Origin: Rufibacter ruber
GTDB lineage: Bacteria; Bacteroidota; Bacteroidia; Cytophagales; Hymenobacteraceae
Direction of reading: 5' to 3'
NCBI RefSeq assembly: GCF_001647275.1
Contig: NZ_LRMM01000023.1
Coordinates: 1 to 64,000, forward strand
Length of the DNA stretch: 64,000 nt
Position numbers and translations under genes: made by a program. Of the stretch, positions 1-64,000 are shown piece by piece. Under the pieces are notes generated by a model, which was not told the origin of the DNA, did no database searches, and was given only the letters and a program-made list of their open reading frames with translations. Each line of letters opens with the position of its first letter. Position 1 is the first letter of the stretch.

Positions 1-383
1 TTATGTTCCGGAACGTGCGCCGAGAGCGAGAAGCGCAGCTCCTTCTCATCGGCAAAGTGCTTCCTGCCCTGCATCGTAAAATGATTTGGTGGAATATCCC
101 TTTACGTTTATCTTCAACCAGTTGTGCAACAAGCACATTGTGCATAAGCCATGCTACGGCCGACGGCCTTGCACGCTTTTTAGCCAAGACCGTTGGCGGT
201 CAATTTAGACGACTACAAAACCCGACAGTTCTAAAGCTTGCGGAGAACCGTTCACTGACAGTTCACTATTCGGCCTACACAACTGAAATTCAACAGACGA
301 ACATCTAACTTCTACATTTGGACTGGACAGTTCTTCGCTGATTAAAAAAAATATCACGAACGGGCAATTACCTAACACCACCG
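1..383. other. Window edge, no supportable gene
   Basis: Short open frames occur here on both strands but none has a recognisable domain or composition. The stretch lies downstream (3') of the minus-strand HxlR gene. It contains a weak 8-base inverted repeat (119-126 with 278-285) around about 150 bases of unrecognised sequence. It may be the remnant of a transferred segment, but nothing in it is identifiable. Confidence 0.4.
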
Positions 384-716
384 TCACGGTAAGCCAACAT
401 ATTCAACGCCCCATTTATACAGCTCATTGATAATGGGCTCTAATTTTCTTCCTTTTGTTGTTAAGGTGTATTCAACTGTTGGTGGAACGGTCGCAAAAAC
501 TTCCCTGACAACGATTCCATTTGCTTCCATATTCTTCAATTCTTTGACCAGCATTCGGGTATTTATGTTTGGCACAAGCCTTTCTAACTCGCTAAAACGC
601 TTTTTACCGGTAAACAAGGCATAGATGATCGACATAGACCATTTTCCGCCTATTACACCTAAAATTTCCTGAAGTGTACATTTTTCTTCAGAGCTGCTAC
701 CTTTTTTTTTGTTCAT
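384..716 (-). CDS. HxlR-family winged-helix transcriptional regulator
   Basis: This 110-residue protein is a full-length HxlR/MarR-like DNA-binding protein. Family hallmarks read in order: a Cys near residue 13, the GGKWSMSIIYAL helix, KRFSELER, TRMLVKELKNME, then the VEYTLTTKGR wing and a C-terminal WGVEY helix. In characterised relatives (YodB, HypR) the N-terminal Cys senses quinones or reactive electrophiles; that this protein does so is inference. It is divergent from the SDR gene at 828 with 111 bases between them, which suggests it controls that oxidoreductase and itself. A TACT-N6-AGTA site lies in the gap. Start is the ATG at 716. Confidence 0.9.
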   Translation of the reverse strand: MNKKKGSSSEEKCTLQEILGVIGGKWSMSIIYALFTGKKRFSELERLVPNINTRMLVKELKNMEANGIVVREVFATVPPTVEYTLTTKGRKLEPIINELYKWGVEYVGLP

Positions 717-773
717 AACTACTTGATTCTGTTTAACGCTTTACTTTGTGTTATTACTATACATTCATGTAAC

Positions 774-787
774 TACTTTCAAAAGTA
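774..787. promoter_or_regulatory. Candidate HxlR operator, TACTTTCAAAAGTA
   Basis: A 14-base palindrome (ACTTT-CA-AAAGT core flanked by T and A) lies in the divergent gap between the HxlR gene and the SDR gene. It has the TACT-N6-AGTA form recalled for the YodB branch of the HxlR family. Binding by the adjacent regulator is inference. Confidence 0.5.
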
Positions 788-827
788 AAGTATTGTCTAT
801 TGCTTTGCAACTCACTTTAAAAGCAAT

Positions 828-1601
828 ATGGACAATCTAGTAGAAAGACAAGTTGCCTTAGTAACAGGCGGAACAAAAGGCATTGGAAAAGCCATTGCCG
901 ACAATTTAAGTAAGGCAGGTATGCAAGTGGTGGTAACGGCACGCACTGCGCCAAAAGAAAACACCAACGGACAGTATTTTATTTCCGCAGACCTAGCCAC
1001 CCCCGAAGGTGCAGAAAGAGTTGCAAAAGAAATTCTGGGAAAATATGGCCGGATAGACATCATCATTAATAACGCAGGGGCTAATTTAAGTCCGGGCGGC
1101 GGCTTCAGTGCTCTTTCAGACGAGCATTGGAATAATGATTGGCAGCTCAATTTTATGTCAGCCGTTCGCATTAACAAAGCGTTATTGCCTACTATGATTG
1201 AGCAGAAAAGTGGTGTTATTATCAACATCTCTACCGGTGCTGCAAAACAACCGCTTTGGGAAATGACCATGTCTTATTCTTCTGCCAAAGCAGCGTTGAA
1301 TGTTTACAGTAAAGCATTGGCAAACGAAGTGGGCTCAAAAGGAATACGGGTAAACGTAGTTTCACCGGGTGTGGTAAAAACACCGTTAATGTTGGAGTTT
1401 GTTGAAAATATAGCCAAATCTTCAAGCATCACACCTGACGAGGCGTTCAAAGCACTAATAGACAAAGTAGGTGTTCCAATGGGAAGAATGGCTGAACCCG
1501 AAGAAATTGCTAACCTTGTAGCATTCCTTGTTTCTTCTGAAGCAAAATATATCACAGGCACAAATTATTCAGTTGACGGTGGTGCATTGCCCATTATCTA
1601 A
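828..1601 (+). CDS. Classical short-chain dehydrogenase/reductase (SDR)
   Basis: A complete 257-residue classical SDR. It has the TGGTKGIG dinucleotide-binding loop at residues 13-20, NNAG at 81-84, catalytic Ser135 (NISTG), the YSSAK motif with Tyr150 and Lys154, and a C-terminal GTNYSVDGG segment typical of the family. The reaction is NAD(P)-dependent oxidation or reduction of an alcohol/carbonyl; the substrate cannot be read from sequence. It is divergent from an HxlR regulator, an arrangement often seen with redox-stress or quinone-responsive reductases. An attC-like hairpin begins about 20 bases after its stop codon. Base composition is AT-richer than the guaB or recA neighbourhood, consistent with acquisition. 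Confidence 0.92.
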   Translation: MDNLVERQVALVTGGTKGIGKAIADNLSKAGMQVVVTARTAPKENTNGQYFISADLATPEGAERVAKEILGKYGRIDIIINNAGANLSPGGGFSALSDEHWNNDWQLNFMSAVRINKALLPTMIEQKSGVIINISTGAAKQPLWEMTMSYSSAKAALNVYSKALANEVGSKGIRVNVVSPGVVKTPLMLEFVENIAKSSSITPDEAFKALIDKVGVPMGRMAEPEEIANLVAFLVSSEAKYITGTNYSVDGGALPII

Positions 1602-1621
1602 ACTACTGACAGAAAATGGCT

Positions 1622-1746
1622 GGTAACCATGTATTGTCAAAAGCGGGGGTGAGCGGCTACAATGGGGCTTCTGCAAATTTTTGGTTGAACACTTGTGCTA
1701 AAAATCCCCCGCCTTTGCTCAAGCTGGCATGCGACAACACGTTATC
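1622..1746. repeat. attC-like nested inverted repeat after the SDR gene
   Basis: Outer arms GGTAAC..TTGTC (from 1622) and GACAACACGTTATC (1733-1746) enclose inner arms CAAAAGCGGGGGT (1638-1650) and ATCCCCCGCCTTTG (1704-1717), with a 50-60 base variable centre. The layered imperfect arms directly behind a gene recall integron attC sites. The terminal bases do not match the RYYYAAC/GTTRRRY core sites exactly, so it may be another kind of dispersed repeat. A small open frame across it is not taken as a gene. Confidence 0.4.
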
Positions 1747-1939
1747 TAGAATTTATAGAAAACTACCCGTCCCTTGTCAACCGAATTCCATTAGCGTATA
1801 TCGCGTCCTAGCTAAGAATCACGCAGCAGTCTTTAAGCAGAATAAGAAAAAACATTAGGTAAACCTGGTTTTTACCAAATGGTAAATGATTCCATTTTAG
1901 AAGAGCCTACTTTGCTTCATTATTAAAATACTTATAAAA

Positions 1940-2680
1940 ATGAAATCAGCATTGATTACTGGAGCGAACAAAGGCATAGGGTTTGAAACTGCCAGACAAC
2001 TGTTGCAAAAAGGGTTTTATGTTTATCTGGGAAGCCGTGAACTGGAAAATGGGCGGGAAGCTGTAAGAAGGTTACATGCAGAAGGGCTAACCAACACTGA
2101 AGCCATCCAACTAGATGTAACAGATGACAACTCTGTAAAAGCTGTGCGTGAGGAAATTGGCAAGAAGACAGAGGTACTAGATGTTCTTATCAATAATGCG
2201 GGTATCAATGGAGGGAGGCCGCCCTATACCGCACTTGAGGCGGGGGCAGACCAATTCATGGCTGCCTTCAATACCAATGTAGTAGGCGTAGCAAGAGTGA
2301 CACAGGCTATTATTGACTTACTCTATCAATCAGCTGAGCCAAGAATTGTCAATGTAAGCACCAGCGTGGGGTCTCTTTCACTACAAAGTAACCCGAGCTG
2401 GCCAGCCTATGACTATGCAAAATATGCAGTATATGGTTCTTCAAAAGCCGCTTTGAATATGTATACCGTGCATTTGGCTTATGAATTACGTGACACAGCT
2501 TTCAAAGTAAACGCCGTTTGTCCTGGTTATACCAAAACCGATTTCACTAACCACAATGGAGGTGAGGTGGCAGAAGCTGGCAAACGCATTGTGAAATACG
2601 CCCTGATAGACCAAAACGGCCCCACCGGAAAGTTCTTCAGCGAAGAAACAAACCCGGCAACAGGCGAGATTCCGTGGTAA
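1940..2680 (+). CDS. SDR family oxidoreductase, carbonyl-reductase-like
   Basis: A 246-residue SDR. TGANKGIG lies at residues 7-14, NNAG at 85-88, Ser140 in IVNVSTSVG, and Y165-GSS-K169 forms the catalytic pair. The insertion between the serine and the tyrosine, together with TGANKGIG, resembles the carbonyl-reductase branch that reduces ketones or quinones with NADPH. The substrate is unknown. It stands alone, about 340 bases after the preceding SDR and 160 bases before a decayed SDR. Start ATG 1940 gives a normal N terminus directly before the Rossmann fold. Confidence 0.9.
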   Translation: MKSALITGANKGIGFETARQLLQKGFYVYLGSRELENGREAVRRLHAEGLTNTEAIQLDVTDDNSVKAVREEIGKKTEVLDVLINNAGINGGRPPYTALEAGADQFMAAFNTNVVGVARVTQAIIDLLYQSAEPRIVNVSTSVGSLSLQSNPSWPAYDYAKYAVYGSSKAALNMYTVHLAYELRDTAFKVNAVCPGYTKTDFTNHNGGEVAEAGKRIVKYALIDQNGPTGKFFSEETNPATGEIPW

Positions 2681-3395
2681 AGGAGACGCAAAAACAATAA
2701 AAACACCTACCCCATTATACCTGAGATTCAAAGAAAACAAACTGGCGGTTTGAACAAAGCAACTTCAGACGTTTGAACAAAGCTACCGCTCAGCATGCTA
2801 TCTCCCTTTGTCCCAACAAAACAATTAAATGTTAAAGAAATGGGAAAGAACAATTATCAGGGAGCGTTACAGAAACCAGTAGGTTCAGGGTTTAACGCCG
2901 CATCTTCCACAAGTGAGGTAATTAAAGGCATTGACCTCACAGGAAAATTTGCCATTGCTACAGGGGGTAACACAGGCATAGGTCTGTAAACAACCAAAAC
3001 ACTTGCAGCCGCAGGGGCAACCGTGGTTGTTCCTGCAAGAGACATTGAGAAAGCAAAAAGAAATCTGGAGGGCATTGCCCATGTAGAGTTGGCGGCAATG
3101 GACCTGATGGATCCCAATTCAATTGATGCGTTTGCTGAAAACTTCTTAGCATCAGGCAGACCGCTTCATCTGCTCATCAACAACGCAGGCATTATGTGGG
3201 TACCGCTACGCAAAGATAACCGGGGCATAGAATCTCCGTTAGGAACTAACTATGTAGCACAGTTTCAACTGACGGCAAACCTTTGGCCTGCCCTTAAAAA
3301 GCCAATGGGCAAGGGTAGTCAATGTCTCCTCTCAAGGGCACCAATTTGCACCCTTCTGTTTTAAAGACCCCAATTCCTTCATAGGGACTATGAGA

Positions 3396-3558
3396 CGAAG
3401 CTGTTTAGAGTTTTGATAGAAAGGCATTTGGTCAAGATTCTAGTTTCTGTTTTCGGCCTGTTTTTTGAAAAATAAGCCGAAAACAGAAACTACAGGCTGG
3501 TGAAAAACCTTACCCGGCAGCCTTTGCCTGCCGGTTTCAAAAACTCTAAACAGCTTCG
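3396..3558. mobile_element. 163-bp MITE-like element with terminal inverted repeats
   Basis: The left end CGAAGCTGTTTAGAGTTTTG (3396-3415) is repeated inverted at 3538-3558 with one extra base. Between them lies one copy of the window-wide palindrome family (3441-3492) and no coding capacity. It interrupts the SDR pseudogene at a point where homologues are continuous, which is direct evidence that it moved in. No clear target duplication is visible. Fragments like its left end recur at 12145 and 32347. Confidence 0.7.
3441..3492. repeat. Dispersed palindrome copy inside the MITE
   Basis: Seventeen-base arms, TAGTTTCTGTTTTCGGC and its exact complement, surround an 18-base loop. It occupies the middle of the 163-bp element in the SDR pseudogene and has one of the longest perfect stems among the copies in this window. 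Confidence 0.85.
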
Positions 3559-4015
3559 GACATTACAAGCCTACGGGCAATCTAAAACTGCCAGTAATTT
3601 ATTCGCCCTGGAATTAGACAATAGAGCCAAAACATACAAGGCAAGAGCTTATTCAGTACACCCTGGTTCTTTTGGGGGCAAAGAGTTAGGCAGAGAAGCG
3701 CCATTGGAACTGTTTCAGCAAATGGGGTTCTGTGATGCAGAAGGCAATATGCTGCCCGAAGTTCTGGCCTCGCTCAAAACCATTCCGCAAGGGGCCGCCA
3801 CCACTGTCTGGGCTGCCACCAGCCCCTTGCTCAACAGCCTGCAGGTGTGTACTGTGGAGATGGAGACATTCCCGAATTGGCTTCTGACACCGCTATTTCT
3901 GCGGGTGTAAAAGCACACTCACTGGATGAGGCCACGGCAAAGCAACTGTGCCATTGGAGCGAAAAAATGACAGGTGTAGCATCCAATATTTAATACTTAA
4001 ATAGCACGTACTAAA

Positions 4016-4172
4016 ATGACAAGTTTAAAAGAGAAAGTTGCCGTCATTACGGACGGCAACAGCGGCATTGGCAAAAGCATTGACTAAACAAGGAGCGGAA
4101 GTAGCTATTACGGGCAGGAGAAAAGAAGCCGTTGAAGAGGCCGCCAACTCATTAGGCGTAACAGGTGTTTGA
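4016..4172 (+). pseudogene. SDR N-terminal fragment
   Basis: The frame begins MTSLKEKVAVITDGNSGIGK, an SDR Rossmann start with Asp where the second Gly of TGG is usual. It hits a stop after SID. Shifting one base at the A-run restores TKQGAEVAITGRRKEAVEEA, the next SDR helix and strand, and the match ends at 4172. Only about 50 of about 250 residues survive. It is the fourth SDR-related sequence in a row. Confidence 0.8.
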
Positions 4173-4394
4173 AACCTAATCCCCTCGCAGGTTATGATTA
4201 GGGTTAACGCTAGCAGGAAGATATTTTAGAAGGTGGCAGCTTTGAGAAGCCAATAAAGGGACAGAAAAATAAAGCTTTTTATAAGTAGGAAAGCGTCAAT
4301 ACAGGTCATTGTTCCGCTTACCAGAAGCAGTTATCTCACCAGAAGCCAAAACCCACCCTCGCACGTACATACCAGAAACCAACTGCCTCTGTAC

Positions 4395-5075
4395 ATGCGT
4401 ACTGTACGTTACAAGATTCTCCGCCGCATTTACCTGCTCCTCTTCCTCCTGATTGATTTCCCTGTCCTTGGGTTTGCCCAGCAGACAAGCCAAACCTTAG
4501 AGATTCTATTACAGGCTGGTCCCAGCCATACCTTCTTGCGCGGACGTGAACTTACAGATCAAGCGTCAGGGGATATCAGGCCGGTGGCGGGCCTGGCGTT
4601 GCGGTACCAGTTGAACCGGTATTTTCTGCAAACGGGGCTCCTGTATGAGAACAAAGGGAACAAAGAAGAAAGCAATAACCTAGTTTATGATGAACAAGGC
4701 CATCTGCAGGGAGAGCAGCTGTATACCGTACGCACCCATTACCATTACCTGGTCATGCCCCTGTTCATTGGGAAGAACGTTGGCCAAACCGGCTTTTACG
4801 GCAACGCGGGAGTCTACTTAGCCTACCTTTTCAAACAGCAGGTAAGCGCCTTTGACGAAGATCTGAACCTCACCCCCTACACCGGCAGAATAGATGGCGG
4901 GCTCAGCGCCGGAATTGGTTTTTCAAGAAGTCTTTCCAACACGTGGAGATGGTCAGTGGAAGCGCGGCATAATTGGGGATTGCTGGACACCAACAAAGAA
5001 CCTATCCTGACCGGAGGCACCTTAAAAACCACCTCCACCAATCTGTTGCTGGGCATCAGCTACGCAATTAAATAA
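4395..5075 (+). CDS. Outer-membrane beta-barrel protein, porin-family-like
   Basis: A 226-residue protein with an N-terminal signal sequence (basic MRTVRYKILRR, hydrophobic YLLLFLLIDFPVLG, cleavage near FAQQ). The rest alternates in the way of an eight-strand barrel: ALRYQLNRYFLQTGLLYENKG, HYHYLVMPLFIGKN, GFYGNAGVYLAYLF, SAGIGFSRSL and a final strand LLLGISYAIK. This is the PorT/OMP_b-brl_2 style barrel common in Bacteroidota. The function is unknown. Its TAA stop overlaps the first base pairs of the inverted-repeat element that follows. Confidence 0.75.
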   Translation: MRTVRYKILRRIYLLLFLLIDFPVLGFAQQTSQTLEILLQAGPSHTFLRGRELTDQASGDIRPVAGLALRYQLNRYFLQTGLLYENKGNKEESNNLVYDEQGHLQGEQLYTVRTHYHYLVMPLFIGKNVGQTGFYGNAGVYLAYLFKQQVSAFDEDLNLTPYTGRIDGGLSAGIGFSRSLSNTWRWSVEARHNWGLLDTNKEPILTGGTLKTTSTNLLLGISYAIK

Positions 5076-5223
5076 CTCAAGTTGCAATGGTTACTGCCCT
5101 TCTGTGACAACCCACCCCTACCCCTCCCAAGAGGGGAATCATCTGCAAAAGTCTCAGTAGAAAGCCCCCTCCTTAAAGGGGTAGGTAACGGGTCAACTGC
5201 TTTAATAAATCGCAACTTGAGTT
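5074..5223. mobile_element. 150-bp inverted-repeat element
   Basis: Perfect 12-base ends AACTCAAGTTGC (5074-5085) and GCAACTTGAGTT (5212-5223) enclose a GC-rich centre with two short CCCCTCC/AGGGG hairpins. There is no coding capacity. The left end overlaps the stop codon of the barrel gene. It resembles a MITE but differs in its ends from the element at 3396. Confidence 0.6.
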
Positions 5224-5238
5224 AGATAGAAGAACTTC

Positions 5239-5666
5239 TCACACATGAAGCTCCTCGCGTACCTGCATCAGGAGATGGCCTAGCCTGTTCTGCCCCGTGC
5301 CATCAGCCCCAATCCCCCAGAAGAAGTCATACGGTGACGCCTCGGCCAAAGGCGCAGAGAGCAGAAGCTCCATTAACACGGTATGGGTTTGTAATTTCTT
5401 CCGCACCGCGGAAAGCATACCCTCCTTCCGTACCTCCTCCCAGTCAGTTCTAATGTGAATTTGTCTGGTCTTCCCCAACTCCCTTGCCATTCTGGGAAAG
5501 GCAGCGATTCTGATCTTTTCCTGATACGCTGCATCTCCAAACTTCAGGGTTTGGAAATAATGCTCTTTAAGGGCCACTATTTCCCGTCTAACTCAATGCC
5601 AAAATCAGCTAAGTTTAGAGAACGCCCAAAGGCGGTATCTTTGGCGAAGAAGGAAATGCTTTCCAT
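5239..5666 (-). pseudogene. Decayed NADAR (YbiA-like) gene
   Basis: The downstream part is a clear NADAR domain: KEHYFQTLKF, MARELGKTR, DWEEVRKEGML, YDFFWGIGADGTGQNRLGHLLMQVREEL. An upstream ATG at 5666 opens MESISFFAKDTAFG and reaches ELDGK, then meets TAG where the family has Trp, followed by a one-base frameshift before KEHYFQ. Intact family members are N-glycosidases of riboflavin-pathway intermediates or ADP-ribose-like compounds. The remaining open frame, 112 residues, lacks the N-terminal part of the fold, so activity is unlikely. Confidence 0.75.
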
Positions 5667-5682
5667 AAAGAAAATCTAAAGG

Positions 5683-5722
5683 CTGTTTTGGGGCTGTTTT
5701 TCTGAAAACAGCCCCAAAACAG
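5683..5722. repeat. Dispersed palindrome copy
   Basis: A perfect stem CTGTTTTGGGGCTGTTTT with a short CTG loop, lying immediately before the stop codon end of the epimerase-like gene (one base from it). It could end transcription of either neighbour. Confidence 0.85.
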
Positions 5723-5723
5723 A

Positions 5724-6611
5724 TCAACCTATGGTAATGGTATAGGCGGCTTCAAAGGTTTCACCGGAACCAACAGACTGCATGCCTTCCTTCTCACTCA
5801 GCTCTACGGGGCCACCGGCGCTGCCAGCCACGCCGTACCACGGCTCCAGGCACAGGAAAGGCGCGCCGCGGCGTTTGGTCCAGATACCCAGAAAGGGGAA
5901 GCCGGCAAAGTCCATCTGCACAAAATGCGGGTGCTGGTCACATTTGAGGGTCACGCGCTCAGACTTGAAGTTCTTGAACACCAGGGCGTCTTTCTCAAAA
6001 TGGTCATAGTTCAGCGGCAGAAGGGCCATGTTGTCCAGCACCGGTTCAGTGGCGCCGCTCAACAAGCCGGTGCCTTCTTCCAGCAGGTACCGGGAAAGGG
6101 TTTCGGGTTGGGAGAACTCCAGGTAGTAGTCTTCAAAAGCGCCGTTTTCTGTGATAGGCACGTGGAACGCAGGGTGCGCGCCAATGGAGAAAAGCATCTC
6201 CCCTTCGCCGGCATGCCGTACCTGCCACTTCACCTCCAGCGTTTGGTCTTGCAGCATGTACACCACCCTTAGCGTAAACCGGAACGGATATACTTTCAAG
6301 GTTTCCTCAGAAGCTTTGAGCTCATACACCAGCTGGTTCTCTGTCTGCCCCACCAGCGCAAATACATTATCCCGCCCAAAACCGTGTTGCGGCAGGCTGT
6401 ACGTTTGGCCCTGGTGCAGGAACTGGTTCTGCGGCAACCGTCCCACAATGGGGAACAGGATGGGCGAATGGCGGTTCCAGAACTCCGGGTCTGCCTGCCA
6501 GAGATATTCCCGGTGGCTGTCTTTTTTTACCAGGGAGCAGAGTTCGGCCCCGTGGCTTTTCACGCCTACGCGTACCAGATCGTTTTCAAGAAAAGTGGTT
6601 TCCAAGGTCAA
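5724..6611 (-). CDS. Aldose 1-epimerase (mutarotase) family protein
   Basis: A 295-residue protein of the galactose-mutarotase-like fold, LacX/YeaD branch. Visible features are HGAELCSLVKKD near the start, HSPILFPIVGRLP, QHGFGRD with a conserved His, GAHPAFHVP with the second catalytic-type His, and CLEPWYGVA with the candidate catalytic Glu near residue 255. It probably interconverts the anomers of a hexose or a phosphosugar in the cytoplasm; there is no signal sequence. The only plausible start in frame is a TTG at 6611. It forms no operon with its neighbours. Confidence 0.85.
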   Translation of the reverse strand: MTLETTFLENDLVRVGVKSHGAELCSLVKKDSHREYLWQADPEFWNRHSPILFPIVGRLPQNQFLHQGQTYSLPQHGFGRDNVFALVGQTENQLVYELKASEETLKVYPFRFTLRVVYMLQDQTLEVKWQVRHAGEGEMLFSIGAHPAFHVPITENGAFEDYYLEFSQPETLSRYLLEEGTGLLSGATEPVLDNMALLPLNYDHFEKDALVFKNFKSERVTLKCDQHPHFVQMDFAGFPFLGIWTKRRGAPFLCLEPWYGVAGSAGGPVELSEKEGMQSVGSGETFEAAYTITIG

Positions 6612-6704
6612 GTTATGGTTTGATGAGGGGTAGAAGGCCGTAAGAACAGGCGTTTCTATTTGTTTACGGGTTTGATCAACACATGGGTTTAAGGTATGCG
6701 GCGC

Positions 6705-7232
6705 CTACTGAAAAGATCTCAGCTGCCGCACCTGCTCCACCGCCTGAATGGCGTTCAACAGCCGTTCCTCAGAAGAGCCCGAGATCGCCACATAGGGCAC
6801 GCCCAGCCCCTCCAGTTCGCGTTTGTACCAGTCATAGAAGTACTGCCGCAGGTGCGGATGCTCGCGCTGCGGGTCCGGCTCCCAGGGCAGGTCTATGTTC
6901 AGGAGCAGATACAGGTCTACGTCCTGCCGCTTGAGCTCCTGCAGAATCCAGGGGGCGCACACGCCGTAGGCATGCTCAGACCAGATTTTCAGGACCAGCA
7001 GCTCCGTGTCATACAACACCAGCGGCGGCTGCGCGCCCAGCACCTCCTGCCACCGCTGCAGCTGGCCGCGGGCAATCTTCTCCAGGTCATGCGCCTCATA
7101 CGGCCTGCCCAGGTGGGCAATGTATTCGCGGGCATACTCTGGCACCCACGGCACACCGTAATGCTGCGCCAGCTGCTGGGCCAAGGTAGATTTGCCCGTA
7201 CTCTCCGGACCGGTAATGGCTATTTTCAGCAC
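6705..7232 (-). CDS. NadR-type ATP-dependent kinase (ribosylnicotinamide kinase-like)
   Basis: A 175-residue P-loop protein of the AAA_28/NadR kinase family. Walker A is GPESTGKST at residues 8-16, followed by VPEYAREY and LVLYDTELLVLKIW, all diagnostic of the kinase half of NadR; the nucleotidyl-transferase half is absent. Such proteins phosphorylate nicotinamide riboside to NMN. A PnuC transporter lies upstream on the same strand, which supports uptake coupled to phosphorylation. The start is GTG at 7232. Assignment to nicotinamide riboside rests on the PnuC neighbour and is not proved by the sequence. Confidence 0.85.
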   Translation of the reverse strand: MLKIAITGPESTGKSTLAQQLAQHYGVPWVPEYAREYIAHLGRPYEAHDLEKIARGQLQRWQEVLGAQPPLVLYDTELLVLKIWSEHAYGVCAPWILQELKRQDVDLYLLLNIDLPWEPDPQREHPHLRQYFYDWYKRELEGLGVPYVAISGSSEERLLNAIQAVEQVRQLRSFQ

Positions 7233-7254
7233 GAAAGCGGGATAAAGGGTAAAT

Positions 7255-7294
7255 CTGTTATCGGCCTGTTTTTCAGAAAACAGCCCAGAAACAG
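7255..7294. repeat. Dispersed palindrome copy
   Basis: Arms CTGTTATCGGCCTGTTTTT and AAAACAGCCCAGAAACAG pair with several mismatches. It sits in the 5' flank of the NadR-like gene, between it and the DUF2490 gene. Confidence 0.65.
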
Positions 7295-7379
7295 AAAATT
7301 CTCAGCGGTGAAAATAGCCAAAAGAATCTGGTCCTGCCAAAGAAACCGCGGGCAGGCCCTTCTCAAAAAAGAGGCTTCG

Positions 7380-8132
7380 CTATTTCGCCGTTTCGGTTTT
7401 CCTCCGGAAGTCCAGGTTATAGGTGAGCCCTACCTGCAGGGTGTGGTTGTTTTCAAACCAGACGCCGTTGCGCTGGGCCACGTGCTGGTGCAGGTACCCA
7501 ACCTCTACCGAGGCGTCTTTGTGGAACCGGTAGCCCAAGGCGGCGTAGGCGCGGTTCTGGTCCAGAAAGTTGGTGGTCACATTAGGCCCGAAGTTGATGA
7601 ACACCTCGTCATACACGCCCAGGTAAAACTCCTTGTCTTCAATAGAAGGCCCCTGCAGCGGGATATTGGCTCTAAACTGGTAGCGCACCCGGTTCAGGTA
7701 CGTGTAGTCTTGGGCATTGGCGAATTTGATCCAGCGCTGCTCCAGCCTGAACCGGTGGGTCAGCCCAAAAATACCCTGCTGGTCTCTAAACTGAAGCTGC
7801 TGGTACGTGCGGTGCTCCGGAAAATCATGGGCGGCCGGGTTGTCGCCGTAGGGGTAGGTGTGCACGTATGCGTAGCCAAAGGCCACAAACGCATTGTCTG
7901 AGAGGTTATACGTGAGTGCCACCCGCGGCATGAGCTGCTGCTGCCGGGTGATAACCTTGTATTGCCGCAGCTGGAATTCTGTGTGCAGCCCCACTTTGTC
8001 AGTAAGTCTGTGATTCCCGAAATACATGTACCAGCCGTTGAAGTTGGTGTCATGGCGGCGGTTGTTCTGGGCCTGAACCTGGGCAACCGCCACTCCTAAA
8101 ATCAGCAGGGCTAGCAGGAAAATCTTCTTCAT
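7380..8132 (-). CDS. DUF2490 outer-membrane barrel protein
   Basis: A 250-residue protein with a signal peptide (MKKIFLLALLILGVAVAQVQAQ) followed by many amphipathic strands: GWYMYFGNHRLTDKVGLHTE, VALTYNLSDNAFVAFGYAY, FRLEQRW, YLNRVRYQFRANIP, VYDEVFINFG and a terminal LQVGLTYNLDF. This matches the DUF2490 family of porin-like Bacteroidota proteins. The start at 8132 is chosen because it gives the signal peptide directly; an upstream in-frame codon would add 15 unlikely residues. Located between PnuC and the NadR-like kinase on the same strand, it might supply an outer-membrane path for an NAD precursor, which is inference only. Confidence 0.8.
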   Translation of the reverse strand: MKKIFLLALLILGVAVAQVQAQNNRRHDTNFNGWYMYFGNHRLTDKVGLHTEFQLRQYKVITRQQQLMPRVALTYNLSDNAFVAFGYAYVHTYPYGDNPAAHDFPEHRTYQQLQFRDQQGIFGLTHRFRLEQRWIKFANAQDYTYLNRVRYQFRANIPLQGPSIEDKEFYLGVYDEVFINFGPNVTTNFLDQNRAYAALGYRFHKDASVEVGYLHQHVAQRNGVWFENNHTLQVGLTYNLDFRRKTETAK

Positions 8133-8568
8133 AGCAAGTCTTGCCGCAGAAACGGCATCTGGTGAGTACAGCTGCAAAACAAGCCCTAAACTTTATGCCA
8201 GGCAAACCAACCCTCCATTTTTAGAGTGATTATGAGAAAAATCTGCCCTTATTCCCCCATAAGCCTATAAATTTTTCAAGCGATCCCGGAAAAAAAATAC
8301 CTTCCGGAGAAATCCCCCATTTCCGCCGCCGCAGAATTGATTGACGGAGCCTGGTAAGAGCGCTCTATAGGTTTATTGGGAGGAGTTTGCCCGGGGCAAG
8401 CGGCGGCTGGTGCCTCTGTTTTTGAGCTACTTTTCGTAAAACAGCCCCAAAACAGAAGCTACTGCCTCTGAAAGTACCAAGCGCCACTCGCCCCAGAGGG
8501 GGTTAATTGCGCCATCTGCCCCGTTTTCTTGCATGGAATGCTGCTAAGCCCTGTTTTTCAGGTTCAAC
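8133..8568. other. Gene-free gap between pnuC and the DUF2490 gene
   Basis: Apart from one palindrome copy at 8416-8455 there is no coding signal. The AT-rich part at 8205-8300 is the likely promoter area for the DUF2490 gene, but no convincing -33/-7 pair was found on the minus strand. Confidence 0.4.
8416..8455. repeat. Dispersed palindrome copy, imperfect
   Basis: CTGTTTTTGAGCTACTTTTC pairs with GTAAAACAGCCCCAAAACAG with mismatches in the inner arm. It stands alone in the pnuC 3' flank. Confidence 0.65.
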
Positions 8569-9189
8569 CTACCCTGCTGCCTGGCCAGGTGAAAGGGTTT
8601 GCGGCTGCATGCTCTTCTTCCAGTCGCGGTAGCCAATCCAGGCCAGAACCAGGTAGATGGCATACAGCCCGGCGGTGGGGTAAAGCTCTTTGTAGAGGTA
8701 AATAGGCACGTACACGGCGTCTACCACCAGCCAGATGAGCCAGTTTTCCAGTTTCTTCCGGCTCATGAGCCATTGGGCGCCCAGGCTCACGGCCGTGGTG
8801 CCGGCATCCCAGTAAGCCAGGTCAGCATCTGTGTGCTGGTGCAGGTAATAGCCCAGCCCCACGGTAAAGACGGGCACAAACAGCAGCAGCCAGCCCCATT
8901 GCGCTTTGGTCATGGCCGTTACCGGCCGCTCCACCCGCTGACTGCCCTTATGCAGCCACATGTACCAGCCGTAGAAATTAAGCAGGGCAAACATGACCTG
9001 CAGCCCCATATCAGCATACAGGCGGGCTTTGTAGAAGATCACAATGTACAGCAGCACGCTCACCAGCGCCACGGGAAACGTCCAGATGTTCTGCCTGGCC
9101 GCCAGCCACACGCACAGAATGCCGGTGATCACGCCCACCACTTCAGTGAGGGTGTCCAGGGTCCAGTAGTCAGGGGAGAAGAAGTCCAT
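8569..9189 (-). CDS. pnuC: PnuC-family nicotinamide riboside transporter
   Basis: A 206-residue integral membrane protein with about seven hydrophobic segments. It carries the family signatures FPVALVSVLLYIVIFYKARLY-like substrate helix (about residues 33-53), LNFYGWYMWLHKG (71-83) and a W-D-x-x-x-VYVPIYLYKELY segment near 155-170. PnuC proteins move vitamin precursors by facilitated diffusion, trapped by phosphorylation inside. Relatives in Bacteroidota may carry thiamine, but the nearby NadR-type kinase favours nicotinamide riboside. No TPP-riboswitch-like leader was seen in the short upstream gap. Its neighbour on the other side, a rhodanese, is divergent. Confidence 0.88.
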   Translation of the reverse strand: MDFFSPDYWTLDTLTEVVGVITGILCVWLAARQNIWTFPVALVSVLLYIVIFYKARLYADMGLQVMFALLNFYGWYMWLHKGSQRVERPVTAMTKAQWGWLLLFVPVFTVGLGYYLHQHTDADLAYWDAGTTAVSLGAQWLMSRKKLENWLIWLVVDAVYVPIYLYKELYPTAGLYAIYLVLAWIGYRDWKKSMQPQTLSPGQAAG

Positions 9190-9196
9190 AGATCAA

Positions 9197-9244
9197 AAAG
9201 CCGTTTTTGGCCTGTTTTCAGGAAAGGAGGCCAAAAACGGCTTT
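9197..9244. repeat. Dispersed palindrome copy
   Basis: Outer stem AAAGCCGTTTTTGGCC with perfect complement, loop TGTTTTCAGGAAAGGA in which the usual inner AAAACA arm has decayed. It lies 8 bases upstream of the pnuC start codon, so it is in or next to the promoter or leader. Confidence 0.8.
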
Positions 9245-9338
9245 CCCTTAAAAAGGCAGGCGCACAAAAATAGAAGCAATTCAACAGGTTGCGGCAGTTT
9301 CCTTTCGGCTGCGCCGAAAAATGCTGTAATTTTACCGC

Positions 9339-9659
9339 ATGATCCCAGAAATTACACCCCGGCAACTGAAAGAGCGCCTGGACCGCCAGGAGAACCTGCA
9401 ACTGATTGACGTGCGGGAACCTGAGGAGTGGGCCATCTGCCACCTGGGCGGGCAGTTGATCCCGTTGGGTGAATTGACCAAGGCTATTGACCAGATAGCC
9501 AAAGACACGCCCACGGTCCTGATCTGCCACCACGGCTTCAGGAGCGCGCAGGCACTGATGTTTCTGCAGCAGCGCCACGGCTTCACCAACCTGCTCAACC
9601 TCAAAGGCGGCGTACATGCATGGGCGCAGGAGGTAGACCCGGAGTTCCCGGTATATTGA
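9339..9659 (+). CDS. Single-domain rhodanese-like protein
   Basis: A 106-residue protein with one rhodanese domain. It shows QLIDVREPEEWAICHLGGQLIPLGEL and the active-site loop VLICHHGFRSAQA, with the persulfide-forming Cys near residue 68, then LKGGVHAWAQEVDP at the end. It is cytoplasmic and has the GlpE/PspE-like minimal size. Sulfur transfer is the likely reaction; the acceptor is unknown. The loop length (CHHGFRS) is that of sulfurtransferases, not of the Cdc25-type phosphatases. It is divergent from pnuC and monocistronic. Confidence 0.9.
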   Translation: MIPEITPRQLKERLDRQENLQLIDVREPEEWAICHLGGQLIPLGELTKAIDQIAKDTPTVLICHHGFRSAQALMFLQQRHGFTNLLNLKGGVHAWAQEVDPEFPVY

Positions 9660-10138
9660 TGGGTATTTAATAATTGTTTTTTAGAACAAAACTTCTTGCC
9701 GCAGCTCCAGTTCCCTTACAACTGTTTCTCCTGCAGCCATATTCTACCGCCTTTATTGGAGAAGCTCCATTTTACCTTCTGCCTTCTGCAAGTTTTTAGC
9801 TTGGAGCAATGATGGCTGCAAGTATAAACGTCCGTAAGGCAATAGATTTGAATACCTGCTTTTTCGATTTAAAAATCACACAGAAATTTCGCCGTTTGTA
9901 AATAACATTCTTGTTGAGGGCAATACTTATATCAACAAGCAAATTACGATTAAGTTACCAGCAAATCACTGGCAGCTGATGCAGCAACCACACCTGCTCT
10001 TTTCAGACAAAATGGTTAGTTTAAAAATTGATCATTTCTCCAAGAACTAATCATTCCCTGATTTGCACACATGTAACAGGGGTTTGCCAACATCTGCCTT
10101 TCACTGCTCCACTACTTTTGGTATATAAACTAAACGTT
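9660..10138. other. Gap with a long-spaced inverted repeat
   Basis: No gene is supportable. TGCAGCCAT at 9732-9740 is repeated inverted at 9812-9820, and TGGAGAAGCTCCA forms a small palindrome at 9757-9769 between them. The rest, including the open frame extending the aldo/keto reductase upstream, lacks coding character. Confidence 0.4.
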
Positions 10139-11143
10139 ATGGAAATAAAGAAAATGAAACTTGGAAGTGAAGGTCTGTCTGTGCCTATGATAGGGCTGGG
10201 GTGCATGGGCATGACTGGTTTTGAAGATGGCCACATGTATGGCCCAGCAGATGAACAGGAAGCCATTGCCACCATTCATAGGTCGTTGGAGTTAGGAGGT
10301 AACTTTCTGGACACGGCAGACTTGTATGGTCCGCTAAAAAACGAACAGTTGATCTCAAAAGCGATTGAAGGCAATAGAGACAAATATATCATTGCCACTA
10401 AATTTGGCTGGGAGATAGATGATCACGACAAAGTCACCTGGGCCATTAACGGTAAAAAGGAGTATGTAAAAAAAGCAGTGGAGCGGTCACTTAAAAACCT
10501 GAACACTGACTATATTGATCTGTATTACCTGCACCGCCTCGACAAAAGCACCCCAATAGAAGAAACCGTTCAGGCTATGGGAGATTTGGTGAAAGAAGGC
10601 AAGGTGGGCTATATTGGTTTGTCAGAAGTGTCTTCTGAAACGGTGAAAAGAGCCCATGCGGTGCACCCTATTACGGCAGTACAAAGTGAGTATTCCTTAT
10701 TTGAACGCACCGTGGAGGAACGAGGCGTTTTGCAAACCCTGCAGCAGCTTGGCATTGGGTTTGTCGCTTACTCTCCGCTGGGGCGCGGTTTTTTATCCGG
10801 AAATCTCCGCAGCATAGACGACCTGCCCGAAAATGATTTCCGGAGGGCCATTCCCCGCTTTCAGGCGGAACATTTCTATAAGAACATTGAGTTAGTAAAA
10901 GCCATTGAAGCCATGGCCGCAGCCAAAAACGTTACCCCTTCACAGTTAGCCCTGGCCTGGATTATGAGCAAAGGCATTCTACCTATACCCGGCACCAAAC
11001 GCCGGAAGTATGTAGAGGAAAACAAAGCCGCTACCCGTGTTGCGCTAACCGAAGACGACCTGCTTACCATAGAGAACATTGTGCCTTTGGGAACAGATAC
11101 CGGTAAGCCTTATGATGAATTCAGCATGGGGCTGATTGATTAA
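10139..11143 (+). CDS. Aldo/keto reductase
   Basis: A 334-residue NADPH-dependent oxidoreductase of the AKR superfamily, AKR13/YajO-like in length and layout. Visible are GLGCMGMTGFEDG near residue 20, FLDTADLYG with catalytic Asp and Tyr, IIATKFGW with catalytic Lys, DLYYLHRLD with the catalytic His, and VAYSPLGRGFLSG followed by IPGTKRRKYVEEN for the cofactor phosphate. Start 10139 gives MEIKKMKLGSEGLSVPMIG, the usual N terminus; an upstream frame extension is not credible. An AraC regulator follows 72 bases downstream in the same direction. Confidence 0.93.
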   Translation: MEIKKMKLGSEGLSVPMIGLGCMGMTGFEDGHMYGPADEQEAIATIHRSLELGGNFLDTADLYGPLKNEQLISKAIEGNRDKYIIATKFGWEIDDHDKVTWAINGKKEYVKKAVERSLKNLNTDYIDLYYLHRLDKSTPIEETVQAMGDLVKEGKVGYIGLSEVSSETVKRAHAVHPITAVQSEYSLFERTVEERGVLQTLQQLGIGFVAYSPLGRGFLSGNLRSIDDLPENDFRRAIPRFQAEHFYKNIELVKAIEAMAAAKNVTPSQLALAWIMSKGILPIPGTKRRKYVEENKAATRVALTEDDLLTIENIVPLGTDTGKPYDEFSMGLID

Positions 11144-11146
11144 TTT

Positions 11147-11193
11147 TAACCGGCGGCCGCCCAAAAATCTGCTTAGCGTGCGGCCGCTGGTTA
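11147..11193. terminator. GC-rich hairpin between the reductase and AraC genes
   Basis: TAACCGGCGGCCGC and GCGGCCGCTGGTTA pair with one bulge across a 19-base loop, 3 bases after the reductase stop. No long T-tract follows, so it may stabilise the mRNA end or attenuate without terminating. Confidence 0.5.
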
Positions 11194-11215
11194 TTTCCAC
11201 GTTTGATTTACCTCT

Positions 11216-12112
11216 ATGAATGCCATTACCTCTGTTTCAGCTTTTCACCGCTTATTGTCTTTGCCTGCTCCCCGGCACCCGCTGGTAAGCGTTATTAACC
11301 TGCAGGAAAGTATTTTTCTGGAAGATGACATTTGGAAAGGTTTTGTGAACCGATTCTACTGCGTTGCTTTGAAAAGAGAAGCGAAGGGCAAAATAAAATA
11401 CGGGCAACAGCACTATGACTATGACAAGGGCGTCCTCAGTTTTACGGCCCCCAACCAGGTGCAATCGCTGGATTTGCAGAACATGGAATGCGGCTCTGGG
11501 TACCTGCTTATCTTCCACCCAGACTTCCTGTTGAAACATCACCTGGCTAGCTCCATCCATACGTATGGCTTTTTTGATTACGCCGTCAACGAGGCATTGC
11601 ACCTATCAGCCGAAGAAGAAGACAATTTGTTAACGATCCTGGCTAAAATAGACGCAGAATGCGCGCACATTGACCGCCATACCCAGGAAATCATATTGTC
11701 TCAGATAGACTTGCTGCTTCAATACGCTAACCGGTTTTATGAGCGCCAGTTTATTACCCGTAAAAACAACAACCACCATCTGCTCACTAAATTTGAGCAG
11801 TTACTTAGTCATTATTTTGAAACCAACCTTCCTGAGGAGGCAGGGCTGTTAACCGTGCAGTATGTGGCAGAACGGATGAACCTGTCCCCTAATTACCTGA
11901 GTGATATGCTCCGGGTGCACACCGGCCAAAACACCCAGCAGCATATACACGAGAAACTGATAGAAAAAGCGAAAGAAAGGCTAGCCACTACCAATCTGTC
12001 AGTCAGTGAAATTGCTTATTCTTTTGGTTTTGAGCATGCACAGTCTTTCAGCACACTTTTCAAAAAGAAAACAAACATGTCGCCGCTGGAATTTAGGCAG
12101 ACATTCAATTAA
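11216..12112 (+). CDS. AraC-family transcriptional regulator
   Basis: A 298-residue regulator. The C-terminal 100 residues carry two helix-turn-helix units: VQYVAERMNLSPNYLSDML and LSVSEIAYSFGFEHAQSFST, followed by FKKKTNMSPLEFRQTF, the AraC signature. The N-terminal 180 residues look like a cupin-type effector domain (YGQQHYDYDKGVLSFTAPNQ), not further identifiable. The position next to the aldo/keto reductase suggests control of that gene; this pairing is frequent in Bacteroidota. The effector is unknown. Confidence 0.92.
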   Translation: MNAITSVSAFHRLLSLPAPRHPLVSVINLQESIFLEDDIWKGFVNRFYCVALKREAKGKIKYGQQHYDYDKGVLSFTAPNQVQSLDLQNMECGSGYLLIFHPDFLLKHHLASSIHTYGFFDYAVNEALHLSAEEEDNLLTILAKIDAECAHIDRHTQEIILSQIDLLLQYANRFYERQFITRKNNNHHLLTKFEQLLSHYFETNLPEEAGLLTVQYVAERMNLSPNYLSDMLRVHTGQNTQQHIHEKLIEKAKERLATTNLSVSEIAYSFGFEHAQSFSTLFKKKTNMSPLEFRQTFN

Positions 12113-12232
12113 CGCTGGGGTTGCCTCAGATAAAAACCCCGTAAAGCTGTTTAGAGTCTTTTTTTAAGGCCTTTTGAGCAATCCTGCCTGTACTTCTTTC
12201 AGGAGTACTGCTTATTTCATTGGTATTCAGAA

Positions 12233-12272
12233 GCTGTTTGGCTGTTTTCCGGAAATTAGGCCCAAAACAGGC
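12233..12272. repeat. Dispersed palindrome copy, degenerate
   Basis: GCTGTTTGGCTGTTTTCC and GGAAATTAGGCCCAAAACAGGC pair with gaps. It lies between converging AraC and HxlR genes. About 90 bases upstream, at 12145, is a copy of the MITE end motif AGCTGTTTAGAGT, so this may be a worn MITE. Confidence 0.6.
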
Positions 12273-12311
12273 TTTGCTGAATATGCTCGCTCCCTCCTTA
12301 CTTCTTTGGGT

Positions 12312-12701
12312 TTAGCCAAGTTCATTTTCCTGCTCTTGCGGTGTCAAATCCATGATCTTCCTTTTGTGCCCTGCTCCCCATTGGGTCAAAGCGGTAATGA
12401 CATCTTTTAAGGAATGGCTGTATTCCGTAGGAATATATTCTACCATCACAGGAGTCTGGTCAGGATATACTTTCCTTTCCACCAGATGATTTTCTTCTAA
12501 TTTCTTCAATTCTATTGACATCGATTTAGCAGAGATACTTTTCAAGGCGCGTTGCAATTCGTTGAACCTGGTATTCCCGCCCAGAATTCCAATCATTACC
12601 CTTATCGTCCATTTCCCTCCAAGCACATAAATAGCGTCTTCAGTTGCTGATAACCTATTACTGCACTGTACTGGTGTATACTCTAATTTGCTTAAGGCCA
12701 T
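12312..12701 (-). CDS. HxlR-family transcriptional regulator
   Basis: A 129-residue winged-helix regulator. Conserved parts are a Cys at about residue 13 (QCSNRLSATEDAIYVLGGKW), IRVMIGILGGNTRFNELQRALK, SAKSMSIELKKLEENHLVERKV, and VEYIPTEYSHSLKDVI. It is only moderately similar to the HxlR protein at 384. It is divergent from a DoxX-like membrane protein and an NmrA-like reductase, which it probably regulates, and a TACT/AGTA inverted repeat lies between them. The Cys placement again suggests redox or electrophile sensing, inferred from YodB-type relatives. Confidence 0.9.
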   Translation of the reverse strand: MALSKLEYTPVQCSNRLSATEDAIYVLGGKWTIRVMIGILGGNTRFNELQRALKSISAKSMSIELKKLEENHLVERKVYPDQTPVMVEYIPTEYSHSLKDVITALTQWGAGHKRKIMDLTPQEQENELG

Positions 12702-12735
12702 TGTCTTTTTTTGAATAAACTAACTCAAAGGTAAC

Positions 12736-12755
12736 TACTCACCTATGGGTAAGTA
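12736..12755. promoter_or_regulatory. Candidate HxlR operator, TACTCACC-N4-GGTAAGTA
   Basis: Eight-base arms with one mismatch lie in the 114-base divergent gap between the HxlR gene and the DoxX gene. The outermost TACT/AGTA bases are shared with the site beside the other HxlR gene at 774-787, though spacing differs. Confidence 0.5.
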
Positions 12756-12815
12756 CTCTATTTAGTATAGTAAATATACATAATCTTGCAACATCAACTT
12801 CTAAAAAACAATGAC

Positions 12816-13196
12816 ATGAACAAAACCAAGATCACCTATTACGCCACTACCGGTATTATCACGGTAATGATGCTCTTCATTGCTTACGAGACCCTTACTA
12901 AACCTGAGGTTAAAGTATCCATGGCTAATTTAGGGTTCCCAGATTATTTCAGGATTGAACTAGGGATCACGAAACTGATTGGGGTGGTTTTCCTTTGGCT
13001 GCCTGTTCGCTTGCTAAAAGAAGCGGGGTACATTGGTTTCGCCATCATGTTTGCTTCGGCGGCATACGCCCACTTCATGATGGGAGATCCTGCAGATAAA
13101 GTAGTGGCGGGATTGGCTTTTCTTGCCATTTTGATTGCGTCCTATGTGTCCTATGCAAAGCATCAAAGACAAGTGTCCTCTATTCATCCACTATAA
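12816..13196 (+). CDS. DoxX-family small membrane protein
   Basis: A 126-residue protein with four predicted membrane helices: TGIITVMMLFIAYETL, FRIELGITKLIGVVFLWLP, YIGFAIMFASAAYAHFM and VAGLAFLAILIASYVSYA. The KLIG..FLWLP and YIGF segments match DoxX-like proteins. Its biochemical role is not established; family members are linked to thiol/redox balance and often sit beside small redox enzymes. It starts at the ATG at 12816, with an upstream frame extension ignored. The NmrA-like gene begins 12 bases after its stop, so the two are one operon. Confidence 0.85.
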   Translation: MNKTKITYYATTGIITVMMLFIAYETLTKPEVKVSMANLGFPDYFRIELGITKLIGVVFLWLPVRLLKEAGYIGFAIMFASAAYAHFMMGDPADKVVAGLAFLAILIASYVSYAKHQRQVSSIHPL

Positions 13197-13208
13197 AAAA
13201 GTAAAAGT

Positions 13209-14111
13209 ATGATTTTAGTTACAGGTGCCACAGGAAATCTGGGTTCAAAAGTAATAGCACATCTATTGAATAAGGGAACCGCGGCAAAAGACATTGCCGC
13301 ATTGGTTAGAGAAGAAGAGGACGCCAGTACCCTTAAGGAGCAAGGCATTCATATAAGAATAGGTGATTATGCAGAGATAGATTCCTTGGTAAAGGCCTTT
13401 GCTGGCGTTGATAAAATGCTGCTGATTTCAAGCAATGACCGCGGGGCGGTGGAAAACCGGACAAAGCACCATATCAATGCGATTACGGCAGCCAAGGCAG
13501 CAAACGTAAAACACATCGCCTACACGTCATTTGTGAGAAAGCCAGGCCATGAAAATTCTGCCATATCCGGCTTTCAGAATTCTCATGTAGAATCAGAAAA
13601 TTTCCTGAAGGAGAGTGGCATTACCTATACTATTCTTCAAAACGGTATTTACCAGGAAATGATCCTGGCCTTTATAGGTGAAGGTGTTGCCAAAACAGAT
13701 ACTATTTTATTTCCTGCCCAGGATGGGAAAGCGAGTTGGGTGCTTCGTGAAGAACTTGCCGAGGCAGCAGCAAATATATTGATCACGAATGGACATGAAA
13801 ACAAGACATATCCTTTAACCAATACTACCTCGGTAGGTTTTGAGCAAATAGCTGCTTATATCTCGGAGGTTTTAGGTAAAAAGGTGACCTATGTTTCTCC
13901 CGCGGTGGAAGATTTCAAGGCCATTCTTGCAAAAGCAGGTGTGCCTGATTTGTACATCGGTATGTTTACTATGTGGGGAACCGGCATAGCAGCCGGAATG
14001 ATGGATCTGGAAGATACCACGTTAGAAATTTTGCTGGGAAGAAAACCAACCAGTGTGCACCGCTTTATTGAACAGGTCTATAGGATAGAGCAGGAACAAT
14101 CCCTTGCATAA
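13209..14111 (+). CDS. NmrA-like NAD(P)-binding reductase (QOR2-like)
   Basis: A 300-residue atypical SDR. The N-terminal MILVTGATGNLGSKVIAHLL carries the GxxGxxG nucleotide-binding motif, and there is no YxxxK catalytic pair, as is normal for the NmrA/QOR2 branch. KHIAYTSFVRKPG and YTILQNGIYQEM fit NAD(P)H:quinone oxidoreductase 2-like proteins. Together with DoxX and a divergent HxlR regulator it forms a three-gene module of the kind described for quinone or electrophile stress. The actual substrate is unknown. Confidence 0.88.
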   Translation: MILVTGATGNLGSKVIAHLLNKGTAAKDIAALVREEEDASTLKEQGIHIRIGDYAEIDSLVKAFAGVDKMLLISSNDRGAVENRTKHHINAITAAKAANVKHIAYTSFVRKPGHENSAISGFQNSHVESENFLKESGITYTILQNGIYQEMILAFIGEGVAKTDTILFPAQDGKASWVLREELAEAAANILITNGHENKTYPLTNTTSVGFEQIAAYISEVLGKKVTYVSPAVEDFKAILAKAGVPDLYIGMFTMWGTGIAAGMMDLEDTTLEILLGRKPTSVHRFIEQVYRIEQEQSLA

Positions 14112-14194
14112 GCATTCGTCTTAAACAGCTTAAAAGTATTTGCAGATCACCTGCCTTTACAGAGTAAGCATATGCTGGTGCTGTTTACCTAACC

Positions 14195-14250
14195 AGGCTT
14201 CCCAAAATGGCGATTCCCCTCAGCTGAGGGGAACGCATTTTGGGAAGCCT
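14195..14250. repeat. Long perfect hairpin downstream of the NmrA-like gene
   Basis: AGGCTTCCCAAAATG pairs exactly with CATTTTGGGAAGCCT, and inside them ATTCCCCTCA pairs with TGAGGGGAAC around GC. The 56-base structure has no T-tract and no relation in sequence to the main palindrome family. Confidence 0.7.
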
Positions 14251-14414
14251 GTATAAAGTGGGCCTATCACTGGAAAAGGAATAGAATGGAAGTGCTTATG
14301 AGTGTGCTCCTCCTATTTTCAAGGGGAAGGTCAAGCAGGCCGGCATAAGTTTATTTTAGGTCATTTTGTCGTTTATTCAACTTTTCCCTTAATTTTACGT
14401 GGCAAATACCATAA

Positions 14415-15896
<1,482 letters not shown>

Positions 15897-16005
15897 CCAG
15901 GAGCGCTTATTTTTCAGAGAAGTCAGCCTTTCCGGTTTATTTGAGTCTTGCTTTCCTGTGCGGGAAAGCCCATGAGCGCCAACCGTACAGATGAAGCCTA
16001 TTCTT

Positions 16006-16043
16006 TAGCCTTGCCCAGCACCTCTGGGCAAGGCTATTTTTTT
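16006..16043 (+). terminator. Rho-independent terminator of guaB
   Basis: TAGCCTTGCCCAG pairs with CTGGGCAAGGCTA around a five-base loop and is followed by seven T residues. It lies 110 bases after guaB and just before a palindrome copy. Confidence 0.88.
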
Positions 16044-16050
16044 AGCGGCC

Positions 16051-16090
16051 CTGTTTCTGGCCTCTTTTTCAGAAAACAGCCCCAAAACAG
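16051..16090. repeat. Dispersed palindrome copy
   Basis: CTGTTTCTGGCCTCTTTTTC pairs imperfectly with AGAAAACAGCCCCAAAACAG. It follows the guaB terminator by 7 bases, so termination at guaB does not need it. Confidence 0.75.
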
Positions 16091-16279
16091 AAATCCTGTC
16101 ACCAAGAGGGGTTGCTGTCTGAAATACCCCTTCAAACCGCCAGGCCAAAACGTATTTCCCCCTCCTGCCGCCTCAGGGCAAACCAAGATTACAACAACCC
16201 TCCTGCTTTATTAGCGTTTCTAAGTATAGTATTGCGCTGTTACTTTTGCGGTTTGCTGTCTATTGACCAAAGAATACGA

Positions 16280-16287
16280 TACCTTTG
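16280..16287 (+). promoter_or_regulatory. Promoter -7 candidate TACCTTTG of the partner-switching operon
   Basis: It matches the Bacteroidota -7 consensus TAnnTTTG. A second match, TACTTTTG, stands at 16241-16248. A TTG occurs at 16263-16265, closer than the usual spacing. Either would give a leader of about 120-160 bases before the ATG at 16411. Confidence 0.5.
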
Positions 16288-16410
16288 CCCAGCAGACAGA
16301 AATTCTACCACGGAGCAAAACGTAATAAAATAACTTTTTTCAGTTATTTTTAGAGAATTCTCGTATTCACCCTCGTTAAACCAAAACGTTCACAGCAGGC
16401 ACTTTTTCCA

Positions 16411-18486
16411 ATGCCCAAAGACAAACGAATCAAGCGACTGAGTTTTTTTACCGGATGCGTGAGCTGGGTTCTGCTGTTGGTGAATGTTCTGTTCCTGGCG
16501 CGCCAGCGTCATGAGGGCGAAGCCAACCTGGCAGAGCCATACCTGAACAACCTGCTGTCTGTCATTTTCATCCTGTCTGTGTTTCTGTACCAGCGGTACC
16601 GCGTACACGCGCAGCGCACCGCTGAGTTTACCGCCCCCCTGCAGGCAGTACTCCTGAAAGGCGGGGCTGGCGCTTACCTAACCGCCCTGCTGTTCTTCGG
16701 GTACCCCAGCATACAGGAGATGGGCACCAACAACGTGTTCCTCTTAGATGCGTTCTACCAGGTGCTGTTTGGCTTTCTGGTGTACTTTCTGGCCAAGGCG
16801 TTTTACACCTGGCGCCAGTTCATCCTGTACCAGAAGACCAAGGACCTGATGACCCAGTGGAAGTGGTTTGAGATTCTGGTGGCCCTTTCGCTCCTGGTCC
16901 CGCTCCTGAACGTGGAGTACATGAAGCACATCTTCCTGATCCTGGATCTGGGCCTGCTGCTGGCTTACGGGCTGTACCTGAGCGTGAACCTGCGCTGGGT
17001 GGCGTTCCTGAGCCTTGACAAGAAGTGGCTGAGCATCTTTCTGCTGGCCGCCATTCTTCTGAGCATAGTCCTGTTCTCGCACTTCCTGTTCCAATACTCA
17101 GACTCCCCGGAGCTGGTGGTAGACTACACAGACAACCCCTTCATTCTGATCACGCTGGCTTTTGTATTCTGCTACACCCTCTCCTCTTTGCTGGTGGCCT
17201 TGTTCAGCCTACCCACCAGCCGGGTGTTTGAGCAGAAGAACGCAGACCTGCTGAGCTTTCAGCGGTTAACCCAGTCTATTCAGCAGGGGCAGAACGAAGA
17301 AGAGGTATATGCCTTGCTCTTTGAAAGTGTGATCAAGGCCTCTGGGGCAGACGCCGCCTGGCTGGAATATGGTGAAGATGCCAAGCCCAGCGCCAGAAGG
17401 CACAATGAAAGTGCGCCAGACCCGTTGGTTCAGGATATTAAACGGGCTCTGGCTCAATCTGGCAAAGACAAACAAGCCGACTGGAACCACATCTTCATCA
17501 ACAATGACCTGAGGCACAGTTCCACGTTCAAAGATCTGCAGTTGCCGTTTCACTCGCTGCTCGTGATGCCGCTGGCGTCAAACAAGCGGCGGTATGGCCA
17601 CCTGTACCTGCTGCGGGAAGTAGAGCAAGGGTTTGACCAGGACACCATCAACGTGGTGCAGTCTTTCACCAACCAGACGGTGCTCACCATTGAAAACCTG
17701 CGGCTGCTGGAAGAGTCTCTGCAGAACGAGCGCTACAAAGAGGAACTCAAGATTGCCAGCCTGGTACAGGACCGGCTCATCCCAAAAACATTTCCCACTG
17801 ACACCTGGTTTGAAATCAGCAGTTACTCGCAGGCGGCCAAAGAAGTGGGGGGAGACTTCTATGACTTTCTGCAGCTGAGTGAGTCACGCATTGCCATCAT
17901 TATTGGGGACGTGTCTGGGAAAGGGATTTCAGCGGCGTTTCACATGGCGCAGATGAAAGGGATTTTCCATGGCCTCATGCAGCAGGACTTACTGCCAGAC
18001 GAGTTCATGGTGCAGGCCAACAGCGCCCTCAGCCGCTGCCTGGAGCGCACCTCGTTCATCACGTCAGCACTGTACATCATTGACTACAAAATGCAGGGGG
18101 TTTCGTTTGCCCGCGCCGGCCACTGCCACACCCTGTACTACAACGCCATGATGGAAGACACCTTCTACTTCCAGACCGAAGGACTGGGCCTGGGCATTAT
18201 CAGAGACGCCTCTTACGCCAAGCGCATTCACCGCCTGCACTATGACTACAACCCCGGTGATGTGATGGTGATTTACACAGACGGCATCATTGAAGCCCGG
18301 AGCGAGGATCAGGAGGAATACGGGGAGGACCGGTTGAAATACATGCTTTCCCAGACCTACCACCTGGAGGCTGAGGACATTAAAAGCGCCATCATGAATG
18401 ATGTAACCGATTTTACCAATGACACGTTGCATGATGACCAGACCTTGCTTGTGATCAAATTCAAACCACGTCAACCTAACACATAG
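16411..18486 (+). CDS. Membrane-bound PP2C/SpoIIE (RsbU-like) phosphatase with GAF domain
   Basis: A 691-residue protein. About seven or eight hydrophobic helices fill residues 10-280, a GAF-like sensor domain runs from about 290 to 430, a helical linker (ENLRLLEESLQNERYKEELK) follows, and a SpoIIE phosphatase domain fills 455-688. Metal-ligand motifs are intact: EVGGDFYDF, IGDVSGKGISAA, YTDGIIEA and DDQTLLVIKF. RsbU-type enzymes dephosphorylate a STAS anti-sigma-factor antagonist. A STAS gene follows 20 bases later, then an RsbW-like kinase gene, so the trio is a partner switch. The membrane domain suggests the signal comes from the envelope. Confidence 0.92.
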   Translation: MPKDKRIKRLSFFTGCVSWVLLLVNVLFLARQRHEGEANLAEPYLNNLLSVIFILSVFLYQRYRVHAQRTAEFTAPLQAVLLKGGAGAYLTALLFFGYPSIQEMGTNNVFLLDAFYQVLFGFLVYFLAKAFYTWRQFILYQKTKDLMTQWKWFEILVALSLLVPLLNVEYMKHIFLILDLGLLLAYGLYLSVNLRWVAFLSLDKKWLSIFLLAAILLSIVLFSHFLFQYSDSPELVVDYTDNPFILITLAFVFCYTLSSLLVALFSLPTSRVFEQKNADLLSFQRLTQSIQQGQNEEEVYALLFESVIKASGADAAWLEYGEDAKPSARRHNESAPDPLVQDIKRALAQSGKDKQADWNHIFINNDLRHSSTFKDLQLPFHSLLVMPLASNKRRYGHLYLLREVEQGFDQDTINVVQSFTNQTVLTIENLRLLEESLQNERYKEELKIASLVQDRLIPKTFPTDTWFEISSYSQAAKEVGGDFYDFLQLSESRIAIIIGDVSGKGISAAFHMAQMKGIFHGLMQQDLLPDEFMVQANSALSRCLERTSFITSALYIIDYKMQGVSFARAGHCHTLYYNAMMEDTFYFQTEGLGLGIIRDASYAKRIHRLHYDYNPGDVMVIYTDGIIEARSEDQEEYGEDRLKYMLSQTYHLEAEDIKSAIMNDVTDFTNDTLHDDQTLLVIKFKPRQPNT

Positions 18487-18505
18487 AGATTCGTAAAGAA
18501 GGGCG

Positions 18506-18844
18506 ATGAAAATAAAACACACAATCTCCGACAACACGATCACCATCAGCTTAGACGGTGAATTAGATGCCAGCTCCTCTGTTATGCTGGATGAAGAGCT
18601 TTCAAACCCTAGCATCATGATGTTCAGCAAGATTCTTGTGGATTGCAAGAACCTGAATTATATTTCTTCAGCCGGCTTAGGCGTCTTCATCTCCCACCTA
18701 CAGCGGTTTGAAGACGCGCAGATCAAACTCATCTTCTTTAACATGCAGGAAAAAGTACGCAACGTGTTTGAGATCCTGGGGCTTGACCTGCTCATGACCA
18801 TTGTCGGTTCTTATGAAGAAGCCGTGACCATTGCCAATGACTAA
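18506..18844 (+). CDS. STAS-domain anti-sigma factor antagonist (RsbV-like)
   Basis: A 112-residue single STAS domain. It shows ITISLDGELDASSSVML at the start and KILVDCKNLNYISSAGLGVF in the centre. By alignment with the RsbV motif DSTGLGVF, Ser55 is the likely phosphorylation site, although the usual Asp before it is replaced by Ser. The unphosphorylated form would bind the RsbW-like kinase encoded next. The gene overlaps that one by 8 bases, which implies translational coupling and balanced production. Confidence 0.92.
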   Translation: MKIKHTISDNTITISLDGELDASSSVMLDEELSNPSIMMFSKILVDCKNLNYISSAGLGVFISHLQRFEDAQIKLIFFNMQEKVRNVFEILGLDLLMTIVGSYEEAVTIAND

Positions 18845-19247
18845 CAAGATCCGGGTTAGCTGTGACAGGAAAAACCTGAAAACGATCCGCACCTTTGTGA
18901 CGGATACGTTGGCGCCCGTCCATTTATCTGAGATCACCCTCAACCAAATCATACTGGCGGTAGATGAGATCTGCGCCAACCTGATCATTCATGCCAACCA
19001 GGAAGACAGCCAGAAATTCCTGAACCTCACCATCCGGTATGATGACAAGGAGATGGTCTTTGAGCTGTCTGACAACGGCAAGGCGTTTGAGCGGGCCAAC
19101 TACCGTGAACCCAACATCCAGGACAACATTCGCATGGGCAAAAAAGGGGGCGTGGGGGTGGCGCTGGTCAACCGCATCATGGACAAAGTGGAGTACAGCG
19201 TGAACGGCAACACCAATATTTGCATTCTGCACAAGTACATCCCGTAA
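18837..19247 (+). CDS. RsbW-like serine kinase / anti-sigma factor (HATPase_c_2)
   Basis: A 136-residue GHKL ATPase. The N box DEICANLIIHA lies at about residues 43-53, the G1 box ELSDNGKAF at about 78-86, and GKKGGVGVALVNRIMD forms the ATP lid. No histidine-phosphorylation domain is present, so it is an RsbW/SpoIIAB-type serine kinase that would phosphorylate the upstream STAS protein. The ATG at 18837 is preferred over a TTG six bases earlier. No sigma factor gene is adjacent; Bacteroidota usually lack sigma B, so its downstream partner is unknown. Confidence 0.92.
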   Translation: MTNKIRVSCDRKNLKTIRTFVTDTLAPVHLSEITLNQIILAVDEICANLIIHANQEDSQKFLNLTIRYDDKEMVFELSDNGKAFERANYREPNIQDNIRMGKKGGVGVALVNRIMDKVEYSVNGNTNICILHKYIP

Positions 19248-19285
19248 CCCATTCCTTACTTTTTCTGCCTCCCGCACAATAAAAA

Positions 19286-19324
19286 CCTTTTTAGCCTGTT
19301 TTCAGCAAAAGAGGCTAAAAACGG
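19286..19324. repeat. Dispersed palindrome copy
   Basis: CCTTTTTAGCCTGTTTTCAG pairs with CAAAAGAGGCTAAAAACGG. The inner arm uses AGCC/GGCT where many copies use GGCC or GGGC, and the complement is kept. It separates the partner-switching operon from the chaperone genes. Confidence 0.78.
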
Positions 19325-19456
19325 CAATGTCATGTCTGCTAGCCCACTTCTGGCACTTTGTTTTACAACCTTAGCCGGTTCTGTGAGAAAAAATGAGTAA
19401 AATTGCATAATGGCTTGATGAGTGTGTTCAGGTCAGCATGCGTTTTGCCAATAACT

Positions 19457-21760
19457 ATGCGATTATCATCTTTCTACGTGGGCCTGGGTGCCCTGCTCCT
19501 CTTTCAATGTGGCTCTCCCAAGAAAGCCACTGAGCCGGTTGTCCTCTCCATTGGTTCTGAGACGGTTCCGGCCGCTGAGTTTGCCTATGTGTATGAGAAA
19601 AACAACGGCAATGCAGACAGCGCTTACTCCAGTGCCAGCATCAAAGAATACCTGGACCTGTACACCAACTATAAATTGAAAGTGGCCGAGGCCAAAAGCA
19701 GAGGCCTGGACACCACTGAGGCGTTCAAGAAAGAACTGGGCGGCTACAAAGAGCAGTTGGCCCAGCCCTACCTCACAGAGAAAAGTGTCACAGACCAACT
19801 GGTGCGGGAAGCGTATGAGCGCATGAAGAAGGAAATCAACGCCACCCACCTTCTGGTAACGGTTGAACAGGACGCAGACCCCAAAGACACGTTGGCCGCC
19901 TATGAGAAAATCATGGGTTTAAGGCAGCAGGCGGTAAGTGGCACTTCCTTTGAAGCCCTGGCCCGCCAGCATTCAGAAGACCCCTCAGCCAAAGAGAACA
20001 GCGGCAACCTGGGGTACTTCACTGCCCTGCAGATGGTATACCCGTTTGAGAATGCCGCCTACACCACCTCCCCAGGCCAGATCTCCCAGCCGGTGAGAAC
20101 CCGTTTTGGCTATCACCTGATCAAAGTAAATGAAGTGCGCCCGGCCCAGGGTGAAATCAAAGTTGCCCACATCATGGTGCGGGCCCAGCAAGGCCTGCCC
20201 AAGGCAGACTCCCTGGTGGCGAAGAACAAGATTGACGAAATCTATAAGCGGGTACAACGCCAGGAGAACTGGGACAAGCTTTCTTCTCAATTCTCTGAAG
20301 ACGCCGCCTCAGCTGACAACGGCGGTGAGCTGCCCTGGTTTGGCACCGGCCGCATGATTCCCTCTTTTGAGGAAGCGGCCTTCGCCCTGGCCCAACCGGG
20401 GGCCATCACCCCGCCGGTGCAGACCCCCTATGGCTGGCACATTATCAAACTGCTGGAGCGCAAAGAGCTGCCCACCTATGAGGAGATGGAGACCTCCCTC
20501 CGGAACCGCATCTCCAAAGACTCCCGCTCAGAGCTGAACAAAGCGGCGTTCCTGAGAAGAATCAGAAAAGAAAACAACCTGCAGGAAGTTCCCGCCACCA
20601 AAGAAGCCGCCCTCAAGCTGGCAGATTCAACCCTGGTGGTAGGCAACTGGCAGTTTCAAGCCCCGGCAGAACCTAAAAACTTCGCCTCTGCCACGCTGTT
20701 CACCATTGGCGGGCAGGCTTACACCGTGACCCAGTTTGCTGACTACGTAGAAGCGAACCAACGGCCAAAGCAGAATGTCTCCCCAGCCCACGCCATGAAC
20801 CTGCTGTATGACAGGTTTGTGGAAACCAGCCTGCTCAACTATGAGCGGGAGCACCTGGAGGAGAAACATCAGGATTTCAGAATGCTGGTGAAAGACTACC
20901 ATGACGGCATTCTGCTGTTCCAGTTAATGGAGGAGAAAGTATGGGCCAAAGCGGTAGAAGACACCGTGGGCTTAAAAGCCTTCTTTGAACAGAACCGCGA
21001 CAAATACACCTGGGGAACCCGCGCCAAGGCCACAATCTTAAGCGCGGCCAGCCCGGCGGTCCTGGCCGAAGCCCAGAAACAGCTGCAGCAGGGCAAGTTC
21101 CCGTCTGTGCGGTTCAAGCAGCCTGACCTCACCTTTGAATTCGGGAATGACAACCTGTTGAAGAATGCCACCACCCAGCTAGACCAGTTGGTAACGGCCC
21201 TGCAGGCAGACACCTCCCTCTCTGTGCAGCTCACCGGCTACACAGACGCCCGGGAGACCACCAACCGCGCCAACAGAACCCTGGCCACCCGCCGCGCCGC
21301 CGCAGTAAAGAATTATTTACAGCAAAAAGGGGTTCAAGAAGACCAGGTTGAAATAGTTGCCGCCGCAGATCGTTCTACCAGTGGCCGCAACGCCCGCAGA
21401 GTTTCAGTGGCGGTGTATTCCTCTGACCTGCAGACGTTGGCAGACCAGCTGAACCAAAACAACCCGCTTGCCTTGCAGGTAACCGCCCGCAAGTTTCAGC
21501 GGGGCGAAAACAAAGCCCTGGATGCGGTGAACTGGCAACCCGGCACCTATACGGTTGAGCAGGACGGCAGAACCATCTGGTTAAAGATTGACCAGGTGGA
21601 GCCCCCCATGCCTAAACAACTGAACGAAACCCGCGGCCTGGTCATTTCTGATTACCAGAATTACCTGGAGAAAGAATGGATCAAAGAGCTTAGGCAGAAA
21701 TACCCGGTAAACGTGAACCAAGAGCAGGTCCAGAAACTTATCAGGAAGGAAAGTAAGTAA
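19457..21760 (+). CDS. Parvulin-type foldase lipoprotein with OmpA-like domain
   Basis: A 767-residue lipoprotein. The start at 19457 gives a leader ending LGALLLFQC, a lipobox; an upstream TTG is not needed. Two PpiC rotamase domains lie at about residues 127-222 (INATHLLV...GYHLIKV) and 234-329 (IKVAHIMV...GWHIIKL). A third segment at about 560-654 has the OmpA C-terminal pattern: TFEFGNDNLL, VQLTGYTDARETTNRANRTL, ATRRAAAVKNYLQQKGV and GRNARRVSVAVY. The Asp and Arg that bind diaminopimelate in OmpA-like domains appear to be kept. It probably folds outer-membrane proteins while attached to peptidoglycan. The parvulin-OmpA fusion is unusual. Confidence 0.88.
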   Translation: MRLSSFYVGLGALLLFQCGSPKKATEPVVLSIGSETVPAAEFAYVYEKNNGNADSAYSSASIKEYLDLYTNYKLKVAEAKSRGLDTTEAFKKELGGYKEQLAQPYLTEKSVTDQLVREAYERMKKEINATHLLVTVEQDADPKDTLAAYEKIMGLRQQAVSGTSFEALARQHSEDPSAKENSGNLGYFTALQMVYPFENAAYTTSPGQISQPVRTRFGYHLIKVNEVRPAQGEIKVAHIMVRAQQGLPKADSLVAKNKIDEIYKRVQRQENWDKLSSQFSEDAASADNGGELPWFGTGRMIPSFEEAAFALAQPGAITPPVQTPYGWHIIKLLERKELPTYEEMETSLRNRISKDSRSELNKAAFLRRIRKENNLQEVPATKEAALKLADSTLVVGNWQFQAPAEPKNFASATLFTIGGQAYTVTQFADYVEANQRPKQNVSPAHAMNLLYDRFVETSLLNYEREHLEEKHQDFRMLVKDYHDGILLFQLMEEKVWAKAVEDTVGLKAFFEQNRDKYTWGTRAKATILSAASPAVLAEAQKQLQQGKFPSVRFKQPDLTFEFGNDNLLKNATTQLDQLVTALQADTSLSVQLTGYTDARETTNRANRTLATRRAAAVKNYLQQKGVQEDQVEIVAAADRSTSGRNARRVSVAVYSSDLQTLADQLNQNNPLALQVTARKFQRGENKALDAVNWQPGTYTVEQDGRTIWLKIDQVEPPMPKQLNETRGLVISDYQNYLEKEWIKELRQKYPVNVNQEQVQKLIRKESK

Positions 21761-21859
21761 GTTTCATTTAATGAAGCGGTTTGCCTAGCTTTGTCTGTTA
21801 CACTAATTTTAATTTGCTAGTAATGCGGCACCTAACCCGTGTCAGTTGTTGATAACCAC

Positions 21860-23212
21860 ATGAAAACCCTTATTTCTATTACTTCTTTCACCAGAGCCCT
21901 GTTCTGCTTTTGCCTGGCCCTGGGTCTGGCACTGTCTGCCCAGGCACAACAGACTACCCTTATTGACAATATTGTGGCCAAAGTTGGCGGTCACATTGTG
22001 CTTAGGTCAGAATTAGAGTTCCAGAACGCCAACGCGGTAGGCCAGGGGTACACGTCGCCCAACCTGAAGTGTGACATCATGCGTTCCCTGATCCAGAACA
22101 AACTGTTGCTCGCCCGCGCTGAGATTGACTCTGTGGTGGTAGATGAGTCCAGAATAACAGAACAGTTAGAAGGCCGTTTGCAGCAGTTCATTGCCCAGAT
22201 AGGCAGCGAGGAAAGACTGGAGGAGTACTTCAAAAAACCTATGAGCGAAATCAGGGCTGACCTCAGGAGAAGCATCAAAGAGCAAATGACGCTCCAGAAG
22301 ATGGAGCAGGAGATTGCCGGTCAGATCAAGGTGACCCCAAAAGAGGTGAAGCAGTACTTCAACACCATTCCCAAAGACAGCCTCCCTTATTTCTCTACCG
22401 AGGTAGAAGTGGGCCAAATTGTGAAAATCTCTACCATTGGCGCTGCCCAGAAACAGGCGGCGCGGGAGCAGCTGGAAGCCCTGAGAAAGCGCATCCTGGC
22501 CGGTGAAGACTTTGCCACCCTGGCAGGCCAGTTCTCCCAGGACCCCGGCTCTGCCAGCCAGGGCGGAACGTTAGGGTTCTTCAAGAAGCGTGAACTGGTA
22601 CCGGAGTATGAGGCGGCGGCCCTGCGCCTGAAACCAGGCGAGATGTCGCCCGTGATAGAGTCTATGTTTGGCTTCCACTTGATTCAGTTGATTGAGAAAC
22701 GCGGCGAGGAGTTTAATTCCCGTCACATCCTGATCAAGCCCGCCACCGCGCAGGTAGACGTACAGCAGACTGCCCAGTTCCTGGACAGCATCAGGACCCT
22801 GATCCAGAACGACAGCATGACGTTTGCCAAAGCAGCCAAAGAATTCTCAGATGACATGCTCAGTAAGGGCAACGGCGGCATGATGTCTCTGGGCAACAGC
22901 GCCACCACCTACATTCCGGTAGACAAACTGGACCCTTCTGTTTTCTTTGTGGTAGACACCCTGCAGGTAGGAGAGATCAGCCGGCCGCTCCCTTACCGTA
23001 CAGAAGACGGGAAAGACGCCATGCGCATCTTGTACCTGAAGTCTAAAACACCTCCGCACCAGGCCAATTTACAGGACGACTACACCAAGATTGCCACGGC
23101 CGCCCTGAGCAACAAACGCAACAGAGCCATCAGTGAGTGGTTTGAGAAAAACAAAGACACCGTGTTTGTTGACGTAGCGCCAGAATTTGAAGCCTGTAGG
23201 TTAGAACAATAA
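21860..23212 (+). CDS. SurA-like periplasmic peptidyl-prolyl isomerase chaperone
   Basis: A 450-residue secreted protein with signal peptide ending LSAQAQ. The N-terminal chaperone segment is DNIVAKVGGHIVLRSELEFQ, close to the SurA N domain. It is followed by helical YTSPNLKCDIMRSLIQNKLL, one parvulin domain at about 179-280 (QFSQDPGSASQGGTLGFFKK) and a second at about 284-390 (FNSRHILIKP, SDDMLSKGNGGMM). Start at 21860 fits the signal peptide better than the earlier GTG. It would escort outer-membrane proteins through the periplasm. It lies 99 bases after the other foldase and 12 bases before the MoxR gene, so the three form an operon. Confidence 0.92.
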   Translation: MKTLISITSFTRALFCFCLALGLALSAQAQQTTLIDNIVAKVGGHIVLRSELEFQNANAVGQGYTSPNLKCDIMRSLIQNKLLLARAEIDSVVVDESRITEQLEGRLQQFIAQIGSEERLEEYFKKPMSEIRADLRRSIKEQMTLQKMEQEIAGQIKVTPKEVKQYFNTIPKDSLPYFSTEVEVGQIVKISTIGAAQKQAAREQLEALRKRILAGEDFATLAGQFSQDPGSASQGGTLGFFKKRELVPEYEAAALRLKPGEMSPVIESMFGFHLIQLIEKRGEEFNSRHILIKPATAQVDVQQTAQFLDSIRTLIQNDSMTFAKAAKEFSDDMLSKGNGGMMSLGNSATTYIPVDKLDPSVFFVVDTLQVGEISRPLPYRTEDGKDAMRILYLKSKTPPHQANLQDDYTKIATAALSNKRNRAISEWFEKNKDTVFVDVAPEFEACRLEQ

Positions 23213-23224
23213 CTTTCTCTGAAT

Positions 23225-24187
23225 ATGCCATTCGCCTCTGACAAAGAAGCCGCTGACGCGCTTTACCAAGCCTACGGGCGCCTGACCTCTGAAATCTCCC
23301 AAACCATTATTGGGCAGGAAGAGGTGGTAAAACTAGTGCTTACCGCTGTTTTTTGTCAGGGGCATTGTCTTTTGGTGGGGGTGCCGGGGCTGGCCAAAAC
23401 GCTCCTGATCCATACCATTGCCTCCTCCCTGGATCTTTCGTTCAACCGGGTGCAGTTTACGCCAGACCTCATGCCCTCTGACATTCTGGGCTCTGAGACC
23501 CTTGACCAGAACCGCCAGTTCCAGTTTGTGAAGGGCCCTGTGTTTGCCAACATTGTTCTGGCAGATGAGATCAACCGCACGCCCCCCAAGACCCAGGCCG
23601 CCCTGTTAGAAGCCATGCAGGAGTATTCAGTGACCGTGGCCGGGCACCATTACAACCTGCCGCGGCCCTTCTTTGTGCTGGCCACGCAGAACCCCATTGA
23701 ACAGGAAGGCACCTACCCGCTGCCAGAGGCGCAGTTAGACCGCTTCATGTTCCATGTGGCCCTCACCTACCCCAGTTACGAGGCCGAACTTCAGATTGTA
23801 AAGAACACCACCGGTGACCGGAAGCACCAGCCCAAGGTGGTCCTGCATGCAGATGAGATTGTGGCCTTTCAGCAGCTGGTGCGCCGCGTACCAGTCACAG
23901 ACAACGTGGTAGAGTATGCGGTAAAACTGGTACACGCCACCCGCCCAGACACAGAAATGGCGGGCCCGCAGACCCAGCAGTACCTGGAGTGGGGCGCCGG
24001 GCCAAGGGCTTCACAGCACCTGATCATGGGGGCCAAGTGCAACGCCCTGCTCCGCGGAAAATATTCCCCAGACATTGAAGACGTGCAGGCAGTTGCCATT
24101 CCTATTCTGCGGCACCGCCTGGTGCGCAACTTCAAGGCAGAGGCCGAAGGCATTACCGTAGAGCAGATCATCAAAGGGCTGCTGTAG
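23225..24187 (+). CDS. MoxR-family AAA+ ATPase
   Basis: A 320-residue AAA+ protein. Walker A is GVPGLAKTLL (about residues 53-62), followed by RVQFTPDLMPSDILG, Walker B LADEINRTPPKTQAALLEAMQE, sensor ATQNPIEQEGTYPLPEAQLDRF and a C-terminal lid. MoxR proteins act as chaperones that assemble or activate partner proteins, usually with DUF58 and von Willebrand A domain proteins in the same operon. None of these partners is next to it here; instead it follows two envelope foldases. Cytoplasmic location is expected. Confidence 0.95.
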   Translation: MPFASDKEAADALYQAYGRLTSEISQTIIGQEEVVKLVLTAVFCQGHCLLVGVPGLAKTLLIHTIASSLDLSFNRVQFTPDLMPSDILGSETLDQNRQFQFVKGPVFANIVLADEINRTPPKTQAALLEAMQEYSVTVAGHHYNLPRPFFVLATQNPIEQEGTYPLPEAQLDRFMFHVALTYPSYEAELQIVKNTTGDRKHQPKVVLHADEIVAFQQLVRRVPVTDNVVEYAVKLVHATRPDTEMAGPQTQQYLEWGAGPRASQHLIMGAKCNALLRGKYSPDIEDVQAVAIPILRHRLVRNFKAEAEGITVEQIIKGLL

Positions 24188-24226
24188 CCGTTTTGGGTCT
24201 GTTTTCAGAAAAACAGGCCAGAAACG
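24188..24226. repeat. Dispersed palindrome copy, first of a pair
   Basis: CCGTTTTGGGTCTGTTTTC pairs with AGAAAAACAGGCCAGAAACG with a few mismatches. It abuts the MoxR stop codon without any gap. Confidence 0.72.
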
Positions 24227-24263
24227 CACCATCCCCTTCCTCCATACCACCAGGAAATACTTT

Positions 24264-24302
24264 CCGTTTTCGGGCTACTTTTCTGAAAACAGCGCTAAAA
24301 CG
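24264..24302. repeat. Dispersed palindrome copy, second of a pair
   Basis: CCGTTTTCGGGCTACTTTTC and GAAAACAGCGCTAAAACG. It follows the preceding copy after 37 bases in direct order, giving a two-hairpin cluster in the MoxR 3' flank. Confidence 0.72.
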
Positions 24303-24358
24303 CACAGAACCTTGGCCGCACCAGTACATTGGGTAATGCAAAAGAGCAAGCCATTGTG

Positions 24359-24366
24359 TACTTTTG
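24359..24366 (+). promoter_or_regulatory. Promoter -7 element TACTTTTG
   Basis: A perfect TAnnTTTG match 24 bases before the ATG at 24390. No TTG is at the ideal -33 distance. Its place inside the open frame beginning at 24312 argues for translation from 24390. Confidence 0.55.
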
Positions 24367-24389
24367 TGCCTATACCTAACCCTACACCC

Positions 24390-24818
24390 ATGGAAGCAGC
24401 CGCTCTCTACGAACGCTTTGAGAATAACTTAGAAACTATCTTCGGCTATATCAAAAAAGGCTTAGATGTGCGCACTACGCCCTACCACATTTCCATGCCG
24501 CTGGAGATAAACCTGCTCTGCGATGTCCTGAACCAGAAAGGGTTTCACTTTCAAGTGACCAAAGGCGGGTTTGACGCCCTGGTGGAGTTTCATGACCTGT
24601 ACATGCGCGAAGGCAAACACGTGCTGGACGCCATGCACCAGATTCTGGAAGACAAGCGCGCCTACATCAAAACCGGTGACGGCACAGTCCTGTTAAAGGA
24701 GCAGCTGATCAGAAGGCTGGAGTATTTCAACGAGATTGCCCACTCCATGGAAGTGATTGCCCGCCTGCAGCAACTGGGAAGCCCCCTGCAGTACAACTAT
24801 CCGTTCCTGAACAAATAG
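24390..24818 (+). CDS. Conserved-looking protein of unknown function, 142 residues
   Basis: A soluble, mixed helical protein with no recognised domain. It begins MEAAALYERFENNLETIFGY and contains LEINLLCDVLNQKGFHFQVT, FDALVEFHDLYMREGKHVLD and a C-terminal LIRRLEYFNEIAHSMEVIARL. Charged and aromatic residues are spread as in a real folded protein, and a -7 promoter element lies just ahead. It has no signal sequence. Palindrome copies flank it on both sides, so it is probably transcribed alone. Confidence 0.7.
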   Translation: MEAAALYERFENNLETIFGYIKKGLDVRTTPYHISMPLEINLLCDVLNQKGFHFQVTKGGFDALVEFHDLYMREGKHVLDAMHQILEDKRAYIKTGDGTVLLKEQLIRRLEYFNEIAHSMEVIARLQQLGSPLQYNYPFLNK

Positions 24819-24874
24819 GGAGCGGCAGCATTAGCCTTAGTAGCGCCATGAAATAGAAGAGCTTGCGGTATTCC

Positions 24875-24914
24875 CTGTTTTGGGGCTAGTTTTCAGAAAT
24901 CAGGCCGAAAACAG
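24875..24914. repeat. Dispersed palindrome copy
   Basis: CTGTTTTGGGGCTAGTTTTC pairs with AGAAATCAGGCCGAAAACAG with mismatches in both arms. It lies between converging genes. Confidence 0.7.
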
Positions 24915-25023
24915 CCTTTGACCCCGTTCCCTCGCACAGACACCTGCCCCTGCGGGCACGCATGACCAGATAGAGCCCTAAAAGCGGGGAAAGCCCAACA
25001 AACAAGTGGGGGCATCCTCTCTT

Positions 25024-25401
25024 TTAGGGTTTGTTATACCCCAGAATGTGCACGTTGAACCTCTGCCCTTCTGCCGGCGGCGTTCTGAAGGTAACCCACG
25101 CCTCCTGTTTGCTTTCTTTGGGGGCCAACGGGAAAAGGGCCTCTGCGGTCTCCGTTTCTTTGCCTTGCACCAGTAGCACCACCTCAACCGCCACATTCTC
25201 TGCCGTCTGCTCGCCGTGGTTGATCAGTTCTATGCGCTGAATATTGCGGCGCAATGTATCCTTTTCAGGCATGATCTCTACCCGCAGGTCTGGGGGAGTG
25301 CTCTGGTACGTAATGGCTTTTACCCCCAGATACCCAATCAATGCCACACTCAGCAGCACGCTGGCCCCAAACACACACCATTCCAATGCATTTTTTTTCA
25401 T
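25024..25401 (-). CDS. TIGR02588-like membrane-anchored protein
   Basis: A 125-residue protein with one N-terminal membrane anchor (VFGASVLLSVALIGYLGV) and an outside domain of beta character: PDLRVEIMPEKDTLRRN, RIELINHGEQTAENVAVEVV, KESKQEAWVTFRTPPAEGQ. The domain resembles an immunoglobulin-like or CARDB-like fold. Size, topology and tight coupling to the following membrane protein gene match the TIGR02588 family, which is always paired with TIGR02587. The function of that pair is unknown. The start codon overlaps the upstream stop by four bases (ATGA). Confidence 0.75.
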   Translation of the reverse strand: MKKNALEWCVFGASVLLSVALIGYLGVKAITYQSTPPDLRVEIMPEKDTLRRNIQRIELINHGEQTAENVAVEVVLLVQGKETETAEALFPLAPKESKQEAWVTFRTPPAEGQRFNVHILGYNKP

Positions 25402-26300
25402 TCCTCCTGCTTTTCATCTCTGTACTCCTGATCCAGTAAGAACCTTCCGGCCGAGGCGCCCAGAGCCGCCACCACCGTCAGTACCACCGTAGCCTCTACG
25501 CCAACCTGCAGACCCACGCCCTCAAACCTCCCAAAAAACCACAGTGCCCCCGCTGACACGCAAACCGAGGAGGCGAAGGTCAGGCTGAGCCCCCACACCA
25601 CCTCCAGCAGGCTGGGCGCTTTTTGGGCGGGTGTCTCATACGCCCCCCTGAACCCAATGTAAAACAAAATGGACCCACTGAGGGAAAGTGAGACCAGCAG
25701 CATGAGCAGCAGCTGCACCGGTGTGGCACCGGTGGCAATTACCATCACCTCATCTGTAGGGGCAATGTTGGCGGCAAATAGCATGCCCGCGCAGGTGGCC
25801 AGCAGGATCTGCTCCAGCGTAGAGGCGTCTCCCTGCTTTTGGCCCGGCAGGCTGGAAGCCGGCTCCCGGTCTGCCTTCTCCTCTTCTTCGTCTTCTGGAG
25901 ACGCCCCCAGTTGGGCTGTCCCCACTGAGACGCCAATGGCCACGGGCATGGCTTCTACGGCCACCATGTACACTATTCGCTGCAGAGACATTTCACCGGG
26001 AACAATACGGCCCAGCAAACACAGGAAGAGGAAAGACAATACCAGCCCCAGCCCCAGCTCTTCTACTGAGTCAATGGCCACCTCTTTCCAGGAGGCACTG
26101 GCCCGGAGACCTGCATAGGCGTTGTACGCCAGCAGCAAGACAAAGGTGAGGGCCACGTACAGCATCAACTGCCAGGGGCTCACATCAAAGCTGGTCCACC
26201 AGACCTCCATGGTGTAGAGCATGGGCAGGCTGAAGAGCAGACCGCCAATGATCCCCCTGCCGTACTCCTGCAATGAGTGGTAAACGCTTTTCACCCGCAT
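25398..26300 (-). CDS. TIGR02587-like integral membrane protein
   Basis: A 300-residue protein with about eight membrane helices, for example GIIGGLLFSLPMLYTMEVWW, LMLYVALTFVLLLAYNAY, LGLVLSFLFLCLLG, IVYMVAVEAMPVAIGVSVGT, MLFAANIAPTDEVMVIA and LLMLLVSLSLSGSILFYIG. A charged loop (EDEEEEKADREP) sits in the middle. The motif AANIAPTDE and the layout match TIGR02587 proteins. No transport or enzymatic activity is known for them. It is the first gene of a two-gene operon with the TIGR02588-like partner. Confidence 0.78.
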   Translation of the reverse strand: MRVKSVYHSLQEYGRGIIGGLLFSLPMLYTMEVWWTSFDVSPWQLMLYVALTFVLLLAYNAYAGLRASASWKEVAIDSVEELGLGLVLSFLFLCLLGRIVPGEMSLQRIVYMVAVEAMPVAIGVSVGTAQLGASPEDEEEEKADREPASSLPGQKQGDASTLEQILLATCAGMLFAANIAPTDEVMVIATGATPVQLLLMLLVSLSLSGSILFYIGFRGAYETPAQKAPSLLEVVWGLSLTFASSVCVSAGALWFFGRFEGVGLQVGVEATVVLTVVAALGASAGRFLLDQEYRDEKQEE

Positions 26301-26500
26301 AGTTGCTCCTCCTTTCGGCTTGCCGTGGTACTGTTCCAGGGCAAGTTTACCTGTAGCCTTTTGTGCTGCAACCGCCTTGGCAGGCCCTGCCGCCCTTTCA
26401 CTTTCTACTGCCTGGGCAGCACTGCTTCTGGCTTGAAGCCGCTACAGTAAACCCCAACGCCAGCCGTTTTCAATGCCCAATTCAACATGTAAGCACCCTT

Positions 26501-26538
26501 AAAAGCAAAACACCCGCCCTGTTGCACAGAAGCGGGTG
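26501..26538 (-). terminator. Terminator of the SDR gene at 26558
   Basis: Read on the minus strand, CACCCGC pairs with GCGGGTG and is followed by TTTTGCTTTT. It stands 20 bases beyond the stop codon. Confidence 0.8.
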
Positions 26539-26557
26539 ATATTCTACGTTTTAGCGG

Positions 26558-27439
26558 TTATTGATGTTCTTCCCGTATCTGGGTATGGCCGTCAAGGCTG
26601 TGCTCTGTCTTCAGGGTGCCGTTGGGTTCTTTCTTGAGGCTCCCCTTCACTTTGTCGCCCACCGGGCCTTTGGCTACGGTGACGCCGCCGTCTACAAAAT
26701 ACAGGGCCCCGGTCACGTAAGAGGCTTCATCTGAGGCCAGAAAGGCGTAGACGTTGGCGACCTCCTCCGGGGTGCCGCGCCGGCCCAACGGCGTAGCCTG
26801 TATCATACTCTGCTCCATTTCCTTGTCCATGGGGCCGGTTTCTTTGTGGGTCCAGGCGGTGTCTATGGGGCCGGGGCACACGCAGTTGCAGCGTACCCCA
26901 AACTGGGCCTGCTCTACCGCCAGGCCCCGCATGAAGGCGTGGTTAAAACCCTTGGTTCCGCCGTAAGGCGTGTTTTGGGCAATCCCAATCAGACCGGCCT
27001 CTGAGCCCGCAGAAATAATGTTGCCGTGCGTCTTGTGCAGCTCCGGCAGGGCGGCCCGGCTCATCATGAAGGTGCTGGCAACATTGTTTTTCAGCATGTA
27101 CTCAAACGCCTCTGTGGGGTAGTCCTGCAACAGAGAGGTGGCGGGGAACACCCCGGCGTTGTTGATGAGAATATCAAGCTGGCCGTACTGTTTCACCGCC
27201 AGCTCTACACAGCGTTTGGCGTTTGGCTCCAGAGAGATGTCACCCGTGAACGAGATGGCCGTGCCGCCTTCCTCCCGAATGGCCTTGGCCACCTCTTCTA
27301 CAGGATCTTCCGGGAACCCGCACACCACTACGCGGGCGCCCTCCCGGGCAAATTTCTTACAGATGGCTTCGCCTATGCCCGTGCCACCTCCTGTGACAAT
27401 GGCCACTTTGTTTGCTAATCTTCCTTCCATTGTTTTCAT
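26558..27439 (-). CDS. SDR family oxidoreductase with C-terminal tail
   Basis: A 293-residue classical SDR, similar to the glucose-1-dehydrogenase group. It shows KVAIVTGGGTGIGEAICKKF, DILINNAGVFP, IISAGSEAG with the catalytic Ser, TPYGGTKG with Tyr and Lys, and YVTGALYFVDGG near residue 250. About 40 hydrophilic residues (KGPVGDKVKGSLKKEPNGT...EEHQ) extend beyond the normal end of the fold and are not explained. ATGs at 27439 and 27430 are both possible starts; the upstream frame is unlikely. The substrate cannot be named. Confidence 0.9.
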   Translation of the reverse strand: MKTMEGRLANKVAIVTGGGTGIGEAICKKFAREGARVVVCGFPEDPVEEVAKAIREEGGTAISFTGDISLEPNAKRCVELAVKQYGQLDILINNAGVFPATSLLQDYPTEAFEYMLKNNVASTFMMSRAALPELHKTHGNIISAGSEAGLIGIAQNTPYGGTKGFNHAFMRGLAVEQAQFGVRCNCVCPGPIDTAWTHKETGPMDKEMEQSMIQATPLGRRGTPEEVANVYAFLASDEASYVTGALYFVDGGVTVAKGPVGDKVKGSLKKEPNGTLKTEHSLDGHTQIREEHQ

Positions 27440-27547
27440 GTACATTTCTGAAAGAATAACGGGAAGCCCGCACAATTAGTTGAAATTCCTGTCACACCGG
27501 CGGGCAAGGCCCGTAGATAAAAGAAGGAACCAAGAAGAAAGAGACCT

Positions 27548-28309
27548 ATGCGGCAGACAGCAGTACCTTCGCCAGCCACCCTTGAACTTTCAACCCATAG
27601 ACTCTGGCTACGGGCCTATTCACCCGAGATGGCCCTCCCTTTCTGGCGGCTCTTACAGGAAAACCGGAGCCGGCTGCTCACAGATTTCCCAGACCGCACC
27701 GCGGCGGTGCAGACCCTGGAAGACGCCGCCCACCGCATCAGGACCATGACCTACCAGCGCCGGGCGGGCGACCTCTACAGTCTGGGCATTTTCAGGAAAG
27801 ACACTGAAGATTACATTGGCGACGTTACCCTCAGGCGGCTGGCCCGCGGCAAACTGTACGCAGAAGTGGGCTACTACCTTTCCGGCGCCGCCGAAGGCCA
27901 GGGATATGCCACCGAGGCCCTGAAAGCCGTACTCAAATACGCGTTTCAGGTGTTGAGAATGGAAAGCGTGAGCCTGCGGTGCGCCAAAGCCAACACCCGC
28001 AGCCAGAAAGTGGCCGAGCGCACCGGCTTCACCCTCACCAGAACCTACACCCCCACCGTCACAGACAGCGGCGGGGAACCGCGGGAGTTGTGCTGCTACA
28101 GTTTTCAGCGGAATGATTTTGCCCTGCAGCTGCTCTGGCGTACCTGTTTTCTGGAAAACAGGCCAAAAACGCCAGAGCCTGTTTCAATGGATCTCTCAGG
28201 CTGCAAAACGCTCATAAAAAGAAACTGCCTGCACACTTTTCCCGCAGTGCTGCTACGCGGCTCAAAAACTGCCTCTGCAGAACCGTTTGCTGGTACTTTT
28301 AGCCGGTAA
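27548..28309 (+). CDS. GNAT acetyltransferase with a palindrome-derived C-terminal tail
   Basis: A 253-residue protein. Residues 15 to about 190 form a RimJ/RimL-type GNAT domain: LSTHRLWLRAYSPEMALPFW, YIGDVTLRRLARGKLYAEVGYYL and GQGYATEALKAVLKYAF, the acetyl-CoA loop. SVSLRCAKANTRSQKVAERTGF follows and the domain ends near LCCYSFQRNDF. The ordinary family length is about 180-195. The last 60 residues (from LLWRTCFLENRPK) are read through a dispersed palindrome copy and have no family similarity, so an original stop was probably lost or displaced. The acceptor, protein or antibiotic, is unknown. Confidence 0.85.
   Translation: MRQTAVPSPATLELSTHRLWLRAYSPEMALPFWRLLQENRSRLLTDFPDRTAAVQTLEDAAHRIRTMTYQRRAGDLYSLGIFRKDTEDYIGDVTLRRLARGKLYAEVGYYLSGAAEGQGYATEALKAVLKYAFQVLRMESVSLRCAKANTRSQKVAERTGFTLTRTYTPTVTDSGGEPRELCCYSFQRNDFALQLLWRTCFLENRPKTPEPVSMDLSGCKTLIKRNCLHTFPAVLLRGSKTASAEPFAGTFSR
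28132..28178. repeat. Dispersed palindrome copy inside the GNAT coding region
   Basis: GCTCTGGCGT pairs with ACGCCAGAGC, and inside them CCTGTTTTCTGGAAAACAGG is a perfect palindrome. It encodes LWRTCFLENRPKTPE of the acetyltransferase tail. Confidence 0.8.
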
Positions 28310-28330
28310 AATCAACCTGTAAACATGCCC

Positions 28331-29500
28331 TTAGCGCTTTTTGAGCCGCGCCAGGAAGAAGTCTGAGTTAAAGTTGAGGTGCAGGCTGTTGGAGAACTCC
28401 AGGGCGGGGTTGTCCAGGTCATAGTACGGCTCCAGCCGCAGGGTGAGCATGAGCCCTTCCATGAGTTTGATGTCATGCATGAGCCGCAGAATCAGCAGCT
28501 GGCGGGTCTTGTCTGTGTAGCCGGGGCTTTTGAAGTTGGTAGACACTGACTGGAACAGCTTGCCGCCCAGTTCTGCATAATAGCCGCTCCCGCGCCAGTA
28601 GCTCAGCATCACGTTCTGGTACTTGGTGTCTACGCCCGCATTGAGGTAAATGCCCCCCCCTTTCGTGAACGGCAGGTTCTTCTCATTGGAGAAATCCTTC
28701 CAGCCCACCACGTACGGCTGAAAATGCAGCGCCTTGAGTACTCTCCTGTTATAGGTCCTCCTGAGCACCAATCCGGCCGCCACGTTCAGCAACGTCACCA
28801 GCGGCAGTTCTGTGTCATCAATCTGGCCGCCGCGGTGCTGGGCGGTGAACTGGAGCGGAAGCCCGATGTAAGTTTCTGTTTCCGGCTTATTTTCTGGAAA
28901 ATCAAGCGAAACGGGCGTTTCATACAGCCGCAGCTCAGCAGAAGCGCCCCCGGCAATTTCCTCCTGAAACGGGTCCATGCGCCTGATGTAGCGCTGCCAG
29001 TCCATCCAGGCGTCCAGCTTCACCCCGGGTTTGTCCAGCAGGAGCTGGAGGCCGTTCTCCAGCCGGTTGGTGATCACGCGCTCAAAATCATACAGCGGCT
29101 CAATATACCCGTGGTTCACGTTGCCCTCCAGATTACCAAACAACAGCGCTTTGCCGTCTTTCTCATACCGGATGGTGAACGTGGGCTGCACCATTGAATA
29201 CTTGTTCGTCCCGAAGTCTTTCTGCACCTGCACCCCTACGTCAATGCGCACGTTAGGGCTGGCAAAGTAGATGAGGCGCGGGTTCAGGTGATAGCCAAAC
29301 AGCGTATAGCCTTCGGCGATGTCATTGAAGTACTCATTGTTTTTCTGGTACCCCAAGGCGTTGAGGCCCAGCTGCAGCTCACCCGTCTGGTCTGGTTTCA
29401 CCGGAAACCGCTGCTCCAGCGCCTTGTTGTTTAACTGCGCCAAGGCGCTCTGCCCGGCAAAAGCGGCTCCTACGGCCATGAAAAGCCATTTTTTTAGCAT
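28331..29500 (-). CDS. Outer-membrane barrel protein of unknown function
   Basis: A 389-residue secreted protein with signal peptide MLKKWLFMAVGAAFAGQSALAQ split after AQ. Alternating aromatic strands fill the rest (HLNPRLIYFASPNVRIDVGV, FTIRYEKDGKALLFG, NVMLSYWRGSGYYAELG, GLMLTLRLEPYYDL) and the protein ends SLHLNFNSDFFLARLKKR, a barrel-like terminus. It was not matched to a named family. An upstream in-frame codon at 29560 adds 20 residues that would hide the signal peptide, so 29500 is chosen. A palindrome-like segment is embedded in frame at 28873-28920. It converges with the GNAT gene. Confidence 0.72.
   Translation of the reverse strand: MLKKWLFMAVGAAFAGQSALAQLNNKALEQRFPVKPDQTGELQLGLNALGYQKNNEYFNDIAEGYTLFGYHLNPRLIYFASPNVRIDVGVQVQKDFGTNKYSMVQPTFTIRYEKDGKALLFGNLEGNVNHGYIEPLYDFERVITNRLENGLQLLLDKPGVKLDAWMDWQRYIRRMDPFQEEIAGGASAELRLYETPVSLDFPENKPETETYIGLPLQFTAQHRGGQIDDTELPLVTLLNVAAGLVLRRTYNRRVLKALHFQPYVVGWKDFSNEKNLPFTKGGGIYLNAGVDTKYQNVMLSYWRGSGYYAELGGKLFQSVSTNFKSPGYTDKTRQLLILRLMHDIKLMEGLMLTLRLEPYYDLDNPALEFSNSLHLNFNSDFFLARLKKR
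28873..28920. repeat. Possible worn palindrome copy inside the barrel gene
   Basis: TTTCTGTTTCCGGCTTATTTTC followed by GGAAAATCAAGCGAAACGGGCG resembles the family on the plus strand and keeps frame in the minus-strand gene, encoding PVSLDFPENKPETETY. Pairing is imperfect, so this is tentative. Confidence 0.4.
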
Positions 29501-29989
29501 ATGATTCTTAATGTCACCCCTGGTAACGCAACAGCTGCAAACAAGTTGAGCGCACGGCATCTGCTCCCTGAGGCCGCCGCACCAAACCGAAAGATACTTA
29601 AAAGAAGGAAAAAAGGGAGGGCGCCCCCTTACAAACTTCCCCTCCCCTTCTGGCCAGGCCGTTTCTGGCTTACTTTTTCTAAAACAGGGCTAAAACAGAA
29701 TGCCTGCCCCGGCAGGTATGCCGCGCTTACCCCTGAAAATTCTCAGCCCGGGTGTAACTAATCTCTCCCCTGCTTTGTTTCAGAAAGAGGGGAAACCGGC
29801 CGCCCACAGCCAGACTGTACCAAGCACGTGCTGCTCAGCCCGTTAAAATTTTACTATCACCAATAGCAAACAGCTAAAAATAAAACTAAAAAAAGTAGCA
29901 TATCTTGGCACAAATCCGGTACTTTGGGTGTTTCATTTATACACCTCCAGACCCTGTCTTAGAAGCAGCTGAGACGCCGCGGCAAGCGT
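29501..29989. other. Promoter gap between the barrel gene and recA
   Basis: No gene. It holds one palindrome copy (29659-29698) and an AT-rich stretch at 29845-29945 that is probably the recA promoter. TACTTTGG near 29919 is close to the -7 consensus. No SOS-type operator could be identified by eye. Confidence 0.4.
29659..29698. repeat. Dispersed palindrome copy
   Basis: CCGTTTCTGGCTTACTTTTT pairs imperfectly with CTAAAACAGGGCTAAAACAG. Located midway between the divergent barrel gene and recA. Confidence 0.68.
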
Positions 29990-30049
29990 TTGCAGATTGG
30001 CTCAGGAAGTAGTAATTTAGACCTAAATTTAAGCAAAGAAAACACAGAC

Positions 30050-31138
30050 ATGAGTGTAAACACCGAAAAACTGAAAGCGCTTCAACTCACCATTGACAAG
30101 CTGGACAAAGCCTATGGCAAAGGCACGGTCATGAAGCTGAGCGACAACCAAGTGGTGGACGTAGGGGCCATCTCTACCGGTTCCCTCGGGCTAGACATCG
30201 CCTTGGGAATTGGGGGTCTTCCGCGTGGCAGGGTGGTAGAAATCTACGGCCCGGAGTCTTCCGGTAAAACCACGCTCACTATGCATGCCATTGCTGAGGC
30301 GCAGAAACAAGGCGGTATTGCCGCTTTCATTGACGCCGAGCATGCTTTTGATAAAACCTACGCTGAGAAACTCGGCATTGACACAGAAAACCTCTTGATA
30401 GCCCAGCCAGACAACGGCGAGCAAGCCCTGGAGATTGCGGACCACCTGATCAGCTCTGGCGCGATTGATATCATTGTGATTGACTCAGTGGCCGCTCTGG
30501 TGCCTAAAGGCGAACTGGAAGGCGACATGGGGGACAGCAAAATGGGGCTTCAGGCCCGTTTGATGTCACAGGCCCTGCGTAAGCTGACCGGTACCATCAA
30601 CAAAACCAACTGCTTGTGTATCTTCATCAACCAGTTGCGGGAGAAGATTGGCGTCATGTTCGGGAACCCGGAAACCACTACCGGTGGTAACGCCCTTAAG
30701 TTCTACGCCTCCGTACGTCTGGACATCCGCCGCATTGGGCAGATCAAAGAGGGGGCTGATAACATTACCGGTAACCGCACCAAGGTGAAGGTGGTGAAAA
30801 ACAAAGTGGCGCCTCCGTTCAAAGTGGTGGAGTTTGACATCATGTACGGCGAGGGTATCTCCAAAGTAGGCGAAATCCTTGACCTGGGCGTGGAGTTGAA
30901 CATTATCCAGAAATCTGGTTCCTGGTTCTCCTACAACGGTGACCGCTTAGGCCAGGGCCGTGACGCGGTAAAACAGCTGCTGCTGGACAACGAAGAGCTC
31001 ATGCAGGACATTGAGACGAAAATCAGAGCTCTGGTAAAAGGCGAGCCAGACAAGGTGCGGCCGCCCTGGAAGACAATGAATAACAGAAAAAATAAGACAA
31101 AAACGGCACCTTTCAGGGTGCCGTTTTTGTTTAGGTGA
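30050..31138 (+). CDS. recA: Recombinase RecA, C terminus frameshifted
   Basis: RecA catalyses ATP-dependent strand exchange and activates LexA-type cleavage. Start 30050 gives [20 protein letters not shown]. Walker [11 protein letters not shown] is at residues 67-76, [29 protein letters not shown] and the [32 protein letters not shown] block follow. The core is intact. After GEPDKV the frame reads [12 protein letters not shown] and runs through the transcription terminator to 31138, giving 362 residues. One base added in the GGTGCGG run would restore AAALEDNE and a TAA at 31081-31083, the expected acidic RecA tail. This is a real frameshift or a sequence error. Confidence 0.96.
31101..31131 (+). 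terminator. Rho-independent terminator of recA
   Basis: AACGGCACC pairs with GGTGCCGTT around TTTCAG and is followed by TTTGTTT. The annotated recA frame translates through it, which supports the view that the true stop is earlier. Confidence 0.9.
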
Positions 31139-31234
31139 AGTTCACCTGAAAACTTTAGATTTGTACCAGCCAAGCACCTAACCAGATTTGGTACGACATT
31201 TGAATAGGCACAGGTACACCTGATTGAACAGCTT

Positions 31235-32044
31235 ATGCGATTGAAACATCAACTACTTTTGATACTCCCTCTTCTTGGGCTGGTGCTGAGCGGCTTCGCG
31301 TTGAAGGACACCCTGCGCACCATGAAGAATGACAGCTTCGCCCCTGGCGAGGTTCTGCAATACAAAGTGCACTACGGCATCATCAATGCGGGAGAGGCCA
31401 CCATCAACGTGTCTTCCAACCTGCAGCGCATCAACAACCGCCCGTGCTACCTCACCACCGTGAGCGGCAAAACCACCGGCTCCTTTGACTTCTTTCACCG
31501 CATACGGGACACCTGGAGCTCTTTCATAGACACCTCTACCATGCAGCCGCTGCGGTTCCACCGTAACATTGAAGAAGGCAGCTACAAGCGCAAAGAGACT
31601 ACAGACTTTGACCATGCCCGCAACGTGGTGGTGGTCAATGACAGCCGTGACAAAGAAAAGAACCAGGTGTACAAAGTGCCAGACAACGTGCAGGACATGG
31701 TGAGCGGCTTCTACTACTTGCGCACCCTTGATTTAGACAGCTACAAACCGGGGCAAACCTTGAAAATGTCTGGCTTTCTGGGGGATGAGGTCTTTGACAT
31801 GACCGTTACTTACAAAGGGGTGACTACGGTTGACACCAAGGCCGGCAAGATCAGGGCGCACCGCCTTACCCCCAAGATGCCGTCAAACAAACTGTTCAAA
31901 GGCGAAGACGCCATCTCTGTCTATTTTTCAAATGACGAGAACAAGGCACCGGTTCTGTTTGAGGCCGAAATGTTTGTGGGATCCGTTAAAGTAAACCTCT
32001 ACAAGTACAGCGGCCTGAAGAGCAGGTTAAACCTGGTCAAGTAA
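31235..32044 (+). CDS. DUF3108 domain protein, secreted
   Basis: A 269-residue protein with an N-terminal hydrophobic signal (HQLLLILPLLGLVLSGFAL). The body matches DUF3108: GEVLQYKVHYGIINAGEATI at about residues 38-57, DFFHRIRDTWSSFID, HRNIEEGSYKRKETTDFD, VPDNVQDMVSGFYYLRTLDL and a closing FEAEMFVGSVKVNLY. The family is periplasmic or outer-membrane related and of unknown function, with a barrel-like beta fold. It begins 96 bases past recA and is followed at once by a long hairpin. Confidence 0.85.
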   Translation: MRLKHQLLLILPLLGLVLSGFALKDTLRTMKNDSFAPGEVLQYKVHYGIINAGEATINVSSNLQRINNRPCYLTTVSGKTTGSFDFFHRIRDTWSSFIDTSTMQPLRFHRNIEEGSYKRKETTDFDHARNVVVVNDSRDKEKNQVYKVPDNVQDMVSGFYYLRTLDLDSYKPGQTLKMSGFLGDEVFDMTVTYKGVTTVDTKAGKIRAHRLTPKMPSNKLFKGEDAISVYFSNDENKAPVLFEAEMFVGSVKVNLYKYSGLKSRLNLVK

Positions 32045-32073
32045 TATCAGTTCCTGTTGCCAGCAGTCAGGAG

Positions 32074-32119
32074 AACCAGTGAGGGCCGCCCAAGTTGACT
32101 TGGGCGGCCCTCACTGGTT
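32074..32119 (+). terminator. 21-bp perfect hairpin after the DUF3108 gene
   Basis: AACCAGTGAGGGCCGCCCAA and its complement enclose TTGA, 30 bases after the stop. The right arm ends in GGTTT and runs directly into a palindrome copy. There is little T-tract, yet the stem is the most stable in the window. Confidence 0.6.
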
Positions 32120-32153
32120 TGGGGCAGTTTTTGAAAAAACAGCTCCAAAACAG
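32114..32153. repeat. Dispersed palindrome copy fused to a hairpin
   Basis: CTGGTTTGGGGCAGTTTTTG pairs with AAAAAACAGCTCCAAAACAG. Its first six bases are shared with the right arm of the preceding hairpin. Confidence 0.68.
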
Positions 32154-32291
32154 GAAACAGCTTGCCACTTGCAGCGGTTTGCCCGGCCGCGCGTGAGGCA
32201 TAGCAGCGGAAAGCCCACAGGGCCAAGGCCCCGCCGCGGCCCTGTGGGCTTGCAGCGTATAGCGCCCGACCCGCAGGGGCACGCCCTGAAA

Positions 32292-32326
32292 GAGTCCTGA
32301 GTCAAGAGTTCTGAGTCCAGAGTGGT
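32292..32326. repeat. Seven-base tandem repeat GAGTNNN, five units
   Basis: Units are GAGTCCT, GAGTCAA, GAGTTCT, GAGTCCA and GAGTGGT. It lies in the gene-free gap at 32045-32826, which otherwise holds two palindrome copies and a promoter. It is the reverse complement of the tandem repeat at 36224. Confidence 0.75.
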
Positions 32327-32538
32327 TCGTCACTGAGTTTTCTGGGAAAGCTGTTTAGGGGTAAGTTCTGGTAGCGTAGAGCCGCCGCGGGAGGTTCTTG
32401 TAGAGCGGTTTTAAGAACTTACTAGCGCGTTATGAAAACGGTAAGAGCGGGAAAGCGGCCTGGCATTGGACTTTGCGGCTTGGAAAGATAAACGTAACGA
32501 TAGCAGCCACCGCGGCCGTGTAAGCGTTGCGCTGCCGT

Positions 32539-32578
32539 CTGTTTTGGGGCTGTTTTTCTGAAAACAGGTCTAAAACAG
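32539..32578. repeat. Dispersed palindrome copy
   Basis: CTGTTTTGGGGCTGTTTTTC pairs with GAAAACAGGTCTAAAACAG with two mismatches. The left arm is identical to that of the copy at 5683. Confidence 0.8.
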
Positions 32579-32710
32579 GAATGGCCACCCTAGTGACTTT
32601 ACAGGCGCCCGCCCCACCCTCACCGCTTCTGCACCTCTGTTCTTGGTTTGCCTGGCACCTGTAAAAAACGCCCTGGGCAACTAAAAACAAACAACTAACA
32701 ACATATTCCC

Positions 32711-32718
32711 TATCTTTG
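32711..32718 (+). promoter_or_regulatory. Promoter -7 candidate TATCTTTG
   Basis: It matches TAnnTTTG and lies about 110 bases before the response regulator start. No TTG was found at the -33 position. Confidence 0.5.
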
Positions 32719-32826
32719 ACTTGAAATTCAGAGATTCGCGATTCTCCACTTACCCTAGCGATTTTAGCCTGACATTTCGAAGAGACTAGCCACTTGTGAT
32801 ACTCTTTTCAATTTAACGCATACTTT

Positions 32827-33519
32827 ATGCAAACGCCGGCTAAATATAAGATTCTGGTAGTAGATGATGACCCAGATATTGTAGAGTTGTTGCAGTACAA
32901 CCTGGAGAAGGAAGGCTATGAAGTGTCTCACGCCGAAAACGGCCAGGAGGCGCTCAAAACCGCCAAAAGAATCACCCCAGACATTATTCTGCTGGATGTG
33001 ATGATGCCCGTGATGGACGGCATCACCGCCTGCCGCCAGCTCAGGGAAGACCCCAAGTTCAAAGACACGCACATCCTGTTCCTGACCGCCCGCAGTGAGG
33101 AGTTCTCTGAGGTGGCCGCCTTTGAGGCCGGGGCAGATGACTTCATTGTCAAACCCATCAAGCCGCGCGCCCTCATTAGCCGTCTGGCCGCCTACAAGCG
33201 CCGCGAGAGCAGCCAGGGCCCGGAGCAGACCCAGGTGATTGAGATTGGGGAGCTGCGTATTGACCGTACCAGCTTCATGGTGCTCAAAGGCGAGCAGAAA
33301 ATCACCCTGCCCAAGAAAGAATTTGAACTGCTGGCCTTTCTGGCGGCTACGCCGAACAAGGTCTTCAGCCGCGACGAGCTCCTCAACAACGTGTGGGGGA
33401 ACGATGTCTACGTGATTGCCCGTACCGTTGACGTGCACATCAGAAAAGTGAGGGAGAAAATTGGCGAAGATCAGATCAAGACCATCAAAGGCGTTGGCTA
33501 CAAATTCAACACAGACTAA
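32827..33519 (+). CDS. OmpR/PhoB-type response regulator
   Basis: A 230-residue response regulator. The receiver domain (about 8-125) has the acidic pair DDDPDI, the phosphoacceptor Asp in DIILLDVMMPVMDG, the Thr/Ala switch region LFLTARSE and Lys in FIVKPIKP. The C-terminal winged helix (about 140-230) shows LPKKEFELLAFLAATPNKVFSRDELLNNVWG and VIARTVDVHIRKVREKIG. A histidine kinase gene overlaps its 3' end, so the pair forms a two-component system. PhoB/PhoR-like phosphate sensing is possible but not shown. Confidence 0.95.
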   Translation: MQTPAKYKILVVDDDPDIVELLQYNLEKEGYEVSHAENGQEALKTAKRITPDIILLDVMMPVMDGITACRQLREDPKFKDTHILFLTARSEEFSEVAAFEAGADDFIVKPIKPRALISRLAAYKRRESSQGPEQTQVIEIGELRIDRTSFMVLKGEQKITLPKKEFELLAFLAATPNKVFSRDELLNNVWGNDVYVIARTVDVHIRKVREKIGEDQIKTIKGVGYKFNTD

Positions 33520-34582
33520 ACCTGCCCCTAAAAAAGGGATTAGAGTAGGTTCCCGGGCCATTGCTGTTGCAGTGGCCTTTTTGGTGGCTTTCATTATCAC
33601 GGCGTACCTCATTTTAGCGCCGCAGCTGAGCTTTAAGCAAATGGTGCTGGTGCTGGGATTCACCTTCTCGGCCTGCTTCCTGCTGGTGTACTTCTCTTAT
33701 GAGGCGCTGGTGTTCAGGGAAATCAACAACATCTACGCCGGGCTGGAGAAGTTCAAGCGCAAGGAGTTCAAGCAGATGAGCAGCAAATTCCTGTTCAGGC
33801 CAGACCCGCTCAAGCGCATCAAAGATGAGATTTACCTCATTGCTGAGCGCAACCAGAAAGAGATTGACGAGCTGAAACGCCTGCAGGTGATGCGCCGCGA
33901 ATTTCTGGCCGATGTATCACATGAGCTGAAAACCCCCATCTTCGCCGCCCAGGGCTTTATTCACACCCTGCTGGACGGTGCCATGGATGATGAGCGCGTC
34001 AGGGACAAGTTCCTGATGAAAGCCGCCAAAAGCTTAGACGGGCTAGACACCCTGGTGCAGGACCTGATCACCATCTCCCAGTTGGAGAAAGGGGTGATCC
34101 AGATGAAGAAGGCCCCCTTTGACCTGAATGAGCTGGGGCAGGAGGTGTTTGAGCAGTTGGAAGGGAAAGCCGCCTCTAAACACATCACCCTGCACCTGCT
34201 CACCCCGCCCCACGAAGTCTTTGACGTACTTGCTGACCGGGGCCGGATCAAGCAGGTACTCATCAACCTCATTGACAACGCCATCAAGTACGGGCTGGAG
34301 AACGGCAACATCTGGCTCTCGTTCCAGGACGGCAAAAAGAAAACGCTCATCACCGTGCGGGATGACGGCCCGGGTATTCCCAAAGAGCACCTCAACCGCA
34401 TTTTTGAGCGCTTCTACCGCATAGACAAGAGCCGCACCCGTGATACGTCTGGGGGTGGTTCTGGCCTTGGGCTGGCCATCTCCAAACACATTGTAGAGGC
34501 GCACCAGTCTGTGATAGCGGTCTCCAGTGAGGTGGGGCAAGGCACCACGCTCCGGTTCAAACTGCCCACACTGAAGGAATAG
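33461..34582 (+). CDS. Sensor histidine kinase paired with the upstream regulator
   Basis: A membrane kinase with two helices (AIAVAVAFLVAFIITAYLIL and MVLVLGFTFSACFLLVYFSY) separated by only a few residues, so there is almost no periplasmic sensor domain. Then come a linker, the HisKA motif FLADVSHELKTP with the phospho-His, the N box LINLIDNAIKYG, the G1 box RDDGPGIP, IFERFYRIDKSRTRD and the G2 box GSGLGLAISKHIV. No ATG opens this frame: candidates are TTG at 33461, inside the response regulator gene, or TTG at 33494. Translation coupled to the upstream gene is likely. With 33461 it has 373 residues. Confidence 0.9.
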   Translation: MAKIRSRPSKALATNSTQTKPAPKKGIRVGSRAIAVAVAFLVAFIITAYLILAPQLSFKQMVLVLGFTFSACFLLVYFSYEALVFREINNIYAGLEKFKRKEFKQMSSKFLFRPDPLKRIKDEIYLIAERNQKEIDELKRLQVMRREFLADVSHELKTPIFAAQGFIHTLLDGAMDDERVRDKFLMKAAKSLDGLDTLVQDLITISQLEKGVIQMKKAPFDLNELGQEVFEQLEGKAASKHITLHLLTPPHEVFDVLADRGRIKQVLINLIDNAIKYGLENGNIWLSFQDGKKKTLITVRDDGPGIPKEHLNRIFERFYRIDKSRTRDTSGGGSGLGLAISKHIVEAHQSVIAVSSEVGQGTTLRFKLPTLKE

Positions 34583-34585
34583 TTT

Positions 34586-34624
34586 CTGTTTTGGGGCTGA
34601 ATTGCCCAAAACAGCCCCAAAACG
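34586..34624. repeat. Dispersed palindrome copy
   Basis: CTGTTTTGGGGCTG pairs perfectly with the right arm CAGCCCCAAAACG except at the end base; the loop AATTGCCCAAAA lacks the usual inner arm. It begins 4 bases after the kinase stop codon. Confidence 0.78.
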
Positions 34625-34652
34625 ACCGTTCCCCTTACCAGAAAATATTCGG

Positions 34653-34660
34653 TACCTTTG
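34653..34660 (+). promoter_or_regulatory. Promoter -7 candidate TACCTTTG
   Basis: It fits TAnnTTTG and lies 90 bases ahead of the pseudouridine synthase gene. If used, the palindrome at 34679-34718 would be transcribed in the mRNA leader. Confidence 0.5.
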
Positions 34661-34678
34661 TTGCGTGAAAGGCCGTAG

Positions 34679-34718
34679 CTGTTTCCAACCTGTTTTTAGA
34701 AAAACAGGCCGAAAACAG
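34679..34718. repeat. Dispersed palindrome copy in a probable mRNA leader
   Basis: CTGTTTCCAACCTGTTTTTA pairs with GAAAAACAGGCCGAAAACAG, mismatched in the middle. It follows the preceding copy by 54 bases, with a promoter between them. Confidence 0.68.
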
Positions 34719-34749
34719 AAATCACCCAGGCCCACCTTTAGCTGTTTCT

Positions 34750-35463
34750 ATGAAGTTACCTGCTTTTCAGGACCTCATCATTTTTGAGAATGATGATTAT
34801 ATAGTGGTGAACAAACCACCGTTTCTGGCCACGCTGGAAGACCGCGCCCTCAACGCCACCAACCTCTTGGCCCTGGCCCGCCAGTATCACCCAGACGCCC
34901 AGGCCTGCCACCGCCTGGACAAGGAAACCTCGGGCTGCCTGGCCATTGCCAAGAACCCGGAGGCCTACCGCCACCTCTCCATGCAGTTTGAGAACCGGCA
35001 GGTGCAGAAGGTGTACCACGCGGTAGCCTGGGGAAGCCATGCCTTCCAAGATGAACTGGTTGACCGCGCCATTCAACCCGGTCTCAAAGGAGTGGCCAAA
35101 CTGGCCTACAAGGGCAAGCCTGCCCAAACCTATTTCACCACGCTGGAGAAGTTTGGCCGCCACACCCTGCTGGCGTGTAAGCCTATTACGGGACGTATGC
35201 ACCAGATTCGTCTGCACCTGGCTTTCTTGAAAGCCCCCATTGTGCAGGATGAGCTGTACGGCGGGGAGCCGCTGTACCTCTCCACCCTGAAACGCAAGTT
35301 CAATCTGGCCAAGAACACAGAGGAGCAACCGGTGATCAAACGGTTCGCCCTGCACTCATACCAGTTGGGCTTTACACTTTTGAATAGTGAAACCGTCATG
35401 GTTACGGCAGAATACCCCAAAGATTTTCAGGTGCTGGTGAAGCTGCTGCGGCAGCATGGGTAG
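34750..35463 (+). CDS. RluA-family RNA pseudouridine synthase
   Basis: A 237-residue enzyme that isomerises uridine to pseudouridine in rRNA or tRNA. It has the catalytic motif ACHRLDKETSGCLAIAKN with the essential Asp at about residue 58, DDYIVVNKPPFLATLE before it, TGRMHQIRLHLAFLKAPIVQDELYGG after it, and FALHSYQLGFT near the end. No S4 domain is present, so it is closer to RluA or TruC in architecture than to RluC/RluD. The target position is unknown. It is monocistronic and followed by a long repeat-rich gap. Confidence 0.92.
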   Translation: MKLPAFQDLIIFENDDYIVVNKPPFLATLEDRALNATNLLALARQYHPDAQACHRLDKETSGCLAIAKNPEAYRHLSMQFENRQVQKVYHAVAWGSHAFQDELVDRAIQPGLKGVAKLAYKGKPAQTYFTTLEKFGRHTLLACKPITGRMHQIRLHLAFLKAPIVQDELYGGEPLYLSTLKRKFNLAKNTEEQPVIKRFALHSYQLGFTLLNSETVMVTAEYPKDFQVLVKLLRQHG

Positions 35464-35572
35464 CGGGGGGTTGTTTGTTGTTCTCTTGGCGGCAGGGTTC
35501 ATCTCCTCTGCTTAATTCAGCATTGCCGTCGCTGCTTGGTTTAATAAGGTGTGTCTGCTTTTTGCCGCGGGT

Positions 35573-35808
35573 ATGCATGGTTCGTTGTTTCCCTGGCGGG
35601 GCTGTTGGAAGCAGTGCCTCACGGGCTACCATGTTGCATTGCGGGAATGCGTAGTATGTTGTTCTTTTTGGGCAATGTGTAGTCTGCAGTTATCCTGGCT
35701 GGGCTGCTGGATGAGGTGCCTTATAGTCATGCTGCTGCAAGGGCAATGCGTAGTTCGCTGTTCCCTTGGCTTTGCTGTTTGACGCAATGCCTCACTCACT
35801 GTATCGTT
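35573..35808. repeat. Degenerate tandem repeat of about 70 bp, three to four units
   Basis: Units open with ATGCATGGTTCGTTGTTTCC (35573), AATGCGTAGTATGTTGTTC (35646, short), AATGTGTAGTCTGCAG (35674) and AATGCGTAGTTCGCTGTTCC (35745). Each full unit continues with a CTGGC-GGGCTGTTGG-like part and a GTGCCT-like part. The units are strongly diverged, so this is an old duplication. Confidence 0.55.
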
Positions 35809-36223
35809 TCATCTTTCCGGTAAGCGCTCACGGCCGCGGGGCCCGTCCTGGCGGTTCGCACTGCTGTTAAAACTACGCCTCCGGCCTTGCCGCCGGAGCG
35901 GCACCGTAGTAACAGAGGCGCTCACCCCCAGGACTGGTCTGGGTTCCTCTCCTGATCAGCCTCACTTATTATATCTGTTCCAGTAGGTAATGGTTGCTGT
36001 CCCGCTAGCCTGAGGCGAGCCCGTGCTGCGCACATCAGCCAAGGGCAGAAGTGTTGATTGTTCATTGCTGCTCGCCTGTTGCGAATGGTTTCCCACATCC
36101 CGCGCTGGCGCGGGCCTCCAGACCCGTTCCTACTGATGGGCCGTCTCTGCCTGCCCTCGCGGCACGGCGGCGAAACCAGGCATTGCTGCTTCATTCCGGC
36201 TGAATTCCCTAAGATGAAAAGAA

Positions 36224-36258
36224 AGGACTCTGAACTCAGGACTCAAGACTCAGAACTC
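36224..36258. repeat. Seven-base tandem repeat NNNACTC, five units
   Basis: Units are AGGACTC, TGAACTC, AGGACTC, AAGACTC and AGAACTC. It is the inverse of the repeat at 32292, four kilobases away. Confidence 0.78.
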
Positions 36259-36268
36259 ACTCCAATAC

Positions 36269-36296
36269 TCCCCCTTTGAAGGGGGCGAAGGGGGAT
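36269..36296. repeat. CCCCTTTGAAGGGGG repeat, single end
   Basis: CCCCTTTGAAGGGGGCGAAG followed by GGGGATG is nearly the same as the inverted ends of the element at 51981-52138. A related CTCCCCTCCTGGGAGGGG lies at 36564-36581 in the same orientation. Confidence 0.65.
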
Positions 36297-36374
36297 GTTG
36301 ACATAGGAGAGCCCGCATTGCTGATCACCCTCTTTTTGGCGCATATAGTTGCGTTCTGCCAATCACAGTGCTCT

Positions 36375-36467
36375 TCCGGATTTGCAATCCGGAAGCTGGT
36401 ACTGAGGGGATTTGCAATCCCCGTGGCGGCACGTTTGATCTGCAGGCGCCGCGGATTGCAAATCCGC
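36375..36467. repeat. Three GGATTTGCAATCC-type palindromes
   Basis: Copies are CCGGATTTGCAATCCGG (36377-36393), GGGGATTTGCAATCCCC (36406-36422) and GCGGATTGCAAATCCGC (36451-36467). The outer bases differ but always pair, and the last copy is inverted. They resemble dispersed palindromes seen in other Cytophagales genomes, stated from general recollection. Confidence 0.75.
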
Positions 36468-36638
36468 AGGTAACAGGCCCGGGATGGTAAATTCCGGACA
36501 GCCGAGGGATACGCATTCGCCAGATGTACGGTCACCCGCCACTTGCCCCACGCATTCCTGCTACTCCCCTCCTGGGAGGGGCAGTGGTGGGTTTTACGCG
36601 TGGCAAGTTGTTTCCCCAACTGAAACCAAATCACATGT

Positions 36639-36666
36639 TTGACTCAGAACCCAAGACTCAGGACTG
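36639..36666. repeat. Seven-base tandem repeat NNNACTC, four worn units
   Basis: Units TTGACTC, AGAACCC, AAGACTC and AGGACTG. It is in the same orientation as the repeat at 36224 and differs in two units. Confidence 0.6.
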
Positions 36667-36715
36667 CTACCGGCCCCCTAGCGCCCGGAAGACCTGCGGG
36701 CCTCTGCGCCAATTT

Positions 36716-36748
36716 CCGTTTCTGGCCTGTTTATCCCAAAACAACTCT
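36716..36748. repeat. Worn main-family palindrome, left arm only
   Basis: CCGTTTCTGGCCTGTTTATC is a good left arm, but the right side CCAAAACAACTCT no longer pairs beyond AAAACA. Confidence 0.4.
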
Positions 36749-36851
36749 CAAGCGCTTCTACCCCAGATAACAACGGGAGGCCTCCTCTACAGCCACCACT
36801 CTGACTCTTTCTAAATTCGCCTGATTTTCAAGGCAATAAATTAAGGGAGTG

Positions 36852-36882
36852 TTGCATACCAAAAAGAAAGCGCGTATCTTTG
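36852..36882 (+). promoter_or_regulatory. Promoter of the rplM-rpsI operon
   Basis: TTG at 36852-36854 and TATCTTTG at 36875-36882 are 20 bases apart, matching the Bacteroidota TTG/TAnnTTTG promoter. The leader to the rplM ATG is about 45 bases. Confidence 0.82.
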
Positions 36883-36932
36883 TGACCATTTTCAAGAAAA
36901 AGTAAATTCTTTTCACCGTTAACCATTTAATA

Positions 36933-37382
36933 ATGGACCACTTAAGTTATAAGACGCTATCAGTTAATAAGGCGGCCGCTAATAAAGGCTGGGTAGTGAT
37001 AGACGCCGGAGACTCAACCCTTGGCCGTGTGGCCTCTCAGATCGCGATGATCCTTCGCGGCAAAAACAAACCTTCTTTCACGCCTAACGCAGACTGCGGA
37101 GATAACGTGGTTGTGATCAATGCGGATAAAGTTCGTATGACTGGCAAGAAGTGGGATAAGAAAACCTTTGTAACCCACACCGGTTACCCAGGCGGCCAGC
37201 GCACCTTCACTCCCCGTGAGTTGAAAGCCAAATCTTCTACGCTGCTGGTAGAGCGTGCGGTGAAAGGGATGTTGCCCAAGTCCCGTCTGGGCCGTGAGCA
37301 ATTCCGCAACCTGTTTGTGTACCCAGGTGCAGAGCACCCACATGCGGCACAACAGCCTGTTCAAGTAAAACTTACAAAATAA
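36933..37382 (+). CDS. rplM: 50S ribosomal protein L13
   Basis: A 149-residue ribosomal protein L13, an early-assembling large-subunit protein. Visible family blocks are WVVIDAGDSTLGRVASQIAM (residues about 21-40), NADKVRMTGKKWDKK, GYPGGQRTFTPRELKAKS and RAVKGMLPKSRLGREQFRNL, then VYPGAEHPHAAQQP. Length is normal. It leads the operon with rpsI 14 bases downstream, the order conserved in nearly all bacteria. A strong promoter lies upstream. Confidence 0.99.
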   Translation: MDHLSYKTLSVNKAAANKGWVVIDAGDSTLGRVASQIAMILRGKNKPSFTPNADCGDNVVVINADKVRMTGKKWDKKTFVTHTGYPGGQRTFTPRELKAKSSTLLVERAVKGMLPKSRLGREQFRNLFVYPGAEHPHAAQQPVQVKLTK

Positions 37383-37396
37383 TCTAGACATATTTA

Positions 37397-37783
37397 ATGG
37401 AAGTTCTCAATACATCTGGTAGAAGAAAAACCTCGGTGGCGCGCATTTACATGACGTCAGGGCAAGGGAATATCACTATTAACGATAGAGATATTAAGGA
37501 ATACTTCCCTAGTGAAGTGTTGCAAACCATTGTGCAGCAGCCATTGGTGCTGATTGACGGGGTGGGCAAATACGACATTAAGGCGAATATCAAAGGCGGT
37601 GGCGTTGCCGGTCAGGCAGAGGCCCTTCGTCTGGCAATTACCAAGGCATTGGTAGAAGAAAACGCTGAGACCCGTCCGGCCCTGAAAAAAGAAGGTTTCT
37701 TAACGCGTGACCCACGTATGGTGGAGCGTAAGAAATTCGGTAAGCGCAAAGCCCGTCGTTCGTTCCAGTTCTCTAAACGTTAA
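37397..37783 (+). CDS. rpsI: 30S ribosomal protein S9
   Basis: A 128-residue ribosomal protein S9. It contains TSGRRKTSVARIYMTSGQGN near the N terminus and the basic C-terminal tail FLTRDPRMVERKKFGKRKAR followed by RSFQFSKR, which reaches into the ribosomal P site. KGGGVAGQAEALRLAITKAL is the conserved core. It sits between rplM (14-base gap) and rpsB (24-base gap), and is probably transcribed together with both. Confidence 0.99.
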   Translation: MEVLNTSGRRKTSVARIYMTSGQGNITINDRDIKEYFPSEVLQTIVQQPLVLIDGVGKYDIKANIKGGGVAGQAEALRLAITKALVEENAETRPALKKEGFLTRDPRMVERKKFGKRKARRSFQFSKR

Positions 37784-37807
37784 TATTTCATCAGCTGTAT
37801 CAATATC

Positions 37808-38569
37808 ATGGCTAATACCACATATAAAGATTTACTGGATGCCGGTGTACACTTTGGTCACCTTACCAGAAAATGGGATCCTAAAATGGCTCCTTACATT
37901 TTCATGGAGAAAAACGGCATTCACATCATTGACCTGAACAAAACCCTTGTGTCTTTAGATGAGGCTACTGCTGCTATCAAGCAGATTGCCAAGTCTGGCC
38001 GCAAGATCATGTTTGTGGCTACCAAGAAACAAGCGCAGGACATAGTGGCAGAAGAGGCGAAACGCCTGAAAATGCCTTATGTGACTGACCGTTGGTTAGG
38101 TGGTATGCTCACCAACTTCCAGACTGTTCGTAAGTCATTGAAGAAAATGTCTACCATTGACAAAATGGTGAAAGAAAACACCGCGTATGCCGCCATGGCG
38201 AAACGTGAGCGTTTGATGCTGTCTCGTGAGCGCGAGAAACTGGAGCGTGTGTTGGGTGGTATTGCTGACCTGTCCCGTCTCCCGGCAGCTTTGTTTGTAG
38301 TGGACGTGAAGCGTGAGTCTATTGCTATCAAAGAAGCCCATAAACTGAACCTGCCCGTATTCGCGATTGTAGACACCAACTCTAACCCAGAGCTGGTTGA
38401 TTTCCCAATCCCGGCCAATGATGACGCTTCTAAGTCTATCGCCCTGATCACTTCTTTGATTGGCAAAGCCATTGAAGAAGGTTTGTCTGAGCGTAAAGTA
38501 GACAAAGAAGATTCAGACAGAAAACGTGCCGAGGAAGAAGGCATTGCCGAGAAAGTAGAGGCTGAATAA
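37808..38569 (+). CDS. rpsB: 30S ribosomal protein S2
   Basis: A 253-residue ribosomal protein S2. Conserved blocks are [69 protein letters not shown] and [18 protein letters not shown]. The C-terminal tail ([16 protein letters not shown]...) is acidic and variable, as usual. rplM-rpsI-rpsB followed by tsf is a standard arrangement in Bacteroidota. A terminator after the stop separates it from tsf. Confidence 0.99.
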
Positions 38570-38598
38570 GCTCCTAACCTCATAAGATCACTGTCAAA

Positions 38599-38646
38599 GA
38601 AACTGAACATTAGGAAGCCTGGCCACTAATGTTCAGTTTCTTTTTG
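38599..38646 (+). terminator. Terminator of the rplM-rpsI-rpsB operon
   Basis: GAAACTGAACATTAG pairs with CTAATGTTCAGTTTC around a 12-base loop and is followed by TTTTT. It stands 30 bases past rpsB, so tsf probably has its own promoter or depends on read-through. Confidence 0.85.
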
Positions 38647-38823
38647 ATAACAGCCTCTTTAAAGATTGTTCCTGCAAGCCAAGGCAACCAGGTTCTGCAG
38701 AAGCAGTTCCTGACAGAGCCCATGGCAGCAGGAAAGACAAAGATTTAAAGGCTTAAAAGGCGTTGCGAGAAAGCAACCCCACCCGCATAAAACTTTTTAT
38801 CCGTACTTCTTAATAAAAGAAAA

Positions 38824-39657
38824 ATGGCTATTACAGCACAAGATGTAAACAGACTTCGCCAAGAGACTGGCGCTGGTATGATGGACTGCAAAAAAGCCCT
38901 GACTGAGGCCAACGGCGACTTTGAAGCAGCCAAAGATATTCTGCGTAAGCAAGGTCAGAAAATTGCCAGCAAGCGCGCTGACAACGCTACTTCTGAAGGA
39001 GCTGTTTTAACGCAAGTAAACGCTGAAGGTACTGTAGGTAAAGTAATCGCGTTAGCCTGCGAGACTGAGCCGGTATCTAAAGTAGAAGATTTCAAAAACC
39101 TGGCGCAAGCGGTATTGAGCGCTGCGGTTTCTACCAACGCTGCCACTAAAGAAGAACTGTTGGCTACGCCACAGACAGACGGCCGTTCTCTGCAAGACCA
39201 CATCACTGACCTGATGGGTAAAATTGGTGAGAAAATTGATGTAGTGTCTTACGAGACTGTTTCTGCTGAGAAAGTTGTTGCTTACAACCACTCAAACGGT
39301 AAACTGGGTGTGTTGGTAGGTTTAACCAACACCGGCGGTAAAGAAGTAACTGAAGTAGGCAAAGACGTAGCCATGCAAATTGCTGCTATGCGCCCTATCG
39401 CGGTTGACAAAGACGGAGTTGACGCCGCTACTATTGAACGCGAAATTGAGATTGGGAAAGAGCAGGCTCGCCAGGAAGGCAAACCAGAGGAAATGCTGGA
39501 GAAAATTGCCCAAGGCAAACTGAACAAGTTCTACAAAGAAAGCACGTTGTTGAACCAGGAGTTCGTGAAAGACCCATCTGTAACCATTGCTAAATTGTTA
39601 GATAACACTAACAAAGGCATGACCGTGACTGAGTTCAAGCGTGTTGCCATTGGTTAA
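38824..39657 (+). CDS. tsf: Translation elongation factor Ts
   Basis: A 277-residue elongation factor Ts, the nucleotide-exchange factor for EF-Tu. The N-terminal UBA-like region is VNRLRQETGAGMMDCKKALTEA with DILRKQGQKIASKRA next, and the core has VLVGLTNTGG, DVAMQIAAMRPIAVDKD, EEMLEKIAQGKLNKFY and LLNQEFVKDPSVTIAKLL. Length and motifs are those of a normal EF-Ts. It follows rpsB after a 254-base gap that contains a terminator. Confidence 0.99.
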   Translation: MAITAQDVNRLRQETGAGMMDCKKALTEANGDFEAAKDILRKQGQKIASKRADNATSEGAVLTQVNAEGTVGKVIALACETEPVSKVEDFKNLAQAVLSAAVSTNAATKEELLATPQTDGRSLQDHITDLMGKIGEKIDVVSYETVSAEKVVAYNHSNGKLGVLVGLTNTGGKEVTEVGKDVAMQIAAMRPIAVDKDGVDAATIEREIEIGKEQARQEGKPEEMLEKIAQGKLNKFYKESTLLNQEFVKDPSVTIAKLLDNTNKGMTVTEFKRVAIG

Positions 39658-39680
39658 TCTACCATATTGACTATCTTTAA

Positions 39681-39716
39681 AAAGCCCCGCTGTTGCCACA
39701 GCGGGGCTTTTTGTTT
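39681..39716 (+). terminator. Rho-independent terminator of tsf
   Basis: AAAGCCCCGCTG pairs with CAGCGGGGCTTT and is followed by TTGTTTT. It is 23 bases beyond the stop. Confidence 0.92.
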
Positions 39717-39970
39717 TAGAAGCTATTTGAAAGGCATTCCCTTCTCTGGCGCAAGCTTTCCATTTAGCTTTTTTTGGAAGGGCAAGCTGCTGATTCGTCT
39801 CAACTGACAAGCCCCCAATATTGGGCGCTGGCTTACGCTTGTAAACAAGTAAACGGAAAACTATTAACAGGTTCTCAGGCTAAGTAGGTGCCTCTGCAAC
39901 TGAACCGCCCAGTGTGTTGCTAGCGAGAACACCAACCATGGCAGGCAAAGGATTAACCAGGAGGGTTTCA

Positions 39971-40018
39971 CTTTCCTGTTTTCGGCCTGTTTTTGGGAAA
40001 ACAGCGAAAACAGGAAAG
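39971..40018. repeat. Dispersed palindrome copy
   Basis: CTTTCCTGTTTTCG and CGAAAACAGGAAAG form a 14-base perfect outer stem; the inner arm GCCTGTTTT/AAAACAG- is partly lost. It lies 3' of the NADH dehydrogenase gene, in a 385-base gap that otherwise holds only the tsf terminator and an AGCTATTTGAAAGGCATT motif at 39721 related to the MITE left end. Confidence 0.78.
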
Positions 40019-40042
40019 CTGCTATGAAACGTTGATTCCTAC

Positions 40043-41389
40043 TTAATCAAGGTCTGCCTGCTTGCGCACAAACTCCTGCCCTGCTATATCTTCCTTCCGC
40101 AGGAAAGGCCTGATGATAAGGCGTGTGCTGTTCTCATAGGTAAAGAACTTGTACACCCAGTTGGCCAGCACCACTACCTTGTTCCTAAAGCCAATGAGGT
40201 AGTAAATGTGCACAAAGAGCCAGGCCATCCAGGCAATGAAACCGCTGAGGTGCATGTTTTTGGGCAAGTCGGCCACCGCCCGGTTACGCCCTATAATGGC
40301 CAGGGAGCCTTTGTCATAGTATTCAAACGGTTCAAGCGGTTCCCGGCGCACTAGCCGCTTCAGGTTCTTGGCCAGGTGCTTGCCTTGCTGAATGGCGGGC
40401 TGCGCCACCCCCGGGTGCCCTTTGGGCCATTTTTCGGTCTTCATGGCGGCAATATCACCAATGGCGAAGACATCATTGAAGCCCAGCACCTGGTTGAACG
40501 TGTTCACCAGGTAACGGCCCCGCTCACTGGACTCTGGCGGAAGCCCCTGAATCTGAGCGCCTGACACGCCGGCCGCCCAGATGAGGGTTTGCGTCTTGAT
40601 CTGTTCGCCGCCCTTGAAGGTCACCGTCTGGCCATCATAAGACTCCACCAGGGTGTTCAATTTGACTATGATGCCTACTTCCTCCAGATAGCGTCTGGTC
40701 TTTTCACTGGACTCCGGTGACATGGGCGGCAGCACCCGATCCATGCCTTCTACCAGATAAATGTTCATTTTACTGAAGTCCATGCCGGGGTAGTCACCGG
40801 GAAGCACGTGCTTACGCATTTCGGCCAGGGCACCGGCCAACTCTACCCCCGTTGGTCCGCCGCCCACTATCACAATGTTGAGCAGGCTTTGCCGCACCTC
40901 AGGGTCTTTGATCATGTTGGCCTGCTCAAACGACTGCAGCAGCTGGCTGCGCAGGTTCAGGGCATCTGGGATCTGCTTGAGCGGGAACGAGTACTTCTTG
41001 ATCTGCTCATTGCCAAAGTAGTTAGACTTGGTGCCCGTGGCAATCACCAGAAAGTCATAAGGCAAGTCCCCCACCAGCGTTGAGACCGTTTTGGCAGCCG
41101 GGTTTATGCCCGTCACCTTCACCTGCCTAAAGTGGAAGTCTTCATAGTCTTCATCAAACATTTTACGCAGCGGCTCTGCAATAGCATCTGGCTCTAGCCC
41201 CGCGGTGGCCACCTGGTACAGCAGCGGCCAGAAGCCGTGGTAGTTTTGGCGGTCAAACATCACAATCTGAAAATCCCTTCCAGAGAGGTTGCGGGCAAGG
41301 TTGGCACCGCCAAAGCCGCCGCCAATGATGACAACACGTGGCTTGGTGGTGTCTGGTATGTTCAGGGACAGTTCGTTTATCTGCAGCAT
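40043..41389 (-). CDS. ndh: Type II NADH dehydrogenase
   Basis: A 448-residue NDH-2, which passes electrons from NADH to quinone without pumping protons. The FAD site VVIIGGGFGGANLARNL is at residues 18-34 and the NAD site IVIVGGGPTGVELAGAL at about 172-188, followed by LIWAAGVSGAQIQGLP and VFAIGDIAAM. Near the C terminus FIAWMAWLFVHIYYLIGF gives the membrane-binding segment seen in bacterial NDH-2. It is monocistronic, with palindrome copies on both sides. Confidence 0.93.
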   Translation of the reverse strand: MLQINELSLNIPDTTKPRVVIIGGGFGGANLARNLSGRDFQIVMFDRQNYHGFWPLLYQVATAGLEPDAIAEPLRKMFDEDYEDFHFRQVKVTGINPAAKTVSTLVGDLPYDFLVIATGTKSNYFGNEQIKKYSFPLKQIPDALNLRSQLLQSFEQANMIKDPEVRQSLLNIVIVGGGPTGVELAGALAEMRKHVLPGDYPGMDFSKMNIYLVEGMDRVLPPMSPESSEKTRRYLEEVGIIVKLNTLVESYDGQTVTFKGGEQIKTQTLIWAAGVSGAQIQGLPPESSERGRYLVNTFNQVLGFNDVFAIGDIAAMKTEKWPKGHPGVAQPAIQQGKHLAKNLKRLVRREPLEPFEYYDKGSLAIIGRNRAVADLPKNMHLSGFIAWMAWLFVHIYYLIGFRNKVVVLANWVYKFFTYENSTRLIIRPFLRKEDIAGQEFVRKQADLD

Positions 41390-41522
41390 AGGTCAAGCAA
41401 TAATGGTCAAGAAAGCCTTCACAATACTGTAAGGGCTCCTTACGTTATTCATTGTCTTATACTGAAATTACTGTATATAAGATATTCTTTATTCTCCAGA
41501 ACGGCCGGAAGGGCCGCTAAAA

Positions 41523-41572
41523 AAAATCCGTTTTGGGGCTGTTTTTCAGAAAACAGCCCCAAAACGGATTTT
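41523..41572. repeat. Dispersed palindrome copy, perfect
   Basis: A 23-base stem AAAATCCGTTTTGGGGCTG.. with loop TTCAG. It is one of the best-preserved copies, with U-runs on both strands, set between two minus-strand genes. Confidence 0.9.
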
Positions 41573-41604
41573 CCCATCGCCTGAACAGGCAGTACCTAGA
41601 ACAC

Positions 41605-42474
41605 CTACCTCCGAAAGCTTTCCCCCACAAACTTCAACACCTCTGGCAGGGCCGTGCGCCAGTAGTTCCAGGTATGCCCGCCGTCACGCACCCTGAACTC
41701 ATGCAGAAGCTTACGGTCCAGCATGGCCGCGTGCAATGCCATGTTACCTTTGATCAGGAAATCATCATCCCCGCAGTCAATGTAAAATTTCACTTTCTTC
41801 ATGGGGTCAAGAGGCGCTGTTTCTACCAACTTCAGCACTGAATTCTGGTACCAGTGGGCAGTCAGTCGCTCCTGCCCTTGCAGGTTCTCTTTGAACACAG
41901 TAGAAAAATACCGTTTAAAGGAGGCCTCTGGCATAGTGGTAAACAACTCATCTGTCCAGACGGCGGCACTCAGCGGGGCTGCCGCCGCAAACAGGTCTGG
42001 GTGTTTCAGCGCCATTACCAGGGTGCCGTAACCTCCCATAGAAAGACCGGCTACGGCTCTAAACTCTTTGCTGCCACGGGTACGGTATATCTTGTCAATG
42101 TAGGGAATAAATTCGTTGATGAAGAAATCTTCATACTTCACCTTGCCGTCTGCGCTGTTGATGTACCAGCTCACGCCGGCATCTGGCATGACAATGATCA
42201 TAGGCGGCACCTCGCCGGCCTGCATCAACCGCTCTGCGGTCAGGTGGGCCTCGCCAAATTGCGCCCAACCCGTCTCGTCATCTGAGTAGCCATGCAGCAG
42301 GTACAGCACCGGGTACCGGCGGTTAGTTCGTTCATAGTCTGCCGGCAGGTACATAGAGTATTCTACCTTCTTGTCCAGAACTTTGCTTTTTACCTCAAGG
42401 CTTTCTTTTAATATCCCTTGGGCCGAAGCACTGCATGCCCACAAGACGCAGAACGACAGGAGAAGATTTTTCAT
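41605..42474 (-). CDS. Secreted esterase, CE1/esterase-D type
   Basis: A 289-residue alpha/beta-hydrolase with signal peptide (MKNLLLSFCVLWACSASAQ). It has YPVLYLLHGYSDDETGWAQF with the oxyanion region, the nucleophile elbow AGLSMGGYG with the catalytic Ser, CGDDDF with the acid, and GGHTWNYWR with the His. This matches the esterase family PF00756 that includes feruloyl and acetylxylan esterases and S-formylglutathione hydrolase. Start 42474 is chosen for the signal peptide. It may remove acyl groups from glycans, but it is separated from the PUL by 290 bases and two palindromes. Confidence 0.88.
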   Translation of the reverse strand: MKNLLLSFCVLWACSASAQGILKESLEVKSKVLDKKVEYSMYLPADYERTNRRYPVLYLLHGYSDDETGWAQFGEAHLTAERLMQAGEVPPMIIVMPDAGVSWYINSADGKVKYEDFFINEFIPYIDKIYRTRGSKEFRAVAGLSMGGYGTLVMALKHPDLFAAAAPLSAAVWTDELFTTMPEASFKRYFSTVFKENLQGQERLTAHWYQNSVLKLVETAPLDPMKKVKFYIDCGDDDFLIKGNMALHAAMLDRKLLHEFRVRDGGHTWNYWRTALPEVLKFVGESFRR

Positions 42475-42608
42475 AGCTGGTAATTGGTTGAAAAGCGAAT
42501 GAGACCGCAGGCCAAGTATAGTATTCTTTTCTATCTTCCTCAAAAAAATAGTCAATCGCCTTTGCCGTTTCACGGATAAATAAGATGGTTATGAAATAAT
42601 CTTACAAC

Positions 42609-42647
42609 CCGTTTTAGGCCTGTTTTAGCAAAATCAGGCCTAAAACG
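42609..42647. repeat. Dispersed palindrome copy, first of a pair
   Basis: CCGTTTTAGGCCTGTTTT with complement AAAATCAGGCCTAAAACG, one mismatch. The AGGCC/GGCCT pairing contrasts with GGGGC/GCCCC and CGGGC/GCCCG elsewhere. Confidence 0.85.
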
Positions 42648-42690
42648 CCAAAGTCCTCAGAACTGCAGTCTGGGGCGTTAAATGTAGTTG

Positions 42691-42727
42691 CTGTTTCTGG
42701 CTGTTGTCCAAAACAGCCCAGAAACAG
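42691..42727. repeat. Dispersed palindrome copy, second of a pair
   Basis: CTGTTTCTGGCTGTTGTCCAAAACAGCCCAGAAACAG, here broken down as CTGTTTCTGG-CTGTT and AACAG-CCCAGAAACAG arms with a short loop. It lies 43 bases after the previous copy and 37 bases past the LacI gene stop. Confidence 0.78.
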
Positions 42728-42764
42728 CCGATAGGTGAGACGCTGCAACAAAAGCGGGAAAGTT

Positions 42765-43820
42765 CTACAGATCTGCCTCTATGTAATAATGCAGGTTTTC
42801 TTTGGTGATGATGTCTAAGGGGAGGTACTTGATGGGGTTGGTCTTTTTCTTGAACACCAGTTGGTCTGCCAGCCCGTAAATGCCCCAATACCCTTGCCCT
42901 TTGGGGTTTTGGTTGATCAGGAAATCTATGGTCCCTTTGTTCAGAAACTCCAGGTTTTTCTCCATGAGGTCATAGCCAATCAGCCTAATCTGGGAGATGC
43001 CTTTAGTTTGCAGGTACTGGGCCACGGTATGTGCCTTGGAGTTGGTCACGAATATGCCTTTTACCTCTGGGTTCTGCAGCAGCAGCTTGTCTAGCTGGTC
43101 CTGAAACGCCTCTGAGGTGGAGTTCCCCAGATCTGCCTGCACTATTTTAAACATCTTGCCCGCAGAATGCTGGTGGAAATAATCATAGAACCCTTGCTCT
43201 TTGTTAATCAAGTGTGAGGAGTTGGCCAAGTCAACATCTATATGTACCACTAAGAATGTCCCGCCCTCTGGATGACCATACTGCAGCAGTTTAGCCGCCA
43301 GATATCCGCTTTGGTAAGAGTCCTGCCCAATATAGATCAGGGGTTCATAGTCTGGGATATGGGTATTGAACAGGGCGAAGGGGATACCTGCTTCTTTCCA
43401 TTGCTTAAAATACGCCAAGGACTCCCGGTAAAAGATGGGAGCTACCAAAATAGCGATAGGCTGCCGGGCTCTTACTTCTGCGGCTTGTTCCTTAAAAGAG
43501 TTGGCGTTAAGCGGGTCAAAGATAAACTGGGTCACCCTTACCCCGTACTGGGTTAATTCTGCAGCTGCTTTCTCTATGCCGGTTTGCGGAGCCTGCCAAT
43601 AATCATCTTGCGCAGGATCTGGAATGAGTGCCGCAATATCATAGGTTCTGTTGTTCACTAAGGTTCTGGCCAGCAGATTGGGCTGATAATTAAGCTCCTT
43701 GGCAATTTCTAAAACCTTTTGCCGTACGTCTTCGGCCACGCGGCCGCGCTCATGCAGTACCCGGTCTACCGTACCCGTTGAGACCCCGGCCTTTTCGGCT
43801 ATATCTTTAATCCTGACCAT
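42765..43820 (-). CDS. LacI-family transcriptional regulator of the PUL
   Basis: A 351-residue LacI/GalR regulator. The DNA-binding part is IKDIAEKAGVSTGTVDRVLH (residues about 4-23) with the hinge helix NYQPNLLARTLVNN. The periplasmic-binding-like domain from about 60 on resembles sugar-responsive members (IAALIPDPAQDDYWQAPQTG, YIGQDSYQSGYLAAKLL, IRLIGYDLMEKN). It is divergent from the susC gene with 625 bases between them. Paired inverted repeats centred on CG lie upstream of susC and of the minus-strand operon, making it the likely regulator of both. The ligand is unknown, perhaps an N-acetylhexosamine. Confidence 0.93.
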   Translation of the reverse strand: MVRIKDIAEKAGVSTGTVDRVLHERGRVAEDVRQKVLEIAKELNYQPNLLARTLVNNRTYDIAALIPDPAQDDYWQAPQTGIEKAAAELTQYGVRVTQFIFDPLNANSFKEQAAEVRARQPIAILVAPIFYRESLAYFKQWKEAGIPFALFNTHIPDYEPLIYIGQDSYQSGYLAAKLLQYGHPEGGTFLVVHIDVDLANSSHLINKEQGFYDYFHQHSAGKMFKIVQADLGNSTSEAFQDQLDKLLLQNPEVKGIFVTNSKAHTVAQYLQTKGISQIRLIGYDLMEKNLEFLNKGTIDFLINQNPKGQGYWGIYGLADQLVFKKKTNPIKYLPLDIITKENLHYYIEADL

Positions 43821-44132
43821 TTATATATTCTTAAATATCTATTAAGTGGAACCCCTGAGAAGAAGAGGCACTTCACTTCTTTAGCATTCTGCACTATTGC
43901 CGGGGCGGAGGAACTTTCGGCTAGCGTACCACAAATAGGAAATATCTTTCTAAAGTTAAAAGGTATACTTTAAAGGTAAACCTGATCTAGCTATTTGTTT
44001 TCAAAAAAGCTTAACAAATCCTTAATCCATCTCTCCGTCCTGATCCCTTACCTTTATATTTCAAATTCTTCCTGAATCCCAAAGGTACTTACATATATAC
44101 AATCTCCCAAGGCAAGAATTAAACAGAAATTT

Positions 44133-44178
44133 GTGTGCACGTCAACACTTATAAATTTTTCATGCGTTTACGTACACA
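44133..44178. promoter_or_regulatory. Two LacI-like operators ahead of susC
   Basis: GTGTGCACGTCAACAC (44133-44148) and TGCGTTTACGTACACA (44163-44178) are pseudo-palindromes centred on CG at 44140/41 and 44171/72, 31 bases apart. A weaker TTGTTTGCACAA follows near 44193. The surrounding 43821-44445 gap is AT-rich and otherwise empty. Confidence 0.6.
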
Positions 44179-44445
44179 TTTATTTTATGAATTTGTTTGC
44201 ACAATTGATTTTTTTATTCATATTTGGTTGAGCAAGACAAAACCCATGGCTTAAAAATGCAATAATGCCATAAACATGGGTTCATAACGGCATCTTGAGG
44301 GCACAAGGAAAGAGAGAGGCAACTGGTACTGTGTTCCTGAGGATTTGTTTTCCCACTCTGCCCCGGCAGAACGCAGGTTCCTTTTCAGAAGCCGGAATAC
44401 CTATACAGCAACATCTACCCAGAAATAACCTTTAAACTTCTCTCA

Positions 44446-47400
44446 ATGCGAAAACTGTTACCTTACCCGTCTGCCGTCATGCTAGCAGCACTGCTTTCTG
44501 CGGCACCTGACACCAGCCTTGCCAGGGATAGGTCTTTAGCGACGGATGTCTCCGGTACTAGCAAAGATCTACTTGAGGCTGCCACCCCACCGCCACCTGC
44601 TGCTGAAGAATATGCAGCCATGGTGCAGCAAACCACCAACCGCGATATTACCGGCTCTGTAAAAGACTCAACCGGGACTGCCTTAGTGGGGGTTACGGTA
44701 TTAATTAAAGGCACTACCATTGGCACCAGCACAGATGTCAACGGGAAATACATTCTGAGCGCCCCAGACAATGCCACGCTGGTTTTTAGCTACATAGGGT
44801 ATCTCTCGCAAGAAGCCACGGTGAGGGGAAAAGACGTGGTAAATGTAATCTTGAGATCCAATTCTTCGCAGGTAGATGAGGTAGTGGTTGTGGGGTTTGG
44901 CACCCAGAAAAAAATCAGTACGGTAGGCGCCCAGTCTACTATTAAGCCTACTGAACTTCAGCTCCCGGTCCGGAACTTGAGCACATCTTTGGGTGGCCGT
45001 CTGGCTGGGGTAGTCTCTGTGCAACGCAGCGGTGAACCAGGCGGAGATGACGCCGATATTTACATACGGGGTATTTCTACGTTCAGCAACAGCTTGAGCA
45101 AACCGCTGGTGCTGGTAGACGGGGTTCCCCGCCCGTTTTCAGACGTAGACCCGGAAGACATAGAAACCTTCTCGGTGCTCAAAGATGCCTCTGCCACGGC
45201 GGTGTACGGGGTAAGAGGTGCCAACGGCGTGATCCTTATCACTACCAAAAGCGGCACTATGGGCAAACCGAAATTCAACATTAGGTATAATGAGGGTATT
45301 ACCACTTTTACTAAAGTCCCTGCTTTTGCTAACGGAGTCACGTACATGCAGATGGCCAATGAGGCGCTTACCAACCGGGGCGGCCAACCCCGTTATACTG
45401 AAGAAACCATACAGGCTACCAGAAACCAGACAGACCCCTACCTCTACCCCAATGTAGACTGGTACAAAGAGCTCTTCAACAAATGGGGAAGCACCAGAAG
45501 GGTGAACATGAACATTAACGGCGGAAGTGACAAGGTCAATTACTACGTGGCCACCAGCTTCTATGATGAAAAAGGGCTTTACAAAACAGACCAGCTGGCT
45601 GAATATGACTCCCAGGTCTCCTACAGAAGATATAACCTCACCTCAAACATCACTTTAAAGCCGTCTGTCACCACCACCGTGAAACTTGGGGTACAAGGAT
45701 ACCTGGCCAATGTAAATTATCCAGGCACCAACGCCAGCGACATCTTTGAGAAAGCCTTTTTCATGACGCCGGTGCTCAACCCGGTACAGTACCCAGACGG
45801 AAAAATGGCCGATGTGGCGGCCTCCAGCGTGCAGAACCCGTACGCGTTGCTGACCCAAACCGGCTATGCCAACCAATGGCGCAACCAACTGTTCTCTAAC
45901 CTGCGGGTAACCCAGACCCTGGATTTCATCACTGAGGGTTTGTCAGCTACCGGTATGTTTTCTTTTGACGCCTACAACTACGTAAGCTTGAGAAGAACCA
46001 AAACCCCTGACACCTGGCTGGCCAATGGCCGCGATGCGGATGGGAATCTGATTTTCCAGCAGACCCGCATTGGTACAGAATACCTGGCCTACAGCCGCAA
46101 CAACAACGGTTCCCGCACCATTTACAGTGAGGGCTCACTTAACTACCAGCGGGCTTTCGGTAACCACAACTTTGGGGGCATGATTCTCTTCAACCAAAGC
46201 GATGAAATCAATACCCAGGCCTCTGACTTTGAATCCTCCCTGCCTTTCCGGTTCCGGGGGTTGGCGGGCCGCACCACGTATGCGTTCAAAGAGAAATACT
46301 TTGCCGAGGTGAACTTTGGGTACAACGGCTCAGAGAACTTCCTGCCCAGCAAACGGTACGGTTTCTTCCCTTCGGCAGCCGTAGGCTGGTTAATCTCTGA
46401 AGAACCTTTCTTTACTCCGTTGAAAGGCGTAGCCCAGATGGTAAAACTGCGCTTCTCGCATGGCATAGTAGGGAACAGCAATATTGGCGGTCGCCGGTTT
46501 GCCTATTTAGGAACCGTGTCTTCCACCACCGGTTATTCGTTCGGGAAGACTCCTTCCAGCCTTGGCGGTTATGACATTGGCGAGTACGCCGTAGACGTAA
46601 CCTGGGAAACCGCCACCAAATCAAACCTTGGCCTGGACATCTGGACCATCAACAGCGGGCTCAACCTGCAGGTAGATATCTTTCAGGAGCGTAGGGAAGG
46701 AATTTTCCTGCGCAGGGCTTCGCTCCCGGCCTATGTGGGCATGCGCAACAACCCCTACGGCAACGTGGGTAAAATTGACAACAAAGGGATAGACGCCTCT
46801 GCCAATTACTCAGGTAAGCTTGGCAAGCATTTCAACTTCCAGGTACTGGGCAATATCACTTTCAACCGCAACAAAGTGGTGGAAGACGACCAACCCGAGC
46901 CCATCTACCCTTGGCTTGACCGCAAAGGCCTGAAAGTGGGCCAGCGGTTTGGCTACATTGCCCTGGGGCTTTTCCAAAGCGAAGACGAAATTGCTAACAG
47001 CGCCCTGCAAGCGGGTGACGTTCGCCCCGGCGACATCAAATTCAAGGACCTGAACGCAGATGGCCGCATTGACGCCTATGACCAGGCACCCATCGGCTAC
47101 GGGCAAGTGCCCGAAATCATCTACGGGTTCGGGTTTACCCTAGGCTACAAGGCGTTCACGCTTTCAACGCTCTTCCAGGGGGTGGGCAACATGGATATCT
47201 GGCTCAACGGCGAAGGTCTGGTTCCTTTCCAGCAGGGCTTGAGCCGGGGCAACCTGTTCAACAACATTGAAGACAGATGGACCGTGGAAAACCCGAATCC
47301 TAATGCCTTTTATCCTCGCTTGGGAGCCGGTACCATCAATGACAACTACGCCAGAAGCACCTGGTGGATTGCCAACGGCCGGTACATGCGCCTCAAAACC

Positions 47401-47613
47401 GCCCAATTGGCTTACAAACTGCCTAAGAGCTTTGTCAGCAAAGCCAAAATGGCCAATGCAGATATCTTCTTCTCCGGGGTGAACCTACTCACCTTCAGCC
47501 CCTTTAAGTTATGGGATGTGGAATTAGGAGACGGTAGTGACGCCGCCTTCCCCGGTGGGGCCATGTACCCCAACGTGGCCACGTACAGCCTTGGCTTTAA
47601 CCTCAACTTCTAA
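44446..47613 (+). CDS. SusC-like TonB-dependent outer-membrane transporter
   Basis: A 1055-residue SusC/RagA family transporter that imports oligosaccharides in partnership with SusD. After a signal-like N terminus (MRKLLPYPSAVMLAALLSAA) comes a carboxypeptidase-regulatory-like domain at about 67-145 (ITGSVKDSTGTALVGVTVLI). The TonB box is VDEVVVVGFGTQKK. The plug has RGISTFSNSLSKPLVLVDG, and DASATAVYGVRGANGVILIT, the SusC signature. A large barrel ends in YPNVATYSLGFNLNF with a terminal Phe. The susD gene starts 20 bases later. It is the first gene of the plus-strand PUL operon. Confidence 0.97.
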   Translation: MRKLLPYPSAVMLAALLSAAPDTSLARDRSLATDVSGTSKDLLEAATPPPPAAEEYAAMVQQTTNRDITGSVKDSTGTALVGVTVLIKGTTIGTSTDVNGKYILSAPDNATLVFSYIGYLSQEATVRGKDVVNVILRSNSSQVDEVVVVGFGTQKKISTVGAQSTIKPTELQLPVRNLSTSLGGRLAGVVSVQRSGEPGGDDADIYIRGISTFSNSLSKPLVLVDGVPRPFSDVDPEDIETFSVLKDASATAVYGVRGANGVILITTKSGTMGKPKFNIRYNEGITTFTKVPAFANGVTYMQMANEALTNRGGQPRYTEETIQATRNQTDPYLYPNVDWYKELFNKWGSTRRVNMNINGGSDKVNYYVATSFYDEKGLYKTDQLAEYDSQVSYRRYNLTSNITLKPSVTTTVKLGVQGYLANVNYPGTNASDIFEKAFFMTPVLNPVQYPDGKMADVAASSVQNPYALLTQTGYANQWRNQLFSNLRVTQTLDFITEGLSATGMFSFDAYNYVSLRRTKTPDTWLANGRDADGNLIFQQTRIGTEYLAYSRNNNGSRTIYSEGSLNYQRAFGNHNFGGMILFNQSDEINTQASDFESSLPFRFRGLAGRTTYAFKEKYFAEVNFGYNGSENFLPSKRYGFFPSAAVGWLISEEPFFTPLKGVAQMVKLRFSHGIVGNSNIGGRRFAYLGTVSSTTGYSFGKTPSSLGGYDIGEYAVDVTWETATKSNLGLDIWTINSGLNLQVDIFQERREGIFLRRASLPAYVGMRNNPYGNVGKIDNKGIDASANYSGKLGKHFNFQVLGNITFNRNKVVEDDQPEPIYPWLDRKGLKVGQRFGYIALGLFQSEDEIANSALQAGDVRPGDIKFKDLNADGRIDAYDQAPIGYGQVPEIIYGFGFTLGYKAFTLSTLFQGVGNMDIWLNGEGLVPFQQGLSRGNLFNNIEDRWTVENPNPNAFYPRLGAGTINDNYARSTWWIANGRYMRLKTAQLAYKLPKSFVSKAKMANADIFFSGVNLLTFSPFKLWDVELGDGSDAAFPGGAMYPNVATYSLGFNLNF

Positions 47614-47633
47614 CCAGACTTACCACGTTTATT

Positions 47634-49478
47634 ATGAAAAGTCTAAAACATATTCTTGGTCTCACTATCCTGCTGTTCTCCAGTTCTTGCCAGGATGATT
47701 TTCTGGACCAGGTGCCAGATGACCGCTTAACCATTGAGCAGGTGTTCCTGCGCCGCGAGACCTCTGAACAATACCTGGCCAATGTGTACAACTACATCAA
47801 GGATGAAAGCATGGTCACCAACAACGCCCCCTGGATTGGTCTTTCAGACGAAGGGGACGTGACCTATGACCGCCCAGGCTACCTCACCTTCCTGATGAAC
47901 ATTGGGAACTGGAGTGCCGCCTCTGGGTACTATGACAACTACTACGGTGACTATTATAAAGGCATCAGGTCTGCTACCACGTTCATCAACAACATTGGCA
48001 ACAACCCCCAGTTTACCCCAGAACTGATCACCCGGAGAACCGCCGAGGCCCGGTTTGTGCGGGCGTTCCTGTACTTCAGCCTGTTGCGCACCTGGGGGCC
48101 CGTCACCATTCTGGGGGATGAACTTATACCCGGGGACCTGGAACCCAATGACGCAAAACTCCACCTGCCCCGCAATTCTTATGATGAGTGCGTAGACTAC
48201 ATTGTCTCTGAACTGGACCTGGCAGGCCAGGACCTTCCGCTGCACTGGACCACCCAGGAATCAAACAGCCAGCAGTATGGCGTGGGTGAGTTTGGGCGTG
48301 CTACCAAAGTGGCCTGTATGGCGCTTAAAAGCCGTGTCTTGCTGTATGCCGCCAGCCCGTTGGTAAATGGCAACCAGGAGTACGCCGGTTTCACGAACAA
48401 AGACGGTAAGCAGTTGATCAGCCAGCAGTATAACCCTGCAAAATGGGAAAGAGCAGCCAAAGCGGCCAAAGACATTATTGACCTGAACATTTTGTCGCTG
48501 TACAAAAAGAATGACGCACAGGGCAATTTTGACCCGCTGCTTTCTTACAGAGGTATTTTCCTGGATGCCTGGAACCCTGAAGTAATTTTTGCCCGGGTGG
48601 CGAACAACATTGCCGGGTGGGAACGTGCCTCCAGCCCCAGGTTGGCCAGTGGGTTCGCGAGTACTGGTCCTACCCAGCAAATGGTAGATGCATACCACAT
48701 GGCCAATGGGTTGAGACCGGTTCTTGGGTATACTTCCAACGGTTCGCCCATCATCAATGCCCCCTCTGGTTATTCAGAGACCGGTTTTACCGCCGCTGCC
48801 ACCAAGTACACGCTCGCCAACACCTACAACATGTACGTGAACCGGGAGCCGCGCTTCTATGCCAACGTGAATTTCAACGGCGTTCAATGGATCAACACCA
48901 GTGAAGGAGTGAAAGTCATCCAGACCTACAACACCGGTGAATCCGGCCCGGCCGGCTCCTGGGACCACTCCCGCACAGGTTACATCAACCGTAAGAATGT
49001 CTCCCCCGCTGCCAACCCCAGAACGGGGGTGAACACCGCCCGCCCGTGGGTGATGTTCCGCTACGCGGAAATTCTACTCAACTACATAGAAGCCCTGCAT
49101 GAAACCGATCCTTCCAACCCAGACATTCTGCAGTACCTGAACGACATACGTGAACGGGCGGGCATTCCCCAGTTTGGAGAAGGGCCTTCTCCGCTCCCCA
49201 CTCCTTCCCCAGACGCCGTACGGGAGCTGATCCGCCATGAGCGCAGAATAGAACTGGCCTTTGAGCACATGCGCTACTTTGATACCCGCCGCTGGAAAAT
49301 TGCCGAACAGACCGACGCTGGTCCTTTCTACGGCATGAACATCAGCGCCAACCCGCCCGAGTTCTACAAGCGGGTGGTGTTTGAAAACCGCGTCTTCCGG
49401 AAGAGCTATTACTTCTTCCCTATTCCGCAGCCGGAAATTAACAAGAACATGAATTTGGTCCAGAACCCAGGCTATTAA
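47634..49478 (+). CDS. SusD/RagB-like surface glycan-binding lipoprotein
   Basis: A 614-residue lipoprotein. The leader ends LLFSSSC with QDDFLD directly after the Cys, a pattern resembling the Bacteroidota signal for surface export. The TPR-rich body has ARFVRAFLYFSLLRTWGPVT, KVACMALKSRVLLYAASPLV, PWVMFRYAEILLNYIEAL and LIRHERRIELAFEHMRYFDT followed by RRWKI, as in SusD proteins. It forms a lid on the upstream SusC protein and binds the glycan at the cell surface. The next gene begins only 2 bases after its stop. Confidence 0.97.
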   Translation: MKSLKHILGLTILLFSSSCQDDFLDQVPDDRLTIEQVFLRRETSEQYLANVYNYIKDESMVTNNAPWIGLSDEGDVTYDRPGYLTFLMNIGNWSAASGYYDNYYGDYYKGIRSATTFINNIGNNPQFTPELITRRTAEARFVRAFLYFSLLRTWGPVTILGDELIPGDLEPNDAKLHLPRNSYDECVDYIVSELDLAGQDLPLHWTTQESNSQQYGVGEFGRATKVACMALKSRVLLYAASPLVNGNQEYAGFTNKDGKQLISQQYNPAKWERAAKAAKDIIDLNILSLYKKNDAQGNFDPLLSYRGIFLDAWNPEVIFARVANNIAGWERASSPRLASGFASTGPTQQMVDAYHMANGLRPVLGYTSNGSPIINAPSGYSETGFTAAATKYTLANTYNMYVNREPRFYANVNFNGVQWINTSEGVKVIQTYNTGESGPAGSWDHSRTGYINRKNVSPAANPRTGVNTARPWVMFRYAEILLNYIEALHETDPSNPDILQYLNDIRERAGIPQFGEGPSPLPTPSPDAVRELIRHERRIELAFEHMRYFDTRRWKIAEQTDAGPFYGMNISANPPEFYKRVVFENRVFRKSYYFFPIPQPEINKNMNLVQNPGY

Positions 49479-49480
49479 GC

Positions 49481-50710
49481 ATGAAACCCATGAAAAGAAT
49501 AAACTATCTCTATGCCATAGCCTTATTTGTAAGCTGCTGTCTGGTGGCATGCAAATATGATACAGACATCCCCAACCCCAGTGACTACGCCAAAGTATAT
49601 ATGCCCCAGGCCATAGACACCCCGGCCCGACGCACGTTTGTGATGGCAGACACCCTGCAGAGCATTGTGATTGGGGCTGCCTACGGCGGGCCAAACTCGC
49701 TTGAAAGTCCTATAGAGGTCACATTTAGGGTAGACCCCGCTTTGGTAGACGCCTTTAACAATGCCAACGGCACGTCTTATGCCCCCATGCCCGCCGGGAG
49801 TTATGAATTACCCAACCCCAAGGCAAGCATTTCTGCGGGCGGGGTCAGTTCTTCCGCGCTACGGATAAAGGTAAAAACCAAAGGCGCGTTAGAGCCCTTC
49901 AAGCAGTACCTGCTACCGGTGACCATTGATCAGGTGAACGGGAACATACCGGTGAATGAGAGCCTCAAAACCACCTATTTTGTGGTGGAAGGCCAGCGCG
50001 AAGGCACGCCGCTCAAAGTCATGTCGTTCGGGAAAGGGTCTGGGGCGCACAACATGGCCTTGGTGGCAGATATCATCAACCCCCATAACCCAGACATTTT
50101 GCTGGTAAGGGAGATGGATATCAACACCAACCGCAACGGCAAAATAGACCAGGCCGCTGCGCTGGCAGAACTGATCAGTATGCCGCATTACCTGTACATT
50201 CCGTCTATTGCCAGTTATGACGGCGGTTCTTATGGGGCCACTATCTTCTCCAGGTTGCCTATCAAAGAACAGATCTACCACATCTTGCCCACCGGTGACA
50301 TCAACACCGAGAAAGGCCCGCTGGGCATCATTACCGTGGCGTTGGCAGACGGCACCGAGGTGGTTTTTGCCGGTACGCACCTAAACTCCAACGCCACCCG
50401 CAGGGCGGCCCAGCTCCCGGAACTGTTGAACGTTATGAACACCTACACTACCCAGCCGCTCATCTTAGTTGGCAATTTCAACGAGAGGCCGCCGTCTGGG
50501 CCGGTGTACGTTTCCTTAGCAGACGCCCAGTTCATTTTCCCGTGCAGCACTTGCCCCGCCAACACTCCGGTCACAAACCCGGTGAACTATTCAGACTTTA
50601 TCCTGTACAAGCAACCAAATCGGTTCCGAGTGATGGGGTACACGGTGGGCACCACGTCTACCAGCGCGCATTTGCCTGTTATTGCCCAGTTTCAAGTGTA
50701 CAAAGATTAA
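49481..50710 (+). CDS. DUF1735 protein fused to a degenerate EEP (phosphatase-fold) domain
   Basis: A 409-residue lipoprotein (lipobox LVAC at residues 21-24). Residues about 35-170 look like DUF1735 (VYMPQAIDTPARRTF, SPIEVTFRVDPALVDAFN, YLLPVTIDQVNG), a domain found in surface glycan-binding proteins and in BT_3987-type chitinase-like enzymes. Residues 176-409 have the endonuclease/exonuclease/phosphatase fold, but key residues differ. The first-strand Asn is missing (MSFGKGSG), GDxN has become GNFN at 331-334, and SDH has become SAH at 395-397. Glu211, His300, Asp372 and His397 remain. It is probably a binding protein and no longer an enzyme. Confidence 0.82.
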   Translation: MKPMKRINYLYAIALFVSCCLVACKYDTDIPNPSDYAKVYMPQAIDTPARRTFVMADTLQSIVIGAAYGGPNSLESPIEVTFRVDPALVDAFNNANGTSYAPMPAGSYELPNPKASISAGGVSSSALRIKVKTKGALEPFKQYLLPVTIDQVNGNIPVNESLKTTYFVVEGQREGTPLKVMSFGKGSGAHNMALVADIINPHNPDILLVREMDINTNRNGKIDQAAALAELISMPHYLYIPSIASYDGGSYGATIFSRLPIKEQIYHILPTGDINTEKGPLGIITVALADGTEVVFAGTHLNSNATRRAAQLPELLNVMNTYTTQPLILVGNFNERPPSGPVYVSLADAQFIFPCSTCPANTPVTNPVNYSDFILYKQPNRFRVMGYTVGTTSTSAHLPVIAQFQVYKD

Positions 50711-50870
50711 GACGCTCCGCCCGTTGGGAATAGTTTCCACTCAATTCACAGCGGACGGGGCTTCTAAAAGGAGATAACTACCACGCAAGACGTTAGAATC
50801 ATAACTTCCGCCCGGCGGAAATTCACCGGAAGCGGCCGGGGGTTTCAAGCAACACCCCAACTCCGGACTT

Positions 50871-50920
50871 GGCATCCGTTTTTGGCCTGTTTTCAGACAA
50901 ACAGACCAAACACGGATGCC
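50871..50920. repeat. Dispersed palindrome copy inside the PUL operon
   Basis: GGCATCCGTTTTTGG and CCAAACACGGATGCC form the outer stem, CCTGTTTTC/ACAAACAG the inner. It separates the two EEP-fold genes and may reduce expression of the second. Confidence 0.8.
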
Positions 50921-51009
50921 AGCTTCCGGCAGTTTAAGATTTTAGAAAAATTACTACTGGAGGTTCCCTTTCCGGTCATCTAACTAAACAACAAACCAAG
51001 CATACCCCT

Positions 51010-51843
51010 ATGAAGCCACTATTTAAGTTATTCCTGCCTTTATGCATTCTGGCCGCCTGCGGCGGAACCAGTGCCGACCCGGAGGAAGAGGAGATTCCGG
51101 CCCCTGCCCCTCAGGGCCCTGTGGTTAAAGTGATGTCCTATAACATCCATATTGGCAACCCGCCCTCTAAACCCGCCGATTACCGGGAACTGGAGGCAGC
51201 CGCCAACGTGATCAACCTCCAAAAACCTGATCTGGTGGCTTTACAGGAAGTAGATGTGAACACCAGAAGGTCAGGATCAACAGTGGACCAGGCGAAAGAA
51301 CTGGCCCGGTTAACTGGCATGCACTATTACTACACCAAGGCCATTGATTACCAGGGCGGCCAATTTGGTGATGCCGTGCTGTCCCGCCTGCCCATTCTTG
51401 AAAAACGCCGCTATGAGTTGCCGGTAACTTCCCAGCTGGGCGGAGAAACCCGTTCGGTGGCCTTGATCACAGTGGAGAAAGAGGGACATAAATTCCATTT
51501 CGCGTCTACGCACTTAGACCATCTGGGCCCCGAGGATAACCGCATTTTGCAAGCGAATGAGCTGGTGAAAGTGGTCAAGGAACTTACGTTACCTCTAATC
51601 ATTGCCGGAGACTTAAACGCAGTACCCACTTCTACCACCATGGGCATTCTGTTCCAGCAGTTAAGTTCCGGCTGCCAAAGCGCGTGCCCGTTCACGTTCC
51701 CGGCCATTAACCCCACCCGCACCATAGATTACATCATGGTGCACCCGTTGAACAAATTCAACATCAAAAGCTACCGCACCATCACCGAAACCTACGCCTC
51801 TGACCACCTGCCGTTGGTTTCAGAGATTCAGCTGAAGAAGTAA
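51010..51843 (+). CDS. EEP-superfamily hydrolase lipoprotein, catalytic residues intact
   Basis: A 277-residue lipoprotein (LAAC lipobox at 14-17, then an acidic GGTSADPEEEE stretch) with a complete endonuclease/exonuclease/phosphatase domain. The metal and catalytic residues are Asn45 in VMSYNIHIG, Glu80 in ALQEVD, His168 in STHLDHL, Asp201 and Asn203 in AGDLNAVP, Asp250 in TIDYIMV and Asp265-His266 in ASDHLPL. Such enzymes cleave phosphodiesters or phosphomonoesters; inside a PUL the substrate may be a phosphorylated glycan or lipid headgroup, which is inference. It lies 299 bases after the degenerate paralogue on the same strand. Confidence 0.9.
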   Translation: MKPLFKLFLPLCILAACGGTSADPEEEEIPAPAPQGPVVKVMSYNIHIGNPPSKPADYRELEAAANVINLQKPDLVALQEVDVNTRRSGSTVDQAKELARLTGMHYYYTKAIDYQGGQFGDAVLSRLPILEKRRYELPVTSQLGGETRSVALITVEKEGHKFHFASTHLDHLGPEDNRILQANELVKVVKELTLPLIIAGDLNAVPTSTTMGILFQQLSSGCQSACPFTFPAINPTRTIDYIMVHPLNKFNIKSYRTITETYASDHLPLVSEIQLKK

Positions 51844-51921
51844 TTTTTGTATTCCGCTTTCAGTAGAAAAGTTAGCAAACCGACTACGGATTATTTGAAA
51901 GCCATTTCATCTTGGGTTTTT

Positions 51922-51971
51922 AAATTCCGTTTCCGGGCTGTTTTCGTGAAAACAGCCCGGAAACGGAATTT
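51922..51971. repeat. Dispersed palindrome copy, perfect
   Basis: AAATTCCGTTTCCGGGCTG with exact complement around TTTTCGTGAAAA. The T-to-C change in the left arm (GTTTC) is matched by G in the right arm (GAAAC). Confidence 0.9.
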
Positions 51972-51980
51972 TGTTTTAAC

Positions 51981-52138
51981 ACGCATTCCGTCCCCCTTTG
52001 AAGGGGGTAGGGGGATGACCAAGGCCGTTGAAGAACCGCCAGCTTCTGCCAAATGTCTTTGAAAAAATGATTCTCGAGAATGCGTACTTCTGCATGAGTA
52101 TCATCCCCTTACCCCCTTCAAAGGGGGACAGACTGCGT
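51981..52138. mobile_element. Inverted-repeat element with 38-base ends
   Basis: ACGCATTCCGTCCCCCTTTG.. (51981-52018) and its inverted copy (52101-52138) match over 38 bases with about four mismatches; the inner 28 bases differ at one. The 82-base centre has no coding capacity. It sits between the converging PUL operons among two palindrome copies. Confidence 0.65.
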
Positions 52139-52161
52139 GGATGGAGATAGCAAATCGGGTT

Positions 52162-52202
52162 CCTGTTTATGGCTTGTTTTCTGGAAAACAGGCCGAAAAC
52201 AC
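52162..52202. repeat. Dispersed palindrome copy
   Basis: CCTGTTTATGGCTTGTTTTC pairs with GGAAAACAGGCCGAAAACA with two mismatches. It is in the 660-base convergent gap at 51844-52503, which has no gene. Confidence 0.75.
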
Positions 52203-52442
52203 AAGTTTGATTGTATGCGTTGCAAGCGTTTTGGCAGCTTTCCCACAAAACTAAATGTCTGCGTCTCCCCTGCTTTCGGCCTGCGGCCGATGCTTTAGTA
52301 ACTTCCGCCGTGGGCGAATAAAAAAAATAAGAACATCTTCTCTGGTCGCCTTCCCCAAGTGCCATTATTACATTTCAAACCTATTCCGTCAACTAAAAAG
52401 TGGTGCTGGCTTCTGCAGGAAGACGTACCTATGCCCACAAAG

Positions 52443-52473
52443 AAAGCCGCCCTGGTTTAACCAAGGCGGCTTT
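52443..52473 (-). terminator. Terminator at the end of the minus-strand PUL operon
   Basis: AAAGCCGCC pairs with GGCGGCTTT; read on the minus strand the stem is followed by CTTTGTG. It lies 31 bases beyond the GH20 stop and may also stop plus-strand transcripts. Confidence 0.78.
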
Positions 52474-52503
52474 ACTCTACAACAAACTAGTTTACAACTT
52501 ATC

Positions 52504-54162
52504 CTATTTGACCTGCCCTAACGCTTTCTCAGTTTTAAAATACGGGGCATACTTTACACCTAGCTTATCCAGGTGCTGCACGTGCTTGAATAACCTGGCT
52601 TTAAAGTCGCTGAAATTCTTTTTCTCGGGGGCAGTCCAGGCTACTTCGGCAAAGGCTGATGCCCGGGGAAAGGTCATGTGCTCAGCGTGGTCAGGGGTGG
52701 CGATGTACTCTGACCAGACATTGGCCTGCGGACCCAGGATATGCTTGGCTTCCTCTGGGGTGAGGCTGGCCGGCACGGGGTTGTACGAGTACACCTTCTC
52801 CAGCGGCAAGTATCCGCCAATGGCCACCGGCTCTACTTTGCGGGCGTCAGGGGTTTGGTAATAATCCAGGTACAGGAACGTGTTGGGCGACATGATCACG
52901 TCATGCTTCTGCTTGGCCGCGGCAATCCCGCCTTTTTCGCCCCGCCAACTCATGACCGTGGCGTTGGGGGCCAAACCGCCTTCCAGAATCTCGTCCCAAC
53001 CAATGATGGCCCGGCCTTTTGAGTTCACAAACTTCTCAATGCGCTGAATGAAATAGCTTTGCAGCTCGTGTTCGTCTTTCAGGCCTTCGCGCTTAATCAC
53101 GGCCTGGGCTTCAGCAGACTTTTTCCAGCGGTCTTTAGGGGCTTCGTCTCCGCCGATGTGAATGTATTTGCTCGGGAACACGTCCATCACCTCAGTGAGC
53201 ACATCTTCCAAAAATTTGAAGGTGGTCTCATGCGGGCAGAAAATGTCTTTCTGGATTCCCCAGGCGGTGAGCACTTGGTACGTGGTGTCTTTTATGCAGC
53301 CCAACTCTGGGTATGCAGCCAACGCGGCCAGGGAATGGCCCGGCATGTCAATCTCGGGAATAATAGTGATAAAGCGGTTCTGGGCGTATTTCACCAGGTC
53401 TTTGAGCTCTTGCTGGGTATAGTAGCCGCCGTGACGTTTGCCGTCATACTTACGGGGCTTGTCTTTCACGTGCCCCACCACAGTGCTGTCCCGCCAGGCG
53501 GCAATTTCCTGCAGCTTGGGATATTTCTTGATTTCCATGCGCCAACCGGCGTCTTCAGTGAGGTGCAGGTGAAAGGTGTTGATTTTGTAAAACGCCATCA
53601 GGTCTATGTATTTCCGCAGGAAATCAACCGGGAAATAGTACCGGCCCACGTCCAGCATGAGGCCGCGGTAAGCAAAACGGGGCGCGTCTTCAATGGCCAC
53701 CGCAGGTACCTTAAAGGTCCGCATCTGGGTTTTGCCTTCAATCTCGGCGGGCATCAACTGCCGAAGCGACTGCAGCGCAAAAAAAGCACCTTGGGCCGTT
53801 CTGGCTTTCACCAGCACCTGCTTGGGCGTCACCTCCAGCTTATACCCTTCGGCATTTTTAATGGACGTGTCTACCAAAAATGAGATGGAATTTTTTTGGG
53901 GTTTACTGCCCGGTTTGGCGTAGGGCAACTGGTAACCGGCGGCGTTTTTCACCAATCCCGCCAGATAGTCGGCGGCCAGCTTGAAACCGGGGCTGTCTGC
54001 AGGCAAAATGAGGGTGGTTTTTCCGTCCAGGACGAATTCGCCTTTTTGGGGCGTCAACTTCTGCGGCTTGGGAATGATGGTGTACCGCAGGCTGTCCTGG
54101 GCAAAAACCTGAACCTGGCTTAGCAGGAACAGGAGAAGAAAGGCAGGAATAATTCTTATCAT
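52504..54162 (-). CDS. Family GH20 beta-N-acetylhexosaminidase
   Basis: A 552-residue secreted glycosidase that removes terminal beta-linked GlcNAc or GalNAc by substrate-assisted catalysis. A signal peptide (MIRIIPAFLLLFLLSQVQVF..AQ) is followed by the GH20b domain (YTIIPKPQKLTPQKGEFVL) and the catalytic barrel from about residue 160: APRFAYRGLMLDVGRYYFPV, FHLHLTEDAGWRMEI, IIPEIDMPGHSLAAL. The Asp-Glu pair is in YIHIGGDEAPKDRW. The C-terminal part has GWDEILEGGLAPNATVMSWRG. The start at 54162 is chosen for the signal peptide. It is the last gene of the operon. Confidence 0.96.
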   Translation of the reverse strand: MIRIIPAFLLLFLLSQVQVFAQDSLRYTIIPKPQKLTPQKGEFVLDGKTTLILPADSPGFKLAADYLAGLVKNAAGYQLPYAKPGSKPQKNSISFLVDTSIKNAEGYKLEVTPKQVLVKARTAQGAFFALQSLRQLMPAEIEGKTQMRTFKVPAVAIEDAPRFAYRGLMLDVGRYYFPVDFLRKYIDLMAFYKINTFHLHLTEDAGWRMEIKKYPKLQEIAAWRDSTVVGHVKDKPRKYDGKRHGGYYTQQELKDLVKYAQNRFITIIPEIDMPGHSLAALAAYPELGCIKDTTYQVLTAWGIQKDIFCPHETTFKFLEDVLTEVMDVFPSKYIHIGGDEAPKDRWKKSAEAQAVIKREGLKDEHELQSYFIQRIEKFVNSKGRAIIGWDEILEGGLAPNATVMSWRGEKGGIAAAKQKHDVIMSPNTFLYLDYYQTPDARKVEPVAIGGYLPLEKVYSYNPVPASLTPEEAKHILGPQANVWSEYIATPDHAEHMTFPRASAFAEVAWTAPEKKNFSDFKARLFKHVQHLDKLGVKYAPYFKTEKALGQVK

Positions 54163-54203
54163 GGTAGAGGAGGATTTGAGATGCAAGGGAGATGGGAATC
54201 TTC

Positions 54204-54243
54204 CCGTTTTCGGGCTGTTTTTCTAAAAACAGCCCGAAAACGG
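54204..54243. repeat. Dispersed palindrome copy, perfect
   Basis: CCGTTTTCGGGCTGTTTTT with exact complement and a CT-type loop, between GH20 and GH109 genes of one strand. In this position it would act inside a polycistronic transcript. Confidence 0.88.
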
Positions 54244-54277
54244 AAAAGTGGGTTCAACCGGAAAACAGTTCTGGCGG

Positions 54278-55717
54278 TTACGCCCGCACGTTCGTGGTTC
54301 CGCCCCCTGCCAGCGTGAGGTCAACCGGCTTGTTCTTTTGCCAGGTACCGCCGGTAAAATCAGGCACGTCAATGGAGTTGGAGCGGTTGGCCACCGACCA
54401 TTCACTCAACGGCGCGATGGCGCTCCACAAGGCGGCGTCATACACGTCCTGGTCCAGCGGCAAGCCGTTGCGCAGGCAGTCTATCAGGCGCCATTCCATC
54501 AGGAAGTCCATGCCGCCGTGGCCGCCAATCTTCTTGGCCATTTCGCCCAGTTTCTGGGTGAGCGGCGGGGTGTACTGGTCCTGCACCTTTTTAAAGTCAT
54601 CGGCTGAAAGCCACTTATGGCTGTTGGCGATTTTGGCGGGCGTGGGCCACTTCTGGGCAATGCCTTTGGTGCCGCTCACCAGATGGATTCTGGAATAAGG
54701 CCGGATAGAAGACACGTCATGCTGCACCACAATAGTCCTGCCTCTCCGGGTCCGGATGGTGGTGGTGTTCATGTTGCCCCTGAAATTCATTTGGGCGAAG
54801 TCTTTGTAAAAGCTGTCTTTGGCGGCCAGTTCTTTGGCTTTAGGTCCCATGGTGAAATCATTGGAGGACATAGACACCAGGTAGTCCATCTGGTCCCCGC
54901 GGTTAATGTCCATGATCTGGCAGATGGGACCCAGGCCGTGCGTGGGGTAAAGGCTACCGTTGCGTCCGTTCTCCTTGAGCCGCCACATGTCATAATAAGC
55001 TTGGTCGGTCTCGCTGGTCTTGCCAAAGTTGAGGTCAATCAGCTCATGGATGTAGGCACCCTCGCCGTGCACAATTTCCCCAAAGTACCCTTGGCGGGCC
55101 ATGTTGAGGGTGAGCATCTCAAAGAAATCATAGCAGCAGTTCTCCAGCATCATGCAATGCTTTTTGGTGCGCTCAGATGTCTCTACCAGTTGCCAGCACT
55201 CGTCAATGGTCTTGGCGGCGGGCACCTCTACGGCCACGTGCTTGCCGTGCTCCATGGCGTACACGGCCATGGGCGTGTGCAGGTGCCACGGCGTGGCGAT
55301 GTACACCAAGTCCACATCCTCGCGTTCGCAAAGCTTTTTCCAGGCGTCTTCGGTGCCGGAGTACGTAGCCGGGGCGGGCCTGCCGGCGGCCATTTCTTTG
55401 CGGGAGAGGTCTATACGCTCTGGCCTGATGTCACACAGGGCGGTAATCTCGGCCCCTTCAATATGCCCTACCCGCTTCACGGAACCAATGCCCCGCATGC
55501 CCAGACCAATGTACCCAATGCGCACTTTGTCTATCTTGGGTGCCGCGTAGCCACTCATGTTAAATACCTGCCGATGGGTTTTGCCGGCCTCTTTCTGGAT
55601 TTGACCTAAATTAGAAGCAGGGGCTGAAGTAGCGCAACTGCTCACCAGGCCGGTAGTAGCCAGTCCAAGACCGGTCAGGCTGGCCATTTTCAAAAAGTCT
55701 CTACGGTTACTGCTCAT
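54278..55717 (-). CDS. GH109-like NAD-dependent alpha-N-acetylgalactosaminidase (Gfo/Idh/MocA)
   Basis: A 479-residue protein exported by the Tat route (SSNRRDFLKMASLTGLGLATTG leader ending SSC). The dinucleotide-binding motif GYIGLGMRGIG is at residues 68-78, YIATPWHLHTPMAVYAMEHG is the Gfo/Idh lysine-region segment, and GHGGMDFLMEWRLIDCLRNG near residue 400 plus DVYDAALWSAI fit family GH109. GH109 enzymes use tightly bound NAD to hydrolyse alpha-GalNAc by an oxidation-elimination route. Start is the ATG at 55717. It lies downstream of the transporter gene in the PUL operon. A different GH109-like specificity is possible. Confidence 0.87.
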   Translation of the reverse strand: MSSNRRDFLKMASLTGLGLATTGLVSSCATSAPASNLGQIQKEAGKTHRQVFNMSGYAAPKIDKVRIGYIGLGMRGIGSVKRVGHIEGAEITALCDIRPERIDLSRKEMAAGRPAPATYSGTEDAWKKLCEREDVDLVYIATPWHLHTPMAVYAMEHGKHVAVEVPAAKTIDECWQLVETSERTKKHCMMLENCCYDFFEMLTLNMARQGYFGEIVHGEGAYIHELIDLNFGKTSETDQAYYDMWRLKENGRNGSLYPTHGLGPICQIMDINRGDQMDYLVSMSSNDFTMGPKAKELAAKDSFYKDFAQMNFRGNMNTTTIRTRRGRTIVVQHDVSSIRPYSRIHLVSGTKGIAQKWPTPAKIANSHKWLSADDFKKVQDQYTPPLTQKLGEMAKKIGGHGGMDFLMEWRLIDCLRNGLPLDQDVYDAALWSAIAPLSEWSVANRSNSIDVPDFTGGTWQKNKPVDLTLAGGGTTNVRA

Positions 55718-55789
55718 ATGAAATTGTGTAAGGGTAAAGGGCTAAGGAATACAATCAAACATCGCACGGAGTGCGCCAATAAACGTCTG

Positions 55790-57082
55790 TTACCGGGACT
55801 TCACTTTATGACCGGCCGTGGCGAAATACAGAATAAACAAATAGCAGGGAATAACGAGCCAATACGCCTGCTGCGGGTCAAAATGGTCAGCCAGATAGCC
55901 GTAGAGCAACGGCAGGACGGCCCCGCCCGCCAACGCCATAATCAGGAAAGAGGAACCAATCTTGGTGAAACGGCCCAGCCCCGCAATGGCCAGCGGCCAA
56001 ATAGCCGGGAACACCAGCGCATTGGCCAGCCCCATGAGCGACACGCACAGAACCGACACGAAACCGTCGGTGAAAATAGCGCCTAACCCAAACACAATAC
56101 CCAGCACCGCAGACAGCTTCAGGGCATTTTCTTGGGAGATAAACCTGGGAATGGTCACAATGCCCACCAGATAACCTACAATCATGGCCCCTAGGGTAAA
56201 AGAGGTGAAAAACTTGGCCGTGGCAAAGGCAATGCCCTGCGAGGCTCCGTAACTGATAATGGTATCACCGGCAATCACTTCAACGCCCACGTACAGGAAC
56301 ATAGCCGCCGTACCCAACAACAAATGCGGAAACTGCAGAATGCTTTTCTTGCCTGAATTGGCGGCTGCCACGGCCTCATCTTCCTGGTCAGTGTCAACCT
56401 CTGGCAAAGAAGAGAAATACACCACCAATGCCAAGACCAGCAACACGCCTACCATGAGGCAGTAAGGTACAATCACGCGCTGGGCTAGGGCATCTAACTG
56501 GGCAGTTTTTTGCACTAAATCCATCTGGGCCAGTTGCTTCACTAACGCGTCTGCGTCTTTCAAAGCCACTGCCCCCAACGCGATGGGCGCACAGATACCC
56601 GCAATTTTATTGCAGATGCCCATGATACTAATACGTTTGGCCGCACTTTCGCGGGGACCCAGAATGGTGATGTACGGATTGGCAGCCGTCTGTAGAAGCG
56701 CCAGGCCCGTGCCTTGCAGAAACAGCCCCAGCAAAAACAGGCCATACGTCCGGCTCATGGCCGCCGGTACAAAGACCAACGCCCCAACCGCCATCACTAT
56801 TAACCCCACTGACATGCCTTTCTTAAACCCGATAGTTTTCAGCACCCACGCCGAAGGCATGGCCATTAGATATGGCATATAAAAGGCGGCCACCACCATG
56901 TAAGAGGCAAACGTGCTCAGCTCACAGGCAATCTGCAGGTAGGGAATCAGAACCGAGTTCAGCCAGGTGACAAACCCGAAGATGAAGAACAGCGCCCCAA
57001 TGATGATGATGGGCCGGGCACTGCCCGTTTGCGAGGCCAGCGGCGGGGCCGATGTTTCTGGCGAAGTGGTGACAAGTGACAT
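55790..57082 (-). CDS. FucP/NagP-like sugar:proton symporter (MFS)
   Basis: A 430-residue inner-membrane protein with twelve helices. The N-terminal FFIFGFVTWLNSVLIPYLQI and the YMVVAAFYMPYLMAMPSAWV segment are typical of the FucP/GluP/NagP branch of the major facilitator superfamily, as is LLQTAANPYITILGPRESAA, with the conserved QTAANPY motif. Members carry fucose, glucose/galactose or GlcNAc with protons. The neighbouring GH20 and GH109 suggest N-acetylhexosamine uptake, inferred from context. It is separated by 72 bases from the GH109 gene downstream. Confidence 0.93.
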   Translation of the reverse strand: MSLVTTSPETSAPPLASQTGSARPIIIIGALFFIFGFVTWLNSVLIPYLQIACELSTFASYMVVAAFYMPYLMAMPSAWVLKTIGFKKGMSVGLIVMAVGALVFVPAAMSRTYGLFLLGLFLQGTGLALLQTAANPYITILGPRESAAKRISIMGICNKIAGICAPIALGAVALKDADALVKQLAQMDLVQKTAQLDALAQRVIVPYCLMVGVLLVLALVVYFSSLPEVDTDQEDEAVAAANSGKKSILQFPHLLLGTAAMFLYVGVEVIAGDTIISYGASQGIAFATAKFFTSFTLGAMIVGYLVGIVTIPRFISQENALKLSAVLGIVFGLGAIFTDGFVSVLCVSLMGLANALVFPAIWPLAIAGLGRFTKIGSSFLIMALAGGAVLPLLYGYLADHFDPQQAYWLVIPCYLFILYFATAGHKVKSR

Positions 57083-57176
57083 AGCGTTTGTTTGTATTTG
57101 GTGTAAGGTTGTGTCAGGTCAGCAATAGCTGATGCAGGTTTCATTGGTCAGCTGAAATGCCGCCTAAACTTTTTTT

Positions 57177-57216
57177 CCGTTTTCGGCCTGTTTTCCGGAA
57201 AACGGGCCAAAAACGG
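57177..57216. repeat. Dispersed palindrome copy
   Basis: CCGTTTTCGGCCTGTTTTCC pairs with GGAAAACGGGCCAAAAACGG with two mismatches. It splits the minus-strand operon between the CBM9-like and transporter genes, within a 182-base gap. Confidence 0.85.
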
Positions 57217-57264
57217 GTTGTTTTTCTATTTCTTCGGCGCTGCCGATGCACAATTAATGCTCTC

Positions 57265-57915
57265 TCACTGGAACTGCATCTCCCCGAAATATTCCGGAAG
57301 GTGAAAGTTAGGTTCCTCGGCAGTGACGGTGCTCCAGGTCAGGTAATGTGGGTTGGGCAAGTCATCTCCGCATTTAAAGAAATTGACCTTGCAGTTCTGG
57401 CCGTCCAGCGTGGCGAAATCATGGCAGCAAAACACGTCTACTGGTATCAGCAGCGTCAGTTCCCAGTGTACCACCGTTGCGCCGCGCTTGCTTTCGCGCA
57501 CGTTCAGTTGCGCAGACCGCTTAATTTCCCTGATAATGCTTTCTGAAAAGACCTGCCGGTCCTTTTTGCCGTTGCCGAACCCCATCAGGCAAGTCCCCAG
57601 GCTGTTGAATTCCAGGTTATAATAGGCTTCTTCGCCGTTAAAGGCGATAAAAAGCTCTACGCAGCTGTCTTTGTACACCGGGTCATTGGTTTTTCTGAAC
57701 ACCGCCCTGATGGCGTTCTCCTGCACATAGAATTTCACCAGAAAACAATCACTGCTGTGGGCCACCGAAAACGCCACCCTTGGTTTGTAGCCAAAAGCAG
57801 GCCACGGCGCTGCGTCAATGGCGTGTTTCTCCAGGTTGTCCAGCAACTCTGATACCTCTTGGAGAGATGATTGCCGGTCCAGCAGCGGCAAAAATGGGAC
57901 TTCCAATTGCTTCAC
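57265..57915 (-). CDS. CBM9-like carbohydrate-binding protein, cytoplasmic form
   Basis: A 216-residue protein resembling the family 9 carbohydrate-binding-like fold (cd09620 type). It has AAPWPAFGYKPRVAFSVAHS, DCFLVKFYVQENAIRAVFRK, NDPVYKDSCVELFIAFNGEE, YYNLEFNSLGTCLMGFG and a C-terminal YLTWSTVTAEEPNFHLPEYF. There is no signal peptide, so if it binds sugar it does so inside the cell or it is exported by an unknown route. Start is GTG at 57915, 7 bases downstream of the kinase gene stop. Such genes often accompany sugar operons in Bacteroidota; no role is established. Confidence 0.8.
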   Translation of the reverse strand: MKQLEVPFLPLLDRQSSLQEVSELLDNLEKHAIDAAPWPAFGYKPRVAFSVAHSSDCFLVKFYVQENAIRAVFRKTNDPVYKDSCVELFIAFNGEEAYYNLEFNSLGTCLMGFGNGKKDRQVFSESIIREIKRSAQLNVRESKRGATVVHWELTLLIPVDVFCCHDFATLDGQNCKVNFFKCGDDLPNPHYLTWSTVTAEEPNFHLPEYFGEMQFQ

Positions 57916-57922
57916 AGGAATA

Positions 57923-59068
57923 TCAGTTAGCAGTGATAGGAATAGCCTGTACTTCTTGCACTACTTTCTCAATAATATCTTCTAACTGGGGCTGGCACGC
58001 TTCCAGCTGGTGTACCAGTTGGAACTGCGCCCGGGCGCGCTGCAGGTTATGTCCGGCAAAATGGGTTTTGTAGTAGTTATCCCCGTCTATATAATCGGTT
58101 AGGAACCGTAGCCCCATAATGTAAGGCAATAGCAGCGCCCCCGGCACCAAAGACGCTATTTCCTGTTCAGACAAGGCGGCACCGGTCTCTTCCAGAAACC
58201 CGCGGGCAAACCCTTCAAACAGGGCCAAATCCACATGAATCTTGCTGATATCTGCTTCATCTTCCGGAGCCGTGTTGACGGTAGTTCTAATGGCATCACC
58301 AAAGTCATAGGCCACATATCCTGGCATGACGGTGTCCAGGTCAATGACGCACTGGGCCTTGCCTTCCGGGTTAAGGAGCACATTGTTGAATTTGGTGTCA
58401 TTGTGCGTGACCCTAAGCGGCAAAACCCCTTGCTGCCCCAGGCGGTAGATGGTGCTCATGGCCTCTATGCGGTCTTGCACAAAGGCAATTTCAGGGGTTA
58501 CCTCTTTCACCCGTCCCACCGGATCTGCCTCTACCGCACGCTTGAACAGGTTGAACCGGCTGACTACATGATGGAAGTTTGGGATAGTGTCATGCAACCG
58601 CTCCACTGGCAGGTCAGCCAAGAGCGCCTGGAACTTGCCAAACGCTCTTCCGCCCTCATACGCTTGCCGGGAGGAGGTCACTATATCATAGCTGGTGGTA
58701 TTCTCCAGAAAGAGGTACATGCGCCAGTAATTGCCTTCCTGGTCCTGGTAAAACCACGCGCCTGCGTTGGTAGGCACCAAGGTGAGTACTTCTTTGCTGG
58801 GTTCTGCCCCCGCCACGGCTCCCAGCTTGTGCCTTAGATGCGTGGTCACCAATTGGATATTCTCCATGAGGGCAGGCACGTTTTTGAACACGTGGTGGTT
58901 CACGCGCTGCAACAAGTAGTCTGGAGACGCCGCCGCTGTATTTTGCACATGGTACGTGTCATGGATATGCCCCGACCCATGCGCGGTGACGGCTGCCACT
59001 GCCCCTTCTAATTGAAACTGTGCAAGAATTTGTTTCAGCTCACTGCCTGCCTCTGCTTTCTCTACCAT
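57923..59068 (-). CDS. nahK: N-acetylhexosamine 1-kinase-like phosphotransferase
   Basis: A 381-residue protein of the aminoglycoside phosphotransferase fold. The ATP-site and catalytic loop read RVTHNDTKFNNVLLNPEG and CVIDLDTVMPGYVAYDFGDAIRT, the pattern recalled for NahK of bifidobacteria. Upstream parts include HIHDTYHVQ, DYLLQRVNHHVFKNVPALME and YWRMYLFLENTTSYD. NahK phosphorylates GlcNAc or GalNAc at the anomeric carbon. Here it is tightly linked to a nucleotidyltransferase (1-base gap) and a CBM9-like gene (7 bases), suggesting conversion of N-acetylhexosamine to a nucleotide sugar. Exact sugar preference is inference. Confidence 0.85.
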   Translation of the reverse strand: MVEKAEAGSELKQILAQFQLEGAVAAVTAHGSGHIHDTYHVQNTAAASPDYLLQRVNHHVFKNVPALMENIQLVTTHLRHKLGAVAGAEPSKEVLTLVPTNAGAWFYQDQEGNYWRMYLFLENTTSYDIVTSSRQAYEGGRAFGKFQALLADLPVERLHDTIPNFHHVVSRFNLFKRAVEADPVGRVKEVTPEIAFVQDRIEAMSTIYRLGQQGVLPLRVTHNDTKFNNVLLNPEGKAQCVIDLDTVMPGYVAYDFGDAIRTTVNTAPEDEADISKIHVDLALFEGFARGFLEETGAALSEQEIASLVPGALLLPYIMGLRFLTDYIDGDNYYKTHFAGHNLQRARAQFQLVHQLEACQPQLEDIIEKVVQEVQAIPITAN

Positions 59069-59069
59069 G

Positions 59070-59990
59070 TTATTCTACTGTTTCTAAGCTTCTGTTCCAT
59101 AGGTTTTTGGGGTACACCCCCTGGGCCACCAATTGCCCCAGCGATTTGGTGGCCACAGGCTTGTCTGCCGGGTAGGTCACCCCGAACCATTTTTCAGGGG
59201 TAGGCAACACGTTCACCTTCACCACTCCGGCTTTCACCAAGCGGTCTACCACCGAGGGCAGGTAAAACTCCGCCTTCGGCTGATGGCCCTGCTCGTTGAT
59301 AAACTCTTTCAGATACTGCTCAAAATACGGCAGCAAAGACGGCGAGAACCCCATCAGGTTCATGGACACGATTTGGTCCGGGGCCAAAGGGATTTCCTCC
59401 CCATCTGCCCTAATAGCCACAATATGCTGTTCTTTCCGCTCAATGTGGGTTTGCTCGGTAATGCTGCGCAGAGTTCCGTCTGCGTCTACCTCACAAATAC
59501 CCCGTGACACCGCCCCGTGCTCAGACAGCGTATTGGCCAGCTGGTAACCCACCAGGCCGCAGGGCTGCCCGCTCCGCAGAAAATCAGCTATGATTTGAAA
59601 GGACTCAGCCCCGTAAAAGTCGTCTCCGTTAATGACTGCAAAAGGCTCCTGCAATTTCTCCCTGGCTACCCACACCGCATGGGCCGTTCCCCAGGGTTTC
59701 ACGCGGTTCTCGGGCACTGTTAAACCGTCTGGTAGCACCGCTAACTCCTGCAGCACATATTCCACGGCAATCTTATCGCTGAACTTGTTCAGCATAACCG
59801 CCCTGAATTCCTCTTCAATAGACTTTCTGATAATGAAAATCACCTTCCCGAAGCCAGCCCTGACAGCATCATAAATTGAATAGTCTATTATAGTCTCACC
59901 ATTAGGCCCAAAGCCATCTATCTGCTTTAGACTACCGTACCGACTTGCCATGCCAGCCGCCAATACAACCAGCGTTGGTTTTCTCTCCAT
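59070..59990 (-). CDS. Sugar-1-phosphate nucleotidyltransferase
   Basis: A 306-residue Rossmann-like nucleotidyltransferase. The signature LVVLAAGMASRYGSLKQIDG (residues about 6-25) binds the NTP phosphates, AVINGDDFYGAESFQIIADF holds the metal-binding Asp, and WGTAHAVWVAREKL, SMNLMGFSPSLLPYFEQYL and EFYLPSVVDRLV follow. The family makes UDP- or dTDP-sugars from sugar 1-phosphates. Start 59990 is used because the upstream extension begins in the promoter area. As first gene of the operon, one base before the kinase start, it probably activates the sugar 1-phosphate the kinase makes. Confidence 0.88.
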   Translation of the reverse strand: MERKPTLVVLAAGMASRYGSLKQIDGFGPNGETIIDYSIYDAVRAGFGKVIFIIRKSIEEEFRAVMLNKFSDKIAVEYVLQELAVLPDGLTVPENRVKPWGTAHAVWVAREKLQEPFAVINGDDFYGAESFQIIADFLRSGQPCGLVGYQLANTLSEHGAVSRGICEVDADGTLRSITEQTHIERKEQHIVAIRADGEEIPLAPDQIVSMNLMGFSPSLLPYFEQYLKEFINEQGHQPKAEFYLPSVVDRLVKAGVVKVNVLPTPEKWFGVTYPADKPVATKSLGQLVAQGVYPKNLWNRSLETVE

Positions 59991-60287
59991 AGGAAGATCC
60001 TGATTAGTGTAATATCTTATTCTATGTCTAATTAGCCTTTGTGCCCATAGCCAGCTCTTAAAATTGATGCCTCTTGACTTCAATCATACATTTAAAGGCC
60101 AGCCTCCTGATAAGTACTTTCCTGCTAAATATCTGGGAACAAAAGCCTTTTTTCTTTCAAAGGCCTTAGATCAACCCACTTTAAACAACTGTTTCGGTTT
60201 ACAAACCTTAGAAACTCAGGCTAATTTCATGTTTCTGAGATAAACATAGAAACTAACATTAAGATTTGCAAAGATTAAGTGCAAAAA

Positions 60288-60330
60288 TGTGTTCGAACAC
60301 ACAAGATATAATTAAAGTGTTTACGAACAC
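60288..60330. promoter_or_regulatory. Two LacI-like operators ahead of the minus-strand PUL operon
   Basis: TGTGTTCGAACACA (60288-60301) is a perfect palindrome centred on CG, and GTGTTTACGAACAC (60317-60330) has the same GTGTT/AACAC arms with a four-base centre. The centres are 29 bases apart. The arms resemble the sites ahead of susC. Confidence 0.6.
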
Positions 60331-61153
60331 AACATATAATTCATCAGAATCACATATAATATCTATTTTGCATTTTTTCATTGCAATCCAACTATCAATG
60401 CCCAATATACCTCTAGGTCAGGAGAATAGTAACTATTGATCTTCTGTCATAAAAACAGCTTACCCTGAAAGCGGAATAGCTAACCCAGGAATTAAACTGC
60501 ACCCAATGCCTTCATATAAAATCGACCAGAAGGGCAAATAGCCTTTGTTTTGAAAACTATTAATTATCACCCCAAAGCACGTATGGTGTTATTGACTGAT
60601 GTCCACAGTAACACAAACAAGTATCCCCCTTATATCAAGAGCATATAACATGTCTATTGGGCTACAAACGGGCATCAAAAGGATCTTCTCTACCGGTTGC
60701 CCCATTGCTTTCTCCTGCAAAAGCAAAAAGTAAACAAGCTTTAAAGAAAGCGCCCAGAAGAAGATGATCAATTTAGAACACCTACAAGAACAGCATGCAT
60801 TGGGGTATGGCTTTGTCTAGACAAGTAGGGATATGCCCTTAAGTAGGATATAAGGATTGGCTACTTTCTCCAATATAGCATCAGGGGTTGCAGAGAAATA
60901 TAAGTAAAGCTGGCCCAAATCATACCGTTGCTCTCCTGCTAGAAGGGAAGAAAACTTTGTTTGAAGAATGACACGCCTCTGTCAAAGTCAGCGACAGACA
61001 CAGTAGCAGTTTACCTGCCCGCATGCGATAGGGTACATTTCACTCAAAACCAAATCTTGCCTATTACAGTACCACCTACATTATGCACCAACGGCAGCAT
61101 TAGTGCGCGGCTTTGGCTGAAAAGGGCGGGAAAAATGTGATGGGAGGTAACTA
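60331..61153. other. Gene-free AT-rich stretch
   Basis: The only open frames are short and unlike genes, including one of 60 codons on the minus strand at 60589-60771. No main-family palindrome occurs here, which is unusual for a gap this long in this window. A role beyond the upstream control region of the PUL operon is not apparent. Confidence 0.5.
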
Positions 61154-61594
61154 TTATGCCTGACGGTGCACTTTGGTCACCAACTCTACCACGGTGTCTT
61201 CCATCCATTTCACGGCATCCTGCTCGGTCAAAAAGGCCTGGTACCGCACCTCAGGGCACGCGTCTAAGGCAGATGAAAGGTCTTTGTTTTCCTGCAAACG
61301 CTGCATTTGCCGGGGGGTAAGTAAAAAGGCGACCAGCAGTTGGGGGGCAATCAGTTGAAGGGCTTTGGGATAGAATTCCTGGCTCAGCCACTCACTTTCC
61401 TTTTGGGTGAGCTCTCCTTTTGACCTATAATCAAACAGCCAGCAGGTGGCGGCATTTTCAGTGGCCACTTGCAGCATAGACAGACAGTTGATCTTGAACT
61501 CTGTGAACGTAACAGGCTGCTGCCACCGGATGATGACCGTCTGCATATCCGCCCGATAGGAGATCTTACTATGTTTGCTTTGTCCTATCTTCAT
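61154..61594 (-). CDS. Unknown 146-residue protein, possible SpoIIAA/STAS-like fold
   Basis: A soluble protein with no clear domain. It opens with a strand-like segment (SYRADMQTVIIRWQQPVTFT), then a helix (EFKINCLSMLQVA), a strand with ATCWLFDYRSKGELTQKES, a helix before QLLVAFLLTPRQMQRLQE, and a last AFLTEQDAVKWMEDTVVELV. This beta-helix-beta order and the final 'EQDAVKWM' resemble the SpoIIAA-like proteins common in Cytophagales. The resemblance is weak and no phosphorylation motif is visible. It is monocistronic. Confidence 0.6.
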   Translation of the reverse strand: MKIGQSKHSKISYRADMQTVIIRWQQPVTFTEFKINCLSMLQVATENAATCWLFDYRSKGELTQKESEWLSQEFYPKALQLIAPQLLVAFLLTPRQMQRLQENKDLSSALDACPEVRYQAFLTEQDAVKWMEDTVVELVTKVHRQA

Positions 61595-61752
61595 GAGTGA
61601 GGGGTTTGAGCTAGGAGGTGGTAATCAAAAAAGTACTCATTTGTCGGTAGTCTGTCTTGAACTGAAAGTAGATCAATAAACACTTATAAACAAGTTTCCC
61701 ACAGGCTTTTCCCCATTAAAGTTCCAAAATATAGTATTTATACGGAATAAGG

Positions 61753-62001
61753 CTAGTATTCATTCCGCCGTCTGGTCTCGTTCCAGTTGGTGCGCATGGC
61801 CAGAAACAGCTCAATACAGCTTTGCAGAAACGCCTCATCAATCCATCTTTTAATCTCCCCGTCGCCCCCGTCTACGTCCATCTCACTCACCTTGTAGGTC
61901 TGTTCAAAGGGACCCAGCTCCAGTTTGAGCAGGTATTTCCCGTTCCAGGCAAAAAGAGTGATCTTGATTTCAGGATGTGGAATATCTGTTACTACACGCA
62001 T
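61753..62001 (-). CDS. Small unknown protein, 82 residues
   Basis: The frame from the ATG at 62001 reads MRVVTDIPHPEIKITLFAWN, YLLKLELGPFEQTYKVSE, a Gly/Asp-rich turn (MDVDGGDGEI) and an amphipathic helix, RWIDEAFLQSCIELFLAMRT. The balance of strands and helix suggests a real small folded protein; similar short reading frames of unknown function occur in Bacteroidota. The upstream ORF extension of 10 residues is less likely. It lies 137 bases downstream of the MutS-like gene and may share its transcript. Confidence 0.6.
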   Translation of the reverse strand: MRVVTDIPHPEIKITLFAWNGKYLLKLELGPFEQTYKVSEMDVDGGDGEIKRWIDEAFLQSCIELFLAMRTNWNETRRRNEY

Positions 62002-62109
62002 TTTACAAAAGTTATTAGAAGTACGAAGCAAAAAAGCCAGGGATTCAAAATCAGGGGTGATTTCTTAGATTTATTCCCCCTCTCAGCAGCACAGGGTATC
62101 TGTTTTACC

Positions 62110-62138
62110 CCTGTTTTGGGAAAAACAAGTCATAAACG
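62110..62138. repeat. Possible worn palindrome copy
   Basis: CCTGTTTTGGGAAAAACAAG then CATAAACG recalls the family core, but the left outer arm is missing. It touches the 3' end of the MutS-like gene. Confidence 0.35.
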
Positions 62139-63941
62139 CTACAACTCAATTCCCATTTGACGCATTAACTGGCTGGCATTGAAGCTTTGGCAGATGCCGG
62201 GGCGCAAGGTATAGTCAAACCGCAGCTGGCCGTTCTCAAAGTAGCTGTTGAAGCTGTAATTTTCTACTGCCCCCACCAACTCCTGCTCCATATTGCCCAA
62301 CTCCAGGTCATGGGTAGAGACAAAACCAGCGGCCTGCCGGCGGTTCAACTGCCTGATCAACGCCATGGCTCCCTGGTGCCGGTCATGCGAGTTGGTGCCT
62401 TTCAGAATTTCATCCAGAAAGAAATACACCGGCTGGCCGGCGCCCGTCAGGTCAAGGAGAATCTTCAGGCGCTTGAGCTCAGCGTAGAACGAAGAAGTGC
62501 TTTCTGCCAGGTTGTCTTCTGTGCGCATGCTGGTGTAGACCTGCGCGGGGAATACTGACAGGCGTTTGGCACAGACCGCCGCACCCGTAAAAGCCAGCAC
62601 CATGTTCACACCCACGGCCCGCAGAAAAGTACTCTTGCCAGACATGTTGGAACCGGTGATCAGCACTGTGTGGCCAGCCCCGGCAAAGGCAAGGCTGTTG
62701 GCGGTCCGGCTGGGGCTGAAGATCAACGGGTGGCTTAATTCTTCGGCCTCAAACTGAAAGGGCTTAACACTGATCTGGGGTACGGCATACGCTGGGTTGG
62801 CATACTGGAAGGCGGCCAGACTGGCCAGGGCCTCAAACTCGGCGGCCGCGTTGAGCACTTGCCCAATGTTCCCAGACATGGTTTTCTTCCAGCGCTCCAG
62901 CCTGTACATCCAGATAAAATCCCACATGAGCACGTGGTTCAGAATAAAGTTCAGGTACGTGTTCAACCTAGCCGACAGGTACTGGATGATGGAAGCCAGT
63001 TGGCGTACGTGTTCAGAAGCCGGTCTGGTGTCAATCTTAAGCTGCTGCTGCAACGCCTGCGCCCTGGCACTCTGGAAAGTTCGGCCTTCAATGTGCACCA
63101 GCAGGTCTGTATAGCTGCGCAGCGTCTCGTACATGCCGGTGCTTTCTTCATAATATGCATCACGCTGCCGCTGGTACTTTACCGCAATCAGAAACTGGAG
63201 GAGCACCAGCCCAATAAACGGGTAATGGGAAGATCCCTGCGCCCAATACACGGCAGCCCCCAGGGTCAGGAACGGCAGCAGAAAGGTAGCCACCACCAGC
63301 CAGGCCTTACCTTTAAAAAAGTTGGGCTCCCTAAGCCAGAGCAGGAAAGGCTGCGGCAACTGTTGCGTTTTACGGTGGTGGTGCATGGCCCGCGCCTGCA
63401 GGTGCTGCCGCCACTCCAGATCAGGCACCAGCTCAGCCACGGCCTCCTGCCGCGCCAGAATCTCCTGCGAAGCCGCGGGAACCTTCAGCCACTCGGCCAG
63501 CCGCTGCTGCCCCAGCCGGGTCACGGCCCGGTTCAGGAGCTGAAAAATGGAGTTAGCCCCAAAGACGTCCAGGTCTGCGGTGTAATAGTGGTTGGGTTCC
63601 TGAAACTCGGCCCCGCTGGGGAAGTCACTCAACTCGCCCCGCAGGCGCTCCTGCTCAGACCGGTTGATCACGCCCAGGTACAGCTGGTGCTTGCGGGCGT
63701 ACTCAATCTTGTTGTGCCAGTGAATGAGCGCGGCAAAGATGAAGTACCCGCTCACCAGCAGCGTGAGGCCGGCACCGGCGTGTTGGTAGTAGAACAACAC
63801 CACGCAGCCCAACACTGCGCCCACAAAGAAGGTCAGCCGAAGCCAGCCCACCCAGCGGTAGGTAGAAGCCTGCCGCTCCTCGGCGGCGAAAAAGCGTTGC
63901 TCACGTTCAGCGAACAACCTTTCTGGGGAAGTATCTGTCAT
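62139..63941 (-). CDS. Membrane-anchored MutS-family ATPase
   Basis: A 600-residue relative of MutS. The C-terminal ATPase domain is intact: Walker A TGSNMSGKSTFLRAVGVNMV near residue 430, SMRTEDNLAESTSSFYAELK, Walker B VYFFLDEILKGTNSHDRH, and AGFVSTHDLELGNMEQEL. A lever-like helical region precedes it. The mismatch-recognition domain with its F-x-E motif is absent. Instead, hydrophobic helices stand at about residues 33-70 (LTFFVGAVLGCVVLFYYQ, LTLLVSGYFIFAALIHW) and 212-255 (LVVATFLLPFLTLGAAVYW, FIGLVLLQFLIAVKY). It is therefore unlikely to do ordinary mismatch repair. Function unknown. Confidence 0.9.
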   Translation of the reverse strand: MTDTSPERLFAEREQRFFAAEERQASTYRWVGWLRLTFFVGAVLGCVVLFYYQHAGAGLTLLVSGYFIFAALIHWHNKIEYARKHQLYLGVINRSEQERLRGELSDFPSGAEFQEPNHYYTADLDVFGANSIFQLLNRAVTRLGQQRLAEWLKVPAASQEILARQEAVAELVPDLEWRQHLQARAMHHHRKTQQLPQPFLLWLREPNFFKGKAWLVVATFLLPFLTLGAAVYWAQGSSHYPFIGLVLLQFLIAVKYQRQRDAYYEESTGMYETLRSYTDLLVHIEGRTFQSARAQALQQQLKIDTRPASEHVRQLASIIQYLSARLNTYLNFILNHVLMWDFIWMYRLERWKKTMSGNIGQVLNAAAEFEALASLAAFQYANPAYAVPQISVKPFQFEAEELSHPLIFSPSRTANSLAFAGAGHTVLITGSNMSGKSTFLRAVGVNMVLAFTGAAVCAKRLSVFPAQVYTSMRTEDNLAESTSSFYAELKRLKILLDLTGAGQPVYFFLDEILKGTNSHDRHQGAMALIRQLNRRQAAGFVSTHDLELGNMEQELVGAVENYSFNSYFENGQLRFDYTLRPGICQSFNASQLMRQMGIEL

Positions 63942-64000
63942 GCAGGGAATGAATCATTTTCGGCTGCGCCCGAATACAACCGCAGTGGATTTGGGCGGTC
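63942..64000. other. Window end
   Basis: Fifty-nine bases upstream of the MutS-like gene, with no feature that can be supported. Confidence 0.4.

Follow-up and report, generated by a model that had tools for sequence, protein, structure and literature searches.

The palindromes of Rufibacter are an old, genus-specific family of sites that favour gene 3' ends, and selection on them acts mainly on sequence and spacing and only partly on pairing. Because their key letters and spacing barely change between species, the family has the look of a signal in use across the chromosome, not of a transposon that is still moving. The reading we favour, with about an even chance of being right, is that the palindrome is a double-stranded, dyad-symmetric DNA site read by a protein, which would mark and insulate the ends of transcription units.

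An earlier note on this DNA had described about 30 dispersed palindromes in the window, by which we mean the whole 64-kb stretch of R. ruber DNA analysed here. A covariance-model search placed 29 distinct copies there, all with E<0.003 on the better strand, of which the 24 used to train the model match by construction. A palindrome is present at each of the seven coordinates quoted in that note (5683, 9197, 34586, 41523, 42609, 51922, 54204), all 17 core pairs match in the four copies it called perfect (5683, 41523, 51922, 54204), and the GTTTC and GAAAC arms of the 51922 copy do match. The ribosomal block (L13-S9-S2-EF-Ts, 36933-39657), from which the family was said to be absent, contains none of the 29. 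An Rfam search of the window at gathering scores returned no match. The copies, listed without strand, are the following.

3448..3485, palindrome core, 64.3 bits
5684..5721, palindrome core, perfect arms, convergent gap, 61.7 bits
7256..7293, palindrome core, 56.1 bits
8417..8454, palindrome core, 58.8 bits
9202..9239, palindrome core, divergent gap, 61.5 bits
12232..12269, palindrome core, left end degenerate, 38.6 bits
16052..16089, palindrome core, past the canonical guaB terminator, 52.7 bits
19286..19323, palindrome core, place occupied in 15/16 Rufibacter genomes, 51.3 bits
24189..24226, palindrome core, 1 nt past stop codon, place occupied in 16/16 Rufibacter genomes, 54.7 bits
24265..24302, palindrome core, 56.1 bits
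24876..24913, palindrome core, convergent gap, 50.8 bits
28134..28171, palindrome core within the called 3' end of ORF 27548-28309, 30.4 bits
28877..28914, degenerate palindrome within ORF 28331-29560, 26.3 bits
29660..29697, palindrome core, divergent gap, 42.5 bits
32115..32152, palindrome core, 49.2 bits
32540..32577, palindrome core, 53 bits
34587..34624, palindrome core directly past stop codon, 48.4 bits
34680..34717, palindrome core, 56 bits
36717..36754, degenerate palindrome, 20.9 bits
39977..40014, palindrome core, right arm shortened, convergent gap, 46.5 bits
41529..41566, palindrome core, perfect arms, 6 further outer pairs, T-rich 3' side for the minus-strand gene, 70.5 bits
42610..42647, palindrome core, 56.5 bits
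42691..42726, palindrome shorter by 2 nt, 30.5 bits
50877..50914, palindrome core, 55.7 bits
51928..51965, palindrome core, perfect arms with GTTTC/GAAAC, convergent gap, 64.8 bits
52164..52201, palindrome core, convergent gap, 54.4 bits
54205..54242, palindrome core, perfect arms, 64.9 bits
57178..57215, palindrome core, 58.5 bits
62101..62138, palindrome core, 41.2 bits

The genome-wide count that had been proposed showed the family to be abundant beyond the window. The same model found 217 palindromes in a 400-kb sample of the R. ruber genome and none in Markov-shuffled DNA. Searched as an exact 36-bp dyad pattern, the site is present 699 times in the whole genome and 12-609 times in each of 15 further Rufibacter genomes, but no more than once in any of 134 genomes from other genera. 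We estimate that a Rufibacter genome carries 1,500-3,000 copies of this 38-base site; the species G006 has 40 per 100 kb. Judged by a simple purpose-built gene caller, which is crude (coding fraction 0.69-0.79), 238 of the 245 palindromes in the window and the 400-kb sample lie outside called genes, the intergenic enrichment that had been set beforehand as a test. Among gaps of at least 45 bp, 41 of the 42 convergent ones contain a palindrome, against 18 of the 42 divergent ones.

Each palindrome consists of two 17-bp half-sites (R. ruber consensus GTTTTNGGNCTGTTTT) that face each other across four free bases, and each half-site contains conserved TT/AA steps 11 bp apart. The spacer is four bases long in 218 of 226 half-site pairs of R. 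ruber and 222 of 228 of G006, while its letters vary freely (change rate 0.28-0.30); indels amount to 9/2046 in the core against 103/3015 in the flanks. Between G006 and G013, which are 84% identical, T12, T13, T23, T24 and their partners had changed in 7 of 500 site comparisons, against a rate of 0.242 in the noncoding flanks, and between G003 and G014 in 24 of 506, against 0.229. These are reductions of about 17-fold and 5-fold. The copies compared were chosen by a model biased towards T in the first species, and as many as about half of the changes may go uncounted for that reason. At three orthologous places (15, 16 and 12 species), 0-5% of species pairs differ at these columns, against 41-74% in the 12 bases that flank the site on either side. 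The key T/A letters are kept equally whatever the orientation of the neighbouring genes (G006/G013 changes: 0/64 in divergent, 2/96 in convergent and 5/336 in codirectional gaps). Column information in G006 predicts the ortholog rate with a Spearman coefficient of -0.96 (columns 9-25), which is what one expects for a protein-binding site.

The earlier note held that the arms covary and that the hairpin itself is selected. Selection is indeed seen, mainly on features other than pairing, and covariation is found in a minority of near-perfect copies and at a few columns, not as a trait of the family. Among 242 R. ruber copies, columns 15 and 40 pair above column composition (0.45 against 0.29, z 6.0), and they covary in both large samples (z 6.0 and 7.7). 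Weaker excesses are seen in the same copies at 9/46 (z 3.0), 7/48 (z 2.7), 6/49 (z 2.6) and 18/37 (z 2.0); at 24/31, which is T-A in 240 of the 242 copies, a formal z of 9.9 depends on the other two. At 18/37, the pair behind GGGGC versus GGCC arms, the commonest combinations are GC (65), CG (64), CC (56) and GG (43). At most columns the arms are no more alike than shuffled ones in nine species; whole arms exceed shuffled likeness by 0.3-0.5 of 17 letters in R. ruber, G001, G005 and G014 and not clearly in G003, G004, G006, G012 and G013, and in the window alone likeness within a copy is 13.43 of 17 against 12.67 (sd 0.20, n=28). Perfect 17-bp arms occur in 23 of 243 copies against 2.7 expected, so the covarying examples noticed earlier are a real minority, and near-perfect arms are commoner than expected in every one of the nine species except G013. 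One orthologous set contains 8 double changes against 2.7 in shuffles (none of 500 reaches 8), a second, weaker one 13 against 8.6 (reached by 37 of 500).

This excess of near-perfect arms, the partial compensation and the bias to gene 3' ends would suit an element that works in RNA, namely a transcribed hairpin that forms mRNA 3' ends by stopping an exonuclease after Rho, or a bidirectional terminator; E. coli REPs are described as mRNA 3'-end stabilisers (PMC13289151). We regard this as possible rather than probable. A subset of the palindromes does look like intrinsic terminators. In G006, 84% of near-perfect copies lie at most 60 nt from a stop codon against 55% of the others, and 48% against 15% have T-rich tails; such tails follow 31% of the copies with at least 4 extra outer pairs in R. 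ruber (10% of the others) and 59% in G006 (14%), while the near-perfect copies of R. ruber as a class show no excess (12% against 13%). As a general function, the two-way terminator suggested earlier finds no support: downstream of the core, 112 copies close to stop codons show no T-run (T peaks at 35-43% at +5/+6), canonical terminators are as common in Rufibacter as in three other genera, and an anticorrelation between them and the palindromes was looked for and not found. Where a 3' end has both features, the canonical terminator precedes the palindrome in 31 of 56 cases in R. ruber and 24 of 32 in G006, so that at those ends the palindrome would fall outside the transcript. An RNA role also sits poorly with T/A letters that are invariant rather than free pairs, with the independence of the arms at most columns, with a loop of fixed length but varying letters, and with equal constraint in divergent gaps.

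Strong dialects, changing one half-site at a time, are seen in two of the nine sampled species, G004 and G012. Column 21 is C in 86 of 86 half-sites of G012, whereas G is commonest in the other eight species; A14 is found in 82 of 112 half-sites of G004 (12 of 14 at shared places), against 0-14% in the other eight. The two arms of a G004 copy switch independently (0.54 alike against 0.59 shuffled, 56 copies). Over all species, copies at the same place are about as alike (0.633) as copies of the same species (0.616), and within-species likeness is the higher in G004, G012 and G006. The latter observation, and the resemblance of thousands of copies with species dialects to Neisseriaceae uptake sequences (PMC3630211), speak for a molecular drive, in which an uptake-like or copying process favours, overwrites or enriches a sequence without service to the neighbouring gene. 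We think this unlikely, since the T2SSE/type IV pilus ATPase (PF00437) exceeded the cut-off in 0 of 16 Rufibacter genomes against 13 of 14 control genomes, single half-sites are few (16 of 462 strong arms lie outside palindrome matches, several being palindromes with other spacing), the G004 letter shifts arm by arm and not copy by copy, and the copies lie almost wholly between genes.

The original proposal of REP elements moved by a RAYT now seems very improbable. The palindromes do resemble GTAG/CGTC REPs in size, number and location (20-40 bp, many copies, intergenic, at 3' ends), and Rufibacter contains RAYT genes: 35 loci pass the curated cut-off, two of them interrupted by a stop codon. 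Mobility by RAYT is nevertheless unsupported, because the copies mostly stay in place and these 35 RAYT loci show no association with them. Between G006 and G013, 73 of 79 testable copies are common to both species; between G003 and G014 only 50 of 73 score in both, and for 18 of the remaining 23 the aligned sequence has lost its score under the R. ruber model. The check for RAYTs flanked by the same palindrome found the TGTTTT type on both sides within 450 bp at 5 of 35 loci with the R. ruber model, or 6 of 35 with species models where present (5 of 19 with such a model, 1 of 16 without); of 873 genes from eight species, 205 are flanked in this way. Another palindrome, of the GGCRCG..CGYGCC type, is on both sides of 5 of the 35; it flanks the R. 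ruber RAYTs L011 and L012, and by eye the RAYT L010 sits between GGCGCAAGC-type repeats. RAYTs also occur in outgroup genomes that have no such palindrome family, and G006 has no RAYT over the cut-off despite its many copies. The GTAG or GTGG foot of REPs is missing: GTAG is found at 24/486 flanks against 16/486 in the control in R. ruber and 16 against 12 of 468 in G006, GTGG at 16 against 16 and 15 against 12. CGTC is slightly enriched (10/486 against 2/486 in R. ruber, 11 against 4 in G006), yet on only about 2% of flanks, and none of the three is enriched in G004 or G012. The copies are not generally arranged in closely spaced inverted pairs (REPIN/BIME), with median neighbour distances of 1346 bp in R. 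ruber and 1602 bp in G006 and with 10 of 223 and 1 of 207 neighbours within 120 bp. An extinct mobilising enzyme, or RAYT relatives below the cut-off, may still have moved the family. That the copies are inert relics of an extinct mobile element is hardly credible: the family is old, nearly absent beyond Rufibacter and now mostly immobile, with numerous decayed copies in G003/G014, but particular columns are constrained, changing far more slowly than the flanks of the same copies.

For a protein-read site at transcription-unit ends, the following course of events can be envisaged. The family would have spread before the Rufibacter species separated, and individual copies, mostly static since then, would each be maintained by selection. 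A putative protein, probably a dimer or larger, would bind the duplex along one helical face and contact, in each half, the TT/AA steps that are separated by one turn (11 bp). Bound sites between convergent genes or behind other 3' ends would mark and insulate the ends of transcription units, either by anchoring topology or as a two-way block to readthrough. A more specific version, to which we give somewhat less than an even chance, is that Rufibacter flags these ends along the whole chromosome with a 38-bp dyad operator, spaced at about one per 2 kb and occupied by a dedicated architectural or transcription-blocking protein. Operator and protein would then evolve together into species dialects, one half-site after another, at thousands of places that themselves stay fixed, and the system would be the bacterial equivalent of insulator or transcription-boundary factors.

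Repeats such as REPs are generally regarded as remnants of transposition. In Rufibacter, many copies occupy fixed places and are constrained at particular columns, and in two of the nine species sampled the whole set has moved jointly to a new dialect. If the protein-read site is real, it would be a repeat family that became a genome-wide functional layer, and a case of thousands of sites following a changing recognition rule. With so many constrained copies and a joint dialect shift, a direct test is therefore feasible.

Among known systems, the Neisseriaceae DNA uptake sequence is a single short word and the E. coli REP is a gyrase/topology site. The uptake sequences (PMC3630211) share with the Rufibacter family thousands of copies, dialects and conserved core letters, but the Rufibacter site is a 38-bp dyad, almost wholly intergenic, in genomes where no type IV pilus ATPase was found. 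GTAG/CGTC REPs/BIMEs (Di Nocera 2013, PMC3733652) are small high-copy palindromes near 3' ends, mostly in convergent or unidirectional gaps, and are alike in size, copy number and placement; the Rufibacter palindromes differ in having no GTAG/GTGG foot and no associated RAYT that we found, in being mostly single rather than dimers, and in being static, with dialects and invariant TT/AA steps. Quentin 2018 (PMC6006769) describes a Bacteroidetes RAYT subclass, 2.6, with 'atypical' palindromes; Rufibacter has RAYTs of that size with a YIHQNP-like motif, but the palindromes that flank them (GGCRCG..CGYGCC, 5/35) differ from the TGTTTT family. The E. coli REP, also an mRNA 3' stabiliser (PMC13289151), is likewise placed behind genes, above all between convergent genes, and differs in sequence. 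Cyanobacterial HIP1 is also a much-iterated palindrome kept in one bacterial group, although it is 8 bp long and linked to methyltransferases, whereas the Rufibacter palindrome extends over 38 bp.

The TGTTTT palindromes, 38-base dyads of two 17-bp half-sites across 4 free bases, are found throughout the genus as constrained DNA sites that have mostly stayed in place and that in some species follow a dialect, which gives the family a value other than the earlier note supposed. Its observation of a dispersed family was largely right: the palindrome was confirmed at all seven coordinates quoted, a covariance model (R1) trained on 24 window copies of equal length matched 29 places in the window, and a retrained gapless pair model, which misses indel-bearing copies, found 217 copies (score 14) or 209 (score 30) in 400 kb from two R. 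ruber contigs and 0 in Markov-shuffled DNA. Extrapolating from this sample, we estimate about 3,000 copies in the R. ruber genome, a 5.50-Mb draft of Rufibacter as GTDB defines the genus, and about 1,650 in another Rufibacter genome, G006, from 40 per 100 kb over 4.1 Mb. Four of nine pattern matches, on R. ruber contigs C2, C129, C132 and C153, lay no more than ~90 bases from where the contig stops, so breaks in the draft assembly may preferentially fall at palindromes.

A covariance search gave at least 131-150 matches in each of 16 Rufibacter genomes, R. ruber included, these counts being lower bounds since at most about 150 candidates are scored per genome, and 0 to 4 matches in each of 23 non-Rufibacter genomes. 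The exact dyad pattern GTTTNNGGNCTNNTTN6AANNAGNCCNNAAAC, counted genome-wide, occurred 699 times in R. ruber and 12 to 609 times across the other 15 Rufibacter genomes. Of 134 genomes from other genera, 129 lacked it and 5 had it once, and the pattern reversed as a control was absent from all 150 genomes. Species-specific models detected 36-53 copies per 100 kb in nine sampled Rufibacter species (shuffles, 0), so dialect and decay may explain the uneven exact counts better than copy number does. Five outgroup loci around guaB held no palindrome copy, inspection of 400 kb from three non-Rufibacter genera revealed no comparable palindrome family, and a search for wider spread in genomes G022, G016 and G032 returned five places, the best at E 9e-7 (40 bits) and the others at E 0.002 or worse. 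Plasmid and phage searches, each with one window copy as query, gave partial matches only, and Rfam gave no match. One contig was matched in IMG/VR; this 39,252-base contig, catalogued as viral (L258), carries one exact palindrome and may be either a Rufibacter prophage or a piece of host DNA. The family is undescribed in the open-access literature searched, a coverage that mostly leaves out subscription papers.

The palindromes are old and mostly static. Over 220 kb of synteny, the sister species G006 and G013 share the positions of 73 of 79 testable copies (five further G006 copies were unplaceable in the partner). The sisters G003 and G014 share 50 of 73 (two G003 copies unplaceable), and 18 of the 23 unshared copies align to sequence that the R. 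ruber model no longer recognises. In the guaB region, 15 of 16 genomes have a copy 35-41 nt past the same stop codon, all 16 have one at a second place, and 12 aligned species have one in a convergent gap. The alignment of the place called w11 covers 12 of 16 species, as the window copy lies inside a called ORF, one species lacks a gene call and two copies are degenerate; alignment A3 holds 14 of the 16 species of its place, two base-shifted ones being left out. Segments of G006 that have no partner in G013 are poorer in copies (3 in 18.4 kb, compared with 41 per 100 kb elsewhere), and unpartnered segments of G003 carry 4 in 7.5 kb, no different from 49 per 100 kb elsewhere.

Species pairs compared at three orthologous places disagree in 41-74% of cases over the 12 bases flanking each side, and in 0-5% at alignment columns T12, T13, T23 and T24 with their partner A's. 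Between sister species these columns changed in 7/500 (G006/G013; flank rate 0.242) and 24/506 (G003/G014; flank rate 0.229); up to half of the changes may be hidden because copies were chosen in one species by a T-favouring model, but the reduction is larger than this bias could hide. Columns 16, 17, 21 and 22 change at about the flank rate (0.19-0.29). Across columns 9-25, within-genome information content in G006 and the ortholog rate are tightly anticorrelated (Spearman -0.96), and between G006 and G013 the constraint is independent of gap type. The geometry is also kept: the spacer stays at 4 bp in 218 of 226 (R. ruber) and 222 of 228 (G006) half-site pairs while its letters vary, indels number 9/2046 in the core vs 103/3015 in the flanks, and the TT steps of a half-site are 11 bp apart, about one helical turn. 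We read the palindrome as a site recognised as double-stranded DNA, presumably by a protein; such a site would account for the dyad symmetry, the invariant TT/AA, the helical phasing and the fixed spacer of free letters, and equally for columns mostly indifferent to pairing, the indifference to context and dialects that change by half-site.

These dialects lie at the non-invariant columns, where preferred letters vary between species. All 86 half-sites of genome G012 carry C at column 21, G being commonest in the other eight samples, and G004 has A14 in 82 of 112 half-sites and G15 in 81%. At shared places, A14 stands in 12 of 14 G004 half-sites and in 0 to 2 in each other species; C21 stands in 8 of 8 G012 half-sites, but is frequent in G004 too (8/14). 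Copies from different places of the same genome are more alike than copies at the same place across species in G004 (0.725 vs 0.580), G012 (0.776 vs 0.574) and G006 (0.795 vs 0.649), do not differ in R. ruber (0.651 vs 0.657) and show the opposite direction in G005 (0.650 vs 0.702), the values being close when all species are pooled (0.616 vs 0.633). Within a G004 copy, the A14 state of one arm does not predict that of the other (0.54 vs 0.59 shuffled), which favours half-sites changing singly over the replacement of entire palindromes.

The main rival takes an RNA hairpin as the functional form, and the earlier note had claimed co-varying arms throughout the family. An initial tally over 24 window copies seemed to favour covariation (47 double-change cells vs 27.3 shuffled), and between G006 and G013 we counted 88 double changes vs 77.7 expected in 73 copies. 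Column-wise and whole-arm shuffles led us to reject hairpin covariation as a general trait: the claim holds for a few columns and a near-perfect minority of copies, and most columns pair at the shuffled level (242 R. ruber copies; also G006). The clear exception is 15/40, with z of 6.0 in R. ruber and 7.7 in G006; weaker signals appear at 9/46 and 18/37 (z 2.0) in R. ruber and at outer columns 5-7, and high z values at 24/31 come from a single copy or a few. The R. ruber combinations at 18/37 are GC 65, CG 64, CC 56 and GG 43. The strongest family-wide covariation, 15/40, is yet without strong sequence preference in R. ruber, and our guess is that it was left by copies that were perfect at birth, or by template switching.

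Same-copy arms match slightly better than different-copy arms in four of nine species (of 17 letters, R. ruber 13.06 vs 12.77, G001 11.05 vs 10.54, G005 13.28 vs 12.74, G014 10.63 vs 10.22), with no clear excess in G003, G004, G006, G012 or G013. Copies whose arms agree at 16 or 17 letters are commoner than expected in 8 of 9 species (R. ruber 40 vs 14.5, G006 31 vs 16.2), G013 showing no excess (11 vs 11.6). One orthologous set has compensatory changes at columns 9 and 14-16 (8 cells vs 2.7 shuffled) with 19/36 and 21/34 unpaired in 11 of 15 species, and a second set shows a weaker signal. The near-perfect copies may owe their arms to template switching, or may have taken on a terminator role. 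In G006, 48% of them have a T-rich tail vs 15% of the others; the G006 figures for column pairing and for these tails count one 20-kb piece (L084) twice, and recounts without the duplicate for selected columns, arms and spacing agree on independence and spacing. R. ruber shows no such class difference (12% vs 13%), and its copies with at least 4 extra outer pairs have the tail in 31% vs 10% of the others.

The suggestion of a general two-way terminator gained no support, as canonical terminators are as frequent as in other genera: they stand at 27% (R. ruber) and 22% (G006) of 3' ends, and at 24%, 26% and 26% in three other genera, so we rejected the idea that palindromes replace them. The two are not anticorrelated, since 3' ends with both number 56 vs 46.2 expected in R. 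ruber and 32 vs 28.4 in G006, the canonical terminator preceding the palindrome in 31 and 24 of these, respectively. At two or more places in the R. ruber sample, the right arm and a downstream inverted copy (GAGCCCGGAAACGCARTTTCCGGGCTCTTTT) form a terminator-like hairpin with a T-run, so that a palindrome arm seems to serve again as half of a terminator. Outside the family, the window also has strong hairpins at 32074-32119, a perfect inverted repeat of 22 bp, and at 31095-31132, where ORF 29990-31138 ends in a terminator-like structure.

Mobilisation by a RAYT transposase, as the earlier note proposed, is unsupported, and we rejected a RAYT origin, because the palindromes are not tied to RAYT flanks and their places are static. 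Pfam searches identify three RAYT genes and one IS200-like gene in R. ruber, and a RAYT model gives nine matches, some weak or broken. TGTTTT palindromes lie on both sides of 6 of 35 Rufibacter RAYT loci over the curated cut-off (5/19 with a species model, 1/16 without) and of 205 of 873 control genes from eight species. Two R. ruber RAYT loci, L011 and L012, sit between other palindromes, GGCRCG(arm)..(arm)CGYGCC:

L011:1362-1384, repeat flanking the RAYT
L011:1971-1993, repeat flanking the RAYT
L012:1265-1288, repeat flanking the RAYT
L012:1963-1986, repeat flanking the RAYT

Counted by strand, these repeats match 8 and 36 times in 464 kb (window plus sample), hence about 4 and 18 places. 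They are a good candidate for the true RAYT-cognate repeat of these bacteria; the family lies on both sides of 5 of 35 Rufibacter RAYT loci, and such pairs flank RAYTs also in genera without the TGTTTT family (L016, L029). Another R. ruber RAYT, L010, lies by eye between two GGCGCAAGC(A/G)TCCGCTT-like repeats (L010:1216-1237 and 1875-1896), and its 3.2-kb locus has six TGTTTT palindromes. Half-sites as ends of a larger element were rejected, with one separated pair in 464 kb and no transposase noticed on reading between. At L060:11605-12465 (R. ruber contig C89, ~151600-152470), ~0.8 kb of AT-rich DNA containing small ORFs interrupts a palindrome, and the AAAAC repeated at either side resembles a 5-bp target duplication.

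For a recognised double-stranded site, a role is suggested by position. In the 464 kb, 238 of 245 copies lie outside called genes; gap and gene-context figures are approximate, since our purpose-made gene caller misses genes (coding fraction 0.69-0.79). Among R. ruber gaps of at least 45 bp, a copy is present in 41 of 42 convergent, 111 of 182 codirectional and 18 of 42 divergent ones (convergent vs divergent, Fisher P 2e-8), and among those of 120-200 bp in 10/10, 19/33 and 2/13. The bias is weaker in G006 (29/36, 83/160 and 17/35 at 45 bp or more). The "ribosomal block" described as free of palindromes is the L13-S9-S2-EF-Ts operon and has 0 inside. Being in almost all convergent gaps of R. 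ruber and at many other 3' ends, the sites might act as a two-way block to readthrough, or might anchor topology at the meeting point of positive supercoils. The TGTTTT family is classed with the REP-like repeats, outside the GTAG/CGTC REPs, and gyrase at E. coli REPs is a parallel for such a topology anchor.
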